Of a stretch of 64,000 nt of DNA, positions 1 through 64,000 are shown piece after piece. The position numbers and the translations under genes are program-made. Within the stretch, counting starts at the first letter, position 1. The number at the start of each line of letters is the position of its first letter. This DNA comes from Cryobacterium psychrotolerans (GTDB taxonomy: Bacteria > Actinomycetota > Actinomycetes > Actinomycetales > Microbacteriaceae), in the NCBI RefSeq assembly GCF_900101115.1, contig NZ_FNFU01000007.1:62001-126000 (forward strand), read 5' to 3'. The notes under the pieces were generated by a model. It saw nothing but the letters and a program-made list of their open reading frames with translations, was not told the DNA's origin and searched no databases.

Positions 1-172
1 ACACCCTCAGCTGCTCGGCCGGGATGGGCGCGACCAGGGCGGAGGGCGGGGTGCGGGTCGCGGTCGGCCAGGGGATGATCGCCGCTGCACCCGCGGCGCT
101 GACGGCCAGGGTGAGGCCGAGGAGGCCGGCGGCGATTCGGGAGCCCGTTTGGACTGCGCGATTACCGGTCAC
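1..172 (-). CDS. DUF5719-like exported protein, N-terminal part only
   Basis: Only the first 57 codons are in the window; the gene runs off the left edge. A GTG at 170-172 opens a frame reading MTGNRAVQTGSR, then a hydrophobic stretch (IAAGLLGLTLAVSAAGAAAI) that looks like a signal peptide or membrane anchor, then a Pro/Thr-rich segment. The start overlaps the last 11 bases of the upstream membrane glycosyltransferase, so the two are translationally coupled. In related Microbacteriaceae the gene after this glycosyltransferase is usually a DUF5719 protein of unknown function. That identity comes from neighbourhood knowledge, because too little sequence is present to show the family directly. 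Confidence 0.6.
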   Translation of the reverse strand, partial: MTGNRAVQTGSRIAAGLLGLTLAVSAAGAAAIIPWPTATRTPPSALVAPIPAEQLRV

Positions 173-3100
173 GGTCGTCCTCCTGCTGCTGGGTCGGGGC
201 GTCGGCCGGCGTGGGTGTGACGGCCGGATCTGGAGTTTCGGCCGGCGTGGGTGTTACGGCCGGCGTGGGGGCGCCGCCCCGAGCCCTTTGGGCGCCCGGT
301 TTTGCCCCGCGGACGGATCTGCCGGCGCGCGCAGCCCTCGGCGCCCGCTCCGGCCTGGCCCTGGCCCTGGCGAGGCGCTTCTGCTTGGTTTTCTCCCTCG
401 CCGTGCGCCGGATCGCGTCGCGGTTGGCCTGGCGGACGGCCTCGGGTCCCGCTCCGGTGGGGATGGACAGCAGCACGGTCGCTCCGATGACCACCGCCGC
501 GACGAGGAAGGCGATCAGGCCCAGCGCTCCCCCGGCGTTCGCCGGAATCGCCACGTCGCCCAGGGCATCCGCCGGGGCGTCGTGCCGCCACAGGCGGCCG
601 AAGGTCGTGTCGCCCACCGGCGCCAGGGCTGCGTTGCCGTCGAGCGCCGTCGTCGTTCGAGTGAGCGTCTCCGCGGCCACCGGGGTGACCGGGGCGACGC
701 GCGCCGTGCCGATCGGAGTGACCGCGGCCGGGCGCAGCAGCACGAAGCGGATCCCGAATTCGTTCAGGCCCGCCGAAGCGTCCAGGCCGCTGCGGGAGAC
801 GAGGTTGCCGGCCAGCGCGGCCAGTTCGCGCTCGTGCGCGTCCAGGCTCCGGTCGGTGCTCGACAGTGTGGATTGCTTGTCGAGGGTGACGCCGGCACCG
901 CGAACCACCGTGGCCCGGATGCCGCCGTCGGGCTGCGGGGTGATCTGCAGCGTGCCCTGACGCGCGTTCGTCTGCGCCTCTGCGGTGACGATTGCGGGCT
1001 GGGTGCGGTCGCCGCCCGCGGAAACGACGGACGAGCCGAGGTAGAGCGACCCCACCAGCGGTGCGACCACGATGAGCAGGGCGATGCCTGCCGTCACCGC
1101 CGGCGCGATGGCGTACATCCGCAGGCCGCGAAGGGCGCAGAGGACGGCTCCGGCAAGACCCAGCCAATAGAGGCTGAGCCCGGGCCCTGCCCACACGCCC
1201 ACCGGCTGCGCCCCGAGCGAAGCGAAGAAGAGCTGGCCGGCCCAGATGGCGGTCGCCAGCCCGAGGACGGCGGTGAGCACGGAGAAGCCGGCCGCCCTGG
1301 CCCCGTGCAGGAACAGCGAGACCGCGGCCAGGACGGCCAGCGGCGCGAGCAGGATCGGCACGAGCAGCTCGGCGTCGACGCCGGGGATCCCGAGGGTGTC
1401 GAGGAGGGGGGTCCAGCCGCCGAATTCGCCGGAGGGGAAGCCCAGGACCAGCTGCCATCCGGATACCGGGTGGCTCGGGAGCGGGACCCCGGGGTCGGCG
1501 AGCAGCGACAGCCAGGCGCCGCGGAGCCCCTGGTCCCAGATCAGGGGCGCGGCCAGGGCGAGGGCGGGGAGCGGGATGCCGATGAAGCGCGTGACGCTGC
1601 GTCCGCTCACCGCGACCGACACGATCCAGCCGATCAGCAGTGCCGGAGCGAGGGAGGGAGCGCAGGCGACGACGGCCGCGAAGAGGAGGGCGGCCGACGC
1701 CGAGGCCGACCATGAGCGGGCCGCGGCGTAACCGGCGAAGAAGAGCCACGGCAGGAGCAGGTGCACGAGGATGGCGGCGGGGCGTCCGGCCGCCAGTGCG
1801 GTCAGGAAGGGGGGTGACAAAACCCAGAGTGCGGCCGTGACCGCGCGCAGCGATCCGCGTTCGGTCAGGCGCGATGCGGCCATCCAGGCGCCGAAGGCGG
1901 CGAGCGGAAGCGCGAGGAAGTACAGGGCGACGAGGGCGAAGGACGGCGCCCAGAAGAAGATCGACCCGAGCATGGCGAGGACGGCGGCGAACGGGTCGGC
2001 GGCGCCGACGAACCCGAGGCCGATGTCGCGCCATCCGTAGCCTGTGGCGCCCCAGAGGTCGGCAGGGGTGTTCGACAGGGGCAGGAGGCCGCCGCCGGTG
2101 AGCGTGCGCGCGCCCAGCACCGGAGCGAGGGCCGTGATGCCCACCACCGCCGCCGCGAGCACCGTCCAGCCGCCGCCCGACGCCAGGAAGCGGATCTCCG
2201 GCCGGTCGCCGCGCACGCCGGTCAGGCTGGCCTCGCGTCGGAGCGCCCGGCGGCGGCGCACCTCGACGGTGGGCACGCGCAGGCCGGCGATCGAGGCCCA
2301 GCCGAGCTTGCGTGTCGCGGCGAACCGGCGGCGGGCGCGCAGCACGCGCATCCCGTGGACTGCCGCACCGAACGCGGCCGAGAACTCGCCCAGGATCGCG
2401 CCCGGCTCCTTCCGCAGCAGCTGGAAGATGGAGCGCAGGAAGGCGAGGGGAACGAGCGACAGCCAGTGGAACGGCAGGGCCCAGGCCGGTGCGTAGACCA
2501 GGCGGCGGTGCAGCCCGGCGGCACGCTCCATCCGCAGGCGTTTGCGGCGGGGGCGCCCCCGCGAGGATCCGTCCGGGCCGGCGACGCCGTCACCGGCGGA
2601 GGCGACGCGGGCCGCGGCGACGACGGAGACGCGGTAGCCGGCCATCCGCACCCGCACGCAGAAGTCGAGGGAGTCGTCGATGGCGGGGAGGGCCGGGTCG
2701 AAGCCGCCGAGCTCGTTCCACACGGTGTGCCGCACGAGCATCCCGCCGGCGCCGACGGCGAGCACATCGCTCATGCCGTCGCGCTGTCCCTGGTCGAGTT
2801 CGCTCTCGACCAGGGTCACGGTGGCGCCGAAGGACGTCATCGACTCGCCGAAATCGTGGATGTAGTCTCCGGCGTCCCATTCCATGACCTTCGGTCCGGC
2901 TACGGCAACGGATGGCGCGATCTCCAGCCCGCCGAGGAGCGCCTCCAGGGCGCCCGGCGCCGGGGCGCTGTCCTGGGCGAGCAGCCAGAGCATTTCGTGG
3001 CTGGACTCCGGCGGGGCCGTGACCTTCACACCGGCGGCGATCGCCTGCCCGAACGTGAGGTCGTGTTCGGCGGAGATGAAGTGGGTGGGGCCGAATGCGG

Positions 3101-3251
3101 CCAGAAGCGACGCCGTGGCATCCGTCGACCCGCAGTCGACCGTGACCACGACGTCGGGCCGGCGGGTCTGCGAGGCGAGGGCCTCGAGAGTTCGCTCAAG
3201 GTGATTCGCGCCGTTACGGGCGACAAGGATGGCGGTGACTCGCGGTTGCAT
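162..3251 (-). CDS. large membrane-bound family 2 glycosyltransferase
   Basis: A 1029-aa protein. Residues 1 to about 230 form a GT2 domain that begins VTAILVARNGANHL, carries a VDCGSTD nucleotide-binding motif and later an IDDSLDFCVR segment. The remaining two thirds hold many hydrophobic helices, then a basic tail rich in Arg/Ala and a Pro/Thr/Ala repeat tail (TPTPAETPDP-like) encoded by short direct repeats. The expected role is transfer of a sugar to a cell-envelope acceptor at the membrane; donor and acceptor cannot be read from sequence. The ATG at 3251 has a TAGGCT -10-like box just upstream on the minus strand, compatible with near-leaderless transcription. It lies 97 bp downstream of whiB and overlaps the next gene by 11 bases. 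Confidence 0.85.
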   Translation of the reverse strand: MQPRVTAILVARNGANHLERTLEALASQTRRPDVVVTVDCGSTDATASLLAAFGPTHFISAEHDLTFGQAIAAGVKVTAPPESSHEMLWLLAQDSAPAPGALEALLGGLEIAPSVAVAGPKVMEWDAGDYIHDFGESMTSFGATVTLVESELDQGQRDGMSDVLAVGAGGMLVRHTVWNELGGFDPALPAIDDSLDFCVRVRMAGYRVSVVAAARVASAGDGVAGPDGSSRGRPRRKRLRMERAAGLHRRLVYAPAWALPFHWLSLVPLAFLRSIFQLLRKEPGAILGEFSAAFGAAVHGMRVLRARRRFAATRKLGWASIAGLRVPTVEVRRRRALRREASLTGVRGDRPEIRFLASGGGWTVLAAAVVGITALAPVLGARTLTGGGLLPLSNTPADLWGATGYGWRDIGLGFVGAADPFAAVLAMLGSIFFWAPSFALVALYFLALPLAAFGAWMAASRLTERGSLRAVTAALWVLSPPFLTALAAGRPAAILVHLLLPWLFFAGYAAARSWSASASAALLFAAVVACAPSLAPALLIGWIVSVAVSGRSVTRFIGIPLPALALAAPLIWDQGLRGAWLSLLADPGVPLPSHPVSGWQLVLGFPSGEFGGWTPLLDTLGIPGVDAELLVPILLAPLAVLAAVSLFLHGARAAGFSVLTAVLGLATAIWAGQLFFASLGAQPVGVWAGPGLSLYWLGLAGAVLCALRGLRMYAIAPAVTAGIALLIVVAPLVGSLYLGSSVVSAGGDRTQPAIVTAEAQTNARQGTLQITPQPDGGIRATVVRGAGVTLDKQSTLSSTDRSLDAHERELAALAGNLVSRSGLDASAGLNEFGIRFVLLRPAAVTPIGTARVAPVTPVAAETLTRTTTALDGNAALAPVGDTTFGRLWRHDAPADALGDVAIPANAGGALGLIAFLVAAVVIGATVLLSIPTGAGPEAVRQANRDAIRRTAREKTKQKRLARARARPERAPRAARAGRSVRGAKPGAQRARGGAPTPAVTPTPAETPDPAVTPTPADAPTQQQEDDRDR

Positions 3252-3348
3252 ATCGGGAACAGCCTAGGTCGGGGAGCGCCCCGCGCCCCGGAGCGTGGGG
3301 GGCGCGCCCTAAATCCGACCGGCCGCCGCGACCTCAGTCGCGCTGCGT

Positions 3349-3666
3349 TCAGGCGCGCTTGCGCAGTTTGCGGCGCTCGCGCTCCGACAGTCCGCCCCAA
3401 ATCCCGAATCGCTCGTCGTTGGCGAGCGCGTACTGCAGGCACTGCGTGCGAACCTCGCAGGATCCGCAGATCTTCTTCGCATCGCGGGTCGAGCCGCCCT
3501 TCTCAGGGAAGAACGCCTCCGGATCGGTCTGGGCGCAGAGCGAATCCGTCTGCCACGCCAGGGGATTGTCATCTCCCGTTTCCTTGCGCACTCCGGGCAC
3601 TCCCAAGCGGACTGGATCGACAAACCAATCCTCAGGAACCCCGGCACGATACCCAGATATTGACAT
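3349..3666 (-). CDS. whiB: WhiB-family iron-sulfur transcription factor (WhiB2-like)
   Basis: A 105-aa protein with four cysteines at residues 44, 67, 70 and 76 (C-x22-C-x2-C-x5-C). This is the Fe-S cluster pattern of WhiB proteins. It is followed by GIWGG (88-92) and a basic C-terminus (RERRKLRKRA). WhiB proteins bind a 4Fe-4S cluster and regulate transcription with sigma factors in actinobacteria. WhiB2-type members act in septation and sit near manA and related genes, as here. The start at 3666 (MSISGYR) is preferred because a GGGAG ribosome site precedes it by about 6 bases. The in-frame ATG at 3696 has no such site. A promoter with a palindrome lies about 50 bp upstream. Confidence 0.93.
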   Translation of the reverse strand: MSISGYRAGVPEDWFVDPVRLGVPGVRKETGDDNPLAWQTDSLCAQTDPEAFFPEKGGSTRDAKKICGSCEVRTQCLQYALANDERFGIWGGLSERERRKLRKRA

Positions 3667-3710
3667 ATCGTCTCCCACCCCTTGTGCGACGCGCATTCAT
3701 TGCGTGTCTT

Positions 3711-3746
3711 GAACTAATTACATCGGTGTAGTTCCCCCCACGTCAA
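3711..3746 (-). promoter_or_regulatory. whiB promoter with overlapping inverted repeat
   Basis: On the minus strand, TTGACG (3741-3746) and TGTAAT (3717-3722) are separated by 18 bases and fit -35 and -10 boxes; the expected transcript start is about 40-45 bases before the whiB ATG. An imperfect palindrome with arms GAACTA (3711-3716) and TAGTTC (3729-3734) straddles the -10 box, a typical place for a repressor operator. Boxes and arms are read from sequence; activity is inferred. Confidence 0.5.
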
Positions 3747-3758
3747 GTCGCAAAGAGT

Positions 3759-3785
3759 AAACCCTCGATATTGGCTCTAGGGTTT
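3759..3785 (-). terminator. hairpin downstream of galE
   Basis: Perfect 7-bp arms AAACCCT and AGGGTTT (3759-3765 and 3779-3785) enclose a 13-base loop. On the minus strand they are followed by ACTCTTT, a short U-rich run. The hairpin lies 26 bases after the galE stop and just before the whiB promoter, so it probably separates the two units. Confidence 0.5.
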
Positions 3786-3811
3786 CGACTCGCCCAAGGA
3801 TCGGAAACATG

Positions 3812-4786
3812 TCACCCGTTCGGGGCGGCGACGGCCCGGTGGGATTCCCAGGCGCTCCGCACCATGTCGTCCAGGCTGTGGCGCATGCTCCAGGAGAGGT
3901 CCCGCGCCGCGAGTTCGCCGGACGCGACGATGCGATCGGGGTCTCCCGGACGACGCGGCTCATGCGCCGGCGCGAAGTCGATTCCGGTGACGGCGGCCAC
4001 CGTCGCCATGATTTCCCCGACCGAGACGCCCTCCCCGCTGCCGAGGTTGTACACGGGCTCGATCGGCTCACCGGCATCCAGACGACCGGCCGCGGCAACG
4101 TGGGAGACCGCCAGGTCGGACACGTGGATGTAGTCGCGCACGCAGGTTCCGTCCGGCGTCGCATAGTCGTCGCCGAAGATCCGCGGGGTGCGTCCGGCGG
4201 CGAGCGCCTCGAAGACGAGGGGGAAGAGATTGTGCGGGCTGGTGTCGCGCAAGTCGGTCGCGCCGGAACCGACAACGTTGAAGTAGCGCAGGGACGTGTG
4301 GCGGAGGCCGGTCGCCACCGCCTGGTCGCGCAGCAGCCATTCGCCGACGAGCTTGGACTCCCCGTAGGGCGATTCGGGGTTCTTGGGAGTGTCCTCGGTG
4401 ACGAGGTCGGTGCGCGGGGTGCCGTAGACGGCGGCGCTGGAGGAGAAGACGATCCGGTCGACCCCGGCCTCCTGCATGGCGGCCAGCAGGGTCACCGTTG
4501 CGGTGACGTTCTGCTCGTAGGTGTGCAGGGGGCGCTGCACGGACACACCGGCGTACTTGTAGCCGGCGACGTGCACGACGCCGCTCAGGTCGTGTTCGGC
4601 GAAGGTGCGGCGCAGGAGCTCGACGTCCAGGATGCTGCCGCGAACGAACGGCACGCCCTCCGGGACGAACTCGGCATGGCCGCTGGAGAGGTCGTCGATC
4701 ACGACGACCTCGATGCCCTCGGCGAGGAACGCGCGAACAACATGGGCGCCGATGTAACCGGCTCCCCCGGTGACTAACCAAGCCAT
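3812..4786 (-). CDS. galE: UDP-glucose 4-epimerase
   Basis: A 324-aa short-chain dehydrogenase-fold protein. TGGAGYIG (6-13) binds NAD, SSSAAVYG is the strand before the active site, and YGESK (141-145) supplies the catalytic Tyr and Lys. Length and the motifs NVTATVTLL, RYFNVVG and YNLGSG match GalE. It interconverts UDP-glucose and UDP-galactose in the cytosol. Here it would feed UDP-galactose to the UDP-galactopyranose mutase at 25715 and so to galactofuranose transfer. The ATG at 4786 has a GAGGGG site about 6 bases upstream, and a TAGGCT box lies farther upstream. It is transcribed divergently from the GlxA-like regulator. Related UDP-GlcNAc/GalNAc epimerase activity is possible. Confidence 0.93.
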   Translation of the reverse strand: MAWLVTGGAGYIGAHVVRAFLAEGIEVVVIDDLSSGHAEFVPEGVPFVRGSILDVELLRRTFAEHDLSGVVHVAGYKYAGVSVQRPLHTYEQNVTATVTLLAAMQEAGVDRIVFSSSAAVYGTPRTDLVTEDTPKNPESPYGESKLVGEWLLRDQAVATGLRHTSLRYFNVVGSGATDLRDTSPHNLFPLVFEALAAGRTPRIFGDDYATPDGTCVRDYIHVSDLAVSHVAAAGRLDAGEPIEPVYNLGSGEGVSVGEIMATVAAVTGIDFAPAHEPRRPGDPDRIVASGELAARDLSWSMRHSLDDMVRSAWESHRAVAAPNG

Positions 4787-4866
4787 GTGCGCCCCTCACT
4801 GCTCCGGCGGCAACCGCGTGCTGCCACCGGGGACAGCCTAACCGGAGGGCGTGGACTGCCCCGGGG

Positions 4867-5787
4867 ATGTCCCCGTTCGAGTTCGGGGTCATCTGCGAGG
4901 TCTTCGGAATCGACCGGAGCGAGCACGGCGGCCCGGTCTTCGATTTCCACGTCACCGCCGCGGAGCCGGGCCCGATCCGCACCAAGCTCGGCTTCGACAT
5001 CCTGGTACACGAGGATCTCTCCGCGGCCGCAGACGCCGACCTGATCGCGATCCCCGCCTACGAGGCCGGCGCCCCGATCCACCCGGAGATCCTGCGGGTC
5101 GTGCGGGATGCGGAGGCACGCGGCGCCTGGGTGCTCAGCGTCTGCAGCGGGGCGTTCGTGCTCGCCGAGGCGGGCATCCTGAACGGGCGACGCAGCACAA
5201 CGCACTGGATGTATGCGGCGGACCTCGCCCGGGCCTACCCGGAGACCGACGTGGACCCCGATGTGCTGTTCGTCGAGAACTGCCGGGTCGTGACCGGGGC
5301 AGGCACCGCCGCCGGGATCGACGCCGCGCTGCACATAGTGCGCAAGGAACTCGGCGCGGCCGCGGCGAACATCATCGCGCGCCGCATGGTCGTCGCTCCC
5401 CAGCGCGACGGCGGGCAGTCGCAATTCATCGCGTCGCCCGTGGTGGAGAGCCGGAGCGATTCCTTCGCCGTCGTCACCGAGTGGATGATGCAGAACCTCG
5501 ACCGGGAACTCACGGTGGAGCAGCTCGCGCGGAAGTCATTGATGTCGCCCCGCACCTTTGCGCGCCGCTTCCGCGCGGACCTCGGCACGACGCCGACCGC
5601 CTGGCTCAACCGCCAGCGGCTGCTCCGGGCCCAGCAACTGCTCGAGGAGACCGAGTGGAGCCTGGAGGCCATCGCCGGCGACACCGGCTTCGGCGCGGCG
5701 GCCGTCATGCGCCACCACTTCCTCGAGGTGCTGCAGACGACCCCGACGGCCTACCGCCGCACCTTCGGCAGCCGCCGCGCCGGCTGA
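4867..5787 (+). CDS. GlxA/FtrA-type regulator (DJ-1 domain plus AraC HTH), short N-terminus
   Basis: A 306-aa frame. Residues 1 to about 175 form a DJ-1/PfpI-like (class I amidotransferase-like) domain with a nucleophile-elbow cysteine in SVCSGAF (Cys93). Residues 200-300 form an AraC-type double helix-turn-helix (ELTVEQLARKSLMSPRTFARRF, GDTGFG). GlxA-family proteins are transcription regulators that sense small molecules; the target is unknown. It is unusual at the front: homologs normally begin with a beta strand of about 10 residues (pattern VAVxxLDG) before SPFEFG. No start codon is in frame upstream of the ATG at 4867 within the intergenic space, and a GTG at 4851 is in another frame. 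The gene may have lost its first strand or carry a frameshift. Confidence 0.8.
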   Translation: MSPFEFGVICEVFGIDRSEHGGPVFDFHVTAAEPGPIRTKLGFDILVHEDLSAAADADLIAIPAYEAGAPIHPEILRVVRDAEARGAWVLSVCSGAFVLAEAGILNGRRSTTHWMYAADLARAYPETDVDPDVLFVENCRVVTGAGTAAGIDAALHIVRKELGAAAANIIARRMVVAPQRDGGQSQFIASPVVESRSDSFAVVTEWMMQNLDRELTVEQLARKSLMSPRTFARRFRADLGTTPTAWLNRQRLLRAQQLLEETEWSLEAIAGDTGFGAAAVMRHHFLEVLQTTPTAYRRTFGSRRAG

Positions 5788-5821
5788 CGCGTGCGCTCCA
5801 GCCCCGTGCCGAGAGTTGAAT

Positions 5822-5868
5822 TGCGGACAACGCACCTTCGTTCGGCCGGGGAAGGTACTTTGTCCGCA
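5822..5868. terminator. long hairpin between convergent genes
   Basis: Arms at 5822-5839 and 5851-5868 pair over 18 positions with two mismatches and enclose an 11-base loop. The hairpin lies between the stop of the GlxA-like regulator (5787) and the stop of manA (5892), so it can serve both strands. There is no long T-run. Confidence 0.6.
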
Positions 5869-5891
5869 TCTCAGCGACGTCCGGCCAGGGA

Positions 5892-7172
5892 CTAGGGCGT
5901 GTTGGTGGTGGCGAGGAAGACCTCGCCGGCGCCGGCGAAGGTGATGGTGCCCTCGTCGGGGGTGACAAAGACCGCGTCGCCGCGCTTGACGCGTGCGGAT
6001 GACGCGGCGCCGGCCACGAGGAACCCGCCCGCCGTGCAGATGGCGATCGCCGGCCCGGCCAGGGTGACCTGCCGCATGGGCACATCGCCCGGGCCGGCGG
6101 CATCCGCGTCAACCCGCACGAGCCGGAAGTCCGGCACGTCGGGACGGTACACGGACACCCCGGGGCCATCGGCGGACGGGGGCAGATACGGCACCGGGAG
6201 CGGGGTGAAGTCGAGCACGTCGAGCAGCTCGTCGATGTCGATGTGCTTGGGAGTCAGCCCCCCGCGGAGCACGTTGTCCGAGGCGGCCATCACCTCGACC
6301 CCGAGTCCGGAGAGATAGGCGTGGATGTTGCCGGCCGGCAGGTAGAGCACCTCGCCTCGGCGCAGGGTCACGTGGTTGAGCAGCAGGGAGAGCACGATGC
6401 CCGGGTCGCCGGGGTAGGCCTCGGCCAGGTCCCGCACGGTGGCGAGTTCCGCCGCGAAGCCGATCACGGCCCCGCCCTCGGCCAGGTACGCGGCCTGCCG
6501 GGCCAGTGCGACCACGCGCTCGACGAGCCAGGCGACCTCGCCGGTGTCGCCGCCGCGCCCGTCGCGCAGCAACCAGTCGACGACGTCGTGGAGCGCGTCC
6601 GGCCCGAGGAGCCGGCTCTCGAACGCGTCGAGCGCTCCCGCCTGCGGCTCGTCGCTCGCGGCGTCCAGGGCTCGGAGCTCCGCCAGGATCCGCCGGATTT
6701 CGCCCAGGTCGCGGAATCCGCAGAGCGCATCGAAGGTCTCGCTGAGCGCGTAGATGAGTTCGGGCTTGTGGAACGGGTCGCGGTAGTTCCGGCCGGCCGC
6801 GTCGACCGGGATGCCGGCCTCGTTCTCCAGGGCGAACCCGGCGCGGGCTTGCTCAGGCGAGGGGTGCGCCTGCAGGGAGAGGGGGCTGCCGGCCGCCAGG
6901 ATCTTCATCAGGAACGGCAGCCGTGGCGGTGCGGAGGAACCCGCCAGCCGGGCGCCGAGCGCCCGCTCCGGTGACGCGGCTATCCACTCGGCCAGGTTCG
7001 TTGCCCCGCCCGCGACGCCCGGGTCGACAATGGTCGACGGCGAGCCGGCGTGCGCGCCGAGCCACAACTCTGCCTCCGGCTTGCCGGAGCGCTCACGCCC
7101 GAGCAGGGTCGCAATGGCGGTCGGTGAACCCCATGCGTAATCCCGCGGTGTGTTGGAAATGCCCACAAACAT
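5892..7172 (-). CDS. manA: mannose-6-phosphate isomerase, class I
   Basis: A 426-aa zinc enzyme that interconverts fructose-6-phosphate and mannose-6-phosphate, the entry to GDP-mannose. Motifs seen are QAHP (101-104) and HKPE (135-138), both zinc-site signatures of type I phosphomannose isomerases. Farther on come GEVLYLPAGNIHAYL and VMAASDNVLRGGLTPKHID. The start at 7172 (MFVGISNTPRDYAWG) matches the family N-terminus and has AGGAG 6 bases upstream. The same frame stays open far upstream, but that stretch is low-complexity and lies antisense to the ligase genes, so it is not coding. A divergent promoter region of 93 bp separates it from the first ligase gene. Confidence 0.95.
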   Translation of the reverse strand: MFVGISNTPRDYAWGSPTAIATLLGRERSGKPEAELWLGAHAGSPSTIVDPGVAGGATNLAEWIAASPERALGARLAGSSAPPRLPFLMKILAAGSPLSLQAHPSPEQARAGFALENEAGIPVDAAGRNYRDPFHKPELIYALSETFDALCGFRDLGEIRRILAELRALDAASDEPQAGALDAFESRLLGPDALHDVVDWLLRDGRGGDTGEVAWLVERVVALARQAAYLAEGGAVIGFAAELATVRDLAEAYPGDPGIVLSLLLNHVTLRRGEVLYLPAGNIHAYLSGLGVEVMAASDNVLRGGLTPKHIDIDELLDVLDFTPLPVPYLPPSADGPGVSVYRPDVPDFRLVRVDADAAGPGDVPMRQVTLAGPAIAICTAGGFLVAGAASSARVKRGDAVFVTPDEGTITFAGAGEVFLATTNTP

Positions 7173-7265
7173 GGCTGGCTCCTGCCTGGCTCCGTCGACC
7201 CAAACTAGCAAGCATGCCGCGGCGAGGCCGCATCCGCCTGAGCCGGCGCCACTACCCTTAGTCAC

Positions 7266-8570
7266 ATGCCCCCCGTCCGCAGCCGTTTCGTCGTCCGCAC
7301 CTTTGCGACGTTCGTGCTGTTCACGCTTGTCGCCGGACAGTTCTGGCGCAACCTGCTCGACTGGTGGGGGTGGGGCGCGATCGCGCTGGTGCTCCTCGTC
7401 GGCAGCATCGTCGGCCTGGTCAGGCTGAGGCCCGACTGGATGTGGCGCGCCTTCCCGAAATCCCTGGTCGCCTTCCTCGGGCTCGCGACCCTCTCGCTGG
7501 CCTGGTCCTTCTATCCCGGAGCGAGCGCGATCGGCATCGCCCTGCAGTGGGCGACCACGCTGCCCGCGGTCTTCCTGGCGCTGGCGCTGACCTGGGCCGA
7601 ACTCCTGCGCGCGTTCTCGGTCGCCCTGCGCTGGGTGCTGGGCCTCTCCCTGCTTTTCGAGCTCTGGGTCGGAATATTCGTGCGCCACGCGGTGCTGCCG
7701 TTCTGGGTCGACTACGGCACCGACACGGTGCCGCAGGCGTTCTACTGGTCCCGCGGCCTGCTGCTTCAGGGCGGACCGATCGAAGGCATCGTGGCCAGCC
7801 GAAACCTGCTCGGCTTCCTCGCCCTCCTCGCCGTCATCGTCTTCGCGGTGCAGCTGGCCGCCGGCACGGTGCGGCGCGGCTGGGGGATCGCCTGGCTGTC
7901 CCTCGCCGTGCTGATGCTCGTACTCACCCGTTCGGCGACCGTCACCCTGGCCGCCGCCGCGGTGGGTCTGACCCTGGTGTTCGCCCTGTGGGCGCGCCGG
8001 GCGGGCGCCGACGGACGCCGGCCGGTCTACCTGACGGCCGGGGCATCCGTTCTCGCCGCCGCGGGGGCCCTGATCGCGTTCACCCCGCAGCTTCTCGGCC
8101 TGTTCGGCAAGAGCTCCGACCTGACCGGCCGATTCGACATCTGGGCGAGCGTGACCGGGCTGGCCGCCCAGCGCCCGGTGCAGGGCTGGGGCTGGGTGAG
8201 CTACTGGGCGCCGTGGGTGGAGCCCTTCGACGGGCTCGCCGTGCGGAAGGGAGTCGTCTACCTGCAGGCGCACAACGCGTGGCTCGACGTCTGGCTGCAG
8301 CTGGGCATCATCGGTCTCATCGTGTTCTCCGCGCTCGTGCTGTCCACGCTCTGGCGGTCCTGGTTCCTCGCGGTCGACCGCCCGCGCCATGGCCTGGCCG
8401 ACAAGTCCCCCTACACGGCGTCCGCGCTGCTGCCGCTGCTGCTGCTGGCCGCACTGCTGGCCCAGAGCGTGGCCGAGAGCCGGATGCTCGTCGAATTCGG
8501 CTGGGTCATCCTCTGCGTGCTTGCCCTGATGACGAAACGTCAGCAGGCCTCCGCCGCACCGATGCCGTAG
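7266..8570 (+). CDS. O-antigen ligase/polymerase family membrane protein (paralog 1)
   Basis: A 434-aa protein with about ten hydrophobic segments. The stretch GPIEGIVASRNLLGF and a later GWGWVSYW followed by a loop ending in HNAWLDVWLQLGIIGL are typical of the Wzy_C/O-antigen ligase superfamily. These act outside the membrane to polymerise or ligate lipid-linked glycans. It is the first of four genes reading the same way. A TACCCT -10-like box lies a few bases before the ATG, so transcription may be near-leaderless. The next gene is a clear paralog in tandem. Whether it polymerises or ligates cannot be told from sequence. Confidence 0.85.
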   Translation: MPPVRSRFVVRTFATFVLFTLVAGQFWRNLLDWWGWGAIALVLLVGSIVGLVRLRPDWMWRAFPKSLVAFLGLATLSLAWSFYPGASAIGIALQWATTLPAVFLALALTWAELLRAFSVALRWVLGLSLLFELWVGIFVRHAVLPFWVDYGTDTVPQAFYWSRGLLLQGGPIEGIVASRNLLGFLALLAVIVFAVQLAAGTVRRGWGIAWLSLAVLMLVLTRSATVTLAAAAVGLTLVFALWARRAGADGRRPVYLTAGASVLAAAGALIAFTPQLLGLFGKSSDLTGRFDIWASVTGLAAQRPVQGWGWVSYWAPWVEPFDGLAVRKGVVYLQAHNAWLDVWLQLGIIGLIVFSALVLSTLWRSWFLAVDRPRHGLADKSPYTASALLPLLLLAALLAQSVAESRMLVEFGWVILCVLALMTKRQQASAAPMP

Positions 8571-8589
8571 ACGGTAGCGTGGAATCGTC

Positions 8590-9891
8590 ATGATCCCCCG
8601 TGCGCACAATTCCGCCGTCCCGTCGGCTCTGGCACGCATCCTCGCTTCGCCCCGGTTCGCGACCTCGCTCACCCACGTGGCACTGGGCGTGGCCTTCTCG
8701 ATCTCGCTTCTGAAGAGCGTGATGGGCTGGGCGGGGCTCGCCGCCGTGCTGGTCGGCCTCGTGGCCCTGGCCGCGTTCTCGCTCTCCGCCCGCCGCGCGA
8801 GCATCGAATGGCACGGGCTGCTGCCGATCTCGATCCTCGTCTTCCTGGGCTGGTCCACCCTCACCCTGGTCTGGAGCGGCTACACCGTGGCCACCCTCAC
8901 CGGGGTCGGCTACCAACTGACCTTCGCGTTCCTGGCCGTGTACATCGCCCTGGCCCGGGACACCATTCAGATTGTGCGCGCCACCGGCGACGTGCTCCGC
9001 GTGCTGCTGGGGGTCTCCCTCGCACTCGAGGTGGTCTCCGGCCTGCTGCTCGACCTGCCGATCGCCTTCCTCGGAATCCAGGGGAACCTGGCCCGGTTGG
9101 GGCCGATCCAGGGCATCTTCGGTTCGCGGAACGTGCTCGGGCTGGTCGCGCTCCTCGCGTTCATCACCTTCGCGGTCGAACTTCGGTCGCGGTCGCTGCG
9201 CCGGGGCCCGGCGATCGGGTCGCTCGTGCTGGCCGGGCTGTGCATCCTTCTCGCCGGTTCCCCGGTGATCATGCTCGTCGCCCTGTTCGTCGGCGTCGCT
9301 GCCCTCGCCCTGTACTGGCTGCGGCGCACGCCTGCCGAAGGACGATGGATGCTGCAGCTCGGCCTCCTGGGCGCGACCGTGATCGCCCTGATCGGCGCGT
9401 GGATTGCCCGCGGCCGGCTCATCGAACTGCTCAACGCCGGCAGCGAATTCGAGGTGCGCTACACGCTGTGGCGCGAAATGTGGCGCCTGATCGCCCTGCA
9501 TCCCCTCGAAGGCTGGGGCTGGGCCGGGTACTGGCCGAACAACGTCACCCCGTACGGCTGGCTCGACTTCGTCACCGGCCGCGACCAGTCATCCGGTCTC
9601 AACGCGTTCCTCGACGTCTATTTCCAGGCCGGCCTGGTCGGCTTCCTCGCCTTCGTCGCCCTGGTCGGGCTCGCCTTCGTGCGTTCCTGGCTGCTCGCCT
9701 CGAACAAGCGCACCTTCGTGCACGTCTGGCCGGCGCTGACCCTCGTCGCCCTGCTGGTCGCGTCGGCCGCGGAAAGCACCATCCTGGTCGAGTTCGGCTG
9801 GCTGCTCCTCGTCGTCTGCGCGATGAAGGCATCGCAGGGCATGAGCTGGCGGAGCGCCCTGGCGCGGCATCCGCGGCGGTTCGAGGACTAG
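8590..9891 (+). CDS. O-antigen ligase/polymerase family membrane protein (paralog 2)
   Basis: A 433-aa protein with the same hydrophobic profile as the gene before it. It has matching landmarks: GPIQGIFGSRNVLGLVALLAFITFAV in the middle (paralog 1 has GPIEGIVASRNLLGF) and GWGWAGYW followed by LNAFLDVYFQAGLVGF. The pair therefore arose by duplication and diverged. It starts 19 bases after paralog 1 and ends one base before the flippase start, so all three are probably co-transcribed. The role is glycan polymerisation or ligation at the outer face of the membrane, inferred from the family. Confidence 0.85.
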   Translation: MIPRAHNSAVPSALARILASPRFATSLTHVALGVAFSISLLKSVMGWAGLAAVLVGLVALAAFSLSARRASIEWHGLLPISILVFLGWSTLTLVWSGYTVATLTGVGYQLTFAFLAVYIALARDTIQIVRATGDVLRVLLGVSLALEVVSGLLLDLPIAFLGIQGNLARLGPIQGIFGSRNVLGLVALLAFITFAVELRSRSLRRGPAIGSLVLAGLCILLAGSPVIMLVALFVGVAALALYWLRRTPAEGRWMLQLGLLGATVIALIGAWIARGRLIELLNAGSEFEVRYTLWREMWRLIALHPLEGWGWAGYWPNNVTPYGWLDFVTGRDQSSGLNAFLDVYFQAGLVGFLAFVALVGLAFVRSWLLASNKRTFVHVWPALTLVALLVASAAESTILVEFGWLLLVVCAMKASQGMSWRSALARHPRRFED

Positions 9892-9892
9892 C

Positions 9893-11110
9893 GTGAATCG
9901 TCGTCTGCTGAGGTTCACCGGCGGCTACGGCATCTCGGTCCTGCTGAGCGGTGTGATCAGCATCGCCGTCATCCCGGCCGTGATCATCTTCGCCGGGAAG
10001 GACGCCTGGGCGACGATCGCCGTCGCGCAGGCCGTGGCGGGGTTCGCGTTCGTCATCGCCGTGTTCGGCTGGGGTGTCACCGGTCCGACCACGGTGGCCA
10101 CGCTGGACGACGGGGAGCGCGGGCGCTTCTACCTCGATTCGCTGATGAGCCGCATCTGGCTCTGCGTGCCGATCCTGCCGGTGGCGATCGTGATTGCGAT
10201 TCCGCTCTCGCGCGGCGACGGGATGCTCGCGGCCGTCACGGTCGCCACCGGCGTGCTGGCCGCCCTCGGCGGCGGCTGGTTCTACGTCGGGGAGTCCAGC
10301 CCCATCCGCTTCCTGCTGCTCGACACGCTCCCCCGCAACGTGGGGACGGTTCTCGGCGCGCTGATCCTGATGGCGACCGGGAATCCGCTGTGGTTCGTCG
10401 CCTTGCAGGGTCTCGGCGTCGTCGTCGCGACGGTGGTCACCACCCGGGACATCCTGCGTCGGTACCCCGGCTGGACGCTCTTCCTCTCGCCCCGGCCCGC
10501 CGTGGGTAACCTGCGCGGGCACTCGGCATCCGTCACGATGTCCGTCACGTCGTCGCTGTACGTGAACGTTCCGGTCATCCTGGTCGGCATTTTCATCCCA
10601 CAGGCGACCGCCGCCTACGCCCTCGCCGAGCGGATCGTGCGGCTCGCGCTGTACTCGACGCGGCCGATCGTGCAGGTGGCGCAGGGTTACGTCCCCTCCC
10701 GCAGCCTGGACGTCCAGGTCTTCCGGGCCCGGAGGGTGCTCTGGATCGCGCTGCTGCTGGGCGGGGTCGGCGCGCTGGGCTACACGCTGCTCGGCCCCTG
10801 GGCCGGCTCCATCCTCTCGGGCGGGACCCTGACGATCCCGTTCAGCCTGGCGCTGGCGATGGGGATCAACCTCGGCGCCCTTCTGGCCTCCCAGCTGACC
10901 GGATTCGCCTGCATGAACGCCTTCGGGCTGACCAAGGCGCTGGCCGTCAGCACGATTGTCGGCGCGGTCGTGGGAAGCGCGCTGATGATTCCGTTGACGC
11001 TCTGGTTCGGGGTCTCCGGGCTCGCGTTCGGGCTCGCCGCCGCGGAAGTGAGCGTCCTGGCCGTGCAACTCGTCGTGCTGCGTCCGTTCCTGCGTGTCCC
11101 CCGCGCCTGA
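9893..11110 (+). CDS. Wzx-like polysaccharide flippase
   Basis: A 405-aa protein that begins at a GTG one base after the preceding stop. It is almost entirely made of hydrophobic helices with short loops, beginning RLLRFTGGYGISVLLSGVISI, as in polysaccharide-transport (MATE/MVF superfamily) flippases. Such proteins move undecaprenyl-linked repeat units from the inner to the outer leaflet. Placed after two Wzy-type genes, it completes a Wzx/Wzy-like set. It has no unique catalytic motif, so the call rests on membrane topology, length and context. Confidence 0.75.
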   Translation: MNRRLLRFTGGYGISVLLSGVISIAVIPAVIIFAGKDAWATIAVAQAVAGFAFVIAVFGWGVTGPTTVATLDDGERGRFYLDSLMSRIWLCVPILPVAIVIAIPLSRGDGMLAAVTVATGVLAALGGGWFYVGESSPIRFLLLDTLPRNVGTVLGALILMATGNPLWFVALQGLGVVVATVVTTRDILRRYPGWTLFLSPRPAVGNLRGHSASVTMSVTSSLYVNVPVILVGIFIPQATAAYALAERIVRLALYSTRPIVQVAQGYVPSRSLDVQVFRARRVLWIALLLGGVGALGYTLLGPWAGSILSGGTLTIPFSLALAMGINLGALLASQLTGFACMNAFGLTKALAVSTIVGAVVGSALMIPLTLWFGVSGLAFGLAAAEVSVLAVQLVVLRPFLRVPRA

Positions 11111-11229
11111 TCGGGCGGCGGGGCAGGCGCGGGCGGCGCCCGCAGTCGCGGGCAGGAGGCATCCCGGCGCCGGACGGTAGGGTCGTAGGTGGACGTGACG
11201 TCCGGCGCAGCTGAACGGAGTACGAACGA

Positions 11230-13143
11230 TTGACTGACTGGACAACGATTCAGAACGTGGTTTTCCCGCTGGAGAACGACCCGGATGTGCTGTCGCTGTA
11301 TCTTGACGCCGACACCTGGGCCCGATTCGGCGACACCGAGACCCGGGTGAGCGACAACGCGCACATCGATGACCTGATCTCGAGGGAGAGCATCCGGATC
11401 GGCGCCACCGCGCGCGTCTCCTTCGCCAGCTACTTCAACGCGTTCCCCGCGTCTTACTGGCAGCACTGGACCACGGTGCGCTCGATCCGCCTGAACCTGC
11501 AGACGGAGGGCGCCGGGACGCTGATGATCTACCGCTCGACCGCGCACGGCATCGCCCAGCGCGTCGAGTCGCACGCCCTGGCCGGAACGATGAGCACCAG
11601 CGTCGACCTCCCCGTCGTCACCTTCGGCGACGGCGGCTGGTACTGGTTCGACATCGTCGCCGGGACCGAGCCTCTCGTGCTCCGCGGCGGCAGCTGGGCC
11701 ACCCCCGACGAGCCCGCCCGGACGGGCAAGGTCTGCCTCGGGATCACCACCTTCAACAAGCCCGACTACTGCGTCGAAACGCTGGACGCCCTCGCCGGCA
11801 GCGGCGCGCTGCTGGGCGAGATCGACCGGGTCTTTCTCGTCGACCAGGGCAACGACAAGGTCAAGGCGCAGGGCGCCTACCCGGCCGTCGCGGCCAGGCT
11901 CGGCGACCAGCTCCAGGTCATCGAGCAGCCCAACCTTGGCGGCTCGGGGGGCTTCGCCCGCTCAATGGCGGAAACACTCGACCGACCAGAGAGCGACTTC
12001 GTGCTGCTGCTTGACGACGACGTCAAGGTCGAGCCCGAAAGCATCTTCCGCGCGCTGCAATTCGGCCGGTTCAGCCGGCGCCCCGTACTCGTCGGCGGGC
12101 ACATGTTCGACCTGCTCGACCGCCCGGTGCTGCACGCCTTCGCCGAGACCGTCGACCTCAAGCCGTTCGTCTGGCACTCCGAACCGCACGACAAGGTTCC
12201 CCACGACTTCCGGTTCAGCAACCTGCGCCAGACCCGCTGGATGCATGCCCGGATGGACGCGGACTACAACGGCTGGTGGTTCTGCCTCATCCCGACCGAG
12301 GCACTCCGGTCCGTCGGCCTGTCCCTCCCCGCCTTCATCAAGTGGGACGACGCGGAGTACTGCCTCCGCGCCGGAGCGGCCGGATTCGCGACCGTCAGCC
12401 TGCCCGGCGCCGCGCTCTGGCATGTGTCCTGGCTGGACAAGGACGACTCCATCGACTGGCAGGCGTATTTCCACGCCCGCAACCGGTTCGTGGCCGCGCT
12501 GCTGCACTCGCCGTTCAAGGGCGGCGGGGATCTCCTGCGCGACAGCCGCATCTGGGACATCAAGCACCTGCTGTCGATGCAGTACTACCCGGTTGCCCTG
12601 CGCCAGCAGGCCCTGCGCGACGTGCTGAGCGGCCCCGCGCACATGCACGCGACGCTGCCGACCAAGCTCGCCGAGCTCCGGGCCCAGGCCGCGGACTTCC
12701 GCGAGAAGCGCGTGCTGAAATCGGATGCCGAAACCCCCGTGACCAATGAAGGCAAACGGGTGTACCCGATCCCGGCCGGCACCCAGCAGGCCAGGGGACC
12801 TCGCGGACTGGCGCTGATCCTCTTCACCGCGCAGATGGTGGCCCGGCACTGGCTGGTCAAACCGGCCGCGGCCAATGTCGAGCGCCCGCAGGTGGAGCTG
12901 TCCAAGCGCGACGGCGTCTGGTTCCGGCTGCCGTATTTCGACAGCGCGCTCGTCTCGACCGCCGACGGCGCCGGGAAGACCTGGTATTCCCGGGACCGCC
13001 GCCAGTTCCGGCGGATGCTGCGCGAGAGCTGGCGCCTGCACCGGGAGATCGGTCGCCGCTGGCCCGAACTCGCCCGCCAGTACCGGGACGCGCTGCCCGA
13101 GATCACCTCGGTCAAGGAGTGGGACAAGACGCTCGGCCGCTGA
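11230..13143 (+). CDS. glfT2: galactofuranosyltransferase GlfT2-like
   Basis: A 637-aa protein, the same length as mycobacterial GlfT2. Residues 1 to about 165 form the beta-rich N-terminal domain. The GT-A domain follows with TTFNKPDYC, QPNLGGSGGFARSM, a LLLDDDV metal-binding triplet (Asp262-264), and FIKWDDAEYCLRAG with the likely catalytic base; HARNRF follows. The C-terminal part is helical. GlfT2 polymerises galactofuranose from UDP-Galf on a lipid-linked acceptor. The start is TTG at 11230 with GGAG about 9 bases upstream. It lies 119 bp after the flippase gene, and a TAGGGT box at 11178 could give it its own promoter. Confidence 0.9.
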   Translation: MTDWTTIQNVVFPLENDPDVLSLYLDADTWARFGDTETRVSDNAHIDDLISRESIRIGATARVSFASYFNAFPASYWQHWTTVRSIRLNLQTEGAGTLMIYRSTAHGIAQRVESHALAGTMSTSVDLPVVTFGDGGWYWFDIVAGTEPLVLRGGSWATPDEPARTGKVCLGITTFNKPDYCVETLDALAGSGALLGEIDRVFLVDQGNDKVKAQGAYPAVAARLGDQLQVIEQPNLGGSGGFARSMAETLDRPESDFVLLLDDDVKVEPESIFRALQFGRFSRRPVLVGGHMFDLLDRPVLHAFAETVDLKPFVWHSEPHDKVPHDFRFSNLRQTRWMHARMDADYNGWWFCLIPTEALRSVGLSLPAFIKWDDAEYCLRAGAAGFATVSLPGAALWHVSWLDKDDSIDWQAYFHARNRFVAALLHSPFKGGGDLLRDSRIWDIKHLLSMQYYPVALRQQALRDVLSGPAHMHATLPTKLAELRAQAADFREKRVLKSDAETPVTNEGKRVYPIPAGTQQARGPRGLALILFTAQMVARHWLVKPAAANVERPQVELSKRDGVWFRLPYFDSALVSTADGAGKTWYSRDRRQFRRMLRESWRLHREIGRRWPELARQYRDALPEITSVKEWDKTLGR

Positions 13144-13180
13144 GCCGCCCGCTCGCGAGATTCGCCGGCCCGCTCGCCGG

Positions 13181-13254
13181 CCGCGAGAGTCGCCGATTGT
13201 GCCGAGAGTCCCCGCTGCAACGGCGACACTGGGCAGAAACGGCGAGTCTCGGCG
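13181..13254. repeat. intergenic 74-bp repeat, copy 1
   Basis: Differs from copy 2 (13377-13450) at only four of 74 positions. It contains CGAGAGTCGCC and GCCGAGAGTC, but two of the changes (GACACTGGGC in place of GACTCTCGGC) weaken the internal pairing that copy 2 can form. The function is unknown; no further copy was noticed in the window. Confidence 0.85.
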
Positions 13255-13280
13255 CAACCTTCGCCGAGATTGACAGGTGC

Positions 13281-13316
13281 GGTCGAGCTTGCCCGGCACA
13301 CCAGGGCAACTCGACC
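13281..13316. terminator. hairpin downstream of glfT2
   Basis: Arms GGTCGAGCTTGCCC (13281-13294) and GGGCAACTCGACC (13304-13316) pair over 13 bp with one bulged C and a 9-base loop. It sits between the two 74-bp repeat copies. It is a likely bidirectional terminator for the convergent genes, without a clear T-run. Confidence 0.5.
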
Positions 13317-13376
13317 GGAACAGTCAAGGTCGGCGCACAGGCCGGTCCCACCGGCCGCCGCCGCCGCGGTCGCCCG

Positions 13377-13450
13377 CCGCGAGAGTCGCCGATTGTGCCG
13401 AGAGTCCCCGCTGCACCGGCGACTCTCGGCAGAAACGGCGAGCCTCGGCG
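13377..13450. repeat. intergenic 74-bp repeat, copy 2, with alternative hairpins
   Basis: The segment 13418-13428 (GGCGACTCTCG) is a perfect 11-bp complement of 13380-13390. The overlapping segment 13421-13430 is a perfect 10-bp complement of 13397-13406. The two pairings exclude each other, so the copy can fold into two alternative hairpins. Copy 1 has lost this. Confidence 0.8.
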
Positions 13451-13475
13451 CTGGGGTGCACGGCTCGCGCCGCGC

Positions 13476-13506
13476 GGGGGCGGGGGCGGGGGGCGGGGGC
13501 GGGGGG
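13476..13506 (+). other. five-run G tract, possible G-quadruplex
   Basis: Five runs of 5, 5, 6, 5 and 6 G separated by single C residues end exactly at the stop codon of the minus-strand epimerase gene. The plus strand has quadruplex-forming potential. The epimerase mRNA would carry the C-rich complement just after its stop. Confidence 0.7.
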
Positions 13507-14568
13507 CTAGTGCTGGAGGAGCGCGGCGATCACACGGGTGGCGGCGTGGCCGTCGCCGTAGGGCGCGGCATCCGTGGCGGCCGGCCAGGGCCGGGTGACC
13601 CCGGCGGCGATCTGCTCGCGCGAGGTTGCCAGCACGTTCCAGCCGAGGTCGATCGTCTCGACCCACTCGGTCTCCGTGCGCACGGTCGTGCACGGCACGC
13701 GCAGCAGGAACGCTTCCTTCTGCAGGCCGCCCGAGTCGGTCACCACGCCCGCGCTGGCCATGACGGCCGCAATGAGTTCCGAGTAGCCGAGCGGCTGATG
13801 CGGGATGAGCGTGCCCGTGGCCAGGTCGATGCCGAACTCCGCCGCCTTGGCGATCAGGCGCGGGTGGGCGAGCAGCACGACCGGGCGGTCGAGGGAGGAC
13901 AGGCTGTCGACGATCTCGGCCAGGCGGGCGGGGTCATCCGTGTTGTCGGCCCGGTGGAGCGTCGCGAGGTAGAAGCCGCCGTGCTCGAGGGAGAGGGACT
14001 CGAGCAGCTGGGAGGGCCCGCCCGCGGCGGCGTCGCGAACCTGGTAGAGCACGTCGGCCATGACGTCTCCGACGACGATGGAGCGGTCGGCGAGCCCCTC
14101 CGCGGTGAGGTGCGCGAGCGCCACCTCGGTGGGCGGGAGCAGCAGGTCGGCGGCGTGGTCGGTGAGCACCCGGTTGTGTTCCTCCGGCATCCGCCGGTTG
14201 AAGGAACGCAGCCCGGCCTCCAGGTGCGCGACCTTGTAGTGCAGCTTCACGGCGCTCAGCGCGGCGGCGACGGTGGAGTTCGTGTCCCCGTAGACGAGGA
14301 CCCAGTCGGGGTTGTGCTCGGTGAGCACGGCGTCGAGGGCACCGAGCATCGCTCCGGTCTGCACGCCGTGGCTGCCGGAGCCGACGCCGAGGTGCACGGT
14401 CGGCGCGGGGATGCTGAGTTCCTCGAAGAAGACATCGGAGAGCAGCGGGTCGTAGTGCTGACCGGTGTGCACGATGATGTGCTCCACCCCGGCCTCTGCC
14501 GCCGCCCGGGCGATCGGGGCAAGCTTGACGAATTGCGGTCTGGCACCTACGACACTCAGTAACTTCAC
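13507..14568 (-). CDS. non-hydrolysing UDP-sugar 2-epimerase, WbpI/WlbD-type or WecB
   Basis: A 353-aa protein with the full set of family motifs: GARPQFVKLAP at the N-terminus, HTGQHYDPLLSDVFF, YGDTNST, HLEAGLRSFNRRMPEEHNR, TDSGGLQKEA and RTETEWVET. It inverts C2 of a UDP-2-acetamido sugar through an elimination mechanism. SFNRRMPEE and SDVFFEELSIP are closer to the WbpI/WlbD group (UDP-GlcNAc3NAcA to UDP-ManNAc3NAcA) than to enterobacterial WecB, and the genes for the four preceding Wbp steps lie in this window. The start is GTG at 14568; the longer open frame upstream is low-complexity. Substrate choice is inferred. Its stop abuts the G-tract. Confidence 0.85.
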   Translation of the reverse strand: MKLLSVVGARPQFVKLAPIARAAAEAGVEHIIVHTGQHYDPLLSDVFFEELSIPAPTVHLGVGSGSHGVQTGAMLGALDAVLTEHNPDWVLVYGDTNSTVAAALSAVKLHYKVAHLEAGLRSFNRRMPEEHNRVLTDHAADLLLPPTEVALAHLTAEGLADRSIVVGDVMADVLYQVRDAAAGGPSQLLESLSLEHGGFYLATLHRADNTDDPARLAEIVDSLSSLDRPVVLLAHPRLIAKAAEFGIDLATGTLIPHQPLGYSELIAAVMASAGVVTDSGGLQKEAFLLRVPCTTVRTETEWVETIDLGWNVLATSREQIAAGVTRPWPAATDAAPYGDGHAATRVIAALLQH

Positions 14569-14605
14569 ACGGGCAATCCTAGGCGAGCGTGCCTGAGCGG
14601 CGTCT

Positions 14606-15856
14606 TCAGGCGCCCGTCGAGAGGAAGTGGGCGGCCAGGATGCGCGCGGAATAGCGGCCGTCGTGCACCTCGCCGACGAAGCGGGGACCCGCCTCGGCGA
14701 CCTGCCGGTAGTGGCCGGGATCGGCCACGACCCGGCGGATGGCCTCGGCCAGTTCGGCGGCGGTCGCCTGGACGATCGGCAGGGCCAGGCCCGTGGCCGC
14801 CTCCACCTCCGCGCGCACCTGCTCCGAGACATCCGAGACCACGAGCCGCCCGGATGCCAGCGCCTCGCACGCCGCCACCCCATAGCTGCCGATCCGGAAC
14901 TGGTCGACCACGATGTCCGCCGAACCGTACAGTTCGGGCATGTCTCCCGAGGGGACGCCCTCGACCCGGCGGTAGTCGATCAGGCCGTCGTCATGCAGCG
15001 CCGTCAGAATCGGGTCGACGAGGTCGGTGCCCTTGATGATCGCCTTGCTCGGAATGTGGACGACAACCGGGCGCGGGCCCGTCAGTGCCGGATTGGAGCG
15101 CTTCCACCGCTCGAGGTCGACGACGACCGGGAGCCAGAGGCCCTGCGCGACATCGAGCAGGAGGTCGGGAGTGGAGACGAAGACGGGGAGCCCGCACCGG
15201 TCGAGCACCCGCCGGTTCTCCCGGGCGCGCCGTTCCAGCTCGGGCGTCTGCGCGAGCAGGCCGTCGCGGTAGGGAGAGAACGGATTCGTCCGGGCGTGGC
15301 GGCTGGGCAGCCGGATGTCGGTTCCGTGGCAGACGAAGGCGGCCCGGACCCCGCTCCGTGCCAGGGCCGCCACCTCGCGCTCGACCGAGCCGAGGAAGGT
15401 GCCGAACAGCGGGCGCTCGGCCTCGATCAGCACGTGGGTGAAGCCCCGGCTGACCGCCCGGAGCTGGCGCCGCTGCCAGGATCCGGAGTACAGGTACACG
15501 TCTTTGTCGACCGGGTAGTCGGCCCGGAAGCCGAACGCGCCGGCGCCCTGGAAGCCCATGCTCACCGCCCCGGCGCCGGGCACATGCCGGGAGACCGCGC
15601 GGGCCCACTGGCCGCCCTGGCCGGCGAAATTGGCCGGGGCAACGTACAAGCGGATGTCCGTGTCGGGTGCCTGCGCCGGGCCGGGGATGCGGGCGCCGCC
15701 GCCCAGGACGGCCCGGTCGAGCCCCCGGAGCACCCGATCCGGCGCCCGGGACAGGAGACCGTCCGCGACCGCGTTGAGCCGGTCCGGCCAGGAGTGCCGC
15801 GAGCGCCAGATGCCCTGCAGCACCCGGCGCACGGCGTTGGTCAGGGGTTTCGGCAC
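14606..15856 (-). CDS. glycosyltransferase, GT4-like
   Basis: A 416-aa protein. The N-terminal half has APANFAGQGGQWARAV and AFVCHGTDIR. The C-terminal half has PSKAIIKGTDLVDPIL, YGSADIVVDQFRIGSYGVAACEALASGR, a GT-B nucleotide-sugar-binding arrangement with the conserved EALA segment. The HGTDIR and STPDL landmarks are shared with two other glycosyltransferases in the window (17787 and 30221), so the three are distant paralogs. It transfers a sugar from an activated donor to a growing glycan in the cytosol; donor and acceptor are unknown. It lies 37 bp upstream of the 2-epimerase gene on the same strand and diverges from the ABC transporter operon. Confidence 0.75.
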   Translation of the reverse strand: MPKPLTNAVRRVLQGIWRSRHSWPDRLNAVADGLLSRAPDRVLRGLDRAVLGGGARIPGPAQAPDTDIRLYVAPANFAGQGGQWARAVSRHVPGAGAVSMGFQGAGAFGFRADYPVDKDVYLYSGSWQRRQLRAVSRGFTHVLIEAERPLFGTFLGSVEREVAALARSGVRAAFVCHGTDIRLPSRHARTNPFSPYRDGLLAQTPELERRARENRRVLDRCGLPVFVSTPDLLLDVAQGLWLPVVVDLERWKRSNPALTGPRPVVVHIPSKAIIKGTDLVDPILTALHDDGLIDYRRVEGVPSGDMPELYGSADIVVDQFRIGSYGVAACEALASGRLVVSDVSEQVRAEVEAATGLALPIVQATAAELAEAIRRVVADPGHYRQVAEAGPRFVGEVHDGRYSARILAAHFLSTGA

Positions 15857-15912
15857 ACCTTGAAGCTAGCAGCATCGGCAAACCGGAAGACGGTCATTCC
15901 CGCTGAGCAAAC

Positions 15913-15918
15913 TAGGAT
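15913..15918 (+). promoter_or_regulatory. -10-like box of the 15988-31240 operon
   Basis: TAGGAT lies 70 bases before the ABC transporter ATG and immediately upstream of a tandem repeat. No convincing -35 box was found. The 5' leader would begin at about 15925. Confidence 0.35.
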
Positions 15919-15927
15919 GAGTCGGAT

Positions 15928-15969
15928 GCGCTCACTGCCGCAAGTCCAGCGCTCACTGCCGCAAGTCCA
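15928..15969 (+). repeat. perfect 21-bp tandem duplication in operon leader
   Basis: Two exact, directly adjacent copies of a 21-bp unit (starting GCGCTCACTGCCGC) occupy 15928-15948 and 15949-15969. They lie in the predicted untranslated leader, and the AGGGAGG ribosome site overlaps the end of the second copy. The number of copies could vary between strains. Confidence 0.9.
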
Positions 15970-15987
15970 GGGAGGACCGCCCCCGCA

Positions 15988-17790
15988 ATGACCTTGTACA
16001 CAATTGTCCGAAACCTGCTCAATGCGCTTCCCGCCGGTTCGAAACGCTTCCTCGTGCGGTACACCGGCGCGACGATGGCCCTCTCGGTGCTCGACATCGT
16101 CTCCCTCGGCCTCCTCGCCGTCGTGCTCCCCGGGATGATCTCGAACGAGCCCACGACGATCCCGGTGCTCGGCGTCACCATCTCGGAGGTCGGCCAGTAC
16201 ACGGTCATCCTCGCGATCATCGCCGGCGCCATCGTGCTGAAGTCCCTGCTGAACATGCTCGTCGTGCGGATCGGCACTCGGCGCTTCGCGAACCACGAGG
16301 TCGCCATCGGCGACAAGCTGTTCGCCGCGTACATGAGCACGCCGTGGGTCGAGCGGCTCCGGATGAACTCGGCCGACATCGTGCGTTCGGTCGACGCCGG
16401 GGTCAACACGACCGTCTACGGTGTGCTCATCCCGGCGAGCAGCCTGGCCGGCGAGATCGTGTCCACGGCCGCGGTGCTGCTGGTGCTGACCATCGCCCAG
16501 CCGTCGACGGCCGCGCTCACGATCGTCTACCTCGGCCTGATCGCCCTGTTCCTCTCCCGGGTGATCACCCGGAAGGCCGTGCTGCACGGACGGCGCAACC
16601 GCGAGTACTCGTTCTACACCTCCCGCCTGATCACCGAAGCGGTCGCGACGCTCAAGGAGATCACGCTCCGCGGCGCCACGGCCGGCATCGGCCAGGCCGT
16701 CCACGGCAACCGGCTGGAGGCCTCGCGGTCGCGTGCCACCCTGTCCTTCCTGAGCGTGGTCCCGCGTTACATCCTCGAATCGGCACTGATCGTCGGCTTC
16801 ATCCTCGTCGGCGGCATGGGCTGGATCACCGGCGGCCAGACCGGCGCGGTCAGCGCGATCGCCCTGTTCGCCGTTGCCGGTTTCCGCATCGTCCCCTCGC
16901 TCACCCGGTTCCAGGCGATCCTGTCCCAGATGCACTCGAACGCGTCGTTCGCCGAACTGGTGCTGGACGAGATCGCCAAGGCGGAACAGCGCAAGATCGA
17001 GATCACCCCGGACGACACCGCCGTCCTCCCCCCGGCGTCGGAGCGCGACATCACGCTGAACGAGGTGAGCTTCAGCTTCCCCGATGCGGATTCCCCCGCA
17101 CTGGACCGGGTGAGCATGAACATCCCGGCCGGATCCCATGTCGCCATCGTCGGCGCCTCCGGCGCGGGAAAGTCGACGCTGGTCGACATCCTGCTCGGCC
17201 TGTTGATCCCGACGTCGGGCACCATCACGGTCGGTCAGCAGCCGCTCACCTCGGTGCTCAACGCCTGGCGCGCCTCAATCGGCTACGTGCCGCAGGAGGT
17301 TGCCCTCTTCGACGCGTCGATCGCCCAGAACGTGGCCCTCAGCTGGGACCCGGCGCACGTCGAGCCCGCGCGCGTGGTGACCGCCCTGGACCGCGCCCAG
17401 CTCAGTTCCATGGTCGACGCCAGGGAGGGCGGAGTCGAAGCCCCCATCGGCGAGCGCGGCATGGCCCTCTCCGGCGGCCAGCGGCAGCGGCTCGGCATCG
17501 CCAGGGCCCTCTACCCCGACCCCGGCGTGCTGGTCATGGATGAGGCCACCAGCGCCCTCGACACCGCGACCGAGGCCGCCGTCACCCAGGCGATCAAGGC
17601 CCTCGTCGGGCACCTCACCGTGATCACCGTCGCCCACCGGCTGGCGACGATCCGGCACGCCGACATCGTCTTCTTCTTCAAGGACGGCCGGCTCGAGGCC
17701 AGCGGCACCTTCCAGGAAGTCGTCAACGCCGTTCCCGACTTCGCCGCGCAGGCCGCCCTGGCCGGACTCTCCCCGGAGGCCCAGTCGTGA
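15988..17790 (+). CDS. ABC transporter, fused membrane and ATPase domains (MsbA/PglK-like)
   Basis: A 600-aa half-transporter. Residues 1 to about 320 form six membrane helices. The ATPase domain follows with Walker A GASGAGKST, Q-loop YVPQEV, signature LSGGQRQR, Walker B VLVMDEATSALD and H-loop VAHR, all intact. Such exporters work as homodimers and flip lipid-linked glycans or lipids. As the first gene of a glycan operon, it is most simply a lipid-linked-oligosaccharide flippase like PglK. AGGGAGG lies upstream of the ATG. It overlaps the next gene by 4 bases (GTGA). Confidence 0.9.
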   Translation: MTLYTIVRNLLNALPAGSKRFLVRYTGATMALSVLDIVSLGLLAVVLPGMISNEPTTIPVLGVTISEVGQYTVILAIIAGAIVLKSLLNMLVVRIGTRRFANHEVAIGDKLFAAYMSTPWVERLRMNSADIVRSVDAGVNTTVYGVLIPASSLAGEIVSTAAVLLVLTIAQPSTAALTIVYLGLIALFLSRVITRKAVLHGRRNREYSFYTSRLITEAVATLKEITLRGATAGIGQAVHGNRLEASRSRATLSFLSVVPRYILESALIVGFILVGGMGWITGGQTGAVSAIALFAVAGFRIVPSLTRFQAILSQMHSNASFAELVLDEIAKAEQRKIEITPDDTAVLPPASERDITLNEVSFSFPDADSPALDRVSMNIPAGSHVAIVGASGAGKSTLVDILLGLLIPTSGTITVGQQPLTSVLNAWRASIGYVPQEVALFDASIAQNVALSWDPAHVEPARVVTALDRAQLSSMVDAREGGVEAPIGERGMALSGGQRQRLGIARALYPDPGVLVMDEATSALDTATEAAVTQAIKALVGHLTVITVAHRLATIRHADIVFFFKDGRLEASGTFQEVVNAVPDFAAQAALAGLSPEAQS

Positions 17791-18755
17791 AGAAGGACCT
17801 GACGGTCACCCACCTCTTCGATGCGGCCGACGTCGGCAAGCTGCTCGCGGCGAAGGGCCGCGAGGCGGGTCTCGACTGGCGCTACCGCAACGTGCGCGAC
17901 CTGAGCCACGATTCGAACCCCGTGCGCAAGTACGCCGGCGCCCTGGCCTGGCATGCGGGCCGGATCATCGACCTGCTCCCCTCCGACCTGATCCACCTGC
18001 ACTACGGCAGGCGCACCTCGTACCTGCAGCTGTGGCCTCGTCGGCCGTACGTGCTGCACTTCCACGGCACCGACATCCGTCACCATTTCCACCAGCCCTA
18101 CGCGCACGACGTGATGCTGAGCGCCTCCGCCACCGCGCAGGCCGTGCTCTACTCGACGCCGGACCTCAGGGAACACGCCATCCAGGCGCGCGCGGATGCC
18201 GTCTACTTCCCGATCCCGGTTGACGTGCCGGCGCTGCCCGCCTGGCGTCCGGCCGAAACACCGACAATCGTGTTCGCCTCCCGCTGGGACGGCTCCAAGA
18301 ACGCCGACTTCCAGCTCGACATCGCCCGCGGCCTCGTCGCGCGGGCGGGCGGCGCCGTTCGCGTGCAGGGGCTGGACTGGGGAGACTCCGCCGGCGCCGC
18401 GCGCGAGGCCGGGGTGGAAATCATGCCCCGGATGCCCAAGCCCGAGTACCTCCGCTGGCTTGCCGGCGCGCATGTGGTCGCCGGCCAGGCCGCGGGCGTC
18501 GTGGCCACCAGCGAACTCGAGGCCATCGGCATCGGGGTGCCCGTCGTCATGCCGCTGCACCCGGCCTACGACACCACCACCCCCGTGATCACGGCGGAAA
18601 CCTCCGTGGAGCTCGTTACCGCGGCCCTGGCCGCGCTCGAACAACCCCAGGATGCCTCGCGGGCCCTCGGCGGGCCGGCCTGGATGCTGGGCACCCACGA
18701 CGCTTCGATGCTCGCCGCCCGGCTGGCGGACATGTACCGCGGCCTGCCGCTGTGA
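17787..18755 (+). CDS. glycosyltransferase, HGTDIR family
   Basis: A 322-aa protein starting at GTG inside the stop of the ABC gene. Landmarks are LIHLHYG, VLHFHGTDIR, VLYSTPDL, FASRWDGSKN and TSELEAIGIGVPVVMPL, a GT-B-like arrangement ending in the usual donor-side E-x-IG-GVP segment. It aligns by eye along its length with the protein at 30221 (VLHLHGTDIR, VVYSTPDL, SSELEALGIGVPVYVPL), so the two are paralogs at opposite ends of the operon. It likely transfers one sugar to the lipid-linked glycan; specificity is unknown. Confidence 0.75.
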   Translation: MKKDLTVTHLFDAADVGKLLAAKGREAGLDWRYRNVRDLSHDSNPVRKYAGALAWHAGRIIDLLPSDLIHLHYGRRTSYLQLWPRRPYVLHFHGTDIRHHFHQPYAHDVMLSASATAQAVLYSTPDLREHAIQARADAVYFPIPVDVPALPAWRPAETPTIVFASRWDGSKNADFQLDIARGLVARAGGAVRVQGLDWGDSAGAAREAGVEIMPRMPKPEYLRWLAGAHVVAGQAAGVVATSELEAIGIGVPVVMPLHPAYDTTTPVITAETSVELVTAALAALEQPQDASRALGGPAWMLGTHDASMLAARLADMYRGLPL

Positions 18756-18801
18756 CCCGATCGGCGGGCGACCAGGTGCAACACGCGAACGGACAGGACA
18801 G

Positions 18802-20148
18802 ATGACCAAGCAGGACGCGCCTCACCTTCTCTACGTCGCCTGGGGATACCCTCCCTGCCGCGGCGGAGGGGTCTACCGTGCCCTCGCGACGGCGAACGCC
18901 TTCGCGGAGAAGGGCTGGCGGGTCACCGTGCTGACGGCCAACCGCGAGACCTTCACGATGGGCACCGGGATCGACAGCACGCTGGAGGCCCAGATCCACC
19001 CGTCGATCACCGTCGTGCGCGTGCCGTTCACCAGCGGCGCCTACCAGACCGACATCCGCACCTGGTCCTTCTGGAGGGCCCACGCCCCGGAGCTGTGGAA
19101 CGGGTACCGCGCACGCAAGGACATCCGCTCGTTCCCCGAGGGGACCTACGGCGGCTGGCTCACTCCCCTCGAGGAGGCGGCCGTGCGCATCCACCGGGCC
19201 AACCCGGTCGGCCTCACCATCGGCACGGCCAACCCGCACGTCGACTTCACCCCCGGCCTCCGGCTGCACAAGGACTTCGGTGTTCCGTACGTCATGGACT
19301 ACCGCGACGCCTGGCAGCTCGACGTGTTCTCCGGCCGGCGACTGACCCCTCCCGGGAGCCCGCAGGACACCTGGGAGACCGAACTGGTCGAGAGCGCCAG
19401 GGAGGTCTGGTTCGTCAACGAACCCATCCGCGCCTGGCACGCGAAGATCTACCCGGCGCACGCCGAAAAAATGCACGTCGTGGCCAACGGGTACGACGCC
19501 GACATGGCGAAGTTCTCCGACCAGCCCCGCCCCGGCCGGGAGCAGGGGCTCGTGCTCGGCTACATCGGCACGATTTCCGCCCACGTGCCCATGCGGGAGC
19601 TCTTCGACGGCTGGGCCCTGGCCCGGAGCCGGTCCCCGCTGCTGGCCTCCTCCCGGATCGACATCTACGGCTACCTCGACCACTCCGGGATCCCGAACGA
19701 TCGAATCCTCGCCCTCCTCTCCGAGTTCCGTGAGCAGGGCATCCGGTACCTGGGCCCGGTCGGCAAGTCCGAGATCGCGGACACCTACCATTCCTTCGAC
19801 GCCCTCCTGCTCGTGCTCGGCACCGGCAAGTACGTGACGAGCGGGAAGGTCTTCGAGTACTGCGCCACCGGCCTTCCGGTCGCGTCCATCCACGACCCGG
19901 GCAATGCCGCCACCGAGATCCTTGAGGACTCCGCGGCCTGGATCGCGACACCGGATCTCAGCGCCGAGGCGATCGCGGCCACGCTCATCGCCCTGGCCGA
20001 ACGCGCCGTGAACCAGACGAGCAGCGAACGCCACGCCGTGCAGGACTGGGCCGCGCAGTACGAACGGTCCAACCAGCTGCTGCCCCGCATCCGGGCCCTC
20101 GGCGCCCCGCACGACACCACCGCGTCCGAAAGTGAGGCCCCGCGATGA
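18802..20148 (+). CDS. glycosyltransferase, GT4-like
   Basis: A 448-aa protein. It begins LLYVAWGYPPCRGGGVYRALATANAF, with the glycine-rich loop of GT-B enzymes. It continues with DYRDAW in the middle and VFEYCATGLPVASIHDPGNAATEIL in the donor domain. The ATG at 18802 is chosen because the protein then starts a few residues before the first beta strand; GGACAGGA precedes it. It overlaps the next gene by 4 bases (ATGA). It is a cytosolic or membrane-associated glycan assembly enzyme; sugar specificity cannot be read. Confidence 0.8.
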   Translation: MTKQDAPHLLYVAWGYPPCRGGGVYRALATANAFAEKGWRVTVLTANRETFTMGTGIDSTLEAQIHPSITVVRVPFTSGAYQTDIRTWSFWRAHAPELWNGYRARKDIRSFPEGTYGGWLTPLEEAAVRIHRANPVGLTIGTANPHVDFTPGLRLHKDFGVPYVMDYRDAWQLDVFSGRRLTPPGSPQDTWETELVESAREVWFVNEPIRAWHAKIYPAHAEKMHVVANGYDADMAKFSDQPRPGREQGLVLGYIGTISAHVPMRELFDGWALARSRSPLLASSRIDIYGYLDHSGIPNDRILALLSEFREQGIRYLGPVGKSEIADTYHSFDALLLVLGTGKYVTSGKVFEYCATGLPVASIHDPGNAATEILEDSAAWIATPDLSAEAIAATLIALAERAVNQTSSERHAVQDWAAQYERSNQLLPRIRALGAPHDTTASESEAPR

Positions 20149-20609
20149 ACCGCGTCGTACTCGTGAGCCCCTCCGGTTCGATCTTCAAGAGCCTGGCCGA
20201 ACTGGGCCTCGACGACCTGCCCGCCGATGCGCGACCCGAACTCACGGTGCTCTGCTGGGAGGCGGGAGCCGGCGAGGCGCCCAGCATCGCCGTGGGCCAT
20301 GACGATTCGGGCACCCTCTCCGGGCGGCTCCGCCTTAGCGTGCAGCGCGCCCTGTCCGGGTCGGCGGCCGGCCGCAACCTCTTCCGGCTCACCCCGTGGG
20401 ACGGCGGCAGCCGCATGTGGCGTGCGGTGCGACGGAGCCCCGCGGCCCGCCAGGCGCTGCGGGAGGCCGGGCTGATCGTCGCCGTCGAACGCGACTCGAT
20501 CCTCACCGCCTGGAAGAGCGTGCACTCCTCCCTCGCGCGGGACGCGGCCGCCGTGTACGGCCTGCCCTCCGCGCGCACCGTGCTCAAGGATTCCCGCCCG
20601 CATGGCTAG
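20145..20609 (+). CDS. unknown 154-aa protein in glycan operon
   Basis: Not recognised. It starts with MNRVVLVSPSGSIFKSLAEL, a likely beta strand and loop resembling the first Rossmann unit of GT-B glycosyltransferases. It ends with a segment (GLIVAVERDSILTAWKSVHS) that would fit the linker strand of such a half-domain, but no donor domain follows. It has no membrane helix, cysteine motif or signal peptide. Its start overlaps the previous gene by 4 bases and its end overlaps the next GT2 gene by 8, so it is firmly part of the operon. It could be an accessory subunit for a neighbouring transferase; that is a guess from position. Confidence 0.7.
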   Translation: MNRVVLVSPSGSIFKSLAELGLDDLPADARPELTVLCWEAGAGEAPSIAVGHDDSGTLSGRLRLSVQRALSGSAAGRNLFRLTPWDGGSRMWRAVRRSPAARQALREAGLIVAVERDSILTAWKSVHSSLARDAAAVYGLPSARTVLKDSRPHG

Positions 20610-21351
20610 CCCGGGCGTGCCGGCACACGCGCAGCAGACCCTGCTGGTGCTGCCCGCTTTCAATGAAGAGGGTTCGGTCGGGGAGGTGCTCCGCGAGATC
20701 GCGGAGGTGCTTCCCGGCATCCGCTGCCTCGTCGTCAACGACGGTTCGACCGACGCCACCCGGCAGCGCGCCCTCGACGCGGGCGCGACGGTTCTCGACC
20801 TGCCCTTCAACCTGGGCGTCGGAGGCGCGATGCGCGCCGGGTTCAAGTTCGCTGTCGCCCACGGATACCGCAACGTCGTTCAAATCGACGCCGACGGCCA
20901 GCACGACCCGCGCAATGTGCTCTCCCTGATCGACAAGCTCGACTCCAACGACATCGTGATCGGCGCGCGTTTCGCGGGCACCGGGGACTACGACGCCCGC
21001 GGCCCCCGGCTCTGGGCGATGGTCGTGCTGGCCAGGATCATCAGCCGGATCAGCCGTGTTCCGCTCACCGACGTGACCAGCGGCTTCAAGGCCAACGGCC
21101 CGCGCGCCGTCGCGCTGTTCGCCGAGCACTTCCCGGCCGAGTACCTCGGTGACACGCTCGAGGCCCTGGTGATCGCCGCCGGCGCCAAACTGCGGATCAG
21201 CCAGGTTCCCGTCTCCATGCGCCCGCGCCAGGCCGGCAATCCCTCGCACCATCCGTTCAAGGCGGCCGTCTACCTGGGGCGAGCGTGCATCGCGCTCCTC
21301 TTCGCGTTGATGCGCCCGCATGTGAAGGTCCCGCCGGAGGTCACCACGTGA
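20602..21351 (+). CDS. family 2 glycosyltransferase, polyprenyl-phosphate-sugar synthase type
   Basis: A 249-aa GT-A protein. LLVLPAFNEEGSVGEVL, VVNDGSTDATRQ, FNLGVGGAMRAGF and QIDADGQHDP (metal-binding DAD) are the motifs of the dolichol-phosphate-mannose-synthase-like subgroup, followed by TDVTSGFKA. The C-terminus carries one hydrophobic stretch. This subgroup often moves a sugar onto undecaprenyl phosphate, with a small membrane partner. The next gene encodes such a partner (DUF2304) and overlaps by 4 bases. The donor sugar is unknown. Confidence 0.85.
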   Translation: MASPGVPAHAQQTLLVLPAFNEEGSVGEVLREIAEVLPGIRCLVVNDGSTDATRQRALDAGATVLDLPFNLGVGGAMRAGFKFAVAHGYRNVVQIDADGQHDPRNVLSLIDKLDSNDIVIGARFAGTGDYDARGPRLWAMVVLARIISRISRVPLTDVTSGFKANGPRAVALFAEHFPAEYLGDTLEALVIAAGAKLRISQVPVSMRPRQAGNPSHHPFKAAVYLGRACIALLFALMRPHVKVPPEVTT

Positions 21352-21734
21352 GCACAGCAACCTACATCCTGGGGATCGTCTCCGCCCTGATCGCCCTGTT
21401 CACCGTCGTGGAGCTGCTCCGCCGGCGGCGCCTGCGCGAGCGCCACGCGGTGTGGTGGTTCGTCGCGGCGCTCCTCGCCCTGGTCCTCGGCATCTTCCCG
21501 GCCACCCTCACCGCCCTGGCCGACCTGCTCGGGGTCGAGGTGCCGACCAACCTGGTGTTCTTCGTGAGCATCGTGATTCTCTTCCTGGTGAGCCTGCAGC
21601 ACAGCTCCGAACTGACCGGGCTGGAAGACAAGACCCGGGTGCTGGCAGAAGAGTCCGCGCTGCAAAAGGTAAGGTTGGAGCGGCTCGAAGGCCTCCAGGA
21701 ACGACCTTCCGGCGATTTTCGCCCCGAGCCGTGA
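21348..21734 (+). CDS. DUF2304 small membrane protein
   Basis: A 128-aa protein with three hydrophobic helices (YILGIVSALIALFTVVELL, WWFVAALLALVLGIFPATL, LVFFVSIVILFLVSL). It ends in a charged coiled-coil-like tail (KTRVLAEESALQKVRLERLE). This is the layout of DUF2304 proteins, which are regularly coded directly after polyprenyl-phosphate GT2 enzymes, as here. The start is a GTG overlapping the previous stop by 4 bases. The role is probably membrane partner of the preceding transferase, inferred from conserved pairing. Confidence 0.8.
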   Translation: MSTATYILGIVSALIALFTVVELLRRRRLRERHAVWWFVAALLALVLGIFPATLTALADLLGVEVPTNLVFFVSIVILFLVSLQHSSELTGLEDKTRVLAEESALQKVRLERLEGLQERPSGDFRPEP

Positions 21735-21798
21735 CGCTCGGCGCCTCAAAAAAACCAGTGAACGGTGCCGCGAAAGCGCCGTGAAAGGATTCCTCTCC

Positions 21799-22389
21799 GT
21801 GACTACCATTGCCGCAACCGCTGATGTCGCCGACAACGCCGTCCTCGGCGAGGAGTGCAAGGTCTGGCACCTGGCCCAGGTGCGCGCAGACGTTCGGATG
21901 GGCGACAACTGCATCGTCGGACGCGGCGCCTACATCGGCACCGGCGTGACCATGGGCGACAACTGCAAGGTGCAGAACTACGCACTGGTGTACGAGCCCG
22001 CGACCCTGGCCGACGGCGTGTTCATCGGCCCGGCCGTCGTGCTCACCAACGACACCTACCCGCGGGCGATCAGCCCCGACGGGTCGCTCAAGAGCGCCCA
22101 CGACTGGACCCCGGTCGGGGTCACCATCGAGGAGGGGGCCTCGATCGGCGCCCGCGCGGTCTGTGTGGCCCCGGTCACCATCGGCCGCTGGGCCACCGTC
22201 GCCGCCGGCGCGGTCGTCACCAGGGACGTCCCGGCGTTCGCGCTGGTCGCCGGTGTCCCGGCGCGGCGCATCCGCTGGGTCGGCAAGGCGGGGGTTCCGC
22301 TCGTCCAGGACGCCGACGCGTGGGTCTGCCCGGAGACCGGCACCCGCTACATCGAAGAGAACAACGTATTGCGAGAGGCACTGTCATGA
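21799..22389 (+). CDS. left-handed beta-helix acetyltransferase, WbpD/WlbB-like
   Basis: A 196-aa hexapeptide-repeat protein. The repeats run from ADVADNAVLGEECKVWHLAQV through IGTGVTMGDNCKVQN and IGPAVVLTNDTYPRA to VTIGRWATVAAGAVVTRDVP. A cysteine-bearing C-terminal tail reads WVCPETGTRY. WbpD/WlbB enzymes acetylate the 3-amino group of UDP-GlcNAc3NA with acetyl-CoA. The next two genes encode the matching aminotransferase and dehydrogenase. The start GTG at 21799 is preferred because AAAGGA lies 9 bases upstream; an in-frame GTG at 21781 would add six residues. It overlaps the next gene by 4 bases. O-acetyl or other acyl acceptors are possible. Confidence 0.8.
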   Translation: MTTIAATADVADNAVLGEECKVWHLAQVRADVRMGDNCIVGRGAYIGTGVTMGDNCKVQNYALVYEPATLADGVFIGPAVVLTNDTYPRAISPDGSLKSAHDWTPVGVTIEEGASIGARAVCVAPVTIGRWATVAAGAVVTRDVPAFALVAGVPARRIRWVGKAGVPLVQDADAWVCPETGTRYIEENNVLREALS

Positions 22390-23474
22390 CCGAATTCATC
22401 CCGGCCGCACGCCCGATCATCGGCGACGAGGAGCGCGCCGCGGTCGACGCCGTGCTGCTTTCCGGCATGCTCGCCCAGGGCACCGAGGTAGCCGAATTCG
22501 AACGCGAGTTCTCTGACGTGCTCCTCGACGGCCGCGCCGCGGTCGCCGTGAACTCCGGCACCTCCGGGCTGCACCTCGGCCTCCTCGCCGCCGGCGTCGG
22601 CCCCGGCGACGAGGTCATCGTGCCCTCCTTCACCTTCGCGGCCACCGCCAACTCGGTCGCCCTGACCGGTGCCACCCCCGTTTTCGCGGACATCGAACCC
22701 GATCACTTCTGCCTGGACCCGAAGGACGTGGCGCGGAAGATCACCTCCCGCACCGTGGGCATCATGCCGGTGCACCTGTACGGGCACCCGGCCGACGTCG
22801 CCGCCCTCGGCGACCTCGCCACCGAACACGGCCTCGGCCTGTTCGAAGACGCCGCGCAGGCGCACGGCGCCGCCGTCGACGGCCGGAAGGTCGGCACCTT
22901 CGGCACGTTCGGGATGTTCAGCCTCTACCCGACGAAGAACATGACCAGCGGCGAGGGCGGCATGGTCTCGACCGGCGACCCCGAGGTCGAACGGCGCCTG
23001 CGGCTGCTCCGCAACCAGGGCATGGAGAAGCAGTACGAGAACGAACTCGTCGGCTTCAACGCGCGGATGACGAACATCCACGCCGCCATCGGCCGCGTGC
23101 AGCTGCGCAAGGTGCTCGGCTGGACCGCGACCCGGCAGCGGAACGCCGCGTTCCTCGACGCGAACCTCGAGGGTGTGAAGACTCCCCTCGTCGGGCCCGG
23201 CATCACGCACGTCTACCACCAGTACACGATCCGGGTCACCGACGACCGTGACGGATTCGCCGCCGCGCTGCGCGAGGAATTCAACATCGGATCCGGGGTG
23301 TACTACCCGATCCCGAACCACCGCCTGCCCTCGTTCAACCTCGTCTGCGATCTGCCCGAGACCGAGCGGGCCTCCCGCGAGGTGCTCTCCCTGCCGGTGC
23401 ATCCGTCGCTGTCCGAAGACGACCTGGAGCGCATCGTCACCGCCGTCAACTCACTTGCGAAGGCAGGATCATAA
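22386..23474 (+). CDS. DegT/DnrJ/EryC1 PLP aminotransferase, WbpE/WlbC-like
   Basis: A 362-aa type I-fold sugar aminotransferase. NSGTSGLHLGL binds the PLP phosphate, EDAAQAHGA carries the Asp that contacts the pyridine nitrogen, and SLYPTKN holds the Schiff-base lysine. VYYPIPNHRLPSF is near the C-terminus. It is expected to add an amino group from glutamate to a 3-keto-UDP-sugar made by the next enzyme. The ATG at 22386 overlaps the acetyltransferase stop by 4 bases. Together with its neighbours it forms the WbpB/D/E trio. A 4-keto-sugar substrate cannot be excluded from sequence alone. Confidence 0.87.
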   Translation: MTEFIPAARPIIGDEERAAVDAVLLSGMLAQGTEVAEFEREFSDVLLDGRAAVAVNSGTSGLHLGLLAAGVGPGDEVIVPSFTFAATANSVALTGATPVFADIEPDHFCLDPKDVARKITSRTVGIMPVHLYGHPADVAALGDLATEHGLGLFEDAAQAHGAAVDGRKVGTFGTFGMFSLYPTKNMTSGEGGMVSTGDPEVERRLRLLRNQGMEKQYENELVGFNARMTNIHAAIGRVQLRKVLGWTATRQRNAAFLDANLEGVKTPLVGPGITHVYHQYTIRVTDDRDGFAAALREEFNIGSGVYYPIPNHRLPSFNLVCDLPETERASREVLSLPVHPSLSEDDLERIVTAVNSLAKAGS

Positions 23475-24466
23475 TGGCCAACCTCCGCATCGGACTCATC
23501 GGCCTCGGCATGATGGGCCGCCACCACGCCCGCGTCATCCGGGAGCTCGACGGCGTCGACCTGGTCGCCATCGCCGACCCCCAGGGTGACCCGCACGGCG
23601 TCGGCGGCAGCCTCGCCGTGCTGCCCACGGTCACCGAACTCATCGCCGCGGGCATCGACGCCGCGGTCGTGGCCGTGCCGACCGGCTACCACGAAGCCGT
23701 CGCGCTCGAACTGGCGGACGCCGGGGTGCACACCCTGGTCGAGAAGCCGATCGCGAGCACCGGCGACGCCGGGGAACGCATCGCCGCCGCGTTCGAGCAG
23801 CGCGGGCTGGTCGGTGCCGTCGGCCACATCGAGCGCTTCAACCCCGCCCTGCAGGACCTGCGCCGCCGCCTGGCCGCCGGCGAGCTCGGCGACATCTACC
23901 AGATCGCCACCCGCAGGCAGGGCCCCTTCCCGGCCCGCATCGCCGACGTGGGCGTGGTCAAGGACCTCGGCACGCACGACATCGACCTGACCGCCTGGCT
24001 CGCGCAGTCGCCGTACCGCAGCGTGTCCGCCCACACCACGACGCGCAGCGGCCGCCCGCACGAGGACATGGTGTCCGCGATCGGCCAGCTCGCCAACGGC
24101 ATCATCACCAACCACGTCGTCAACTGGCTCTCCCCTCTCAAGGAGCGAGTCACCGTGGTCACGGGCGAGCGCGGATCGTTCGTCGCCGACACCCTCAGCG
24201 CCGACCTCACGTTCTTCGCGAACGGCACCATCAACACCGAGTGGGAGTCCGTCGCGGCGTTCCGCGGCGTCACGGAGGGGTCGATGACCCGCTTCGCCCT
24301 GACCAAGCGGGAGCCGCTCCGCTCCGAACACGAGGCGTTCCGCGACGCGATCCTCGGCATCTCCCAGAACATCGTCACCATGCGCGAGGGTCTCGCGACG
24401 CTGCGCGTGGCCGAAGCGGTCGTCGAGTCGGCGATCACGGGAGAAACTCGTCTGCTGACGGACTGA
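23474..24466 (+). CDS. Gfo/Idh/MocA oxidoreductase, WbpB/WlbA-like
   Basis: A 330-aa protein. The N-terminal Rossmann fold has GLGMMGRHHARV and VAIADP. The strictly conserved EKP appears in LVEKPIA, GHIERFNPA follows, and DLGTHDIDL carries the family histidine. WbpB/WlbA oxidise C3 of UDP-GlcNAcA with NAD so that the aminotransferase can act. The start overlaps the previous stop by one base (TAATG) and the next gene follows after 3 bases. Context with an acetyltransferase and a DegT enzyme supports the diamino-sugar role; the family itself is broad. Confidence 0.85.
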   Translation: MANLRIGLIGLGMMGRHHARVIRELDGVDLVAIADPQGDPHGVGGSLAVLPTVTELIAAGIDAAVVAVPTGYHEAVALELADAGVHTLVEKPIASTGDAGERIAAAFEQRGLVGAVGHIERFNPALQDLRRRLAAGELGDIYQIATRRQGPFPARIADVGVVKDLGTHDIDLTAWLAQSPYRSVSAHTTTRSGRPHEDMVSAIGQLANGIITNHVVNWLSPLKERVTVVTGERGSFVADTLSADLTFFANGTINTEWESVAAFRGVTEGSMTRFALTKREPLRSEHEAFRDAILGISQNIVTMREGLATLRVAEAVVESAITGETRLLTD

Positions 24467-24469
24467 GCC

Positions 24470-25648
24470 ATGGCGAAACCTACACGTGTGGTCATCGCCA
24501 CGCGGCTGTTCCCGCCGGAGGTCAGTGCGGGCGCATTCCGCCTGAACGAACTTGCCTCGGGATTCCTTCGCCGCTCCTGCCGGGTGCGCGTCATCACGAC
24601 GACCCCGCCGGCCACGGCCCCGACCGCGGCCGCTGACCGCGACGACCTCGAACTGTCGCGCTTCCCCGTGCTGCGCGACGCCGGCGGCAACGTGCGCGGG
24701 TACCTGCAGTACCTGAGCTTCGACATCCCGCTCGTGCTGCGGTTGCTCGTGTCCCGGTACGACATCGCCGTGTCGGAGGCGCCCCCGACAACGGGAGCGG
24801 TCGTGTCCGTGATCAGCAGGCTCAAGCGCCGCCCGTACGCGTACTACGCGGCGGACATCTGGACCGATGGCCTGACCGCGCTCAAGTCGCCGCGACTGGT
24901 CATTTCCCTGATGCGCGCCTTCGAGGGCCATGTGATGCGCCACGCCTCCACGGTGCTGTCGATCTCCGACGAGGTCACCGTGCGGATCCGCGAGTTCGGC
25001 GTCGACGCCGCGAAGATCGCCACCGTCGGCAATGGCGTCGACACCACGGTCTTCACCCTCGACGGACCCGTCGCCGAGAGCACACACCCCTACCTGATCT
25101 ACACCGGCACGATGTCGGAATGGCAGGGCGCGGACATCTTCGTGCGCGCGATGCCGCGGGTGCTCGCGCGGTTCCCCGACGCTCAGCTGCGCTTCTTCGG
25201 CCAGGGCGCGTCCGAGGCCGAGCTGCGCCGGCGAGCCGCCGAACTCGCGCCGGGAAGCGTGTTCTTCGGCGGTGTGATCGCGCCGAGCGAGGCGGCCACC
25301 TGGCTCCGCGGGGCCGCCGCGGCCCTGGTGAGCATCGCCCCGGGCCTGGGTTATGACTTCGCCCGGCCCACCAAGACGTACGCCGCGGCCGCCTGCGGCA
25401 CCGCCGTCGTTTTCGCCGGCGTGGGCAGCGGCGCCGCCCTGGTGCGCGACAACGGGCTGGGCGAACACGCCGAGTTCACGGTCGACGCCGTCGGCGACGC
25501 GATGATCCGCGCCCTCGAAGCGCACCAGTCCGGGGAAGCCGCCCGCCTGCGCGCGCACCGCGTGGCCTGGACCGAACAGAACGCCTCCCTCCGCGCCGTC
25601 GGCAACCTGGCCGCCGAAGCCGTGCTCACCGGGGGCGGGCTGTCGTGA
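24470..25648 (+). CDS. GT4 glycosyltransferase (WbuB-like)
   Basis: A 392-aa GT-B protein. It begins VVIATRLFPPEVSAGAFRLNELA. The donor domain has TVGNGVDTTVF, YTGTMSEWQGADIFVRA, RFFGQGA and the final DFARPTKTYAAAACGTAVVFAG. The two-domain layout and lengths match the WbuB/GT4 group. It adds a hexose or hexosamine derivative to the growing glycan. Because it follows the diamino-sugar trio by 3 bases, it is the best candidate to transfer that sugar; this is an inference from order only. Confidence 0.83.
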   Translation: MAKPTRVVIATRLFPPEVSAGAFRLNELASGFLRRSCRVRVITTTPPATAPTAAADRDDLELSRFPVLRDAGGNVRGYLQYLSFDIPLVLRLLVSRYDIAVSEAPPTTGAVVSVISRLKRRPYAYYAADIWTDGLTALKSPRLVISLMRAFEGHVMRHASTVLSISDEVTVRIREFGVDAAKIATVGNGVDTTVFTLDGPVAESTHPYLIYTGTMSEWQGADIFVRAMPRVLARFPDAQLRFFGQGASEAELRRRAAELAPGSVFFGGVIAPSEAATWLRGAAAALVSIAPGLGYDFARPTKTYAAAACGTAVVFAGVGSGAALVRDNGLGEHAEFTVDAVGDAMIRALEAHQSGEAARLRAHRVAWTEQNASLRAVGNLAAEAVLTGGGLS

Positions 25649-26908
<1,260 letters not shown>

Positions 26909-26933
26909 CCCGGCGCGGCCGGAGGCGTGACTC

Positions 26934-28895
26934 GTGAGCTGGTTTGAGGCGATCCCCGCGCTGACCGTGGCCGTGCTGACGGTCGTGCTGATCGGCGCGC
27001 CGTTCGCGTGGGCGGTCGGCGCGCGGGGCATCACGTTCCTCGGCCTGAGCGTCGCGAGCTCCGTGTCGGCGGTGGCGCTCTCCTCGGTCGTTGCGCCCCT
27101 GGTCGGGATGCCCTGGAACCTCCTGGCCCCGTTCCTGGTCTCCCTGCCGCTGGCCGCGATCGGGTTCGCGCTGCGCCGCTTCTTCGTGCTGCCGCCGCTC
27201 CCAGGGCCCCGGGAGTGGGGCTCGGTCTTCGGCTGGAGCCTGGCAGCCGTCGCCCTCGGCGGCACCCTGGTCGCCTTCTCGGTGCTGCCCGCCATCGTTC
27301 AGGCGGACACCCCGTCGCAAACCTACGACGCGATCTTCCACCTCAATGCGGTGCAGTGGGTGCTCGACACCGGGGACGCGTCACCGATCAACATGACGAT
27401 GTCGACCCCCGGTTCGAGCGGTTCCTTCTACCCGACGCCGTGGCACGCCATCGTCGCCCTCGTGGTGCAGCTCACCGGCGCCGGGGTCGTGGTGGCCACG
27501 AACGCCGTCGCCGTGGCCACTGCGGCGTTCGTCTGGCCTGTGGCCTGCATCTTCCTGGCCAGGGCGCTCTTCGGCCCTGGGCACCTCGCCCTGGTGCTGA
27601 CCGGGGCCATGAGCGCGGCCTTCGCGTCGTTCCCGATCGTGCTGCTGGGCTTCGGGGTGCTCTACCCCAACCTGCTCGCGGTCGCGCTGGTCCCGATCGC
27701 TCTCGGGCTCCTGGTCATGGCGCTGAGGCAGGACTCGGCCGCCACGCTGAAGCCGGTGGCGCTGTGGCTGCTCACCGCCTGGGTGGTGCTGGGGATGAGC
27801 ATCGCCCACCCGAACGCCCTGTTCAGTCTCTTCGCCCTGAGCGCGCCGCTGCTCGTGCAGGCCTGCGTCGTCTTCGTGCGTCGCCGTCGCCGGGAACCCC
27901 GCTCCGGCGGCCCGATCGCGGCTGCCGTCGTTGCCCTGGCGGCCGCATTCGCCCTCGAAGCCTTCCTCTGGACCCGGGTCGCGACCAGCGACAACGCCTG
28001 GCTGCCCGACCGGCCGTTCCTGGTCTCGATCGCCGAGGCCGCCCTGGCCGGTCCCGGCAACCTGACCCTCGGCTTCGCCGCGTCCATCGTCGTGCTCACC
28101 GGCGTGGTCATCACCCTGTTCCGTCGACGCCTCCTCTGGCTCAGCGCCTCCTGGGCCGTCGCCGTGCTGCTGTTCGCCGTCGCGAACGGCGGCCCCGAGG
28201 GCGCTCTCCGCGACGCGATCACCGGTCTCTGGTACAACGACTCCTTCCGCCTCGCCGCGCTCCTGCCCATTGTGGCGGTGCCCCTGGCCGTGCAGGGACT
28301 GCTCGCGATCATCCGCTTCGCGCAGCGCGGGGCGGATCGTATACTGCCCGGAAGCCGGACCCCGGCCGCCACCCGCGGCGTCTCGGCCGCCGTGGCCGTC
28401 GCCCTGGTGGCCATCGCGGTGGCCGGCACCCAGCTCGGCAACATCCAGGCCGCGCGCTCCAACCTGGCGGCGACCTACCGGATGAGCGACACGAGTCCCC
28501 TGCTCGGCACCGCGGAACGGGATTTCCTCGCCGAGGTCGGCCGGATCGTGCCCGAGGGCGGCGTCATCGCCGGCAACCCGTGGAACGGCAGTTCGCTGGT
28601 CTACGCGTACACCGGCCGCGCCGCCCTCTTCCCGCACGTCGGCGGCAGCTACCCCCAGTCGTACCGCGACCTCGCCGAAGGCCTGGCCCAGGGCACCCCG
28701 GCCGCCTGTGCCGCCGCCGCCGCCCTCGGCGTCGACTACGTGCTCGACTTCGGTGACCGGTACGTCTTCGCCGAAGACGAGCGGGCCGACCAGTACGGTG
28801 GCATCACCGCCGTCGAAGACTCCAGCGTGCTCACGGTTGTCGCCGAGGACGCTGGCTTGAAACTGTACGAAGTAACCGGTTGTGCTGCCCCGTAG
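26934..28895 (+). CDS. large polytopic membrane protein, DUF6541-like (GT-C-type candidate)
   Basis: A 653-aa protein with a dozen or more hydrophobic helices. After the first four helices comes a conserved-looking loop (TPSQTYDAIFHLNAVQWVLD) in which acidic residues could serve like the DxD/DD loop of GT-C glycosyltransferases. A soluble C-terminal part contains EGGVIAGNPWNGSSLVYAYTGR and GVDYVLDFGDRYVF. This layout matches actinobacterial DUF6541 proteins, whose biochemical role is not established. The start GTG at 26934 has GGAGG 8 bases upstream. Extracytoplasmic glycosyl transfer from a polyprenyl-phosphate donor would suit the preceding GT2/DUF2304 pair, but that is inference. Confidence 0.75.
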   Translation: MSWFEAIPALTVAVLTVVLIGAPFAWAVGARGITFLGLSVASSVSAVALSSVVAPLVGMPWNLLAPFLVSLPLAAIGFALRRFFVLPPLPGPREWGSVFGWSLAAVALGGTLVAFSVLPAIVQADTPSQTYDAIFHLNAVQWVLDTGDASPINMTMSTPGSSGSFYPTPWHAIVALVVQLTGAGVVVATNAVAVATAAFVWPVACIFLARALFGPGHLALVLTGAMSAAFASFPIVLLGFGVLYPNLLAVALVPIALGLLVMALRQDSAATLKPVALWLLTAWVVLGMSIAHPNALFSLFALSAPLLVQACVVFVRRRRREPRSGGPIAAAVVALAAAFALEAFLWTRVATSDNAWLPDRPFLVSIAEAALAGPGNLTLGFAASIVVLTGVVITLFRRRLLWLSASWAVAVLLFAVANGGPEGALRDAITGLWYNDSFRLAALLPIVAVPLAVQGLLAIIRFAQRGADRILPGSRTPAATRGVSAAVAVALVAIAVAGTQLGNIQAARSNLAATYRMSDTSPLLGTAERDFLAEVGRIVPEGGVIAGNPWNGSSLVYAYTGRAALFPHVGGSYPQSYRDLAEGLAQGTPAACAAAAALGVDYVLDFGDRYVFAEDERADQYGGITAVEDSSVLTVVAEDAGLKLYEVTGCAAP

Positions 28896-28928
28896 CCCGG
28901 GACAGTGAGAGAAGAAGAGAGAATTCCT

Positions 28929-30218
28929 GTGAAGATCGCCGTCATCGCGCTGGGCAAGATCGGCCTGCCCCTCGCCGTCCAGTTCGCGTCCAAGGGCCAC
29001 GAGGTGGTCGGGGTCGACGTCAACCCCCGCACCGTCGAACTCGTCAACGCCGCCCAGGAGCCGTTCCCCGGCGAGGCGCACCTCCAGGAGCTTCTCTCCG
29101 AGCTGGTCCCCGCCGGCCGGCTCCGGGCCACGACCGACTATGCGGATGCCGTCACCGGCGCCGACGCCGTCGTGCTCGTCGTTCCCCTCTTCGTGGACGC
29201 CGACGCGCGCCCCGACTTCGGCTGGATGGACGCCGCAACCCGCTCGCTCGGCGAGCACCTGACGCCGGGAACCCTGGTCGCCTACGAAACCACCCTCCCC
29301 GTCGGCACGACCCGCAACCGCTGGAAGCCCATGCTCGAGGAAATCTCCGGCCTCACCGAGGGCAGCGACTTCCACCTCGTGTTCTCCCCGGAGCGCGTGC
29401 TGACCGGCCGGATCTTCGAGGACCTCCGCAAGTACCCGAAGCTCATCGGCGGCCTGTCCGACGCCGGCACGGCCAGGGCGATCGAGTTCTACGAAGCGGT
29501 GCTCGACTTCGACCCGCGCCCCGAGCTCCCCCGCCCGAACGGTGTCTGGGACCTCGGCTCCGCCGAGGCATCCGAGCTGGCCAAGCTCGCCGAAACCACG
29601 TACCGCGACGTGAACATCGGCCTGGCCAACCAGTTCGCCCGCTTCGCCCAGAAGTCCGGGATCGACATCTACAAGGTGATCGAAGCCTCCAACTCGCAGC
29701 CGTTCAGCCACATCCACCAGCCCGGCATCGCCGTCGGCGGACACTGCATCCCCGTGTACCCGCGCCTCTACCTCTGGAACGACCCGGATGCCACGGTCGT
29801 GCGGGCCGCACGCGAGGCGAACCTGGCCATGCCCGAGTACACCATCGGCCTGCTCGAGGGCGCCTACGGCGACGTGCGCGGCGCTCGCGTGGTCGTGCTG
29901 GGAGCCGCCTACCGCGGCGGCGTGAAGGAGACCGCCTTCTCCGGTGTGTTCGACACCGTGAAGGCCCTCGAGTCCCGCGGCGCCGAGGTGCTCGTGCACG
30001 ACCCCCTCTACGACGACTCCGAGCTCGTGTCCCTCGGGTTCACCCCGTACCACCTCGGCGAGCCCGTCGACGCCGCCGTGGTGCAGGCGGACCACGCGGA
30101 GTACCGCACGCTCGGCGCCGCCGACCTGCCCGGAATCACCGCGTTCATCGACGGCCGGCGGGTCAGCTCGGCCGAGGCCTGGGCCGGCGTGACCTACCGG
30201 GTCATCGGACGGCCGTAA
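28929..30218 (+). CDS. nucleotide-sugar 6-dehydrogenase, WbpA/WecC-like
   Basis: A 429-aa UDP-glucose/GDP-mannose dehydrogenase-family enzyme. The N-terminal Rossmann site reads KIAVIALGKIGLPLAVQFA; VGVDVNP and SPERVLTGR follow. The catalytic cysteine lies in GGHCIPVYP (Cys273), and a second Rossmann domain carries VVVLGAAYRGGVKETAFS. It oxidises C6 of a UDP-N-acetylhexosamine to the uronic acid in two NAD-dependent steps. FSPERVLTGR and the Pro in CIPVYP fit the UDP-GlcNAc/ManNAc group better than UDP-glucose dehydrogenase. The start GTG at 28929 follows an AG-rich ribosome site; an in-frame ATG lies 24 bases farther upstream. It would be the first enzyme of the UDP-ManNAc3NAcA route. Confidence 0.9.
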   Translation: MKIAVIALGKIGLPLAVQFASKGHEVVGVDVNPRTVELVNAAQEPFPGEAHLQELLSELVPAGRLRATTDYADAVTGADAVVLVVPLFVDADARPDFGWMDAATRSLGEHLTPGTLVAYETTLPVGTTRNRWKPMLEEISGLTEGSDFHLVFSPERVLTGRIFEDLRKYPKLIGGLSDAGTARAIEFYEAVLDFDPRPELPRPNGVWDLGSAEASELAKLAETTYRDVNIGLANQFARFAQKSGIDIYKVIEASNSQPFSHIHQPGIAVGGHCIPVYPRLYLWNDPDATVVRAAREANLAMPEYTIGLLEGAYGDVRGARVVVLGAAYRGGVKETAFSGVFDTVKALESRGAEVLVHDPLYDDSELVSLGFTPYHLGEPVDAAVVQADHAEYRTLGAADLPGITAFIDGRRVSSAEAWAGVTYRVIGRP

Positions 30219-30220
30219 CC

Positions 30221-31240
30221 GTGGGCGCGGCCCAGCCGAAGGTGCGCGTGCTCTACGTGAACGATGCCGCGTTCACGGGGCAGCGCATCCTCGAGCGCGC
30301 CGCGCGCGACGGCCAGCCCTGGCGTTTCTTCCCCAGGGCGGTCGCCGACCCGGGGTGGTCGGGCCCGATCGGCCGCCTCCGCTTCGCCGCGCGCGGGGCG
30401 GCCTGGGTGGCCCGGCTGGCCCTGGCGGCGGCCCGGGTGGACCTGCTCCACGTGCACTCGGGGGCGATGCTCAAGCACACCCGGTTCGTGCCCAAGCCGT
30501 TCGTGCTGCACCTGCACGGGACCGACATCCGCACCCTGCAGTACGACCCGGCCTGGCGCGATTCCATCCTCTGGGGGGTGCGAAAGGCGCGGGCCGTGGT
30601 CTACTCGACGCCCGACCTGGCCGAGCACATCCTGCCGCACCGCCCCGACGCGATCTACCTCCCGGTGCCCGTGACCCTCTCGGCGCTGCCCGCACCGGCC
30701 GAGGCCCCCGAGCGCCGGGTCTTCTTCTGCTCCCGCTGGGAAGACGTCAAGGGGCTCGAGTATGCCCTCGCCATCGCCCGGGAGCTCGTGCGCGGCCTCC
30801 CGCCGGGGTACGAGGTCACCGGCCTCGACTGGGGTCCCGGCGCAGCTGCGGCCCGCGCGGCCGGCGTGCGCCTGGTGCCGCGGATGCCGCACGATCGGTA
30901 CCTCGACTTCATCGCCGCGTCCACGGCCGTGGTCGGCCAGAGCGCCGGCATGATCGGGTCGAGCGAGCTCGAGGCCCTCGGCATCGGCGTGCCGGTCTAC
31001 GTTCCGCTCCGGCCCGGGCTCTACCCGGACGCCCCGCCCGTCGGCGGAGGCGCCGACGCGTTCGAGCACCCCGAAGCCGTGGCCGCCGCGCTGGTCTCGG
31101 ACCTCGCCGCGGGCATCCGGGACACGAAGGCGGGCCCCGCCTGGATTGCCCGCACCCACGAGACCGAGCTCGCCTACCGGCGGCTGGCCGCGCTCTATCC
31201 GACCCTGGTCATCAGTGCACGGGGGCGAGCAGCTCGGTAA
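30221..31240 (+). CDS. glycosyltransferase, HGTDIR family (paralog of 17787)
   Basis: A 339-aa GT-B-like protein that begins at GTG two bases after the dehydrogenase stop, with VRVLYVNDAAFTGQRILERA. It shares with the protein at 17787 the landmarks LLHVHSG, VLHLHGTDIR, VVYSTPDL, FFCSRWEDVK and SSELEALGIGVPVYVPL. It is the last gene of the plus-strand operon. Its final 29 bases overlap the end of the convergent gene at 31212. Its role is transfer of an unidentified sugar. The frame continues far upstream, antisense-free but over the dehydrogenase, so the upstream part is not this gene. Confidence 0.78.
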   Translation: MGAAQPKVRVLYVNDAAFTGQRILERAARDGQPWRFFPRAVADPGWSGPIGRLRFAARGAAWVARLALAAARVDLLHVHSGAMLKHTRFVPKPFVLHLHGTDIRTLQYDPAWRDSILWGVRKARAVVYSTPDLAEHILPHRPDAIYLPVPVTLSALPAPAEAPERRVFFCSRWEDVKGLEYALAIARELVRGLPPGYEVTGLDWGPGAAAARAAGVRLVPRMPHDRYLDFIAASTAVVGQSAGMIGSSELEALGIGVPVYVPLRPGLYPDAPPVGGGADAFEHPEAVAAALVSDLAAGIRDTKAGPAWIARTHETELAYRRLAALYPTLVISARGRAAR

Positions 31241-32372
31241 GGATCTGCTCCTGGGCCCGCTCGTCTTCGCGCGAGTTGAGCACCTCGGCCGCACGATGCG
31301 CGTTCGCCTTGTACCGGGCGACGTCCTGCTCGGTCAGGTCGCACAGCACGGCAACGAGGTCGTCGACGCTGAAGCCCGCCGTCAGACGGCCGAGGTCGTG
31401 TTCGCGGAGCAGGACATCCGTCTCGACCGCGGGGCTGAAGACCAGGGCCAGCCGCGCCTGCACGAAGTCGAAGAACTTGTTCGGCAGCATCAGCCTGTGG
31501 TTGGTGGTGCGCGGTGGCAGTACGAAGACGCCCACGTCGTAGGCGTTGAGCACGCGCGGCAGGTCGGCGGGCGCCACCGGGTCGTGCACGCGCACGCGGT
31601 CCGACTCGGAGGCCAGGGCGACGAGCGAGTCCCAGTAGCTGTCGCTGCCGCGCGCCTTCACCAGGTAGAGGTCGAGGGTGAAGCGGTCGTCAAGGCGTTT
31701 GGTGGCCTCGATCAGGGTTTCGATGCTCCGCCCTGGCACGGCGCCGCCGCTGTGCACCAGGCGGATGCGCCCCTCCTGCATCGGGGACGGCGACAGGTCC
31801 TGGAACCCGATGGCGTTCCTCACGATGCGCGATTGCACGCCGAATTGCTCCTCGTAGAGCTTCGCGATCGAGCCGTTGATCGTCGACACGACCGTCGTGC
31901 CCGGCAGGTACCGGGCGCAGACCCAGGTCATGAACGGGGCCACGAGCAGACGCCAGGACAGCACGTGGGTACGTTCCTCCGGAGCCCATTCGTGCATATC
32001 GCCCCAGACCGGTGCGCCCTGGGCTATCCGATGCGCCAGCGGAAGCGCCCGCGCCTCGTTGGCGACAACCAGGTCGAACTCCCGCCCAGCGAGCAGCTTC
32101 AGAGCGCTCTGCATCGCCGGGGCGTCCAACACGACCGAGCGGTAGGCCCTGACGGCGAGCTTGAGCACCCCCAGCGGGGTCTGCGGCAGGGACGGCAGTG
32201 CGGAGTCGACCCGGATGTGCTCGGCGACGCCGGGCGGGGCCTCGCCGTACCCGATCGTCGTCACCGAACCGAATTTCCGCAGGACCTCCAGCTGCCGGAG
32301 CACGCGGGAGTCGGCAAGGAAATTCGAGAACGAAATGCAGAGGATGCGGGGTGGAGTGGACACCCCGCCCAT
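31212..32372 (-). CDS. glycosyltransferase, GT4-like
   Basis: A 386-aa protein. ILCISFSNFLADSRVLRQLEVLRKFG is the typical opening of one GT4 subgroup. VANEARALPLAHRIA, GDMHEW, RNAIGFQDL, RLVHSGGAVPGRSIETLIEA and LMLPNKFFDFVQARLALVFSP follow in order, the last being the donor-binding end. The ATG at 32372 is listed; a GTG three codons inside (32363) has AGGA 10 bases upstream and is an alternative. It starts 22 bases after the LGFP-protein stop, so it may be co-transcribed with that gene. Its 3' end overlaps the convergent glycosyltransferase by 29 bases. Confidence 0.8.
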   Translation of the reverse strand: MGGVSTPPRILCISFSNFLADSRVLRQLEVLRKFGSVTTIGYGEAPPGVAEHIRVDSALPSLPQTPLGVLKLAVRAYRSVVLDAPAMQSALKLLAGREFDLVVANEARALPLAHRIAQGAPVWGDMHEWAPEERTHVLSWRLLVAPFMTWVCARYLPGTTVVSTINGSIAKLYEEQFGVQSRIVRNAIGFQDLSPSPMQEGRIRLVHSGGAVPGRSIETLIEATKRLDDRFTLDLYLVKARGSDSYWDSLVALASESDRVRVHDPVAPADLPRVLNAYDVGVFVLPPRTTNHRLMLPNKFFDFVQARLALVFSPAVETDVLLREHDLGRLTAGFSVDDLVAVLCDLTEQDVARYKANAHRAAEVLNSREDERAQEQILTELLAPVH

Positions 32373-32394
32373 CCTATGCCGCCGTCCGATCAAC

Positions 32395-35300
32395 TCAGAA
32401 CGTGACCGCTCCTCCTGCCGTCGTCCACCGGACGCGTCCACCCTGGAACGCCTGCTCGAGCACCCCGGGCGAGACGACCCTGGTGCTCTCGAGCGGATAG
32501 CCCAGCTTGCCGGCCGGCCCGCCGTTGGAGTAGTAGTACTCGCCGATTTCGCGGGCGACCCGGTCGATGCTGGTCGCGGACGACCAGACCAGCCAGCCGT
32601 TGGCGAACTCCTGGCTCGTCCCGCCCTTTGCGTCGACCTTGCCGGCCGCGGCCGGGTAACCGAGCACACCACTCGGCCCGCCGAGGGCGGAGTACGACGC
32701 GCCGACAATGCCGGTCACGGCGTCGAGCCCGCTCGCGGCCCCGTAGTACAGCCAGCCGCCCACGAACCGCTGGCCGTTCCCGCCGTCCTTGTAGACCGTC
32801 GTGCTGCTGATCGGGTGACCGAATTTGCCGCCGACCCCGCCGACCGTGAGGTACTGGTCGGCCATCGGCTTCAGCACGTAGTGGATGCCCCGCGTGGGCG
32901 ACCAGTACAGGGTGCCCTTCTGGAAGGTCTGGCTGAGCCCGTTTCCGGGTTCCGCCTTCTGCGCCGCCAGCGGATAGCCGAGGCGACCGCCGGGGCCGCC
33001 GAGCGCCGCGTAGGAGTAGCCGATCCTGCCGACCACGGCGTCGAGCCCGGTCGCCGCCCCGTAGTAGAGCCAGCCCCCCACGAAGGCCTGGCCGTTCCCG
33101 CCGTCGGGGTAGACCGTCGTGCTGCTGGTCGGGTGACCCCACCTGCCACCGACGCCGCCGACCTTGAGGTACTGGTCGGCCATGGGCTTCAGCACATAGT
33201 GGATGCCGCGCGTGGGCGACCAGTACAGCGTGCCCTTCTCGAACGCCTGGCTGAGCCCGCTGCCGGGTTCCGACTTCTGCGCCGCCAGCGGGTAACCGAG
33301 GCGCCCGCCGGGGCCGCCGAGCGCCGCGTAGGAGTAGCCGATCTTGCCGACGACGGCGTCGAGCCCGGTCGCCTCCCCATAGTAGAGCCAGCCGCCCACG
33401 AAGCGCTGGCCGCTCCCGCCGTCCTTGTAGACCGTGGTGCTGCTGATCGGGTGGCCGAACGTGCCGCCGACGCCGCCGACCGTGAGGTACTCGTCGGCCA
33501 TGGGCTTCAGCACATAGTGGATGCCGCGCGTCGGCGACCAGTACAGCGTGCCCTTCTGGAACGCCTGGCTGAGCCCGCTGCCCGGTTCATTCTTCTGCGC
33601 CGCCAGCGGGTAACCGAGGCGCCCGCCGGGGCCGCCCAGCGCCCGGTAGGAGTTGTCGATGAGGCCGACCGTCGCATCGAGCCCGGTCCCCGCGGACCAG
33701 AACAGCGACCCGTTCAGGAAGCGCTGGCCCTGTCCGCCATCCAGGTAGACCGTCGTGTTGCTGATCGGGTGGCCGTACTTCCCCGCGACGCCGCCGACCG
33801 TGAGGTACTGGTCGGCCATCGTTGCGAGCAGGTAGTAGCCGCCCTGCGTCGGAGACCAGTAGAGCGTGCCCTTCTGGAAGGCCTGGCTGAATCCATCGTT
33901 CGGCTCGGTCTTCTGCGGCGCCACCGGGTAGCCCAGGGGCCCGACGGGGCCGCCCGACTTCGCATAGGTCTCGCCGATCTTGCCGATCGTCGCGTCGAGC
34001 CCGGTGGCCGTCGACAGGTAGAGCCAGCCCTTCTGGAAGCGCTGCCCCTGTCCGCCATCCGGGTACGTGGTCGTGTTCTCGGCCGGGGGCCCGTAGGTTC
34101 CTGCGGCGCCGCCCAGCTTGGCGTATTCGCCACCCAGCGCGGTCAGGACATACTTCGTGCCGAGGGTCGGCGAGGAGTACAGGGTTCCCTTTTGGAACAG
34201 CTGGCTGCTGGTGCCGGAGGAATCGACGACCTGGGCCGCCAGGGGGTACCCGAGCACGCCGGCCGGACCGCCGAGGGAGCTGTACGCCGTGGCGATTGCC
34301 CCGGAGAGCCGGTGGATGCTCGTGGTCGGCGACCAGTACAGGGCACCCTTCTGGAAGTTCTGGCTCGCTCCCCCGCCCGGCTCGACCTTCGCTGCCGCGA
34401 TCGGGAAGCCGAGCACGCCGGCGGGACCGTCCAGGGTGGCGTACGACCGGCCGACCGGGCCGGAGACCAGATGGATGCTCGTCGTCGGCGAGTAGTACAG
34501 CCAGCCCTTCTGGAAGGCCTGGCTCGCACCGGAACCCGGCTCGGTCTTCGGGTTGGTGGTTGGGTAGCCCAGGATGCCGTTGGGTCCCTTCAGGGCGATG
34601 TAGGAGCGGCCCACGTTAGCCGTGGTGCGGAACGCGCCGGTCGCGCTGTGCCAGTAGGCCCATCCGTACTGGAAGGCCTGGCCGATGCCGCCGTCGGGGT
34701 ATGTGATCGGCTGGGACGTGGCCGTGCCCAGCAGGCCGATGGTGGTCGAGTCGAGGCTGGCCAGCGAGGACGAGGTGGCGTAGCCGCCCGTGGTCGACCC
34801 GAACCAGTCGGTGAACAGCCGCCAGAAGTTGCGGTTGCCGTAGGCGGAGCAGGAGTTGCCGGTGCCGTACATGTTCGCGAGCGCCGCGGCGTTGGGGCGG
34901 TACGGGGTGTAGATGTAGAGTCCGGCGGTGGCCTGGTTCTGGATGTACACGGAGGAACTGCCGCAGGCGGAGTTGGGGTTCCAGAGGATGGTGTTGTACC
35001 GGCCGGCGACGTACCCGCGGGACGCGGGTCGGGCCTGGTACTTCTTGAACATGTAGGCGGCCTGGTACACCTGGTTGAAGAAGCCGTAATACAGCGAGTC
35101 GCAGACGGAGGTGTCGGGGCAGCCGAAGCCGGTGGCCTTGCGGTAGATGCTGGCGGTAGGGTGTGTCCCCGTGACCAGCCCCTGCTCCTTCTCGAGCAGC
35201 ACGAGGAGGGCCTTCGGGTTGATGCCGCAGGCCATCCCGACCTTGGCGATGATGGAGGCGGCGGTTTCGTTCAGCTGGCCGGCGTAGGCCGCGCAGCCTT

Positions 35301-35592
35301 CGCTCTTGGCGCTCTGGCTCGTCGTCGACTCGCGGTAGCTCTTCAGGCAGGTGTAGCCGCTCCGGCAGGTGGGAACCTTCCCGTTCAGGAAGGTCTGCAC
35401 CTGGGCCGCGGTCATGGTCCGGCCGTTATAGAAGATCGCGTCGCTGATGATCATGCCGGGGTTGAAATCGGCGCCGTTGGCCGCTTCCGCGGGCTGCGCG
35501 GGGGTGGCCACGAGGCCGATGGAGACCAGCAATGACACCGCGACAACGAGGCCGATCGACTTGGCCGCGACGCGTCGCAGTGTGGTTCGCAT
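32395..35592 (-). CDS. secreted LGFP-repeat protein with N-terminal lysozyme-like domain
   Basis: A 1065-aa exported protein. Residues 1-38 form a signal peptide (Arg/Lys start, hydrophobic core, PAEAA end). Residues about 40-265 form a globular domain with six or more cysteines and a NPKALLVLLEKEQGLVT segment, reminiscent of the catalytic glutamate helix of transglycosylase/glucosaminidase folds. From about 290 to the end there are LGFP repeats (GxLGYPxxxxxxxxG...QxFxxGxLYxSP). Such repeats bind the cell wall in corynebacteria. Residues 547-970 are four 106-residue double repeats, the last three nearly identical. GGGGGGAA lies upstream of the ATG. It probably acts in or on the wall; activity is unproven. 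Confidence 0.85.
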   Translation of the reverse strand: MRTTLRRVAAKSIGLVVAVSLLVSIGLVATPAQPAEAANGADFNPGMIISDAIFYNGRTMTAAQVQTFLNGKVPTCRSGYTCLKSYRESTTSQSAKSEGCAAYAGQLNETAASIIAKVGMACGINPKALLVLLEKEQGLVTGTHPTASIYRKATGFGCPDTSVCDSLYYGFFNQVYQAAYMFKKYQARPASRGYVAGRYNTILWNPNSACGSSSVYIQNQATAGLYIYTPYRPNAAALANMYGTGNSCSAYGNRNFWRLFTDWFGSTTGGYATSSSLASLDSTTIGLLGTATSQPITYPDGGIGQAFQYGWAYWHSATGAFRTTANVGRSYIALKGPNGILGYPTTNPKTEPGSGASQAFQKGWLYYSPTTSIHLVSGPVGRSYATLDGPAGVLGFPIAAAKVEPGGGASQNFQKGALYWSPTTSIHRLSGAIATAYSSLGGPAGVLGYPLAAQVVDSSGTSSQLFQKGTLYSSPTLGTKYVLTALGGEYAKLGGAAGTYGPPAENTTTYPDGGQGQRFQKGWLYLSTATGLDATIGKIGETYAKSGGPVGPLGYPVAPQKTEPNDGFSQAFQKGTLYWSPTQGGYYLLATMADQYLTVGGVAGKYGHPISNTTVYLDGGQGQRFLNGSLFWSAGTGLDATVGLIDNSYRALGGPGGRLGYPLAAQKNEPGSGLSQAFQKGTLYWSPTRGIHYVLKPMADEYLTVGGVGGTFGHPISSTTVYKDGGSGQRFVGGWLYYGEATGLDAVVGKIGYSYAALGGPGGRLGYPLAAQKSEPGSGLSQAFEKGTLYWSPTRGIHYVLKPMADQYLKVGGVGGRWGHPTSSTTVYPDGGNGQAFVGGWLYYGAATGLDAVVGRIGYSYAALGGPGGRLGYPLAAQKAEPGNGLSQTFQKGTLYWSPTRGIHYVLKPMADQYLTVGGVGGKFGHPISSTTVYKDGGNGQRFVGGWLYYGAASGLDAVTGIVGASYSALGGPSGVLGYPAAAGKVDAKGGTSQEFANGWLVWSSATSIDRVAREIGEYYYSNGGPAGKLGYPLESTRVVSPGVLEQAFQGGRVRWTTAGGAVTF
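32683..33954 (-). repeat. four tandem 318-bp units inside the LGFP gene
   Basis: Residues 547-652, 653-758, 759-864 and 865-970 of the LGFP protein are in-phase 106-residue units, equal to 318 bp each. The last three (32683-33636) are close to identical in protein and DNA, starting GGPGGRLGYPLAAQK each time. This is prone to expansion or contraction by recombination and to assembly collapse. Confidence 0.85.
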
Positions 35593-35701
35593 GATGGACG
35601 ATTCCCCCCGAAGGTCGATTGCCGCAGGGTTGCGCGCAATGACTGATCCTATGAAGCATCACAGAGATCGGCAGGATTGCCCCGCCCGGGGGCCAAATAG
35701 A

Positions 35702-35721
35702 GGGGGTCAGGGTCTACCCCC
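35702..35721 (-). terminator. hairpin between GT2 gene and LGFP gene
   Basis: GGGGGT (35702-35707) and ACCCCC (35716-35721) form a 6-bp stem with an 8-base loop about 20 bases after the stop of the minus-strand GT2 gene. On that strand CTATTT follows. It is a modest terminator candidate; it would leave the LGFP gene with its own promoter in 35593-35700. Confidence 0.4.
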
Positions 35722-35740
35722 AATTCGGGGAGAACGCTGT

Positions 35741-36625
35741 TTATTCGCTGAGAGCGCCGCCGCGGGCGATGAATTTGCGATACGCGAAGCGGCGCACCGG
35801 CTCCGGCACATACCGGTAGAGGCCGCGCACGGCGACGTTGCGCAGATACTGGCCGCGAGTGGTGAAACGGATGCGCCGAAGCGCCTTCTGCAGCATGAGC
35901 TCACTGTCCCATTGAGCGCGGCCGCCGCGTCGGGCGTAGGCCCCGTCGCCCACGCGGTACATCACCAGCGGGTCCGGGATGTTGTCGACGAGGGCGCCGG
36001 CCGCGATCATCCGGGCGAACAGCCAGTAGTCCTCCATCATGCCAAGGCTCTGGTAGCCGCCCGCCGCCGAGACCGCCGAGCGGCGGTAGACCACGGTGGG
36101 GTGGCTGAACGGATCGTGGAACCGCGCGTACCGCTCGATCTCGGCCTGTCCGGTTCTCGGCACCCGGCGGCCGACGATCCGGCCGGCCTCGTCGAGGAAC
36201 TCCAGCATCCCGGTGCCGACCAGGTCGAGCCCGCCGTCGATGAGGGGAACCTGCGCGGCAAACCTGCCGGGCAGGGAGATGTCGTCGGCGTCCATCCGCG
36301 CGACGATGTCGTGCGCGCAGAGCGCGAGGCCCTCGGTGAGCGCCTTCGCCAGCCCGACGTTGCGCTCGAGCACGTGGTGCACGACCGGCACCGGGCTTGC
36401 CGCCACGACGCGGCCGATCTCCGCGGCGAGGGCGGCGTCGATCGGGCCGTCCTGCACGATCACGACCTCACTCGGCGGCAGCGTCTGTCCCTGCACGCTG
36501 GTGGTGAACGCCTTCAGGAAATGCGCCGCCGTGTCTCCGCGGTAGACGGGCAGCAGGAGCGAAAAGGATGCGCCGGGCACGGGGGTGCCGGTCGGGTGCG
36601 CGCCGGTCAGGGGGCCATCAGTCAT
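35741..36625 (-). CDS. family 2 glycosyltransferase
   Basis: A 294-aa GT-A protein with FSLLLPVYRGD, VVIVQDGPID, ERNVGLAKALTEGL, ARMDADDISLPGRF (metal-binding DADD) and MMEDYWLFARM. This is the signature of short GT2 enzymes that add rhamnose, galactose or similar sugars. The start at 36625 overlaps the stop of the upstream GT2 gene by 8 bases, giving translational coupling. An in-frame ATG at 36652 inside that gene is less likely. Acceptor and donor are unknown. Confidence 0.85.
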   Translation of the reverse strand: MTDGPLTGAHPTGTPVPGASFSLLLPVYRGDTAAHFLKAFTTSVQGQTLPPSEVVIVQDGPIDAALAAEIGRVVAASPVPVVHHVLERNVGLAKALTEGLALCAHDIVARMDADDISLPGRFAAQVPLIDGGLDLVGTGMLEFLDEAGRIVGRRVPRTGQAEIERYARFHDPFSHPTVVYRRSAVSAAGGYQSLGMMEDYWLFARMIAAGALVDNIPDPLVMYRVGDGAYARRGGRAQWDSELMLQKALRRIRFTTRGQYLRNVAVRGLYRYVPEPVRRFAYRKFIARGGALSE

Positions 36626-37574
36626 GGGGCCCCTCGAGGGCACGCACGGCATCCGTCACCGGGCCGAGCCCGGCCAGGGAGACCGCGTTGTGGCGCGGTC
36701 GGGTGCGCAGGCCGTCGGCGAGTCCGCGCGAGAGCCCGTCCCTGAGCACGGCGCGGTCGGCTGAGCGGATGAAGGTGCGGACCCACCTGCGCAGCGTCGA
36801 CGCTCCGTACAGGAGCTTCTCTCCCGGGTTGAGGCTCCGGGACGCGCGCTGCATCCAGAGCTTGTTGCGCACCTCGTAGTAGAAGCGGGGGCCGGGGTCG
36901 ATGTCGGTGGAGGCCAGCGCCCTGGTCTTGTGCACGACGACGCTGCCGGGCACGAAGACGCCCCGGCGGCCTCGCAGCAGCCGGGTCGAATATTCGAAGT
37001 CGTCGTTCCAGATGAAGTAGTCGGCCAGGGGCAGGCCCTCCGCGCGCACGATGTCGGCGCGCACCAGCATGGAGACGAAGGAGCTGCTGCGCACGGCGAG
37101 CAGGCCCCGGTCGGCCGCGGCCTTGCGCTCCGCCCCGGACACGAACGGTTTTTCGCGGGGCGTGTTCATCGGGTGGTCGGTGCCGTCGGTCCAGATCACG
37201 CGGGACCCGGCCACGACCGCGTCCGTTCCGGACACGGCGGCCAGCAGCTCGGTCAGCGCCGACGCGGTCGGAATCGTGTCGTCGTCCATCATCCAGACCC
37301 AGACCGGTGCGTGCCGTTCGAGTGCGACGGCCAGGCCCGCTGCGAACCCGCCGGCGCCGCCGGTGTTCCGCTCGAGCACGACCAGGTCGACGAGGGGCCC
37401 TGCCGCCGCGGCGACGGCGGCGGAATCATCCGTTGACGCGTTGTCGATGACGACGATCCTGCCCAGCGCCGTGTCCTGCCGCGCAAGGGCGTCGAGCACT
37501 TCGAGGAGCAGGTCGCGCCGGTTATAGGCGACGACGACCGCGACGACGCGCGGCGGTGTGGGTGCTGGAGGCAT
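36618..37574 (-). CDS. family 2 glycosyltransferase, GlfT1-like
   Basis: A 318-aa GT-A protein. VVAVVVAYNRRDLLLEVL, VIDNASTDDS, LERNTGGAGGFAAGL, WMMDDDTIP and YFIWNDDFEYSTRLL match the GlfT1/rhamnosyltransferase subgroup. In mycobacteria GlfT1 adds the first galactofuranose units before GlfT2 extends the chain. With glf and a GlfT2-like gene in the same window, a galactofuranosyltransferase role is the simplest reading, though rhamnosyl transfer would show the same motifs. The start at 37574 (MPPAPTPP) is preferred to the ATG at 37625, which would add an unstructured leader. It diverges from the CDP-ribitol-type gene. Confidence 0.83.
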   Translation of the reverse strand: MPPAPTPPRVVAVVVAYNRRDLLLEVLDALARQDTALGRIVVIDNASTDDSAAVAAAAGPLVDLVVLERNTGGAGGFAAGLAVALERHAPVWVWMMDDDTIPTASALTELLAAVSGTDAVVAGSRVIWTDGTDHPMNTPREKPFVSGAERKAAADRGLLAVRSSSFVSMLVRADIVRAEGLPLADYFIWNDDFEYSTRLLRGRRGVFVPGSVVVHKTRALASTDIDPGPRFYYEVRNKLWMQRASRSLNPGEKLLYGASTLRRWVRTFIRSADRAVLRDGLSRGLADGLRTRPRHNAVSLAGLGPVTDAVRALEGPHD

Positions 37575-37770
37575 GTGCTCTCGGGGTGGGACTCGGGGCG
37601 GGGACCCCTCTATCTTGCCGTGCAATGCTGTGTGCGCGCTCCCCCGCGCTCCGCGAGCGCTACGATTTGTCGATGGATGCCGGGCCGCACCGCCCCAGCC
37701 ACGAGATCACCGGACAGGATTCAGCATCTCCACACCACCCCGCACAGACAGCGCACTCCGCACGGTAGCC

Positions 37771-39132
37771 GTGATCCTGGCCGGCGGAATCGGCGTGCGC
37801 GCCGGGCTGGGCATGCCCAAGCAGCTGGCCCGGATCGCCGGCAAGACGATCATCGAGCACACCATCGGGGCCGTGCACGGTTCGCCCCTGGTCGACGAGA
37901 TCATCGTCATGATGGAACCCGACCACCTCGGCGCCGTCCGCGACCTCACCGTCACCGGCAAATACCCGAAGCTGACGACGATTCTGCCCGGCGGCGCCAC
38001 GCGCAACGAGACCAGCCAGCTGGCCCTTGCCCACTTGGGCGACGCCGAGCTCAAGGTGTTGTTCCACGACGCGGTTCGCCCGTTCGTGAACCACCGCATC
38101 CTCCAGGATTGCGTCGAAGCCCTCGACAGCTATGCCGCGGTTGACACCGCGATCCCCTCCGCCGACACGATCATCGAGGTGGCCCACGGAGGTGACGTCA
38201 TCACCGACGTGCCGGTGCGCGACCACCTGCGCCGCGGCCAGACGCCGCAGGGGTTCCTGCTCTCCACGATTCGCCGGGCGTATGCCGCCGCCAATACCGA
38301 CCCCGACTTCGTCGCGACCGACGACTGCAGCGTCGTGCTGCGCTACGCCCCGGATGTGCCGATCTTCGTCGTGGCCGGCGCGGACGAGAACATGAAGATC
38401 ACCCAGGGCATCGACGTGTTCATCGCCGACAAGCTCTTCCAGCTCAAGTCCGCCGATCCCGCGGGTTTCGAGGCCGCGGACCGGGAGAAGGCGATGCTGG
38501 GCAAGACCGTCGTCGTGTTCGGTGGCAACAGCGGCATCGGCCTGAGCATCTTCGAAGCCGCGCAGCTCTACGGCGCAGACGTCTTCGCGTTCAGCCGGTC
38601 GACCACGGACACGCACGTGGAGAAGCACGAGGACGTCGAGTTCGCCCTGAGCGAGGTGTACCGGCAGTCCGGCCGAATCGACTACGTCGTGAACTCGGCC
38701 GGGATCCTCGAAATCGGCAACGTCGAGGACTTCACGCAGGAGGCGGTGGAGAACATGCTCGATGTGAACCTCCTCGGCCCGATCATCATCGCCCGGGCGG
38801 CACTGCCCTACCTGAAGGAATCCCGGGGCCAGCTGCTCTACTTCGCGTCGAGCTCGTACACCCGCGGACGGGCCAACTACGGCATGTACTCGGCCACGAA
38901 GGCCGCGACCGTCAACCTCACCCAGTCGCTGGCCGAGGAGTGGCAGGAGCACGGCGTGCGCGTGAACTGCATCAACCCGGAGCGCACCAAGACCGCCATG
39001 CGGGTTCAGGCCTTCGGCGCGGAGCCCGACGACACCCTGCTCACGCCCGAACAGGTCGCCCTGGCCTCCATCGACGCCCTCATCACCGACATCACCGGGC
39101 AGGTCATCGACGTGCGCCGGCGACGCGGCTAG
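37771..39132 (+). CDS. bifunctional IspD-like cytidylyltransferase / SDR reductase (CDP-ribitol synthase, Acs1/Bcs1-like)
   Basis: A 453-aa fusion. Residues 1 to about 215 form an IspD/TarI-type cytidylyltransferase: LAGGIGVRAGLGMPKQL, LFHDAVRPFV, TPQGF and TDDCS. From about 235 an SDR domain follows with VVVFGGNSGIGLSIFEAA for NADPH, NSAGILEIG, and YSATKAA with the catalytic Tyr and Lys. The same order occurs in Haemophilus Acs1/Bcs1, which reduce ribulose-5-phosphate and make CDP-ribitol. The start is uncertain: GTG at 37771 begins inside the first beta strand (V-ILAGG), and no better start lies in frame nearby. The product would feed the polyol-phosphate polymerases downstream. Confidence 0.82.
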   Translation: MILAGGIGVRAGLGMPKQLARIAGKTIIEHTIGAVHGSPLVDEIIVMMEPDHLGAVRDLTVTGKYPKLTTILPGGATRNETSQLALAHLGDAELKVLFHDAVRPFVNHRILQDCVEALDSYAAVDTAIPSADTIIEVAHGGDVITDVPVRDHLRRGQTPQGFLLSTIRRAYAAANTDPDFVATDDCSVVLRYAPDVPIFVVAGADENMKITQGIDVFIADKLFQLKSADPAGFEAADREKAMLGKTVVVFGGNSGIGLSIFEAAQLYGADVFAFSRSTTDTHVEKHEDVEFALSEVYRQSGRIDYVVNSAGILEIGNVEDFTQEAVENMLDVNLLGPIIIARAALPYLKESRGQLLYFASSSYTRGRANYGMYSATKAATVNLTQSLAEEWQEHGVRVNCINPERTKTAMRVQAFGAEPDDTLLTPEQVALASIDALITDITGQVIDVRRRRG

Positions 39133-39353
39133 CTGCTAACCGGCGCTTCCGACTTCAACCGCTCGAACACGAGGTCGTACAGTTCGGCGATGCGCAGGCT
39201 GTCCATTCGGAGCTCATCGACCTCCCGGCGAAGCTCCAGCACCTCGGCTTCGCAGACCACCAGTCGTCGGCTCAGGTCCGCGTTGTCGGCGCCGCGCACC
39301 TTGGTGGAACGCGGAGCGAGGCGGGCGAGAATCCGGCCGAAATAATTGTCCAT
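39129..39353 (-). CDS. small coiled-coil protein (DUF6752-like)
   Basis: A 74-aa protein. The middle (RRLVVCEAEVLELRREVDELRMDSLRIAELYDLVFERL) is strongly helical with heptad-like leucines; there is no signal peptide or membrane helix. Actinobacterial DUF6752 domains look similar, but I hold that name tentatively. The ATG overlaps the stop of the LicD/methyltransferase gene by one base (TAATG), so it is the terminal gene of that unit. Its stop overlaps the convergent synthase gene by 4 bases. It could be an oligomerisation partner of the preceding protein; function unknown. Confidence 0.7.
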   Translation of the reverse strand: MDNYFGRILARLAPRSTKVRGADNADLSRRLVVCEAEVLELRREVDELRMDSLRIAELYDLVFERLKSEAPVSS

Positions 39354-40930
39354 TAGTTATCCTTCTTACCTTGTGCTGAGGGAGCGGCGAGTCGAAGCAC
39401 GACCGTTGCGGTGCGGCGGCGCCCGTGCTTCGTGCGGCGGGATGACGTAGAGGCGATCTCGACGCTGAGCTTCTGTCTGCCTGCCTCGGCCCGCAGCCAG
39501 TCCACGGGAAGATGCCAGGTTTCCGGGTTGTCGGCGCTATAGCGCCACGCCGCATAGCTGGTGTCGAAGGTGGCCACGGCGACCGCGCCCTCGCGCAGAA
39601 CCATGCGCAGCAGGAGGAAGACGTTCTCGCGACCCTCCCGGGTGAGTCCGGCCAGCACCTGGCCGAGGTTCACGTGCCACACGCGGCCGGATTGCACGAG
39701 CTCGGCACCGAATTCGAGCATCCGGCGTCGGTCGTACAGGTTGAGGTAGCGCAGGTCGACCGTGTCCGGCGCGATCGATCCACGGGCGAGCGCGAGCGCC
39801 CGGAAGCTGTAGTCCACGCCGATGACGTCGCGCCCCTGCGCTGCGATCGCTTCGGTGTTGATGCCGCTTCCGCAGCCCAGGTCCACGACCGGGGCGCCGA
39901 CAGGCAGCAGGCGGGCCAGCTCGGCCACGTGCAGCGCGTCGCCGCCGGCTCGCCGGCGATCAGCCGCTCGGCCGTGTGCCTCTTCCCAGTAGACGCGGTT
40001 CATGTCCTGGCTGCCGAACCAGCTGTCGAACCGGCGACGCGTGGCGGGTGGTGTGGCGAACCGGAACGAGGGGTCCGGCGTCTCCCAGTTGGGACCGTAG
40101 CAACTGGCGAGCCAGTCCTCCGGCACGGCCGGAACGGGGAAGGACACGCCGCCCAGCTCCCGCGACCCCACCGGGGTGATCGACGTGCGGGGCACGTTGG
40201 ACCGCACGTGGAACGGCTGGCAGAACTCCTCGTCGCTCCGGAAGAAGGCGCTGAAGATGTCGACGTAGCAGTCGATCTCTCCGTTGTCGTGCAGGAAGGT
40301 CACCTGCAGATGCGCGTTGCTGTGCCGCACGACGATGTAGCCGAGATCGCCGAGCTGGTCCTCCAGGCGGTAGCTGTCGAGGGAGAGGTCGGAGGGATGC
40401 GAGTTGGTCAGCAGCACGGACAGGTCGATGTCGTCGTCGTTGGCCAGGATGTCCCCCAGGCGCACGGCTCCGAGCAGAGTTCCCCCGGTGATGCAGGCGA
40501 CGTAGCCGAGGTGTTCGAGCTGGTCAACGAGCACCTTCGACCGGGTGAGCAGCCGCCCGCGGATTCCCGAGTCGTCGCCTTCGAACGATGTGCCCATGCG
40601 TTGCCACTTGTTGACGGCCAGCCAGTGCCCCTGGTCGTTGGCCACAACCAGTGGCGAGGTCGATCGCCCGATCTGTCCGACGGCGCCGGCGATCGTCTCT
40701 CCGGTGCCGGAATCCTGCACCGAGATCGTGGCGCGGCCCTTCATGTACGGCACCAGGGCCGCAGGCCAGTGCAGGCGGATGCGCCCGTACACATCCGGGT
40801 CGGTCGGCGTCGTCGACCAGACGCGGTGCCCGTCGATGAGGATGTCGACGCTGCCGGAAGGTGGGGCGCCGTCGACGGCGAAGGTCACCGACCTTCTGGT
40901 CGCAACGAGACTTCCACCCGAGACACTCAT
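39353..40930 (-). CDS. LicD-like phosphotransferase fused to SAM methyltransferase
   Basis: A 525-aa multidomain protein. Residues 1 to about 95 form a beta-rich segment (FAVDGAPPSGSVDILIDGHRVWS). A LicD-type domain follows with CITGGTLLGAVRLGDILANDDDIDLSVL, the nucleotidyltransferase-fold signature of enzymes that attach phosphocholine or related phospho-alcohols to glycans. From about 330 a class I methyltransferase domain has VVDLGCGSGINTEAIA and VIGVDYSF. It probably decorates or caps a polyol-phosphate polymer, with methylation as a second activity. The ATG at 40930 is used; an in-frame GTG at 40960 would add ten residues. It is linked to the small gene downstream. Confidence 0.8.
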   Translation of the reverse strand: MSVSGGSLVATRRSVTFAVDGAPPSGSVDILIDGHRVWSTTPTDPDVYGRIRLHWPAALVPYMKGRATISVQDSGTGETIAGAVGQIGRSTSPLVVANDQGHWLAVNKWQRMGTSFEGDDSGIRGRLLTRSKVLVDQLEHLGYVACITGGTLLGAVRLGDILANDDDIDLSVLLTNSHPSDLSLDSYRLEDQLGDLGYIVVRHSNAHLQVTFLHDNGEIDCYVDIFSAFFRSDEEFCQPFHVRSNVPRTSITPVGSRELGGVSFPVPAVPEDWLASCYGPNWETPDPSFRFATPPATRRRFDSWFGSQDMNRVYWEEAHGRAADRRRAGGDALHVAELARLLPVGAPVVDLGCGSGINTEAIAAQGRDVIGVDYSFRALALARGSIAPDTVDLRYLNLYDRRRMLEFGAELVQSGRVWHVNLGQVLAGLTREGRENVFLLLRMVLREGAVAVATFDTSYAAWRYSADNPETWHLPVDWLRAEAGRQKLSVEIASTSSRRTKHGRRRTATVVLRLAAPSAQGKKDN

Positions 40931-41012
40931 TTGCTTCAGCTTAAGGCTTGCCGGGGACACTAGTGGCTTCCGCGCGTTCGGCGCGGCCCCACCCGCCCGA
41001 AGTCGAACAGCC

Positions 41013-41189
41013 CTAACCGGCCAGCGTCCTGCGTATACGATCCGTCAAATAGGGGGAAAGCGTTTCGCCGTAGGTTCCGGTAATGTGGCCCGCGGTATCG
41101 CGATATGCGATCACGTGCCCCACAATGACCGGGCAGGCGCCGTCGCTGCAGAAGTAGTCCGGTTGAACACGAGCGGCCGGGAGGTTCAC
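41013..41189 (-). pseudogene. C-terminal remnant of an acyltransferase-3/SGNH protein
   Basis: The frame from 41189 to the stop at 41013 reads VQPDYFCSDGACPVIVG, then HVIAYRDTAGHITGTYGE, then TLSPYL. It aligns with the C-terminus of the intact acyltransferase at 48553 (DEYYCPDDVCPAIIGSVIAY, FSATFAETMAPYM). A stop directly precedes the fragment and nothing upstream continues it in frame. The Asp-to-His spacing of the SGNH motif is one residue longer than in the intact protein. It is a degraded copy; no start signal was seen. Confidence 0.75.
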
Positions 41190-41400
41190 TCAACCCGCCT
41201 GGCTGCATCTGCCAGCGGTTCACCGATGCCCGGCCCCTCAGGGAAGGAACGAGCCCCACCGGTCACCGCGCACAGGGCGTATCGGTTTTCCACGTCCGTG
41301 ACGCTTGACCACACCCGATGCCCGTCCGTCAATGAAGACTGTCGACGCCACCGACGGTCGTTACCCCGTCGACACCGAAACTCCCCAAGTTCGTAGTTGT
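41190..41400 (-). pseudogene. decayed beta-domain sequence related to the LicD protein N-terminus
   Basis: On the minus strand one frame reads FGVDGVTTVGGVDSL and a shifted frame continues TDGHRVWSSVTD. The intact LicD fusion has FAVDGAPPSGSVDILIDGHRVWS at the same spacing. The relationship crosses a frameshift, so this is a broken copy of that beta-rich domain. The first part is now read as the tail of the upstream TagF-like protein. With the SGNH remnant it fills the 398 bases between 40930 and 41329, where no intact gene exists. Confidence 0.5.
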
Positions 41401-44145
41401 CGGATTGTCCTCGCGACGATCCGCGCAATCAGGCTGCAATGCGAGCCCCTCGTCAGGATTTTCCCAACTATCCGCCGCCGCCGGCTTCGAGCCTCTGGCA
41501 AAAGACACCGGCCGGTTCAAGTCACTGATCGCCTTGAACACGCGTTCGGAGTTCCTTCCATCACGAACCGGGAACGTTCGTTTCGCCCGATCGGCGTAGC
41601 CTCCGGCAAATTCACGATCGTTCCACAAGGATCTGAGCCCGCCCATGACGCCGTTTACATCCGGTACCACCGGGCCGAAGCCGTGGGTCGGATAGTCGTA
41701 ATACCCCTTGCCCTCGATGTGTTCGGCTTCATAGCGCGCAGTGTCGAACTGGTAGTAGACGACGGGCCGGTACAGGTACGCCATGTTGAATGCGATGGAT
41801 GAGAAGTCGGTGATCATCACTGCGGACCTCGATACGACATCCTGCACATCGATGTTCCCGTACAGTTTTGTCTCGACCCAGTGGGGGATCGCGAATTCGC
41901 CAAGGTGGGGCTGGATATTCGGGTGGGGCATGAAGACGATCTTGAGGCCATTGCCTGCCGCGAATTGCCGAAGCTCCTCCGACTGCACCAGCTCCTGCCA
42001 AGCCTGCGCGTATTCGCTCTGCATGAACTCAGTGTTTGCTTCCCGCACCGACGAATCTGCGCCGAGAACGCGACCCGCCAGGTATTTCCGCCACGTAGGT
42101 GCGATCAGAATTTGGGTGACCTCACTATCGCGGAGCGCACCGCTCTTGGCCAACAATGCGTCGTGTCGAGGCAGGCCCGTCAACCGCACCTCCTTCGGCC
42201 CGAACTTGTAAACCGACTCCCCCGAAATGTACCGATACTCGTCCTCCGTTGAGGTTACGAAGACATCGATGTTCTTCGTGTTCAGCCAAGGAGAAATGTC
42301 CCCCTTTATGATTCCGTGCTGCAAGAAGGTGAGCTTCCATTGCGGCCGTCCATAGCGTTGGGACGGCAATGGGTTGGAGATGTATGCGTCGATGTGACTC
42401 GACACGACATGCTCGGCGAGGAGCATGAGCACCTTCCAGCGGTAGGAACCGTAGTCGACGAGCTTGAACCCATCACCTTTCAGGCGCGCCCAATCTGCAG
42501 TACCTTTCCGCAGGACGAAACGGAGTTTCACCTGGGGCTTGTTGGCGCGGACCCACCGGTAGAGCTCCTCGGCGCTGTCGTTCGCTTGGAATTCCCTATC
42601 GAGGAGCGCCCAGGCGCCTGCGTAGGCTCGCCTGACCGGCATCAACCGCAGGATGGCCCCGAGGAGAACGTCCTGCCTGTGGGCCTTGCGGAGCGCCCTC
42701 TTGCGGACGCTCAACCACCCCTTGACGCGCTCGAGCATCAGTGTGCTCATGCGGCCTTCAACTTGTCGGAACCGCATGGGGATCCCGCTCGTTTTCCGGA
42801 ATCGTTCCGCCCGCAGAATCTGTTCGCGACGGAACTTGTGGGCGCTGTTGCTTGATTCGCTGGTGATGAATGGCTGCAACTTGCCGTCAAGCTCAAATCG
42901 GATGGCCCCCAGAGATGAAACCCACAGCTTCCGTTCACGGAGCACGGTCCGACCGAGGACATCCAACGGTTGCGTCTTTGCGTGGTGCGCCTGCACCTTC
43001 TTGCCCTTGACCCAAATAGTCTCAGCCCGCTCGTGGCCACTGAATCGATAGCAGATCTGAATGAGATCGCGCGCGGCGTCGGTCGGGCCGATGTACACCG
43101 GTCCGACGTAATCCAGCTCCGAGTATCCGAAGGCAAGGGCTTCCCGCATCCAGCGAGGCACGGCCATCATGTCGAATCCGAGGACCGATTCCGGTTCGAT
43201 GTACGTCATGATTTCAGCAACAGACCGGTGGAAGGCGGAGAGCACTTCTGGCGCCAGAGCGCGAGTCGGCTCCTTCGCGGCGAGGTCGGCCTTGAACATC
43301 CATACGATGTCGTAAATGATGAACCATTGGAGCCATCGAGGCACTTCCCCGCGGAGTTCCTGGGCGAGCTTCAGCACATACAGGTGCCCGAACTGCGGAA
43401 CATCGACGTAGGAGCGCGCATCGGAGTGGCTACCTTGCAGCGTCGACGATCCGTCTGAACGTCTGCGATAGAAGTATCGTGAGTCCTTCACCAACCCGAG
43501 GATCGGTTTGTCGAACACGAGTAGATACTCCGCGATGAAGCCGGCGTCCTCAAATCGTGTCCGCAGCCGCTCATCGAATCGGAGCCCGGACGCCACGATT
43601 ACCTCGCGTTTGAACGCGCTGACGGTGGCGTTCCCATGGATGAAGTTCGGCTTTGCGGTGAGGTCGGTTGTCGAATTGCCGAATCTGAATCGAAAGCTGG
43701 TCGGATGGCTGTCGCTCCGCTTACCCGTGGCTTCATCCCAGATGATCACGCGCCCAGCGAAGAGCGCGGTTTCTGCGCTCCCTGGCTCCTTCATATAGTC
43801 GCGCATCGACTCAAAGTAGTTTGGGCTGAGGACGTCATCGGGATCGGGGAAGCAGACCCACGGCGCGGTGGCCAGAATGATGCCTGCGTTTCGCGCGGAT
43901 GCCTGGCCGCCGTTTTCCTTATGGACGACGCGCACATTATGCGGGTACCGCGCGGCGAAGGACTGAAGCAGCTCAAGCGAATCGTCCGTTGAGCCGTCAT
44001 CCACGAGAATGACCTCCAGATTCTCGATGCCAATCGTCTGATTCTCCAGGGACTGGCAGTATTCCTCGAGGTACCTCCCGACGTTATAGACCGGGGAAAT
44101 TACCGAAAATAGCGGCGCCGTCACAGGGGGGTTCCTATCGTTCAT
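41329..44145 (-). CDS. GT2 fused to CDP-glycerol/ribitol phosphotransferase (TagF/TarL-like)
   Basis: A 938-aa fusion. Residues 1 to about 300 form a GT2 domain: FSVISPVYNVGRYLEE, VILVDDGSTDDS, NGGQASARNAGI and CFPDPDDVLSP. From about 500 to 880 a TagF-like domain has FLQHGIIKGD, LIAPTWRKYL, FMPHPN and MITDFSSIAFNMAYLYRPVVYY. These motifs belong to enzymes that polymerise glycerol- or ribitol-phosphate from CDP-alcohols. It likely acts at the inner membrane face, with CDP-ribitol from the synthase at 37771. The last 55 residues are low-complexity and look like read-through into a decayed sequence. Its GC is clearly lower than the main operon. The start overlaps the upstream gene by 4 bases. 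Confidence 0.87.
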   Translation of the reverse strand: MNDRNPPVTAPLFSVISPVYNVGRYLEEYCQSLENQTIGIENLEVILVDDGSTDDSLELLQSFAARYPHNVRVVHKENGGQASARNAGIILATAPWVCFPDPDDVLSPNYFESMRDYMKEPGSAETALFAGRVIIWDEATGKRSDSHPTSFRFRFGNSTTDLTAKPNFIHGNATVSAFKREVIVASGLRFDERLRTRFEDAGFIAEYLLVFDKPILGLVKDSRYFYRRRSDGSSTLQGSHSDARSYVDVPQFGHLYVLKLAQELRGEVPRWLQWFIIYDIVWMFKADLAAKEPTRALAPEVLSAFHRSVAEIMTYIEPESVLGFDMMAVPRWMREALAFGYSELDYVGPVYIGPTDAARDLIQICYRFSGHERAETIWVKGKKVQAHHAKTQPLDVLGRTVLRERKLWVSSLGAIRFELDGKLQPFITSESSNSAHKFRREQILRAERFRKTSGIPMRFRQVEGRMSTLMLERVKGWLSVRKRALRKAHRQDVLLGAILRLMPVRRAYAGAWALLDREFQANDSAEELYRWVRANKPQVKLRFVLRKGTADWARLKGDGFKLVDYGSYRWKVLMLLAEHVVSSHIDAYISNPLPSQRYGRPQWKLTFLQHGIIKGDISPWLNTKNIDVFVTSTEDEYRYISGESVYKFGPKEVRLTGLPRHDALLAKSGALRDSEVTQILIAPTWRKYLAGRVLGADSSVREANTEFMQSEYAQAWQELVQSEELRQFAAGNGLKIVFMPHPNIQPHLGEFAIPHWVETKLYGNIDVQDVVSRSAVMITDFSSIAFNMAYLYRPVVYYQFDTARYEAEHIEGKGYYDYPTHGFGPVVPDVNGVMGGLRSLWNDREFAGGYADRAKRTFPVRDGRNSERVFKAISDLNRPVSFARGSKPAAADSWENPDEGLALQPDCADRREDNPTTTNLGSFGVDGVTTVGGVDSLH

Positions 44146-46553
44146 TGAGTTCGCATTCTTCCTGAGGCGGACGTCGTCCGCAGCGTTAGAGTCCGCCCTT
44201 TGGCGCGCTCGGCCACGATGGCCGTGCTCTCCACACAGGTCGGCAGAGCCAGAAGGGCCGCTTGACCGAGTACCACCGGAATTCGTGTGGAGTGACCAGA
44301 CTCATGCCGGCTGCACGCGTCGACCGCGATCGCAAACGCGTTCACGGCCCGCGCCCTGGCAGAGTTGACCTCGGCTAAGGCGACGCGGATGTCCGCCGCG
44401 TCAGGGACGGACCCTATGGTGGAGGATGCCATCAGCTCGCCACCATCGACCGAGTGCAGGGCACAATCGTCAGGCAACACGGCAGCGCCCGAGAGAACGA
44501 GTTCGCCTGGCGCGGTGCTGATACCGGTCACGAAGAAGCAACCCCGCGGATATTCCTCCAGTTTGAGGTTGCCGGTCGCGGAGCCGTAGGCGCGCAGCGT
44601 TCCCGTGCCGAGCGGGGGGCCGTGCTTGCGGCCCTCTGCCCAGCTGAGCGGCACTCGCTTGCCGGCTGAATCCTCAACGCGTACTGTCCAGGAAACCGCC
44701 GACGGAACGGATCCGTCGTGCTCGTCGACCACGGAGATGCGCGCGGCGACCTCGAAGCTTCCGTCGGCTTGTTCGGACACCGGGATGACCTGACTGATCG
44801 GCAGCCCAGCGGCCTGCAGGTGAAGTCTCACGAAGCGACGCTCGCCGGTTGATCTGAAGGAGACGGCGAGGTCCCTCCCACGCAGTGCGACATGGTCGAC
44901 CAGCGCGGCGGGCTTCTCCAGCAAGATTCGAACAGCCACATGCCGGTTGGTCTGGCTCGCCACACGGGCCCGCACGTCGCCGTCGGACACGCAGCAGGCC
45001 GTCTCGGTCAGGCCCCCTTTGGACGAGAGATTGCGTAATGGCTCCGTGACCTTGAACGGCCCGGAGGACACTCTGATCGAGAGGTCCCAATGCGCGGGCA
45101 CGACCGACTGGCCCCGCAGCGAGGCAAGGGCGAACTCGGCTACATAGGCTGAGCCTTCGTATTCGGCCAGATCGCCCGGCCGCGACGGGTGCAGCACCGA
45201 GTCGTTGGACCGCTGCACCCGGGCATGGGCGATCTCGCCGGTTGCCCGGTTCGTTGCAAAGACCTCGATGTGTGACGCAGTGACGCTCAGGTCAAGGGTA
45301 GGGATAAAGGCGTGACCGGCCAGTTGGAGCCTTGTCTCTGCCCCTTCGCCAACCCAACCGCCTCGGAGCACCTGTTGCCCCAGGGCCATGGAGGATTCCG
45401 GGGTGAGGAGCACCTCATCAGGAAGGCTTGCCAGCGCGTCTGCGGTCAGGGGCAACTCGTGCAGCAGGCCCGCCGCCGTTACACGGCTCGGGAATCTGCC
45501 GAGGTCGTATCCGCCAGCATTCCTGAACGCCAGGAAGTCCGCGTGCCTGCCTGTTGCGAGCAGGAGGATTGCGACGCGCTTCTCGGGCGAGGTGTTCCTC
45601 AGAACACCCTCTGGCTCTCGGCCTCGGAGGCGGCGGACGACGGATACGAGGAGTTGCCAGTACTCGCCATCGGAGATCGAATCGTTGTCGAGGTACCAGT
45701 GCAGGTGGGTGCCGTAGATGGTGTCGTACCAGCCGGCCACAACCGGTGCGGCAGCCTCGTCAAGCAGTGTGCTGAGGCTCAGGTTCCAGGCCGCGATGCG
45801 GTCGCGTAGATCCGCGATCTCTTCCGGTCGCTGGCTGATCGATGAACGGTCTTCGCGCCTGCGATAGTCGTAGGTGATCTCCGTCAGCACATTGATCGAC
45901 CGCGCCCGGGAGTACATCTGCGCTATCAGCGGTTGATCCTCGTATATCACTCCGCGACGGAAGGCGAGGTCGTGCGAGTTCCAGAACGCGCGGCGGAAGA
46001 CCTTTCCCACCGGGTAGTTATTGCGAAGCAGCCCCGGGAGTTCGATCAGGCGAATCCCCTGCGCCGGACAGGAGTGGACACCCTTCACCCATTCCGGAAG
46101 CCAGACGCGATTGGAATCGAATCTCCTGATGGCGCCGACGACGATGTCGGCGTCATTCGTCATCGCCGAGCGCACGAGTGTGTCGAGGGCGCCGGCGGGG
46201 AGCCGATCGTCCGAATCAACGAAGGTCAGGTAGGCACCGGACGCGCGGGCTACGCCGACATTGCGAGCGGCGCCGGGGCCCGCGTTCGCCTGGGTCAACA
46301 CTTGGACGCGTGAGTCCCGGGCGGCAATGTCGGCCGCGATCCGAGCAGAGCCGTCCGTGGATCCGTCGTCAACGAGTATCACTTCTAGGGAGGTTAGCGT
46401 TTGGGCGAGGATGGAGTCAACGCTCTGACCCAGATATGACTCCACGTTGTAGAAGGGGACAACCACACTCACCAGGGGCACTTCGCGAGTGCTCGCATTG
46501 GCCCCCTGCCGCGCGATTCGCACGAGCTGCTTCACTCTCCCCAGCACGCCCAT
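44142..46553 (-). CDS. GT2 glycosyltransferase with long beta-rich C-terminus
   Basis: An 803-aa protein. Residues 20 to about 320 form a GT2 domain: VSVVVPFYNVESYLGQSVDSIL, VILVDDGSTDGSARI, NAGPGAARNVGV and TFVDSDDRLPAGAL. The following 480 residues are soluble, without membrane helices, and rich in beta-forming segments (RFVRLHLQAAGL, VSWTVRVEDSAGKRVPL). They resemble the accessory domains that follow GT2 units in teichoic-acid-type loci, but I cannot name them. The ATG at 46553 is chosen; an in-frame ATG at 46601 is possible but its G-rich run touches the codon. It overlaps the TagF-like gene by 4 bases. Lower GC than the flanks suggests transfer. Confidence 0.8.
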   Translation of the reverse strand: MGVLGRVKQLVRIARQGANASTREVPLVSVVVPFYNVESYLGQSVDSILAQTLTSLEVILVDDGSTDGSARIAADIAARDSRVQVLTQANAGPGAARNVGVARASGAYLTFVDSDDRLPAGALDTLVRSAMTNDADIVVGAIRRFDSNRVWLPEWVKGVHSCPAQGIRLIELPGLLRNNYPVGKVFRRAFWNSHDLAFRRGVIYEDQPLIAQMYSRARSINVLTEITYDYRRREDRSSISQRPEEIADLRDRIAAWNLSLSTLLDEAAAPVVAGWYDTIYGTHLHWYLDNDSISDGEYWQLLVSVVRRLRGREPEGVLRNTSPEKRVAILLLATGRHADFLAFRNAGGYDLGRFPSRVTAAGLLHELPLTADALASLPDEVLLTPESSMALGQQVLRGGWVGEGAETRLQLAGHAFIPTLDLSVTASHIEVFATNRATGEIAHARVQRSNDSVLHPSRPGDLAEYEGSAYVAEFALASLRGQSVVPAHWDLSIRVSSGPFKVTEPLRNLSSKGGLTETACCVSDGDVRARVASQTNRHVAVRILLEKPAALVDHVALRGRDLAVSFRSTGERRFVRLHLQAAGLPISQVIPVSEQADGSFEVAARISVVDEHDGSVPSAVSWTVRVEDSAGKRVPLSWAEGRKHGPPLGTGTLRAYGSATGNLKLEEYPRGCFFVTGISTAPGELVLSGAAVLPDDCALHSVDGGELMASSTIGSVPDAADIRVALAEVNSARARAVNAFAIAVDACSRHESGHSTRIPVVLGQAALLALPTCVESTAIVAERAKGRTLTLRTTSASGRMRTQ

Positions 46554-46601
46554 GCGCTTGTCACTCCAGACCTCACCGGATTCCGAGGAACCACCGACCA
46601 T

Positions 46602-46828
46602 CCCCCGTCACATCCTTGCATACGAGTCGTCGCCGACCGGACAGCGCGGAAGCGCATACCAGCGCGTCGAGTGTCGGCGCTCTTGGGCCATTCGATGACA
46701 AACCGTCTGATACCGTGACGAAGTAGATCTATCTGTGGTTCGAACCCACAGTCGCCGGAGGTACGTGAGTTGTTGACCGAGGTACTGCTCCCCACCCCCG
46801 CACCGCTCAACAGCGAACCACCACACCC
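46602..46828. promoter_or_regulatory. divergent intergenic region with short hairpin
   Basis: This is the presumed promoter region for the genes at 44142 (minus) and 46829 (plus). It contains a 5-bp-stem hairpin with a TTCGAAC loop (46734-46750) that looks like a tRNA T-arm; no tRNA body is attached. No other structure was recognised. Confidence 0.4.
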
Positions 46829-48529
46829 ATGAGCACCGCGCCCGTCAGGGGATCCTTCACTGGGCGCTTCGTCACCGCCGCCGGCGACGGCCTTCTGGCC
46901 GACCTGCTCGCCGTCGCCGCCCTGTGCGCGGCTCTCGCCGGTGCTTGGCCCTGGCTGACGCTCACCTTGGCGACTCTCGGCTTCGCCGCCACAATCGTGT
47001 TCAACTTTCGCTTCGCGCCCGAGCTCGCGCGGTCGGTGAGGCCGACGGGATCCTTCATCATCGCCCGAACGCTCGTCGTCTTCGCGGTCGCGACGGTGTT
47101 CGCGGCCGGGGACGTGCAGTGGTGGCCGGGCTGGCTCGCCGCCGCCGTCCTCGCCGGGCTCGTCGTGGGGGAAGGCACCGCGGAAAGGGTCGCCCGCGGT
47201 GCGATCCCGTTTTCGGCGCACCTCCCCGGTGCCGCAATCAGGAACACTCCCCTGTTCAGCGCTGGATTCATCTTCCCGATCAACGCCCTGGCGATCATCG
47301 TGTTCGCTGCGCTGGCCGCCCTCGGTTCCCCCGCGGGCTGGCTGGTGCTCGTCGCCCTCGCAGCGGCCGTGCCGACCCTCGCAGTCCTCATCGACGGCGT
47401 GCTGAGGATTCGCGCCCGGCGCGGCGCCGAACGCGTCGTCACGAAAGTTCTCCAGGCGCGCAAGCCGGTCTTCGCGGTGCACTGGGACGCGCCGCACGGC
47501 ACCGAGTACCAGCTGGCCATGTGGCTGCCCTACCTTGAGCGGCTCGACGCCAGCTTCTTTGTGATCGTGCGCAATCAGGGCACATTCGACAGTGTGGCGA
47601 GGCTCACCACGGCCCCGGTGCTGCTGCGCAAGGAGATGGCCGACATGGACGCGATGATCGTTCCGTCGCTCAAGACCGTCTTCTACATGAACAACGCCGT
47701 GCGCAACTCCCATTTCGTGCGCTACCCGCACCTCACCCACATCCAGCTCAATCACGGCGACAGCGACAAGGCCCCCAGCTACAACCCGGTGTTTCGCATG
47801 TTCGACAAGAACTTCGTCGCCGGCCAGGCCGCCATCGACCGGTTCGCCTCGCACGGAGTGCACGTGCCGGCCGAGGTGTTCTCCATCGTCGGGCGACCGC
47901 AGGTCGAAGGCATCGCGGTCGGGGCGCGAGCGCAGGCCGCGCCGGGAGCCCCCACGGTCTTGTACGCGCCGACCTGGGCCGGCCACAACGCGGACTCCGA
48001 CTACTCATCGCTGCCGATCGGCTACGAGATCGTGCGCGGGCTGCTGGCGCGCAACTGCACGGTCATCTACCGACCGCACCCCTACACCGACCGGAACCCG
48101 GCGCACGCCGCGCAGTCGGAGCGGATCAAGGCCATGCTCAGGCAGGATGCGGTCGCATCGAGCCGAGCGCACATGTGGGGCGAGGCGGCCGAACGGACCC
48201 TGAGCATCACCGACTGCTTCAACGCCGCGGATGCGCTCGTCTCCGACGTCTCGAGCGTCGTGCCCGACTTCCTCTACTCAGAGAAGCCGTTCGCCATGGC
48301 GGTGATGAACGTCCCGGTCAAGAGATTCCTCACGGACTTCCCGATCGCGAAGGCGGCGTATCTGATCGACTCGGGGCTCACCAGCGTCGACGCCGGCCTC
48401 GACGCCCTGATCGGGCCGGACCCGCTGCGGGAGACCCGGCACGCGCTGAAGACCTACTACCTGGGTGACATTCCGGCGGACGGCTACGCCGACGCCTTCC
48501 TGAGCGAAGCGCGACGGTTCCTGCGCTGA
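46829..48529 (+). CDS. membrane-anchored CDP-polyol phosphotransferase (TagB/TarF family)
   Basis: A 566-aa protein. Residues 20 to about 195 contain several hydrophobic helices. The rest is a CDP-glycerol phosphotransferase domain with HIQLNHGDSDKAPSYNPVFRMFDKNF, LYAPTWAGH, YRPHPYTDRNP and LVSDVSSVVPDFLYSEKPFAM, the usual histidine- and serine-bearing motifs. It would transfer glycerol- or ribitol-phosphate to a lipid-linked acceptor; priming and polymerising members cannot be told apart. Base composition returns to the high-GC norm, unlike its neighbours on both sides. The ATG at 46829 lacks an obvious ribosome site. Confidence 0.85.
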   Translation: MSTAPVRGSFTGRFVTAAGDGLLADLLAVAALCAALAGAWPWLTLTLATLGFAATIVFNFRFAPELARSVRPTGSFIIARTLVVFAVATVFAAGDVQWWPGWLAAAVLAGLVVGEGTAERVARGAIPFSAHLPGAAIRNTPLFSAGFIFPINALAIIVFAALAALGSPAGWLVLVALAAAVPTLAVLIDGVLRIRARRGAERVVTKVLQARKPVFAVHWDAPHGTEYQLAMWLPYLERLDASFFVIVRNQGTFDSVARLTTAPVLLRKEMADMDAMIVPSLKTVFYMNNAVRNSHFVRYPHLTHIQLNHGDSDKAPSYNPVFRMFDKNFVAGQAAIDRFASHGVHVPAEVFSIVGRPQVEGIAVGARAQAAPGAPTVLYAPTWAGHNADSDYSSLPIGYEIVRGLLARNCTVIYRPHPYTDRNPAHAAQSERIKAMLRQDAVASSRAHMWGEAAERTLSITDCFNAADALVSDVSSVVPDFLYSEKPFAMAVMNVPVKRFLTDFPIAKAAYLIDSGLTSVDAGLDALIGPDPLRETRHALKTYYLGDIPADGYADAFLSEARRFLR

Positions 48530-48552
48530 CGCTGGGCGTCTCGCTGGACGGA

Positions 48553-50598
48553 TCATCGTTCCAGGGCCGCGGTGATGGGGGCGTCCATATAGGGAGCCAT
48601 TGTCTCTGCGAACGTCGCGGAGAAGTGAGAGCCGTCTGAGTACGCGATGACGGACCCGATGATGGCCGGGCACACGTCATCCGGACAGTAGTACTCGTCC
48701 ATGTTCAACGTGGTGATCCTCGGCAGCGCCAGCTCTTCTGCCGCAAACCGCAGGGCATCTATTTTGTGCCAGGTCTCCATCGTTCCCGAGCAGAGATCTG
48801 CCCGGCCCGGGTTTCGTGAGAGACAGCTTGGAATCGACACGCGCGCTTGCCACGGATAGGGCGAGTCAGTGATCACCAGGACGTTCGTGTCCGCCTCATT
48901 CCACGTGGTCAAGTAAGACTTGTAGCCCTGCACTGCGGAGTCGCGAGTGGTAGCGAGCGTCTCACCCTTCACGGGGACCGATTGCCTCTCGGAGGTTATG
49001 ACGAGGTCATATGTATCGCCTTTCGTCTCGTCCATGACCCACTTTCCCCAGGCAAGGCAGTTGTCCGTTTTCTCCACCGTGTTGAACCCCAGTGCGGCAT
49101 CGGTTGGATTGCACTGCTCAATGAGAAAGGTGGTAATCGTCCAATTACGATGTCTGGCAAGGGCCTGCAGGGCAGGCAGCCATTGGTCAGCATGCGAGTT
49201 GCCCACTAAGGCCATGTGAGTTTCACCCTGGCCGTAGGTGCAGACCTTCCGATCGGTGAAGGGCATCAGCGCCCAGCAGTCGTCCGAGTATGCGTCGGAC
49301 TTGTCATCCATCGCCAGCAATGGATCGGCATCGCCGGCAGACCCGGCATTCTCGGGGCACTCCTCCGGCCCCTTCGCGATCGCCCCCGCGCCAAGACATG
49401 GGCCGAGCTCGTCCTGAATTGCCAACAGCCTCTCCGCAGCGACACTGGCGCGCACGGAAACCTCCGCCAGTTGGGCGAATCCAATCAGGGTTACTACCGC
49501 CATTCCGGCAGCTGCCACACGGTACACCGGCACGCGCGCCCGATCATTTCGAGCTGTTCGGTACCTGTCCTCGACATAGGTCTTGGTTGCTGCAGCCAGC
49601 ACGAGCGTAATGACGAGGATGATCACTTTGTCTAGTCGGCCCAGCGCGCCACCGCTGACATAGGGGAGCAGGGCAATCAGCGGCCAGTGCCAGAGGTACA
49701 CCGAGTAGGACGCGTTCCCCAGCCATTGAATCGGACGAAAGCTGAGAACCGCCGACGGCGACAACCTGTGCTGTGACCCAGCAAGAATGACCAGCGCGGT
49801 CCCTGCGACCGGCAGGATCGCCGCGTATCCAGGAAATGGCGTTGCCTCCGTGAAGGCCAGGCCGGCTGCAACGACGCCCCCGAGCCCGACCCAGGCCATG
49901 AGCCCTGGTACGGCGCGGTGAAGTCCGAGGGCCGTCAGGGGCGGCATGGTGGCGACCAGGCCGCCGACGGCGAGTTCCCAGATACGCGTGGGCGTAACGA
50001 AATACGCCATGTTGGGTTCCGAGGCAGTGACGATGATGGACGTCAGCAGTGACAGCGCGATGACAACAAGAATCATGGTGCGGACCGCCCCCAGTGCCCC
50101 GCGCTTGTAGCGCGAGGCAAACCAGAAAGCAGCCAGGACGAGGAGGGGCCAAACCAGGTAGAACTGCTCCTCGAGCGAGAGCGACCAGAAGTGCTGTGTT
50201 GGGATCGGTACGTCCGTCGCTGCCAGGTAGTCGACAGAGCTCCGGGCCAACGCCCAGTTTTGAACATACAGCGCCGAGGAGATCACGCCGTTTGCGATCG
50301 AACCCCACTGCGTCGGCGGCGCCACCAGCCGAGCCGCGACGGCCGTCGCGGCCAGCACGAGCAGCGATGCCGGCAGAAGGCGGCGGATCCGGCGCTCCCA
50401 GAATCGCGCCAGACCACGAAGGTCACGGGGAGGCGATTTGAGGAGATGCGAGGTGATGAGGTAGCCGGATATGACGAAAAAAACGTCAACGCCCACATAC
50501 CCGCCGGTCAGGCGGTTCGGCCACAGATGATAAGCGACGACCATGCCCACCGCTATTGCACGCAGCCCCTGGATGTCGTACCGAAAACCCGGAATCAT
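48553..50598 (-). CDS. acyltransferase-3 membrane protein with SGNH domain (OafA-like)
   Basis: A 681-aa protein. Residues 1 to about 370 form the ten-helix acyltransferase-3 domain: YDIQGLRAIAVGMVVAYHLWP, GGYVGVDVFFVISGYLI and a FWSLSLEEQFYLVWPLL motif. After an extracellular linker comes an SGNH hydrolase-like domain with LVGNSHADQW (block I) and YSDGSHFS (block V His). Such proteins O-acetylate surface glycans, with the membrane part passing acetyl groups outward. GC is low (31 of 60 at 49081-49140). A decayed relative lies at 41013. No ribosome site precedes the ATG at 50598, so it may be leaderless. The 263 bp before the next gene hold nothing recognisable. Confidence 0.9.
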   Translation of the reverse strand: MIPGFRYDIQGLRAIAVGMVVAYHLWPNRLTGGYVGVDVFFVISGYLITSHLLKSPPRDLRGLARFWERRIRRLLPASLLVLAATAVAARLVAPPTQWGSIANGVISSALYVQNWALARSSVDYLAATDVPIPTQHFWSLSLEEQFYLVWPLLVLAAFWFASRYKRGALGAVRTMILVVIALSLLTSIIVTASEPNMAYFVTPTRIWELAVGGLVATMPPLTALGLHRAVPGLMAWVGLGGVVAAGLAFTEATPFPGYAAILPVAGTALVILAGSQHRLSPSAVLSFRPIQWLGNASYSVYLWHWPLIALLPYVSGGALGRLDKVIILVITLVLAAATKTYVEDRYRTARNDRARVPVYRVAAAGMAVVTLIGFAQLAEVSVRASVAAERLLAIQDELGPCLGAGAIAKGPEECPENAGSAGDADPLLAMDDKSDAYSDDCWALMPFTDRKVCTYGQGETHMALVGNSHADQWLPALQALARHRNWTITTFLIEQCNPTDAALGFNTVEKTDNCLAWGKWVMDETKGDTYDLVITSERQSVPVKGETLATTRDSAVQGYKSYLTTWNEADTNVLVITDSPYPWQARVSIPSCLSRNPGRADLCSGTMETWHKIDALRFAAEELALPRITTLNMDEYYCPDDVCPAIIGSVIAYSDGSHFSATFAETMAPYMDAPITAALER

Positions 50599-50861
50599 CG
50601 TGGAGAGGGAGTGTCGCGGTGCCGTACCTATGGTGTGCTCCTGATGCTAAACGGACAAGCGAACATGGCGGAAACCACGGCACGGCCAGTGAATCGGCTA
50701 TCGTCCTGCTGAATCGGAACGGTTGGCTCCATTCTGTCCTAGCACTGTCCCCGTTCTCGGCAGGGCGCGATCGTGGTGTCGCACTCCGCTCCGCCCCACT
50801 GGACCTCGGCTTCACCGCCATCGGATTCGTCATTGCCCGCCCCGCCACATAAGTTGAGACC

Positions 50862-51911
50862 ATGAGTGAGAATTCGGTGGCTTTGCGGGATCCCTTCCTC
50901 GACAACGCCAAAGGACTGCTGATCGTCCTGGTCGTGCTGGGGCACCTGCTCGAGACGATTCCCATCGACGCCGCGGATGCCCTCTACAAGTGGATCTACG
51001 CGTTCCACATGCCGGCGTTCGTCCTGGTCTCGGGCTACCTGTCGCGCAACTTCCGGGGGACCCCGCGTCAGAATCGGGGCCTGGTCACCCTGCTCCTCAT
51101 TCCCTACGTGGTGGTGCAACTGCTCCTGGCCCTCGAGCGGATGATCTTCAACGGGGCAGATTTCAGCCTGAACCTTTTCATCCCCGGCTTCGCCATCTGG
51201 TACCTGCTCGCCCTCGTGGTCTGGCGGCTGATGACCCCGCTGCTGCTGAGCATCCCGCACCCGCTGCTGATCTCGATTGCCGTGTCCATCCTGTCCGTGA
51301 CCTACGGCGGTGTGTCGGGCGAGCTCGCCGGGGCGAGGATCCTGTCGTTCCTGCCGTTCTTCACCCTCGGCCTGCTCGTCACCCCCGCGCACGTCGAGTC
51401 GTTCAAGCGGCTGACCTCGCGCCTCTGGCTGCGCGTGTCGGTGGCCGCCTTCCTCGTGGTCGCCCTGTTCGCAATCTTCCTGCTGCAGGACCGCATCGCC
51501 CGGGCCTGGCTGTACATGTACGGCAAGGTCGACAAGTTCGGCCTGAGCAACGTGGAGAACGTCCTCGTCCGGGTCCTGGTGCTCGCCGTGGCGACGGTGC
51601 TCATGTTCGCTTTCCTCGCGATCGTGCCGCGCACCCGCACCATCTTCACGCCGCTCGGCGAGGGGACCATCTACGTCTACGTGCTGCAGATCCTCATCCT
51701 GTACCCCCTGCTGCCGATCATCGGGGCGTGGCCGCACTGGAACGTGGCCGCCGTGGCCGCACTCCTGCTGGGCGGAATCGCGCTGGCACTGCTCCTGGGC
51801 ACGAGGCCCGTTCAGCGGGCGACCCGCTGGCTGATCGACCCGGTGGGTTTCTGGACGCCACTGGTGCGCCGGCCCGTGACCCGAGAGGCAGAAGCGCCGT
51901 CACCGCGCTGA
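50862..51911 (+). CDS. acyltransferase-3 family membrane protein
   Basis: A 349-aa protein with about ten hydrophobic helices. DPFLDNAKGLLIVLVVLGHLLE carries the conserved N-terminal histidine, followed by YAFHMPAFVLVSGYLSRNF. No SGNH domain is attached. It resembles the WecH/OafA-type short acyltransferases that modify cell-surface sugars. A TAAG-like box lies just before the ATG. It is high-GC, in contrast to the SGNH-type protein next to it, and convergent with the secreted EEP gene, ending 17 bases before that gene's stop. Confidence 0.83.
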   Translation: MSENSVALRDPFLDNAKGLLIVLVVLGHLLETIPIDAADALYKWIYAFHMPAFVLVSGYLSRNFRGTPRQNRGLVTLLLIPYVVVQLLLALERMIFNGADFSLNLFIPGFAIWYLLALVVWRLMTPLLLSIPHPLLISIAVSILSVTYGGVSGELAGARILSFLPFFTLGLLVTPAHVESFKRLTSRLWLRVSVAAFLVVALFAIFLLQDRIARAWLYMYGKVDKFGLSNVENVLVRVLVLAVATVLMFAFLAIVPRTRTIFTPLGEGTIYVYVLQILILYPLLPIIGAWPHWNVAAVAALLLGGIALALLLGTRPVQRATRWLIDPVGFWTPLVRRPVTREAEAPSPR

Positions 51912-51928
51912 ACCGCAGTGGTGCGGAC

Positions 51929-53584
51929 CTACTTGATACCGATGTCCGCCCATTGCAGGTTGTGATCTGAGCCCTGGTAGGCAGGGTCGAACTTGCCGTT
52001 GACGAGCACCAGCTGGTTCCGGTAGGCGAGCGCACCCGGGGAGTTCTTGACCAGGATGTAGTCGATACGGGGAGCCGCGTACTGGTACAGGTACGGCGTG
52101 TACGGGTACCCGACGACTGTCTTGTTGTCGACCTGGTTCGTGATGTTCGCCGTGGGGTAGCGCGGGTTTGCCTTCTGCACCGCGGAACTCGCGTCGTAGT
52201 ACCCGGCCCGGGTGAACGTGGTCTGGGGCCCGTCGGGCAATGCCGCAAAGCTCGAGTTGAGGTCACCCATGACCACGATCGGGAGGGTCCCGGCCTTGGC
52301 TGTGAGGTACTTGTCGATCGCTGCAGCCTCGCGCACGCGGAGAGTGGCGTAGCTGCTGCCCGCCGGAAGGTGCACGGAGGCGGCGAAGAACGGTTTGCCG
52401 GTGCTCTTCATCGTGAATTTGGCCCAGGACAGGTACCGGTCGGTCAGCCCGGCCGGCCAGCTGGCCGGGTAGTAGAGGTTCGTGACGTCCTTCCCGGAGA
52501 CGATTCCGGAGCTGACCACACTGACCACGGTGGGGTCGTAGAACAAATGCGCGCCCTTGGTCGCACCCGTGCCGGCCCCGCCGACGTTGTCATTGGCGAT
52601 CCGGTACCCGCCGTACCCGGGCTGCGCCAGCAGGTCGCGCAGGTCTTCCCACTGCGTCTTTCCGTTGCCCGCGGCCGCGGTCGTCAGCTCCACGGCGGCG
52701 AGCAGATCCGCCCCGGACACCTTGATGGAGGCGGCCACCTTCAACCGGCGCTGGGCCCAGGTGCGGCCACTGAGCTTCGCCGATGCCGCGACACTCTGCA
52801 CGTTGTACTCGGCCACGCGGAGGGCCTTGGTCGTCGTCGTGGCCGCAGCCCAGCTGTACTTGCCGGCGAGCGAGAGCCGGTAGGCATTCGTGACGCTCGC
52901 CACCCGCGGGAAGGTCGTGCCGGCGGTGAGGGAGTTGTAGGTGGCCACCTTCACGAAGATCGGGTTGCCGGATCCGGTTCCGAGCTGGGCGCGCAGGGCG
53001 GCCGGGACGGTCAGCGTGATGGAGGATGTGGTTGCCGGGTACCAGGCGGACTGGAACGGATGTTTGGTCAGGCTCCCCTCGGAGCCCGCGATGACGGCGA
53101 CCTTCGTGTTGCGGCCCTGGCCGGTCCAGCTCACCCTGACCTGGTCCTTCCCGGCCGGAACCACGGTCACGGTCAGAGCGGTCGGGTTACCGGCCGCGGG
53201 AATCCCCGATGCGATGGGGCTGACGGAGCTGCAGAGGGGGTCGGCGGCCACAGCCTTGATCTGGGCGTAGTAGCGGCTGCCGTTGGTCAGGCCCGTGAGC
53301 ATCCGGCTCGACCCGCTCGTCATGCGCTTGGCGCTCGGCTTCGCCATGTTCGAACTGAAGCTGTACAGGATGTCGTACGCTACCGCTCCCGGCACGGTCG
53401 ACCACGCCACGGTGATTGATCGGTCGCCGTAGGCCAGCTTGATCGTGGGCTTGGCCAGCGGAGCGCAGGCGGTCAGTGCCTTCACCTGGCCGGCGCGGGG
53501 CGCCGCCTGGGCCGGCGCGGCGGAAACTCCGGCGAACGCGGCCAGAACGGCGCAGGAAACCAGCAGACTCAATACCCGACGCAT
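51929..53584 (-). CDS. secreted endonuclease/exonuclease/phosphatase-fold protein with FN3-like domains
   Basis: A 551-aa exported protein. Residues 1-28 form a signal peptide (VLSLLVSCAVLAAFAGVSAAPAQA). One clear FN3-like domain follows (residues about 43-130, AYDILYSFSSN), then a second beta-rich segment, then the EEP domain from about 255: RVAEYNVQS, AVELTT, ASVHLPAG, VVMGDLNSSF, RIDYILVK and GSDHNLQWADI. These are the metal- and phosphate-binding motifs of DNase I/sphingomyelinase-like enzymes. Whether it cuts nucleic acid, phospholipid or a glycan phosphodiester is not visible. A GATAAT box at 53613-53618 (minus) supports a promoter of its own. Confidence 0.85.
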   Translation of the reverse strand: MRRVLSLLVSCAVLAAFAGVSAAPAQAAPRAGQVKALTACAPLAKPTIKLAYGDRSITVAWSTVPGAVAYDILYSFSSNMAKPSAKRMTSGSSRMLTGLTNGSRYYAQIKAVAADPLCSSVSPIASGIPAAGNPTALTVTVVPAGKDQVRVSWTGQGRNTKVAVIAGSEGSLTKHPFQSAWYPATTSSITLTVPAALRAQLGTGSGNPIFVKVATYNSLTAGTTFPRVASVTNAYRLSLAGKYSWAAATTTTKALRVAEYNVQSVAASAKLSGRTWAQRRLKVAASIKVSGADLLAAVELTTAAAGNGKTQWEDLRDLLAQPGYGGYRIANDNVGGAGTGATKGAHLFYDPTVVSVVSSGIVSGKDVTNLYYPASWPAGLTDRYLSWAKFTMKSTGKPFFAASVHLPAGSSYATLRVREAAAIDKYLTAKAGTLPIVVMGDLNSSFAALPDGPQTTFTRAGYYDASSAVQKANPRYPTANITNQVDNKTVVGYPYTPYLYQYAAPRIDYILVKNSPGALAYRNQLVLVNGKFDPAYQGSDHNLQWADIGIK

Positions 53585-53655
53585 CCCGAACCGCCCCTTC
53601 GAATCGTGAGAGATTATCGAAGCCTAGCGGACACCGCGAGCCGCGCTTGACCCCC

Positions 53656-54405
53656 TTACGGGTGTTTGAGCACCTCGACGGCCTCGGCAACCGGGCCGTC
53701 GAAGACCTTCACGCCCTTCTTGATCACGATGCCGCGGTCGCAGAGGTCCTGCACGGTCTTGGTGTCGTGGCTGACGACGACCATCGTCTTGCCCTGCTCC
53801 ACCAGTTCCCGGATCTTCAGGCGGCACTTCTCCCGGAAGGGGGCGTCGCCCACGGCCAGGATCTCGTCAACGAGGAGGATGTCGAGGTCGACGTGGATGG
53901 CGACCGAGAAGGCGAGGCGCAGGAACATGCCCGACGAATAGTGCTTGACTTCGCTGTCGATGAACTCCTCGATCTCGGAGAACGCGACGATGTCGTCGAA
54001 GCGCGCGTCGATCTCGGCCTTGTTCATGCCGAGGATGGCGGCGTTCAGGTAGACGTTTTCCCGCCCGGACAGGTCCGGGTGGAAGCCCGCTCCCACCTCG
54101 ATCAGGCCGGCGACGCGACCGCGGGTGAGGATCTTGCCCCCGTCGGGCTCGAGCACGCCGGCGATGAGCTTGAGCAGCGTGGACTTGCCGGAGCCGTTGT
54201 AGCCGAGGATGGCGACCGACTCACCCTGGTCGATGGTGAAGGTGATGTCCTGCAGCGCCTGGAACGAGGTGGAGATCTTCTTCTTCTTGATCCGGGCGAT
54301 GAACGCCTCCTTGAAGGAGTGCGTGTGGCGGAGCAGGAAGGTCTTCTGCACGTTCTCGACGATGATGCTCGGCCGGGTCTTCGTGACGATCGTTGTGGTG
54401 TCCAT
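53656..54405 (-). CDS. ABC exporter ATPase, Wzt/TagH-like
   Basis: A 249-aa ATPase. Walker A LGYNGSGKST, a short helical insert with EVGAGFHPDLSGRENVYLNA, the degenerate signature YSSGMFLRLAFS, Walker B ILLVDEILAVGD and the switch VVSHD are those of polysaccharide exporters (Wzt, TagH, RfbE). There is no C-terminal glycan-binding domain, so it resembles the short Wzt type. It pairs with the permease whose stop directly abuts its ATG. It energises export of a completed lipid-linked glycan across the membrane. Confidence 0.93.
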   Translation of the reverse strand: MDTTTIVTKTRPSIIVENVQKTFLLRHTHSFKEAFIARIKKKKISTSFQALQDITFTIDQGESVAILGYNGSGKSTLLKLIAGVLEPDGGKILTRGRVAGLIEVGAGFHPDLSGRENVYLNAAILGMNKAEIDARFDDIVAFSEIEEFIDSEVKHYSSGMFLRLAFSVAIHVDLDILLVDEILAVGDAPFREKCRLKIRELVEQGKTMVVVSHDTKTVQDLCDRGIVIKKGVKVFDGPVAEAVEVLKHP

Positions 54406-55278
54406 TTAGAGGTCCTGCGCAAACCGACGCTCGAACCGGCGGAAGACCAGCTGGCCGATGGCCGTGATGGCGAGCACAATCAGCAGGCCGATCAGCGAGT
54501 CACGCACCAGGTTGGGCGGAGGCTGGAGGCCGCCGTCGGTCGTGGAAAACCAGAATCCGTAGTGGAAGAGCTCGACCGCCGAGGTGAGCGGATTCATCAT
54601 GTAGAGCGTCTGGAGCCAATCCGGCAGGACCCGGGCGATCAGGTCGTAGCTGTAGAGCACCGGGGAGCCCCAGGTCGCGAGCATCTTGATGATCTCGACG
54701 AGGTTCTGCGCGTCCCGGTAGGAGACGTTGACCGCGCCGAAGATCAGGCCCAGGCCGGTGGCGAACAGGATGACGATCAGCGCCCCGAGCAGGATCGCGC
54801 CGAGTTCCAGCAGGCTCGGTACCCAGCCGACAAGGCTCGACACGACCACGAGCACGGCCACCTGCGGGAGGAAATGAACGAAGGCGACGATGACGGCCGC
54901 GATCGGGAACATCTCCCGGGGCAGATAGATCTTCTTGACCAGCGCCTTGTTGTCGACGATCGATTTGGTCGCGTTCGAGAACGCCTCGTTGAACAGGTTG
55001 ACCACGATGATGCCGGAGAGCAGGTACACGGCGAAGTTGTCGATGCCGTTGTTGCGGCCGAGCACGATGCCCATGACGAAGAAGTAGATGAAGTACTGGG
55101 TGAGCGGCTTGACGTACGACCAGCCCCAGCCGAGCGCCGAATTGCGGTAACGGGTCGACACGCCCTTGCGCACGAGCAGGCGCAGCAGGTAACGACGTCG
55201 GAATACATCGAGGATGCCGTTGCCCCGCCCGGGAACGGAGAAGCCGGTCAAATCGACCGGATCGGTTTTCGTCAACAC
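54406..55278 (-). CDS. ABC exporter permease, Wzm/TagG-like
   Basis: A 290-aa protein with six predicted membrane helices after an amphipathic N-terminus (RRYLLRLLVRKGVSTRYRNSALGWGWSYVKP). This is the conserved opening of ABC-2 polysaccharide permeases. YLPREMFPIAAVIVAFVHFLPQ and WGSPVLYSYD follow. GTG at 55278 with an upstream GAGAGA is preferred; an in-frame ATG at 55317 would add 13 residues. It forms the channel of the exporter with the ATPase encoded immediately after it, and follows the epimerase gene by 65 bp. Confidence 0.9.
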   Translation of the reverse strand: MLTKTDPVDLTGFSVPGRGNGILDVFRRRYLLRLLVRKGVSTRYRNSALGWGWSYVKPLTQYFIYFFVMGIVLGRNNGIDNFAVYLLSGIIVVNLFNEAFSNATKSIVDNKALVKKIYLPREMFPIAAVIVAFVHFLPQVAVLVVVSSLVGWVPSLLELGAILLGALIVILFATGLGLIFGAVNVSYRDAQNLVEIIKMLATWGSPVLYSYDLIARVLPDWLQTLYMMNPLTSAVELFHYGFWFSTTDGGLQPPPNLVRDSLIGLLIVLAITAIGQLVFRRFERRFAQDL

Positions 55279-55343
55279 GTGGCTCTCTCTCGGGGCATGC
55301 GGGCAAGCAAAAACCATCGTAGCCGGTGGTCAGGGCGGGCAGG

Positions 55344-56195
55344 TCAGACCCGCGGCGCCCGGCCCGCGTCACGCAACGGATGAACAGGCTGGAAGTCCAG
55401 CCACTGGCGAGCCGCCTCGATCCGCGCGCAACTGTAGCTGGCCTCGGACCGGGTGAGCGTGTAGTTCTGCTCGGCGATCCCCAGTTCTCGCACCAGGTCG
55501 CGGTTGCTCGTTGCGATTCCGGATCCGATGTTGAAGACCGAATGCTGCTGCGGGAGGGGCGCCGCCAGCGCCGAGACGATCGCCGCCGTCACGTCGTCAA
55601 TGTGAACGTAGTCTCGGACGAAGTTGTCGGGTCCGCGAAGGGGAACCGGCCGATCCGGGGTCGCCTCGAGCAAGCGGGTGACCAGGGAGTTCGGTGTTCC
55701 CGGACCGAACATGTTGAACACCCTCAGGCTGACGCTGTCGCCGGTTGTCGCCGCGGCGAGCGCCTGTTCGGCCCGGTGTTTGCTGCTCGCGTAGCTGGTG
55801 CCGAGGCGGAGCGGCGCGGATTCGTCGGCCGGCCGGTCGTACTGGTCGCCGTACACGGCCGACGTCGAGACGAACACGATGCGGCCGATTCCCGCGTCGC
55901 GCTGGGCCTCGGCCAGCGTCACGGCGGAGCCCACATTGACGGCCTCGGTCAGCTCCGGGTCGATGTCGCAGGCCGCCCCGGTCAGTGCCGCCAGGTGCAC
56001 GACGGCGTCGGGCCGCACGTCGGCCAGGACGGCCCGGAAGGCGAACGGATCGCCGACGTCCACGGCGACCTGGCCGGGCCTCCCGCCCGCCCGGGGCGAG
56101 ACCAGGGAAACGGGGCTGAATCCGGGGCGCTGCCCCAGCGCCGCGACGAGCCGTCGGCCGATGGCACCGTGTGCACCTGTCACGAGCACCCTCAT
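55344..56195 (-). CDS. NAD-dependent sugar epimerase/reductase
   Basis: A 283-aa extended SDR. LVTGAHGAIGRRLV binds the cofactor. VSTSAVYGDQYD and YASSKHRAEQ (catalytic Tyr and Lys) follow, then RVFNMFGPG and FVRDYVHIDDV. It overlaps the CapD-like gene by 4 bases, so it most likely acts on that enzyme's UDP-4-keto-6-deoxy product, either reducing the keto group (to a FucNAc- or QuiNAc-type sugar) or epimerising it. Which of these it does cannot be read from sequence. Confidence 0.82.
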   Translation of the reverse strand: MRVLVTGAHGAIGRRLVAALGQRPGFSPVSLVSPRAGGRPGQVAVDVGDPFAFRAVLADVRPDAVVHLAALTGAACDIDPELTEAVNVGSAVTLAEAQRDAGIGRIVFVSTSAVYGDQYDRPADESAPLRLGTSYASSKHRAEQALAAATTGDSVSLRVFNMFGPGTPNSLVTRLLEATPDRPVPLRGPDNFVRDYVHIDDVTAAIVSALAAPLPQQHSVFNIGSGIATSNRDLVRELGIAEQNYTLTRSEASYSCARIEAARQWLDFQPVHPLRDAGRAPRV

Positions 56196-57580
56196 CGGAG
56201 CGCGAATCCCATCCGCTTCAGGAAGTCGACGGCCAGGTCCGGCTTGATCGTGTACGCCCTGGTCTGGTCGAGGAACTCGTCCAGGGAGCGGATGAACGCC
56301 GACTCGTCGAAATCGATCTCGTCGCGGACGACGAAGATCTTGGGATTCTTAGTCGTGCCCACGTTGTCGGGTTCGTAGGTGAGTTCCTCGAACATCTTCT
56401 CGCCCGGCCGGAGCCCGGTGATCTCGATCGTGAGACTCGGATCGACGACCTTGACGAGGCTGCGCGCCAGATCGAGGATCTTCACGGGCTCACCCATGTC
56501 GAGCACGAAGATGTCGCTGTCGCTGCCCATCATTGCCGACTGGATGATGAGCTGGCTGGCTTCGTCGATGGTCATGAAGAAGCGGGTGACATCGGCATGC
56601 GTCACCGTGAGCGGGGCCTTCCGGGAAATCTGCTTCCGGAAGATCTGCATGACCGATCCGTTGCTCTGGATGACATTGCCGAAGCGCACGGCGTTGAACG
56701 TCGTGCCGTGCGACCCCTTGGCGAGAGCCTCCATCGTCATCTCGCCCAGTCGTTTCGTCGCACCCATCACATTGACCGGGTTGACGGCCTTGTCGGTCGA
56801 CACGTAGACGAAGTTGGGAACGGCGTGCGCGATGGCCAGCCGCATGAGGTTGAGGGTGCCCCACACGTTGTTGTTGATGGCTTCCAGCGGGTTCGCCTGC
56901 ATCAGCGGCACGTGCTTGTACGCGGCGGCGTGGAAGATGATGTCCGGCCTGAAATCACCGATGATGGCGTCGAGGAGCGGTTCGTTCTTGACGTCGGCGA
57001 TGTGGTATTCGATGTTCTCCTGTGCGGCGAGGTCCTGGCCGAGGAAGAACATGCCGTTTTCCCACCAGTCGACGCAGGCAATCGCCTCGGCGTTCATCCC
57101 GGCGATCTGCCGCACCAGCTGGGAGCCGATCGACCCGGCCGCCCCGGTCACCAGGACGCGTTTGCCGGCAATGAACTGGCGGGAGGACTCCAGATCGTGC
57201 TTGACCGGCTCCCGGCCGACGAGGTCGAGCACATCGACGTCGGTGAGGTCCTCGATGTCGACGGTCTCGCGGGTCAGCGTGCTGTACGTGCGTGGGACGA
57301 TCGCGAATTCGATGTCGTCCGTTGCGATGCTGTTGATGAAGTCACGCACGGTCTTCGACCCCACCGAGGGGATCGCGAAGTACACCGTCGCAATGCGGTG
57401 TTCGGCGATGACATCGTTGACGTCGCGCAGCGTGCCGAGAACCTCGGGCGCGGTGGACGAGTCATCCAGGTAGCCCACGACGTTGCCGCCGCGCAGGGCG
57501 ATATTCCGGGCCAGTGCCGTGCCCGCAGTCCCGTGACCGATGATCAGGATGGGACTGTCGCTGTTCTGCAAAGTACTCAC
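56192..57580 (-). CDS. CapD/PglF-type UDP-GlcNAc 4,6-dehydratase lacking the membrane domain
   Basis: A 462-aa protein. An N-terminal Rossmann-like region (PILIIGHGTAGTALARNI) resembles the CoA-binding-like fold of long CapD proteins. The catalytic SDR domain follows with VLVTGAAGSIGSQLV, HAAAYKHVPLM, and STDKAVNPVNVMGATKR, where Met replaces the usual Tyr as in PglF/WbpM. The four N-terminal membrane helices normal for about 600-residue family members are absent. It makes UDP-4-keto-6-deoxy-HexNAc from UDP-GlcNAc. The start is GTG at 57580 with a TAGAGT box just upstream, suggesting near-leaderless transcription of the five-kilobase export unit. Confidence 0.9.
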   Translation of the reverse strand: MSTLQNSDSPILIIGHGTAGTALARNIALRGGNVVGYLDDSSTAPEVLGTLRDVNDVIAEHRIATVYFAIPSVGSKTVRDFINSIATDDIEFAIVPRTYSTLTRETVDIEDLTDVDVLDLVGREPVKHDLESSRQFIAGKRVLVTGAAGSIGSQLVRQIAGMNAEAIACVDWWENGMFFLGQDLAAQENIEYHIADVKNEPLLDAIIGDFRPDIIFHAAAYKHVPLMQANPLEAINNNVWGTLNLMRLAIAHAVPNFVYVSTDKAVNPVNVMGATKRLGEMTMEALAKGSHGTTFNAVRFGNVIQSNGSVMQIFRKQISRKAPLTVTHADVTRFFMTIDEASQLIIQSAMMGSDSDIFVLDMGEPVKILDLARSLVKVVDPSLTIEITGLRPGEKMFEELTYEPDNVGTTKNPKIFVVRDEIDFDESAFIRSLDEFLDQTRAYTIKPDLAVDFLKRMGFALR

Positions 57581-57609
57581 TGCGCAACTCTACAAGCACC
57601 CGCTGGGCG

Positions 57610-57622
57610 CCTCCCGGGGAGG
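57610..57622 (-). terminator. short GC hairpin after the CWB2 protease gene
   Basis: CCTCC and GGAGG arms in a 13-base palindromic stretch lie 57-69 bases after the stop of the minus-strand protease gene and before the CapD-type start. It is the only hairpin noticed in this 98-bp gap. It has no T-run, so the call is weak. Confidence 0.3.
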
Positions 57623-57678
57623 GGGCCGGGACAGCCGGTCGGGCAGTCTACGACTCTGGGCAGGTTGCGCCGGTGGCC

Positions 57679-59910
57679 CTAGCCAACATATCCGGAGAGC
57701 CTGGCCGCGACGGCGTTGCTGACCGACCCGGGGCCGCCGAGCACGACGATACTGGCCGGATTGAGCCGGTCGAGTTCCGTCGCAATCGACGCCGGGATGC
57801 TGCCGGCCTCGACCAGCAGGATCGGCGCGCGCTTGCCTGCCGCCACCGGGGCGCCCGACAGCGCGTCCGGGAAGTTGCGCCCGTTTGCGATGTAGACCAC
57901 GGTCCCGCCGGGAGCGAAGTTCGCCCGGGAGATGGCCGCCGACGCCGAGAACCGGTCCGGGCCGTACAGCCTGGTGACCGTGCCGGCCGTGTACTTCTTG
58001 AGCGTCGTCGCGACGGCGCCCGACACCGAACCCGGTCCGCCGAGCACGACGATCTTGCCGGGCTTGAGCCTGGCGAGTTCCTTCGCGATCGACGACGGGA
58101 TGCTGCCGGGCTCGACCAGCAGGATGGGCGCGCCCTTGCCGGCCGCCACCGGGGCACCCGACAGGGCATCCGGGAAGTTCCGTCCGCTAGCGATGTAGAC
58201 GACGGGCCGCCCGACAGCGAAGTTCGCCCGGGAGATCGCGGCCGACGCCGAGAACCGGTCGGCTCCCCACAACCGGGTGACCGTGCCGGCCGTGTACGAC
58301 GTCAGTTTGGTGGCGACGGCGGACGACACCGATCCCGATCCGCCTAGCACGACGATCCTCCCCGGCTTGAGCCGGGCAAGTTCCGTCGCGATCGACGACG
58401 GGATGCTGCCGGCCTCGACCAGCAGGATGGGCGCGGCCTTGCCGGCCGCAACCGGGGCGCCCGACAGGGCATCCGGGAAGTTGCGTCCGCTGGCGATGTA
58501 CGCCACCTCGACCCCCACCGGGAAGTTCTTTTTGGAGATGTCCGCCGACGCCGAGAAGCGGTCGGCGCCCCACAGGCGCGCGACCGGCGTCGACAGGGTG
58601 ACCGTCACCGACGCCAGCCCCCCGGCGATGGACTGCACGCTCACGCGCAGGCCGCCGGACCGGGTGGCGAGGCTCTGCCCCGGCTTGAGGTAGAGCTTGC
58701 TGCTGACGGCGTCCAGCTCGGGGGCGGGGTTGAGGAGCACGACCGAGGTCTGGTCGGCGCGCCGGGTGAGCACCCGCACGCCATTGTCGACGCCGAGGAA
58801 ATTCATGTAGCCGGTTTCGTAGAGCGACCCGGCGTCAGCACCGCCGCCGCCGCGGAAATCGATGTAGTACACCTGGCCGGTGAGCGGGTCGGTGGCCTTG
58901 AGCGCCCGCCTGCCGCTGGCTGCGCCGGTGGACGCGAGCGTCGTCCGGGTGTCCTGGATGGCCGTGCCGGCCGGCAGCGTGATGCCCTGCACCTCCCCCG
59001 TGACCAGCGCGCCGAGCCGTTCCTTCTGCGTGACGTTGAGCGCGGTCGGCCGCGTGTTGGTGTAGAGCGTTCCGTCCCAGTTCATGGAGTTGGCGGAGCT
59101 CATCACGTCGTAGAAGTCCCCGTACTCCTCGTCCGAGCAGCCGTCGGAGTACGTGTTGTCCGCCTTCGAGTAGATCCCCTCGATGACCGAGGGGTCAGGG
59201 CACACGTGCGTGTTCGAGTGCTCCAGCCCCAGGTTGTGGCCGAACTCGTGGGCGACGATGTCGAGGGTGGTCGGGCCGGTGAGCTGGGCCCACATGGCCC
59301 CGCCGTTCGCCGTGCTCACCGCCGCGTCGAAACTTCCGATGGTGCCGACTCCGGCGCCGCCGCAGCCTTCCGGCACGAGCACCAGCAGGTGGTGCCCCTG
59401 CGCCGCCACGTAGTACTCGCCATCGCGGCCGAAGAGCTTTGCCGCCTCGTCCCAGAGCCATCCGGGGTCGTCGTTGCAGCTGTAGTCGCTCGCGTAGCGC
59501 CGGATGGCGGCGTTGGGCGTCAGGGAGAGAACCTGCTTATTGCTCTGCGCCTTCCAGTACGCGCCCGTCTTCGCCACCAGGTCGCGCACCCCGGCGTCAG
59601 CCAGCAGCGGCGCCGGCGGGTTCGAGTCGCTCGGCGTCACGACGGCGACGTCGACCGTGTGCGCGCCCTGCGAGTATCCGGCCACCGGGATGTCGGATGG
59701 TGCGCCCCGGCGGGCCACAGGCGCCGCACCCAGGAAGTCCGTGGGGCTGACGGTGTCGTCGCCGGCCAGGGTCGTAAGCGAGTCCTCGGCCGCAGGCGGC
59801 GCGGCCGGGGCTGCGGCGAGCGCGGCGGGCGCGGTCGGGATCAACCCGAGTCCCAGGATCGCCATGGTCAGGATCGCGACGTGGCGCCGCGCGGCTGGTC
59901 TGCGCATCAT
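57679..59910 (-). CDS. secreted metzincin-type protease with three CWB2 wall-binding repeats
   Basis: A 743-aa exported protein. Residues 1-33 form a signal peptide. The protease domain has HEFGHNLGLEH (221-231), the HExxHxxGxxH zinc motif, and a Met-turn YDVMS (267-271), as in gametolysin-like (M11) metzincins. Residues 445-545, 546-646 and 647-743 are three cell-wall-binding (CWB2) repeats, each starting RLWGADRFSAS or RLYGPDRFSAS. CWB2 repeats hold proteins on the wall, often through anionic polymers. It probably trims surface proteins or peptides. The ATG at 59910 has GGGAG 8 bases upstream. A GCAGCA/TGCTGC hairpin (59933-59946) sits in the leader. Confidence 0.9.
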   Translation of the reverse strand: MMRRPAARRHVAILTMAILGLGLIPTAPAALAAAPAAPPAAEDSLTTLAGDDTVSPTDFLGAAPVARRGAPSDIPVAGYSQGAHTVDVAVVTPSDSNPPAPLLADAGVRDLVAKTGAYWKAQSNKQVLSLTPNAAIRRYASDYSCNDDPGWLWDEAAKLFGRDGEYYVAAQGHHLLVLVPEGCGGAGVGTIGSFDAAVSTANGGAMWAQLTGPTTLDIVAHEFGHNLGLEHSNTHVCPDPSVIEGIYSKADNTYSDGCSDEEYGDFYDVMSSANSMNWDGTLYTNTRPTALNVTQKERLGALVTGEVQGITLPAGTAIQDTRTTLASTGAASGRRALKATDPLTGQVYYIDFRGGGGADAGSLYETGYMNFLGVDNGVRVLTRRADQTSVVLLNPAPELDAVSSKLYLKPGQSLATRSGGLRVSVQSIAGGLASVTVTLSTPVARLWGADRFSASADISKKNFPVGVEVAYIASGRNFPDALSGAPVAAGKAAPILLVEAGSIPSSIATELARLKPGRIVVLGGSGSVSSAVATKLTSYTAGTVTRLWGADRFSASAAISRANFAVGRPVVYIASGRNFPDALSGAPVAAGKGAPILLVEPGSIPSSIAKELARLKPGKIVVLGGPGSVSGAVATTLKKYTAGTVTRLYGPDRFSASAAISRANFAPGGTVVYIANGRNFPDALSGAPVAAGKRAPILLVEAGSIPASIATELDRLNPASIVVLGGPGSVSNAVAARLSGYVG
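57682..58578 (-). repeat. three CWB2 repeat units of about 303 bp
   Basis: Units 58276-58578, 57973-58275 and 57682-57972 encode the CWB2 repeats. They share long near-identical DNA segments (the IASGRNFPDALSGAPVAAGK region in each), suggesting recent duplication or ongoing gene conversion. Confidence 0.8.
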
Positions 59911-60028
59911 CGGTACTGCTCCCCCTGGGTGAGCAGCACCTGCTGCACTCCCAGAAGTAAATCAGTAAACGCCCAGCTGGCGATAGCGCCCGTTCTGGTG
60001 TCATCAGGTTGCCGCCGAACCGGCCAGC

Positions 60029-60034
60029 TAGAAT
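60029..60034 (+). promoter_or_regulatory. -10-like box for the glycosyltransferase at 60064
   Basis: TAGAAT lies 30 bases before the ATG, in the 153-bp divergent gap between the wall protease and the glycosyltransferase. A TTGCCG at 60009 is only 14 bases upstream of it, shorter than normal, so the -35 box is doubtful. Confidence 0.35.
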
Positions 60035-60063
60035 CGACAGAGCCCTTGTCCCGAAAGAGAAAC

Positions 60064-61224
60064 ATGATCACCCTCCGCGTCCTCGTCGACCAGATGATCG
60101 CGCCGGTTCCCGGCGGCATCGGTCGCTACACCGAGGAACTCACCCGGCAGCTGATCGCGACCGCGCCTGCCGACTGCTTCGTCGAGGGCATCGTCTCGTC
60201 GTCTTCCAGCGACCAGTACGAGTACGTCGAACGGACGCTGCCCGGCCTGTCCGGGCTGTACAAGACGACCCTCGCCCGCCGCGAGCTGGCGGCCGCCTGG
60301 CAGCTCGGAATGACCACCTCGCCCGGGCCGGGCCTGATCCACGCGACGGGCCTCCTCGCCCCGCTCCGCCGGCACGACCTGGCCGACGGCACCCAGCTGG
60401 CCGTGACCGTCCACGACGTGCTCGCCTGGACGCATCCGGAGGCGCTCACGCCGACGACCGTCGCCTGGACGAAGGCGATGCTGAAGCGCGCCCGCAAGCA
60501 CGCCGACGCGGTCGTCGTGCCGAGCCACGCGGTCGCCGACCAGTTGTCGGAGATCGCCGACTTCGGGGACCGGGTGCGCGTGATCGGCGGCGCCGTGGCC
60601 AGCGGGCTCCGGCTTCCCACCGACTACCTCGTCTCCGGCACGCTCTCCTCGGGGGTGGCGGCCACCGAGGCTCTCGGGCTCCCGGCGGAATACATCCTCG
60701 CGGCGGGCACCCTCGAGCCGCGCAAGGCGATCACCGCGCTGATCACCGCCCTCGGGCTGCCCGGCGCGCCCGATCTGCCCCTCATCGTGCTCGGGCCGGA
60801 TTCCTGGGGTGAGCTCGATATCGCCTCGGTGGCCGACGAGGCGGGCCTCGCGCCGGGCCGCGTGCGGGCGATGACCGGGCTGAGCGACGAGGAGCTCGCG
60901 GTCGTGATCTCCCGCGCCTCGGTCTTCGTCTTCCCGAGCCTGGAGGAGGGCTTCTCCACCCCGATCATCCAGGCCTTCCACTTCGGCACCCCGGTCGTGC
61001 ATTCGGATGCCCCCGCCAACGTCGAAGCGGCCGGTGACGCCGGGTTCGTCGTCGAGCGGCAGGACGCGGCCGGCTACCCCGAACGGCTCGCCGCCGCGGT
61101 GTCCCGGGTGCTCGGCGACGCCGAGCTCGCCCGCAGGCTGAGCATCGCCGGCAGCGATCGGGCCAGGGCGTTCAGCTGGCGAGACTCGGCCGAGCGCGTC
61201 TGGCAGCTGCACGCCGACCTGTAG
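60064..61224 (+). CDS. GT4 glycosyltransferase
   Basis: A 386-aa GT-B protein. LRVLVDQMIAPVPGGIGRYTEELTRQL gives the glycine-rich acceptor-side loop. VTVHDVLAWTHPEALT and VVVPSHAVADQL follow. In the donor domain are AAGTLEPRKAITALITAL, FVFPSLEEGFSTPIIQAFHFGTPVV (the E-x7-E type motif) and NVEAAGDAGFV. This is the usual layout of mannosyl-/rhamnosyl-type GT4 enzymes. The ATG at 60064 is preceded by AAAGAG. The same frame is open far upstream across the protease gene, but that part is antisense and low-complexity. Specificity is unknown. Confidence 0.88.
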   Translation: MITLRVLVDQMIAPVPGGIGRYTEELTRQLIATAPADCFVEGIVSSSSSDQYEYVERTLPGLSGLYKTTLARRELAAAWQLGMTTSPGPGLIHATGLLAPLRRHDLADGTQLAVTVHDVLAWTHPEALTPTTVAWTKAMLKRARKHADAVVVPSHAVADQLSEIADFGDRVRVIGGAVASGLRLPTDYLVSGTLSSGVAATEALGLPAEYILAAGTLEPRKAITALITALGLPGAPDLPLIVLGPDSWGELDIASVADEAGLAPGRVRAMTGLSDEELAVVISRASVFVFPSLEEGFSTPIIQAFHFGTPVVHSDAPANVEAAGDAGFVVERQDAAGYPERLAAAVSRVLGDAELARRLSIAGSDRARAFSWRDSAERVWQLHADL

Positions 61225-61256
61225 CCCGCCGCCTCGCGCACGGTAACCTAAAGCCT

Positions 61257-62441
61257 ATGCATTCGTCCCCGACCGAGGTCCCGCGCGCCCGGCGCCTGGA
61301 CTCCCTGACCGGACTGCGCTGGTGGGCCGCCTTCGGCGTCTTCCTGTTCCACATGAACAACCTGGCGCCACTTCCGATCTTTCCGATCCTTCGGTTCGGC
61401 AACTACGGGGTCATGTTCTTCTTCCTGCTCTCCGGGTTCGTCCTGACCTGGTCCGCCAACGCGAAGGTCTCCCCGACGACGTTCTGGTGGCGCCGCTTCG
61501 CACGGATCTACCCCGCCTACCTCGTGGCGCTGATCATCGCGATCCCGGTGTTCTACAGCTTCGCCCCCGACCCCGCGGACTGGTGGGTCAAGCCGGTCGA
61601 CGTGGGCATCCTGCTGCTGTCGGTCGTGCTGCTGCAGGGCTGGTCGAAGGATCCCGTGGTGCTGTTCTCGGGCAACCCGGCCGGCTGGACGCTGACGTTC
61701 GAGTCCTTCTTCTATGCCCTGCACCCGGCCCTGAACACGTTCCTGCGGATGCTGCGGCTGCGTGGAACGCTGATCGCGGCGCTGGCCATCGTCGTGCTCA
61801 GCTTCGGCTACCGGGCCGCGAGCCTGGCCTGGCCGGGAACGTTCGTGACCGACATCCCGTGGCCGGTCGTGCGGCTGAGCGAGTTCGCGCTCGGCATGAC
61901 CGCCGCGCACGCCATGCGCCTCGGCTGGACCACACGGCTCTCCCCCATCGTCATGTACCTCGCCGGCGGCTTGTTCATTGCCTGGTACGTGCTTCCGCCC
62001 ATCCTGCTCAGTCCCGCGAACGCCGAGATCGTCGGCGGCGGGGCCATCGGCCTGGCCGTGCGCAGCAGCACCAACGAGTGGATGCTGCTGCTCTGCGCCC
62101 TGCTCGTGGTGACGGTCGCGTCCCGGGACGTCCGCGGCGGCCGGTCGATCCTGCGCAGCAAGCCCCTGGTGAAGCTCGGCGAGTGGTCGTACACGTTTTA
62201 CCTCGTGCACGCCACCGGGATCTACATTGTGCTTGCCCAGGTCGGCCCGCAGCCCTACAGCCGGTGGAGCATCCTGTGGTACGTGGGAATGCTCGCCCTG
62301 GCGCTGATGATGTCGGCGGCCCTGCACTACGCCGTCGAGAAGCCCTGCGAACGGTTCCTGCGCAGCCGCTGGGATGCCCGGCTCGCCCGCCGCGAGGCAG
62401 CCCGGGTGGCCGCCCTCGCCCCCGATCCCGTCACCACCTGA
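61257..62441 (+). CDS. acyltransferase-3 family membrane protein
   Basis: A 394-aa protein with about ten hydrophobic helices. RLDSLTGLRWWAAFGVFLFHMNNL carries the conserved R and H of the family. YGVMFFFLLSGFVLTWS, FWWRRFARIYPAYL and TFESFFYALHP follow. It likely O-acylates a surface glycan. It begins 32 bases after the glycosyltransferase gene, with a TAACCT box close to the ATG, and ends at a strong hairpin shared with the LCP gene. Confidence 0.87.
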   Translation: MHSSPTEVPRARRLDSLTGLRWWAAFGVFLFHMNNLAPLPIFPILRFGNYGVMFFFLLSGFVLTWSANAKVSPTTFWWRRFARIYPAYLVALIIAIPVFYSFAPDPADWWVKPVDVGILLLSVVLLQGWSKDPVVLFSGNPAGWTLTFESFFYALHPALNTFLRMLRLRGTLIAALAIVVLSFGYRAASLAWPGTFVTDIPWPVVRLSEFALGMTAAHAMRLGWTTRLSPIVMYLAGGLFIAWYVLPPILLSPANAEIVGGGAIGLAVRSSTNEWMLLLCALLVVTVASRDVRGGRSILRSKPLVKLGEWSYTFYLVHATGIYIVLAQVGPQPYSRWSILWYVGMLALALMMSAALHYAVEKPCERFLRSRWDARLARREAARVAALAPDPVTT

Positions 62442-62506
62442 CCCGCGAAACCGCAGTTGTGCGCGTTATTCGCGTGTTTTAGCGCGCACAACTGCGGTTT
62501 CGCGGG
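62442..62506. terminator. perfect 24-bp-stem bidirectional terminator hairpin
   Basis: Arms at 62442-62465 and 62483-62506 are perfect reverse complements over 24 bases with a 17-base loop. It starts at the acyltransferase stop (62441) and ends 14 bases before the LCP stop (62521), so it can serve both convergent transcripts. Confidence 0.8.
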
Positions 62507-62520
62507 GACTTGCGGGGGCG

Positions 62521-63885
62521 TTAGGGGGCGGGCGTGGGAGAGGCGGGGGGCGCGAGGGCTTTGTCGATCAGAGAACGGATGTAGTCGTAGTCGGGATCTT
62601 CCGGGTTGACGTCGTTCTCCGGCACGAGCTCGACCGAGTTGATCGGCTGCTTCTTCGTCTTCGAGGCCAGGTCGACGAAGTAGCCCAGCATGCCCTGCGG
62701 GACATCCGTCTTCACGACCTGGGCGCCGGCCGTGGCGACGGCCTGGAACTTGGTCAGCACGTTGGCCGGGTTGAACTGCTTGAGGATCGCCTCCTGGAGC
62801 ACCCGCTGGCGGGCCATCCGGTCGTAGTCGCTCGTGCCGTGGCGGGCCCGGCCGTACCAGAGCGCGGTGTACCCGTCCATGTGCTGCTGCCCGGCCTCGA
62901 CCCAGCCGTCGACGTTGTTGAACTGCTCGTCGCCGCCGATCGGCAGGCGCTCCTTGACATTGATGTCCACGCCGCCGAGCGCGTCGATGAGGTCGGTGAA
63001 GCCCTGCATGTCGATCAGCACGTAGTACTGGATGCTCAGGCCGGTGACGCCCTGGGCGGCGTCCCGCATGGCCTCGATGCCGGGCGAGCTGGCCTGGGCG
63101 GCCGCGTCGGGGTACAGCTCTGGGCGCTTGAGTTCCATCTCGGTGTAGATGGAGTTGAGCATGCAGGCGGAGACGTCGCATCCGTCGATGGCGCCGTAGC
63201 CCTCCGGGTAGATGTCCGCGAGCGGGGAGTCGGCCGGGAAGGGCACGTTCTCGAGGTCCCGGGGCAGGCCGATCATGGTGGCCTGGCCGGTCTTGGCATC
63301 GATGCTGACCACGGAAATGCTGTCGGGGCGCAGGCCATCGCGGCCGGGTCCGGCGTCGCCGCCGAGCAGCAGGATGTTGTACCGGCCGTCGACGGGCGGC
63401 TCCGACGGCCCGGCGGAGAACACGGACGACAGGAAACCGCTCGCCGTGGTCGCCACATAGGCGCCGTAGGCGGCGGTGCCGCTGGTGAACGCCATCAGAA
63501 CGACCGCCAGGCCGGCGATGATCGGCCGGGCCTTCGGAGAGGTGCGCACGAGGCGGGCCAGCCGGATGGTGTCGATGCTGAGCACCGCCCAGGCGACCGC
63601 GCAGAAGGCGAGCGCCAGCGCGGCGACCCACAGGCCGATCGTGCTCGTGAAGACCGTGAGCACGACCTGCGGCCAGAGCACCCAGGCGACGCCGGCAATG
63701 ATGCCCAGGATGAGCACAGTCAGGGTCAGGCGCAGGCCGAAGCGGCCGAGTTTTCGGTTTCCGGCCAGCACCTGCGGCGAACCGGGCAGCACCGTGTTGA
63801 GCACGACGAGCCACCAGGCTCGCTTGGTCATCACGGGCGCGGATCGGGCATCCGGGTAGCGGATCGGGCTTCGGGCGCTGCTCAT
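62521..63885 (-). CDS. LytR-CpsA-Psr (LCP) family glycopolymer ligase
   Basis: A 454-aa protein. The N-terminal cytoplasmic part and several hydrophobic helices run to about residue 145. The extracellular LCP domain follows: NILLLGGDAGPGRDGLRPDSI, the metal/pyrophosphate-binding arginine segment in IGLPRDLENV, ALGGVDINV, and YGRARHGTSDYDRMARQRVL. The C-terminus is Pro/Ala-rich. LCP enzymes move undecaprenyl-pyrophosphate-linked glycopolymers onto peptidoglycan, the natural last step for the polymers encoded here. Four N-terminal helices are more than the single helix of typical LCP proteins; the extra helices are common in Microbacteriaceae. The ATG overlaps the purE stop by 4 bases. Confidence 0.92.
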   Translation of the reverse strand: MSSARSPIRYPDARSAPVMTKRAWWLVVLNTVLPGSPQVLAGNRKLGRFGLRLTLTVLILGIIAGVAWVLWPQVVLTVFTSTIGLWVAALALAFCAVAWAVLSIDTIRLARLVRTSPKARPIIAGLAVVLMAFTSGTAAYGAYVATTASGFLSSVFSAGPSEPPVDGRYNILLLGGDAGPGRDGLRPDSISVVSIDAKTGQATMIGLPRDLENVPFPADSPLADIYPEGYGAIDGCDVSACMLNSIYTEMELKRPELYPDAAAQASSPGIEAMRDAAQGVTGLSIQYYVLIDMQGFTDLIDALGGVDINVKERLPIGGDEQFNNVDGWVEAGQQHMDGYTALWYGRARHGTSDYDRMARQRVLQEAILKQFNPANVLTKFQAVATAGAQVVKTDVPQGMLGYFVDLASKTKKQPINSVELVPENDVNPEDPDYDYIRSLIDKALAPPASPTPAP

Positions 63886-64000
63886 AGCCTGGCTTGCAGG
63901 TCCCGGTTCTTCTGCTCGACCTGTGCGGCGAGCGCCTCCGCGTAGCCGGCCAGCTTGAGTCGGAGGGAGTCATCGGCGGTGGCGAGGATCTTGACCGCGA
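63882..64000 (-). CDS. purE: N5-carboxyaminoimidazole ribonucleotide mutase, C-terminal end
   Basis: Only the last 38 codons and the stop are present. The translation AVKILATADDSLRLKLAGYA, then EALAAQVEQKNRDLQARL, matches the helical C-terminus of PurE, which rearranges N5-CAIR to CAIR in purine synthesis. The stop overlaps the LCP start by 4 bases (ATGA). The purE-LCP neighbourhood is familiar in Microbacteriaceae. The catalytic part lies outside the window, so the call rests on this end and the context. Confidence 0.75.
   Translation of the reverse strand, partial: AVKILATADDSLRLKLAGYAEALAAQVEQKNRDLQARL

Follow-up and report, generated by a model that had tools for sequence, protein, structure and literature searches.

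A predicted gene set for UDP-ManNAc3NAcA in two divergent strand blocks of Cryobacterium psychrotolerans

Gene content and layout of the locus

The window, that is, the whole stretch of 64,000 nucleotides analysed here, was scanned with Pfam and NCBIfam models, and the five enzyme types that a sequence-only reading had placed in it (2-epimerase, acetyltransferase, aminotransferase, Gfo/Idh/MocA oxidoreductase and UDP-sugar 6-dehydrogenase) were all confirmed by domain matches where it had put them. We refer to the Gfo/Idh/MocA (Gfo), aminotransferase and acetyltransferase genes as the trio. The features are the following.

11230..13143, plus strand: GlfT2-like galactofuranosyltransferase (context; domain scan)
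13507..14568, minus strand: 2-epimerase of predicted UDP-GlcNAc3NAcA type, WbpI/UtrH-like (GTG start at 14568; structure scores, residues)
14606..15856, minus strand: glycosyltransferase in the epimerase's block (Glycos_transf_1, 28.6 bits)
15988..17790, plus strand: ABC exporter, fused permease and ATPase, opening the plus block (domain scan)
17787..18755, plus strand: weak family-4-like glycosyltransferase (26 bits, below the cut-off of 28.5)
18652..20148, plus strand: glycosyltransferase, true start downstream of 18652 (domain scan)
20602..21351, plus strand: GT2 polyprenyl-phosphate sugar synthase-like, PpgS-like (PpgS model 99 bits, cut-off 370)
21285..21734, plus strand: DUF2304 small membrane protein, true start probably downstream of 21285 (86.7 bits)
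21781..22389, plus strand: left-handed beta-helix N-acetyltransferase, WlbB/WbpD/UtrJ-like (start GTG 21781 or 21799)
22386..23474, plus strand: DegT-family sugar aminotransferase, putative WbpE/UtrA role (domain scan, comparisons)
23474..24466, plus strand: Gfo/Idh/MocA 3-dehydrogenase, UDP-GlcNAc 3-dehydrogenase-like, not WbpB, putative UtrB role (model and structure comparisons)
24470..25648, plus strand: glycosyltransferase family 4/1 (domain scan)
25703..26908, plus strand: UDP-galactopyranose mutase (above curated cut-off)
26934..28895, plus strand: DUF6541 membrane protein (514 bits)
28929..30218, plus strand: nucleotide-sugar 6-dehydrogenase, putative UtrD role (three domains, model comparisons)
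37558..39132, plus strand: IspD-SDR fusion, TarIJ-like, CDP-ribitol-type teichoic acid precursor (context; domain scan)
41329..44145, minus strand: GT2 plus CDP-glycerol glycerophosphotransferase (TarF/TarL-type) domain (context; domain scan)
56192-57580: WbpM-like dehydratase (PF02719), about 32 kb from the trio (domain scan)
62521..63885, minus strand: LytR-CpsA-Psr ligase (context; domain scan)

The minus strand block consists of the epimerase and one glycosyltransferase, and the plus strand block runs from 15988 to 30218, its neighbouring genes overlapping or separated by no more than 54 bases, with two of the starts uncertain. The blocks are divergent and about 130 bases separate them. 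Two transcription units had been proposed, of which the two strand-wise blocks hold, the units themselves being presumptive; a sigma-70 scan gave no promoter-like site, with 0.5 expected by chance, a result of little weight for a G+C-rich actinobacterium. For the epimerase gene, the likeliest start is GTG 14568-14566 on the minus strand, which gives the extent 13507-14568; the query sequences used for it were 15 residues longer upstream.

In 80 loci fetched with the Gfo protein alone (at most 10 kb covered on each side, bit-score thresholds), the aminotransferase was present in 80, the acetyltransferase in 79, the 6-dehydrogenase in 50 and the 2-epimerase in 41. The co-location of the five genes is far from chance.

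Family and substrate type of the five enzymes

The epimerase (Pfam Epimerase_2, 298 bits) scored 360 bits against a solved UDP-GlcNAc3NAcA 2-epimerase (8sxv) and 110 against WecB (1f6d). A published study (PMC10622841) reports that Trp307 and Tyr96 set UDP-GlcNAc3NAcA 2-epimerases apart from UDP-GlcNAc 2-epimerases, the former replacing an Arg that reads the 3-hydroxyl and the latter a His or Gln, and that the single enzyme of this type with a solved structure has Ala18 in place of Leu or Met. Both Trp307 and Tyr96 occur in the window epimerase and in 42/42 other rows of orthologues from actinobacterial loci (one record is titled Sporosarcina), and a WecB-family paralogue in the same genome carries Arg and Leu, respectively. 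Position 18 is Leu, the UDP-GlcNAc-type residue, in the window epimerase and 40 other rows, Utr-type included, and Ala in seven. Compared with the Thermus thermophilus enzyme (8SXV and others), 19 of 22 checked ligand or active-site residues are shared, Trp307 and Tyr96 among them, the differences being Leu18 for Ala, Ala for Lys245 and Leu for Val265. Judged by these scores and residues, the epimerase is predicted to be of the UDP-GlcNAc3NAcA substrate type, the clearest of the five assignments. Its earlier placement in the WbpI/WlbD group is upheld, and grouping with WecB, named beforehand as a refutation, was not borne out by the sequence scores; the motif SFNRRMPEE cited for that placement is present, Trp307 and Tyr96 being the better signature.

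On the wecB model the epimerase does pass the curated threshold (243 versus 210 bits), and it lies on the other strand, as it might if it made UDP-ManNAcA together with the 6-dehydrogenase while the trio made a different diamino sugar. We regard two such products as very improbable: Trp307 replaces the very Arg that reads the 3-hydroxyl, epimerase orthologues occurred only with the 6-dehydrogenase (20/20, among 50 genomes selected for the trio), and the other WecB-family gene of this genome (with Arg) plus two further PF03721 genes, on the same contig and 10-20 kb away, are a likelier UDP-ManNAcA set.

The Gfo protein had been called WbpB-like, a label that fails at the subfamily level. Neither the solved WbpB of P. 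aeruginosa (3oa2) nor its T. thermophilus relative (3o9z) was among its best 60 of 68 matches at E <= 0.001, or among the top 60 of 132 when a family profile was used, whereas a WbpB homologue of P. frederiksbergensis, the positive control, gave 574 and 298 bits, respectively. No BLAST match between the window protein and that homologue was found at E <= 10, and the best value, to two other WbpB homologues, was 0.047. The best model was the archaeal UDP-GlcNAc 3-dehydrogenase NF040723 (207 bits), which gave 149-302 bits for 11 scanned relatives, 25-26 for three WbpB homologues, and 51 and 61 for two other Gfo proteins of the same genome; since its cut-off of 450 is missed, the window protein would be a relative that may work alike, not a member. 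Among solved structures, 7bvj matched best, along almost the whole protein (89 bits alone, 142 with the family profile); we take 7bvj/7bvk to be GnnA of Acidithiobacillus. On these comparisons, the protein resembles UDP-GlcNAc 3-dehydrogenases and is outside the WbpB/WlbA family.

The acetyltransferase is WbpD-like, as had been proposed: its closest solved relative, at full length, is 3mqg (130 bits over residues 8-198, the next scoring 77), presumably WlbB (the PDB entry title reads lipopolysaccharide biosynthesis acetyltransferase), and it is 41% identical to that of the P. frederiksbergensis wbpA-B-D-E-I cluster. The aminotransferase belongs to the DegT/DnrJ/EryC1 family (395 bits). WbpE (213 bits) is not its closest solved enzyme, 7b0d (275), 2oga (257) and perosamine synthetases (229-232) scoring higher, so that by sequence the fold family is sure and the WbpE subgroup is not. 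Its best NCBIfam models, both far below cut-off, were PseC (252 bits) and a 4-amino-4-deoxy-L-arabinose enzyme (248), which together with the PF02719 protein some 32 kb away would suit a trio acting on a 4-keto sugar from the WbpM-like dehydratase. We give this reading, also named beforehand as a refutation, hardly any credence: the Gfo gene adjoins that of the aminotransferase in 80/80 loci, with aligned parts 3-87 bases apart, and the acetyltransferase matches WlbB first.

All three UDP-sugar 6-dehydrogenase domains were found in the 6-dehydrogenase. The enzyme type thus stands and the label WbpA-like is weak, with 31% identity to a WbpA, 32% to a TviB, and 119 of the 592 bits needed on the TviB model. 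The best equivalog model was the archaeal UDP-ManNAc dehydrogenase (262 bits, cut-off 750) and the best solved structure 4r16 (229 bits).

Known systems, product and order of steps

That actinobacterial walls can hold an acidic diacetamido sugar of this rare kind, implied to be new, is already in print: according to excerpts of PMC13274773, ManNAc3NAcA was shown by NMR in the wall of Streptomyces griseus, which has a Utr locus. That locus (UtrA, B, D, H, J) and the window hold the same five enzyme types in two opposed blocks, and in both, genes for teichoic acid (TarIJ, TagF) lie close by. Sequence likeness was measured on the locus of a Streptomyces-like genome rather than on S. griseus itself; one region there holds counterparts of all five proteins, with identities of 59% (aminotransferase), 62% (Gfo), 72% (6-dehydrogenase), 63% (epimerase) and 64% (acetyltransferase). 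Its aminotransferase, Gfo, TarS-linker transferase and 6-dehydrogenase genes follow the utrA-D order, the epimerase and acetyltransferase are on the other strand, and no utrE-like 4-epimerase was seen among the proteins scanned. Unlike the Utr locus, the window has the acetyltransferase adjoining the aminotransferase, carries galactofuran (mutase, GlfT2-like), PpgS-like, DUF2304 and DUF6541 genes, and showed no TarS-linker domain (PF22181) among the proteins scanned. Pseudomonas WbpA-B-D-E-I (P. frederiksbergensis plasmid copy, L088) would yield the same product, and identities are 47% (epimerase), 41% (acetyltransferase) and 36% (aminotransferase); the 3-dehydrogenase gave no BLAST match to this WbpB at E <= 10, the 6-dehydrogenase reaches 31%, and the order of steps is probably different.

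The five genes most likely make UDP-ManNAc3NAcA, a product well supported by the epimerase subtype and active-site residues and by the 59-72% identity to the Utr-type locus. These comparisons likewise support the assigned enzyme types, the substrate type of the epimerase and the tie to Utr-type loci. We think it probable that the sugar serves an anionic wall glycan and that the trio acts first, followed by 6-oxidation and 2-epimerisation. The Gfo protein would oxidise C3 of UDP-GlcNAc, the DegT enzyme would aminate it and the acetyltransferase would give UDP-GlcNAc3NAc; the 6-dehydrogenase would then form UDP-GlcNAc3NAcA, and the 2-epimerase would invert C2 to yield UDP-ManNAc3NAcA, which would probably enter a wall polymer that is of teichuronic type or contains galactofuran. 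We infer every catalytic step, above all the placing of the first three before the fourth.

That the trio would act on UDP-GlcNAc rather than UDP-GlcNAcA is suggested because trio genomes without the 6-dehydrogenase exist. Among the 50 trio-selected genomes, 22 had a complete trio and no 6-dehydrogenase orthologue, and the epimerase orthologue was found in 20/28 genomes with the 6-dehydrogenase and 0/22 without (Fisher p = 1.3e-7 in trio genomes, kinship not corrected for). These 22 genomes form a single clade in the Gfo tree and so count as about one event; in all 22 a mutase gene, and in 21 a GlfT2-like gene, lies at most 10 kb from the trio. In an even sample, 8/104 genomes had the Gfo gene without the 6-dehydrogenase, with the whole trio in 6/7 loci fetched. 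Three of the genomes with a trio (A. citreus, G705 and G708) gave no PF03721 match over cut-off, 13/14 controls being positive. Weaker 6-dehydrogenase relatives (81-200 bits), present in 21/22 trio-only genomes, could supply an acid substrate, and the clade may have switched to another substrate, though the positions that set it apart by the rule applied are few (7 of 330, 6 of 360 and 0 of 181).

In the Pseudomonas order, UDP-GlcNAc would first be oxidised by the 6-dehydrogenase and the trio would work on the resulting UDP-GlcNAcA, another Gfo branch having taken over the WbpB step; the product would be the same. This order too predicts the joint presence of the Gfo and 6-dehydrogenase genes in 96/104 even-sample genomes; in 37/50 loci with both genes, the aligned part of the 6-dehydrogenase stops 73-223 bases short of the acetyltransferase's aligned part, and the S. 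griseus authors, in the excerpts of PMC13274773, assign a P. aeruginosa-like pathway. Genomes that carry whole trios and no 6-dehydrogenase-family protein over cut-off, and a 3-dehydrogenase like UDP-GlcNAc 3-dehydrogenases and unlike WbpB, speak against it, and we consider it unlikely, though a serious contender. The analogy drawn earlier with the Pseudomonas and Bordetella route keeps the product and loses the 3-dehydrogenase family and, given the trio genomes without 6-dehydrogenase, probably the order.

Should the trio come first, 2-epimerisation might still precede 6-oxidation, as with WecB then WecC, through UDP-GlcNAc3NAc, UDP-ManNAc3NAc and UDP-ManNAc3NAcA. The 6-dehydrogenase's best matches, noted above, would fit, yet this order appears improbable: 8/50 trio genomes have the 6-dehydrogenase without an epimerase orthologue and none the reverse, the acid sugar is the substrate of the nearest epimerase of solved structure according to excerpts of its description, and Streptomyces antibioticus makes a GlcNAc3NAcA homopolymer according to those of PMC13274773.

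A possible ladder of wall sugars

What differs here is probably the route, with the extra amino group added before the acid group, and two of five enzymes that, by sequence, are not close to the Pseudomonas ones. There is about an even chance that actinobacteria depart from the Pseudomonas route and use a ladder whose core, the trio, turns UDP-GlcNAc into neutral UDP-GlcNAc3NAc, the 6-dehydrogenase and then the 2-epimerase being optional rungs. On the first rung, where Arthrobacter citreus and Paenarthrobacter aurescens are examples, the wall glycan, linked to galactofuran, would contain neutral GlcNAc3NAc, the second rung would give GlcNAc3NAcA and the third ManNAc3NAcA; our literature search turned up no usable account of these sugars from the walls of Arthrobacter. 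The excerpts of PMC13274773 report that in Streptomyces the receptors of umbrella toxins are polymers of one or the other acidic sugar, ManNAc3NAcA or GlcNAc3NAcA. If the ladder is true, a strain's genome would tell which one of the three sugars it has, and UDP-ManNAc3NAcA would be reached by more than the textbook route.

Gene layout and conservation of the locus

Domain and model scans found all five enzyme types at the places that the sequence-only reading had assigned to them, and the acetyltransferase, aminotransferase and Gfo/Idh/MocA (Gfo) genes form a consecutive trio:

13507-14568, minus strand: 2-epimerase, GTG start
21781, plus strand: acetyltransferase
22386, plus strand: aminotransferase, between acetyltransferase and Gfo
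23474, plus strand: Gfo/Idh/MocA oxidoreductase, third of the trio
28929, plus strand: 6-dehydrogenase, final clear gene of its run

The 2-epimerase shares the minus strand with a glycosyltransferase gene, and the plus-strand run (15988-30218) shows overlaps or gaps of at most 54 bases, as judged from open reading frames of which two have uncertain starts. A 1065-residue protein with 14 LGFP repeats (32395-35592) adjoins the cluster.

With the Gfo protein as sole query and one genome per species, a relative was encoded in 475 of 506 candidate stretches, and the best 80 loci were kept. Within the stretches fetched, these carried the acetyltransferase (79), the 6-dehydrogenase (50) and the epimerase (41), and in all 80 the aminotransferase accompanied Gfo, which argues against a 4-keto sugar as substrate of the trio. 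In 37 of the 50 loci with a 6-dehydrogenase, its aligned part stops 73-223 bases ahead of that of the acetyltransferase. The co-occurrence of the five enzyme types exceeds chance. Among the matches listed, the closest named relative of the window Gfo was from an Agromyces (83% identity). In five genomes of f42, a distant lineage of the phylum, Gfo, 6-dehydrogenase and epimerase lay on a single contig within about 10 kb (adjacent in four); the acetyltransferase of this lineage was distant (34-39%), and BLAST found no aminotransferase in one 17-kb stretch.

Identity of the 2-epimerase and the dehydrogenases

The window epimerase scored 360 bits against the Thermus thermophilus UDP-GlcNAc3NAcA 2-epimerase, 255 against the UDP-GlcNAc 2-epimerase 4neq and 110 against WecB (1f6d). 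As described in PMC10622841, an Arg contacts the 3-hydroxyl in UDP-GlcNAc enzymes, and in the solved UDP-GlcNAc3NAcA enzyme Trp307 takes its place, together with Tyr96 for His/Gln and Ala18 for what is typically Leu/Met. The combination Trp307, Tyr96 and Leu18 was found in the window epimerase and in 40 other rows, including that of G243, a genome with a locus of the Streptomyces griseus Utr type. Seven rows had Ala18-Tyr96-Trp307, a count in which the L089 epimerase appears twice, and the L083 row is without position 18. Since the window enzyme carries Trp307 and Tyr96, where its paralogue in the source genome, a second WecB-family gene, encodes Arg and Leu respectively, a bulky 3-acetamido substrate is supported by two of the three positions, Ala18 being the one that does not fit. 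Both the scores and these residues speak against a plain WecB and bear out the earlier placement of the epimerase in the WbpI group. That the epimerase and 6-dehydrogenase serve a separate UDP-ManNAcA pathway was likewise rejected, as Trp307 replaces the 3-hydroxyl Arg and the genome has another, Arg-type epimerase. The latter (locus L084) and two more 6-dehydrogenase-family genes occupy about 20 kb (31630-52033) of contig C20 in this 3.25-Mb, 45-contig assembly and probably constitute a separate uronic acid pathway.

The label WbpB-like, given to the Gfo protein from the sequence, had to be dropped. WbpB was absent from the best 60 of 68 matches of the window Gfo to solved structures (E <= 0.001) and from the best 60 of 132 obtained with a 35-row profile of the family, while the Gfo protein of a Pseudomonas frederiksbergensis wbpA-B-D-E-I cluster, used as positive control, matched WbpB with 574 bits. 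BLAST gave no match between this homologue and the window Gfo at E <= 10. Against the UDP-GlcNAc 3-dehydrogenase model (NF040723), the window Gfo scored 207 bits and the 11 actinobacterial relatives scanned 149-302, compared with 25-26 for three WbpB homologues and 51 and 61 for two other Gfo proteins of the source genome; none of the proteins scored reached the cut-off of 450. By sequence, the window 3-dehydrogenase is thus assigned to a family other than that of WbpB. A literature search listed no publication on structure 7bvj. The window 6-dehydrogenase shows 31% identity to WbpA of the P. frederiksbergensis cluster.

Order of the steps

If the trio required UDP-GlcNAcA, as in the Pseudomonas order with 6-oxidation first, a trio without any 6-dehydrogenase would not be expected. 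We made genome-wide orthologue counts for 50 of the best 80 Gfo loci. A 6-dehydrogenase orthologue (>710 bits, against roughly 200 at most for any other match) was present in 28 of these genomes, and an epimerase orthologue (>462 bits; all else <209) in 20, every one within the 28. The trio was complete in all 22 genomes without the 6-dehydrogenase orthologue, 21 of which had weaker relatives (81-200 bits). In Arthrobacter citreus, which has the trio, no PF03721 domain over the cut-off was found genome-wide, the same scan being positive in 13 of 14 control genomes. Few positions set trio-only proteins apart from those of other trios (7/330, 6/360 and 0/181, counting columns where majority residues differ at >=80% and >=90% in 66 versus 22 rows, or 57 versus 22 for the acetyltransferase). 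On the Gfo tree (100 rows, three in no group; quick method, many weak forks) the 22 genomes formed a single clade, so that the pattern counts as about one event. Two loci (L054 and L023), whose records bear the names Vibrio cholerae 35D and Sporosarcina beigongshangi group, fell among Arthrobacter on this tree, and their assemblies are probably mislabelled or contaminated.

Because of this single clade, an even sample of the order was drawn. Among its 297 genomes, 104 had Gfo, 99 the 6-dehydrogenase and 96 both. Gfo without 6-dehydrogenase was a minority (8/104, from five family codes), and the whole trio was present in six of the seven loci fetched from these eight genomes, the eighth (G473) being badly fragmented. 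One of the eight, G574, had a divergent Gfo with no acetyltransferase near by; in two others rated 100% complete (G705 and G708), no PF03721 match over the cut-off was found. The three genomes with 6-dehydrogenase alone were fragmented (completeness 72-92%). In a phylum sample of 396 genomes, 16 had the 6-dehydrogenase (>=437 bits) and 15 of these a Gfo orthologue; the sixteenth and only reverse case (G344) had a divergent Gfo that fits the UDP-GlcNAc 3-dehydrogenase model, with trio relatives near. Five had Gfo without a strong 6-dehydrogenase match: in G173 and G090 a 6-dehydrogenase or a piece of one adjoins Gfo, in G308 the whole trio was present, a 17-kb stretch of G212 yielded no aminotransferase, and in G080 Gfo was the only trio member found in 4 kb.

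Two genomes of one genus with the trio but no 6-dehydrogenase orthologue, G666 and G708, carry an epimerase-like gene and then a PpgS-like gene (58% identity to that of the window) after Gfo:

L121, 7858-12604: trio, epimerase-like gene, PpgS-like gene
L122, 8136-12882: the same genes

The epimerase-like protein has His at 96, the position near C6, where His is a residue seen with neutral substrates, and Ser at 307, the 3-hydroxyl Arg being gone, which would fit action on UDP-GlcNAc3NAc; it is distant (29%), with allosteric residues 240 and 242 changed, and may do something else. On balance, we consider it fairly likely that the trio acts before 6-oxidation.

Probable product and its possible use in the wall

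The likely product of the five genes, with good confidence, is UDP-ManNAc3NAcA. The sequence-only reading took this to mean an acidic diacetamido sugar in an actinobacterial wall, which is already known in kind, since PMC13274773, on Streptomyces polymers, reports from NMR that S. griseus has a teichuronic-acid-like polymer containing ManNAc3NAcA and that S. antibioticus makes a homopolymer of GlcNAc3NAcA, the functions of UtrA, B, D, H and J being assigned by prediction. A search of the open literature for Arthrobacter wall chemistry found nothing usable. The Utr-type G243 (8 Mb, same class) has aminotransferase, Gfo, a TarS-linker-domain protein and 6-dehydrogenase in this order, with epimerase and acetyltransferase on the opposite strand; identities to the window proteins are 59% (aminotransferase), 62% (Gfo), 72% (6-dehydrogenase), 63% (epimerase) and 64% (acetyltransferase). 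No utrE-like 4-epimerase was among the proteins scanned there. We take G243 to be Streptomyces-like from its RodA, NDK and DUF4233 neighbour genes.

The plus-strand block also holds PpgS-like GT2, DUF2304 and DUF6541 genes (20602-21734 and 26934-28895), which are reminiscent of Rv3631/Rv3632/Rv3630, genes that in mycobacteria serve to make a polyprenyl-phosphate amino sugar; they may serve to link the diacetamido sugar to a polyprenyl carrier. Teichoic acid genes follow 7-34 kb downstream of the five-gene locus, and the S. griseus Utr locus likewise has TarIJ and TagF close by:

37558-63885: teichoic acid region, with a TarIJ-like fusion, two glycerophosphotransferase-domain proteins, an ABC-2 exporter pair and a LytR-CpsA-Psr ligase

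Adjoining the exporter are a WbpM-like PF02719 protein (56192-57580) and an SDR epimerase (55344-56195), which may make another modified sugar. From the neighbour genes, use of the diacetamido sugar in a wall polymer, whether a teichoic, teichuronic or galactofuran chain, is plausible.
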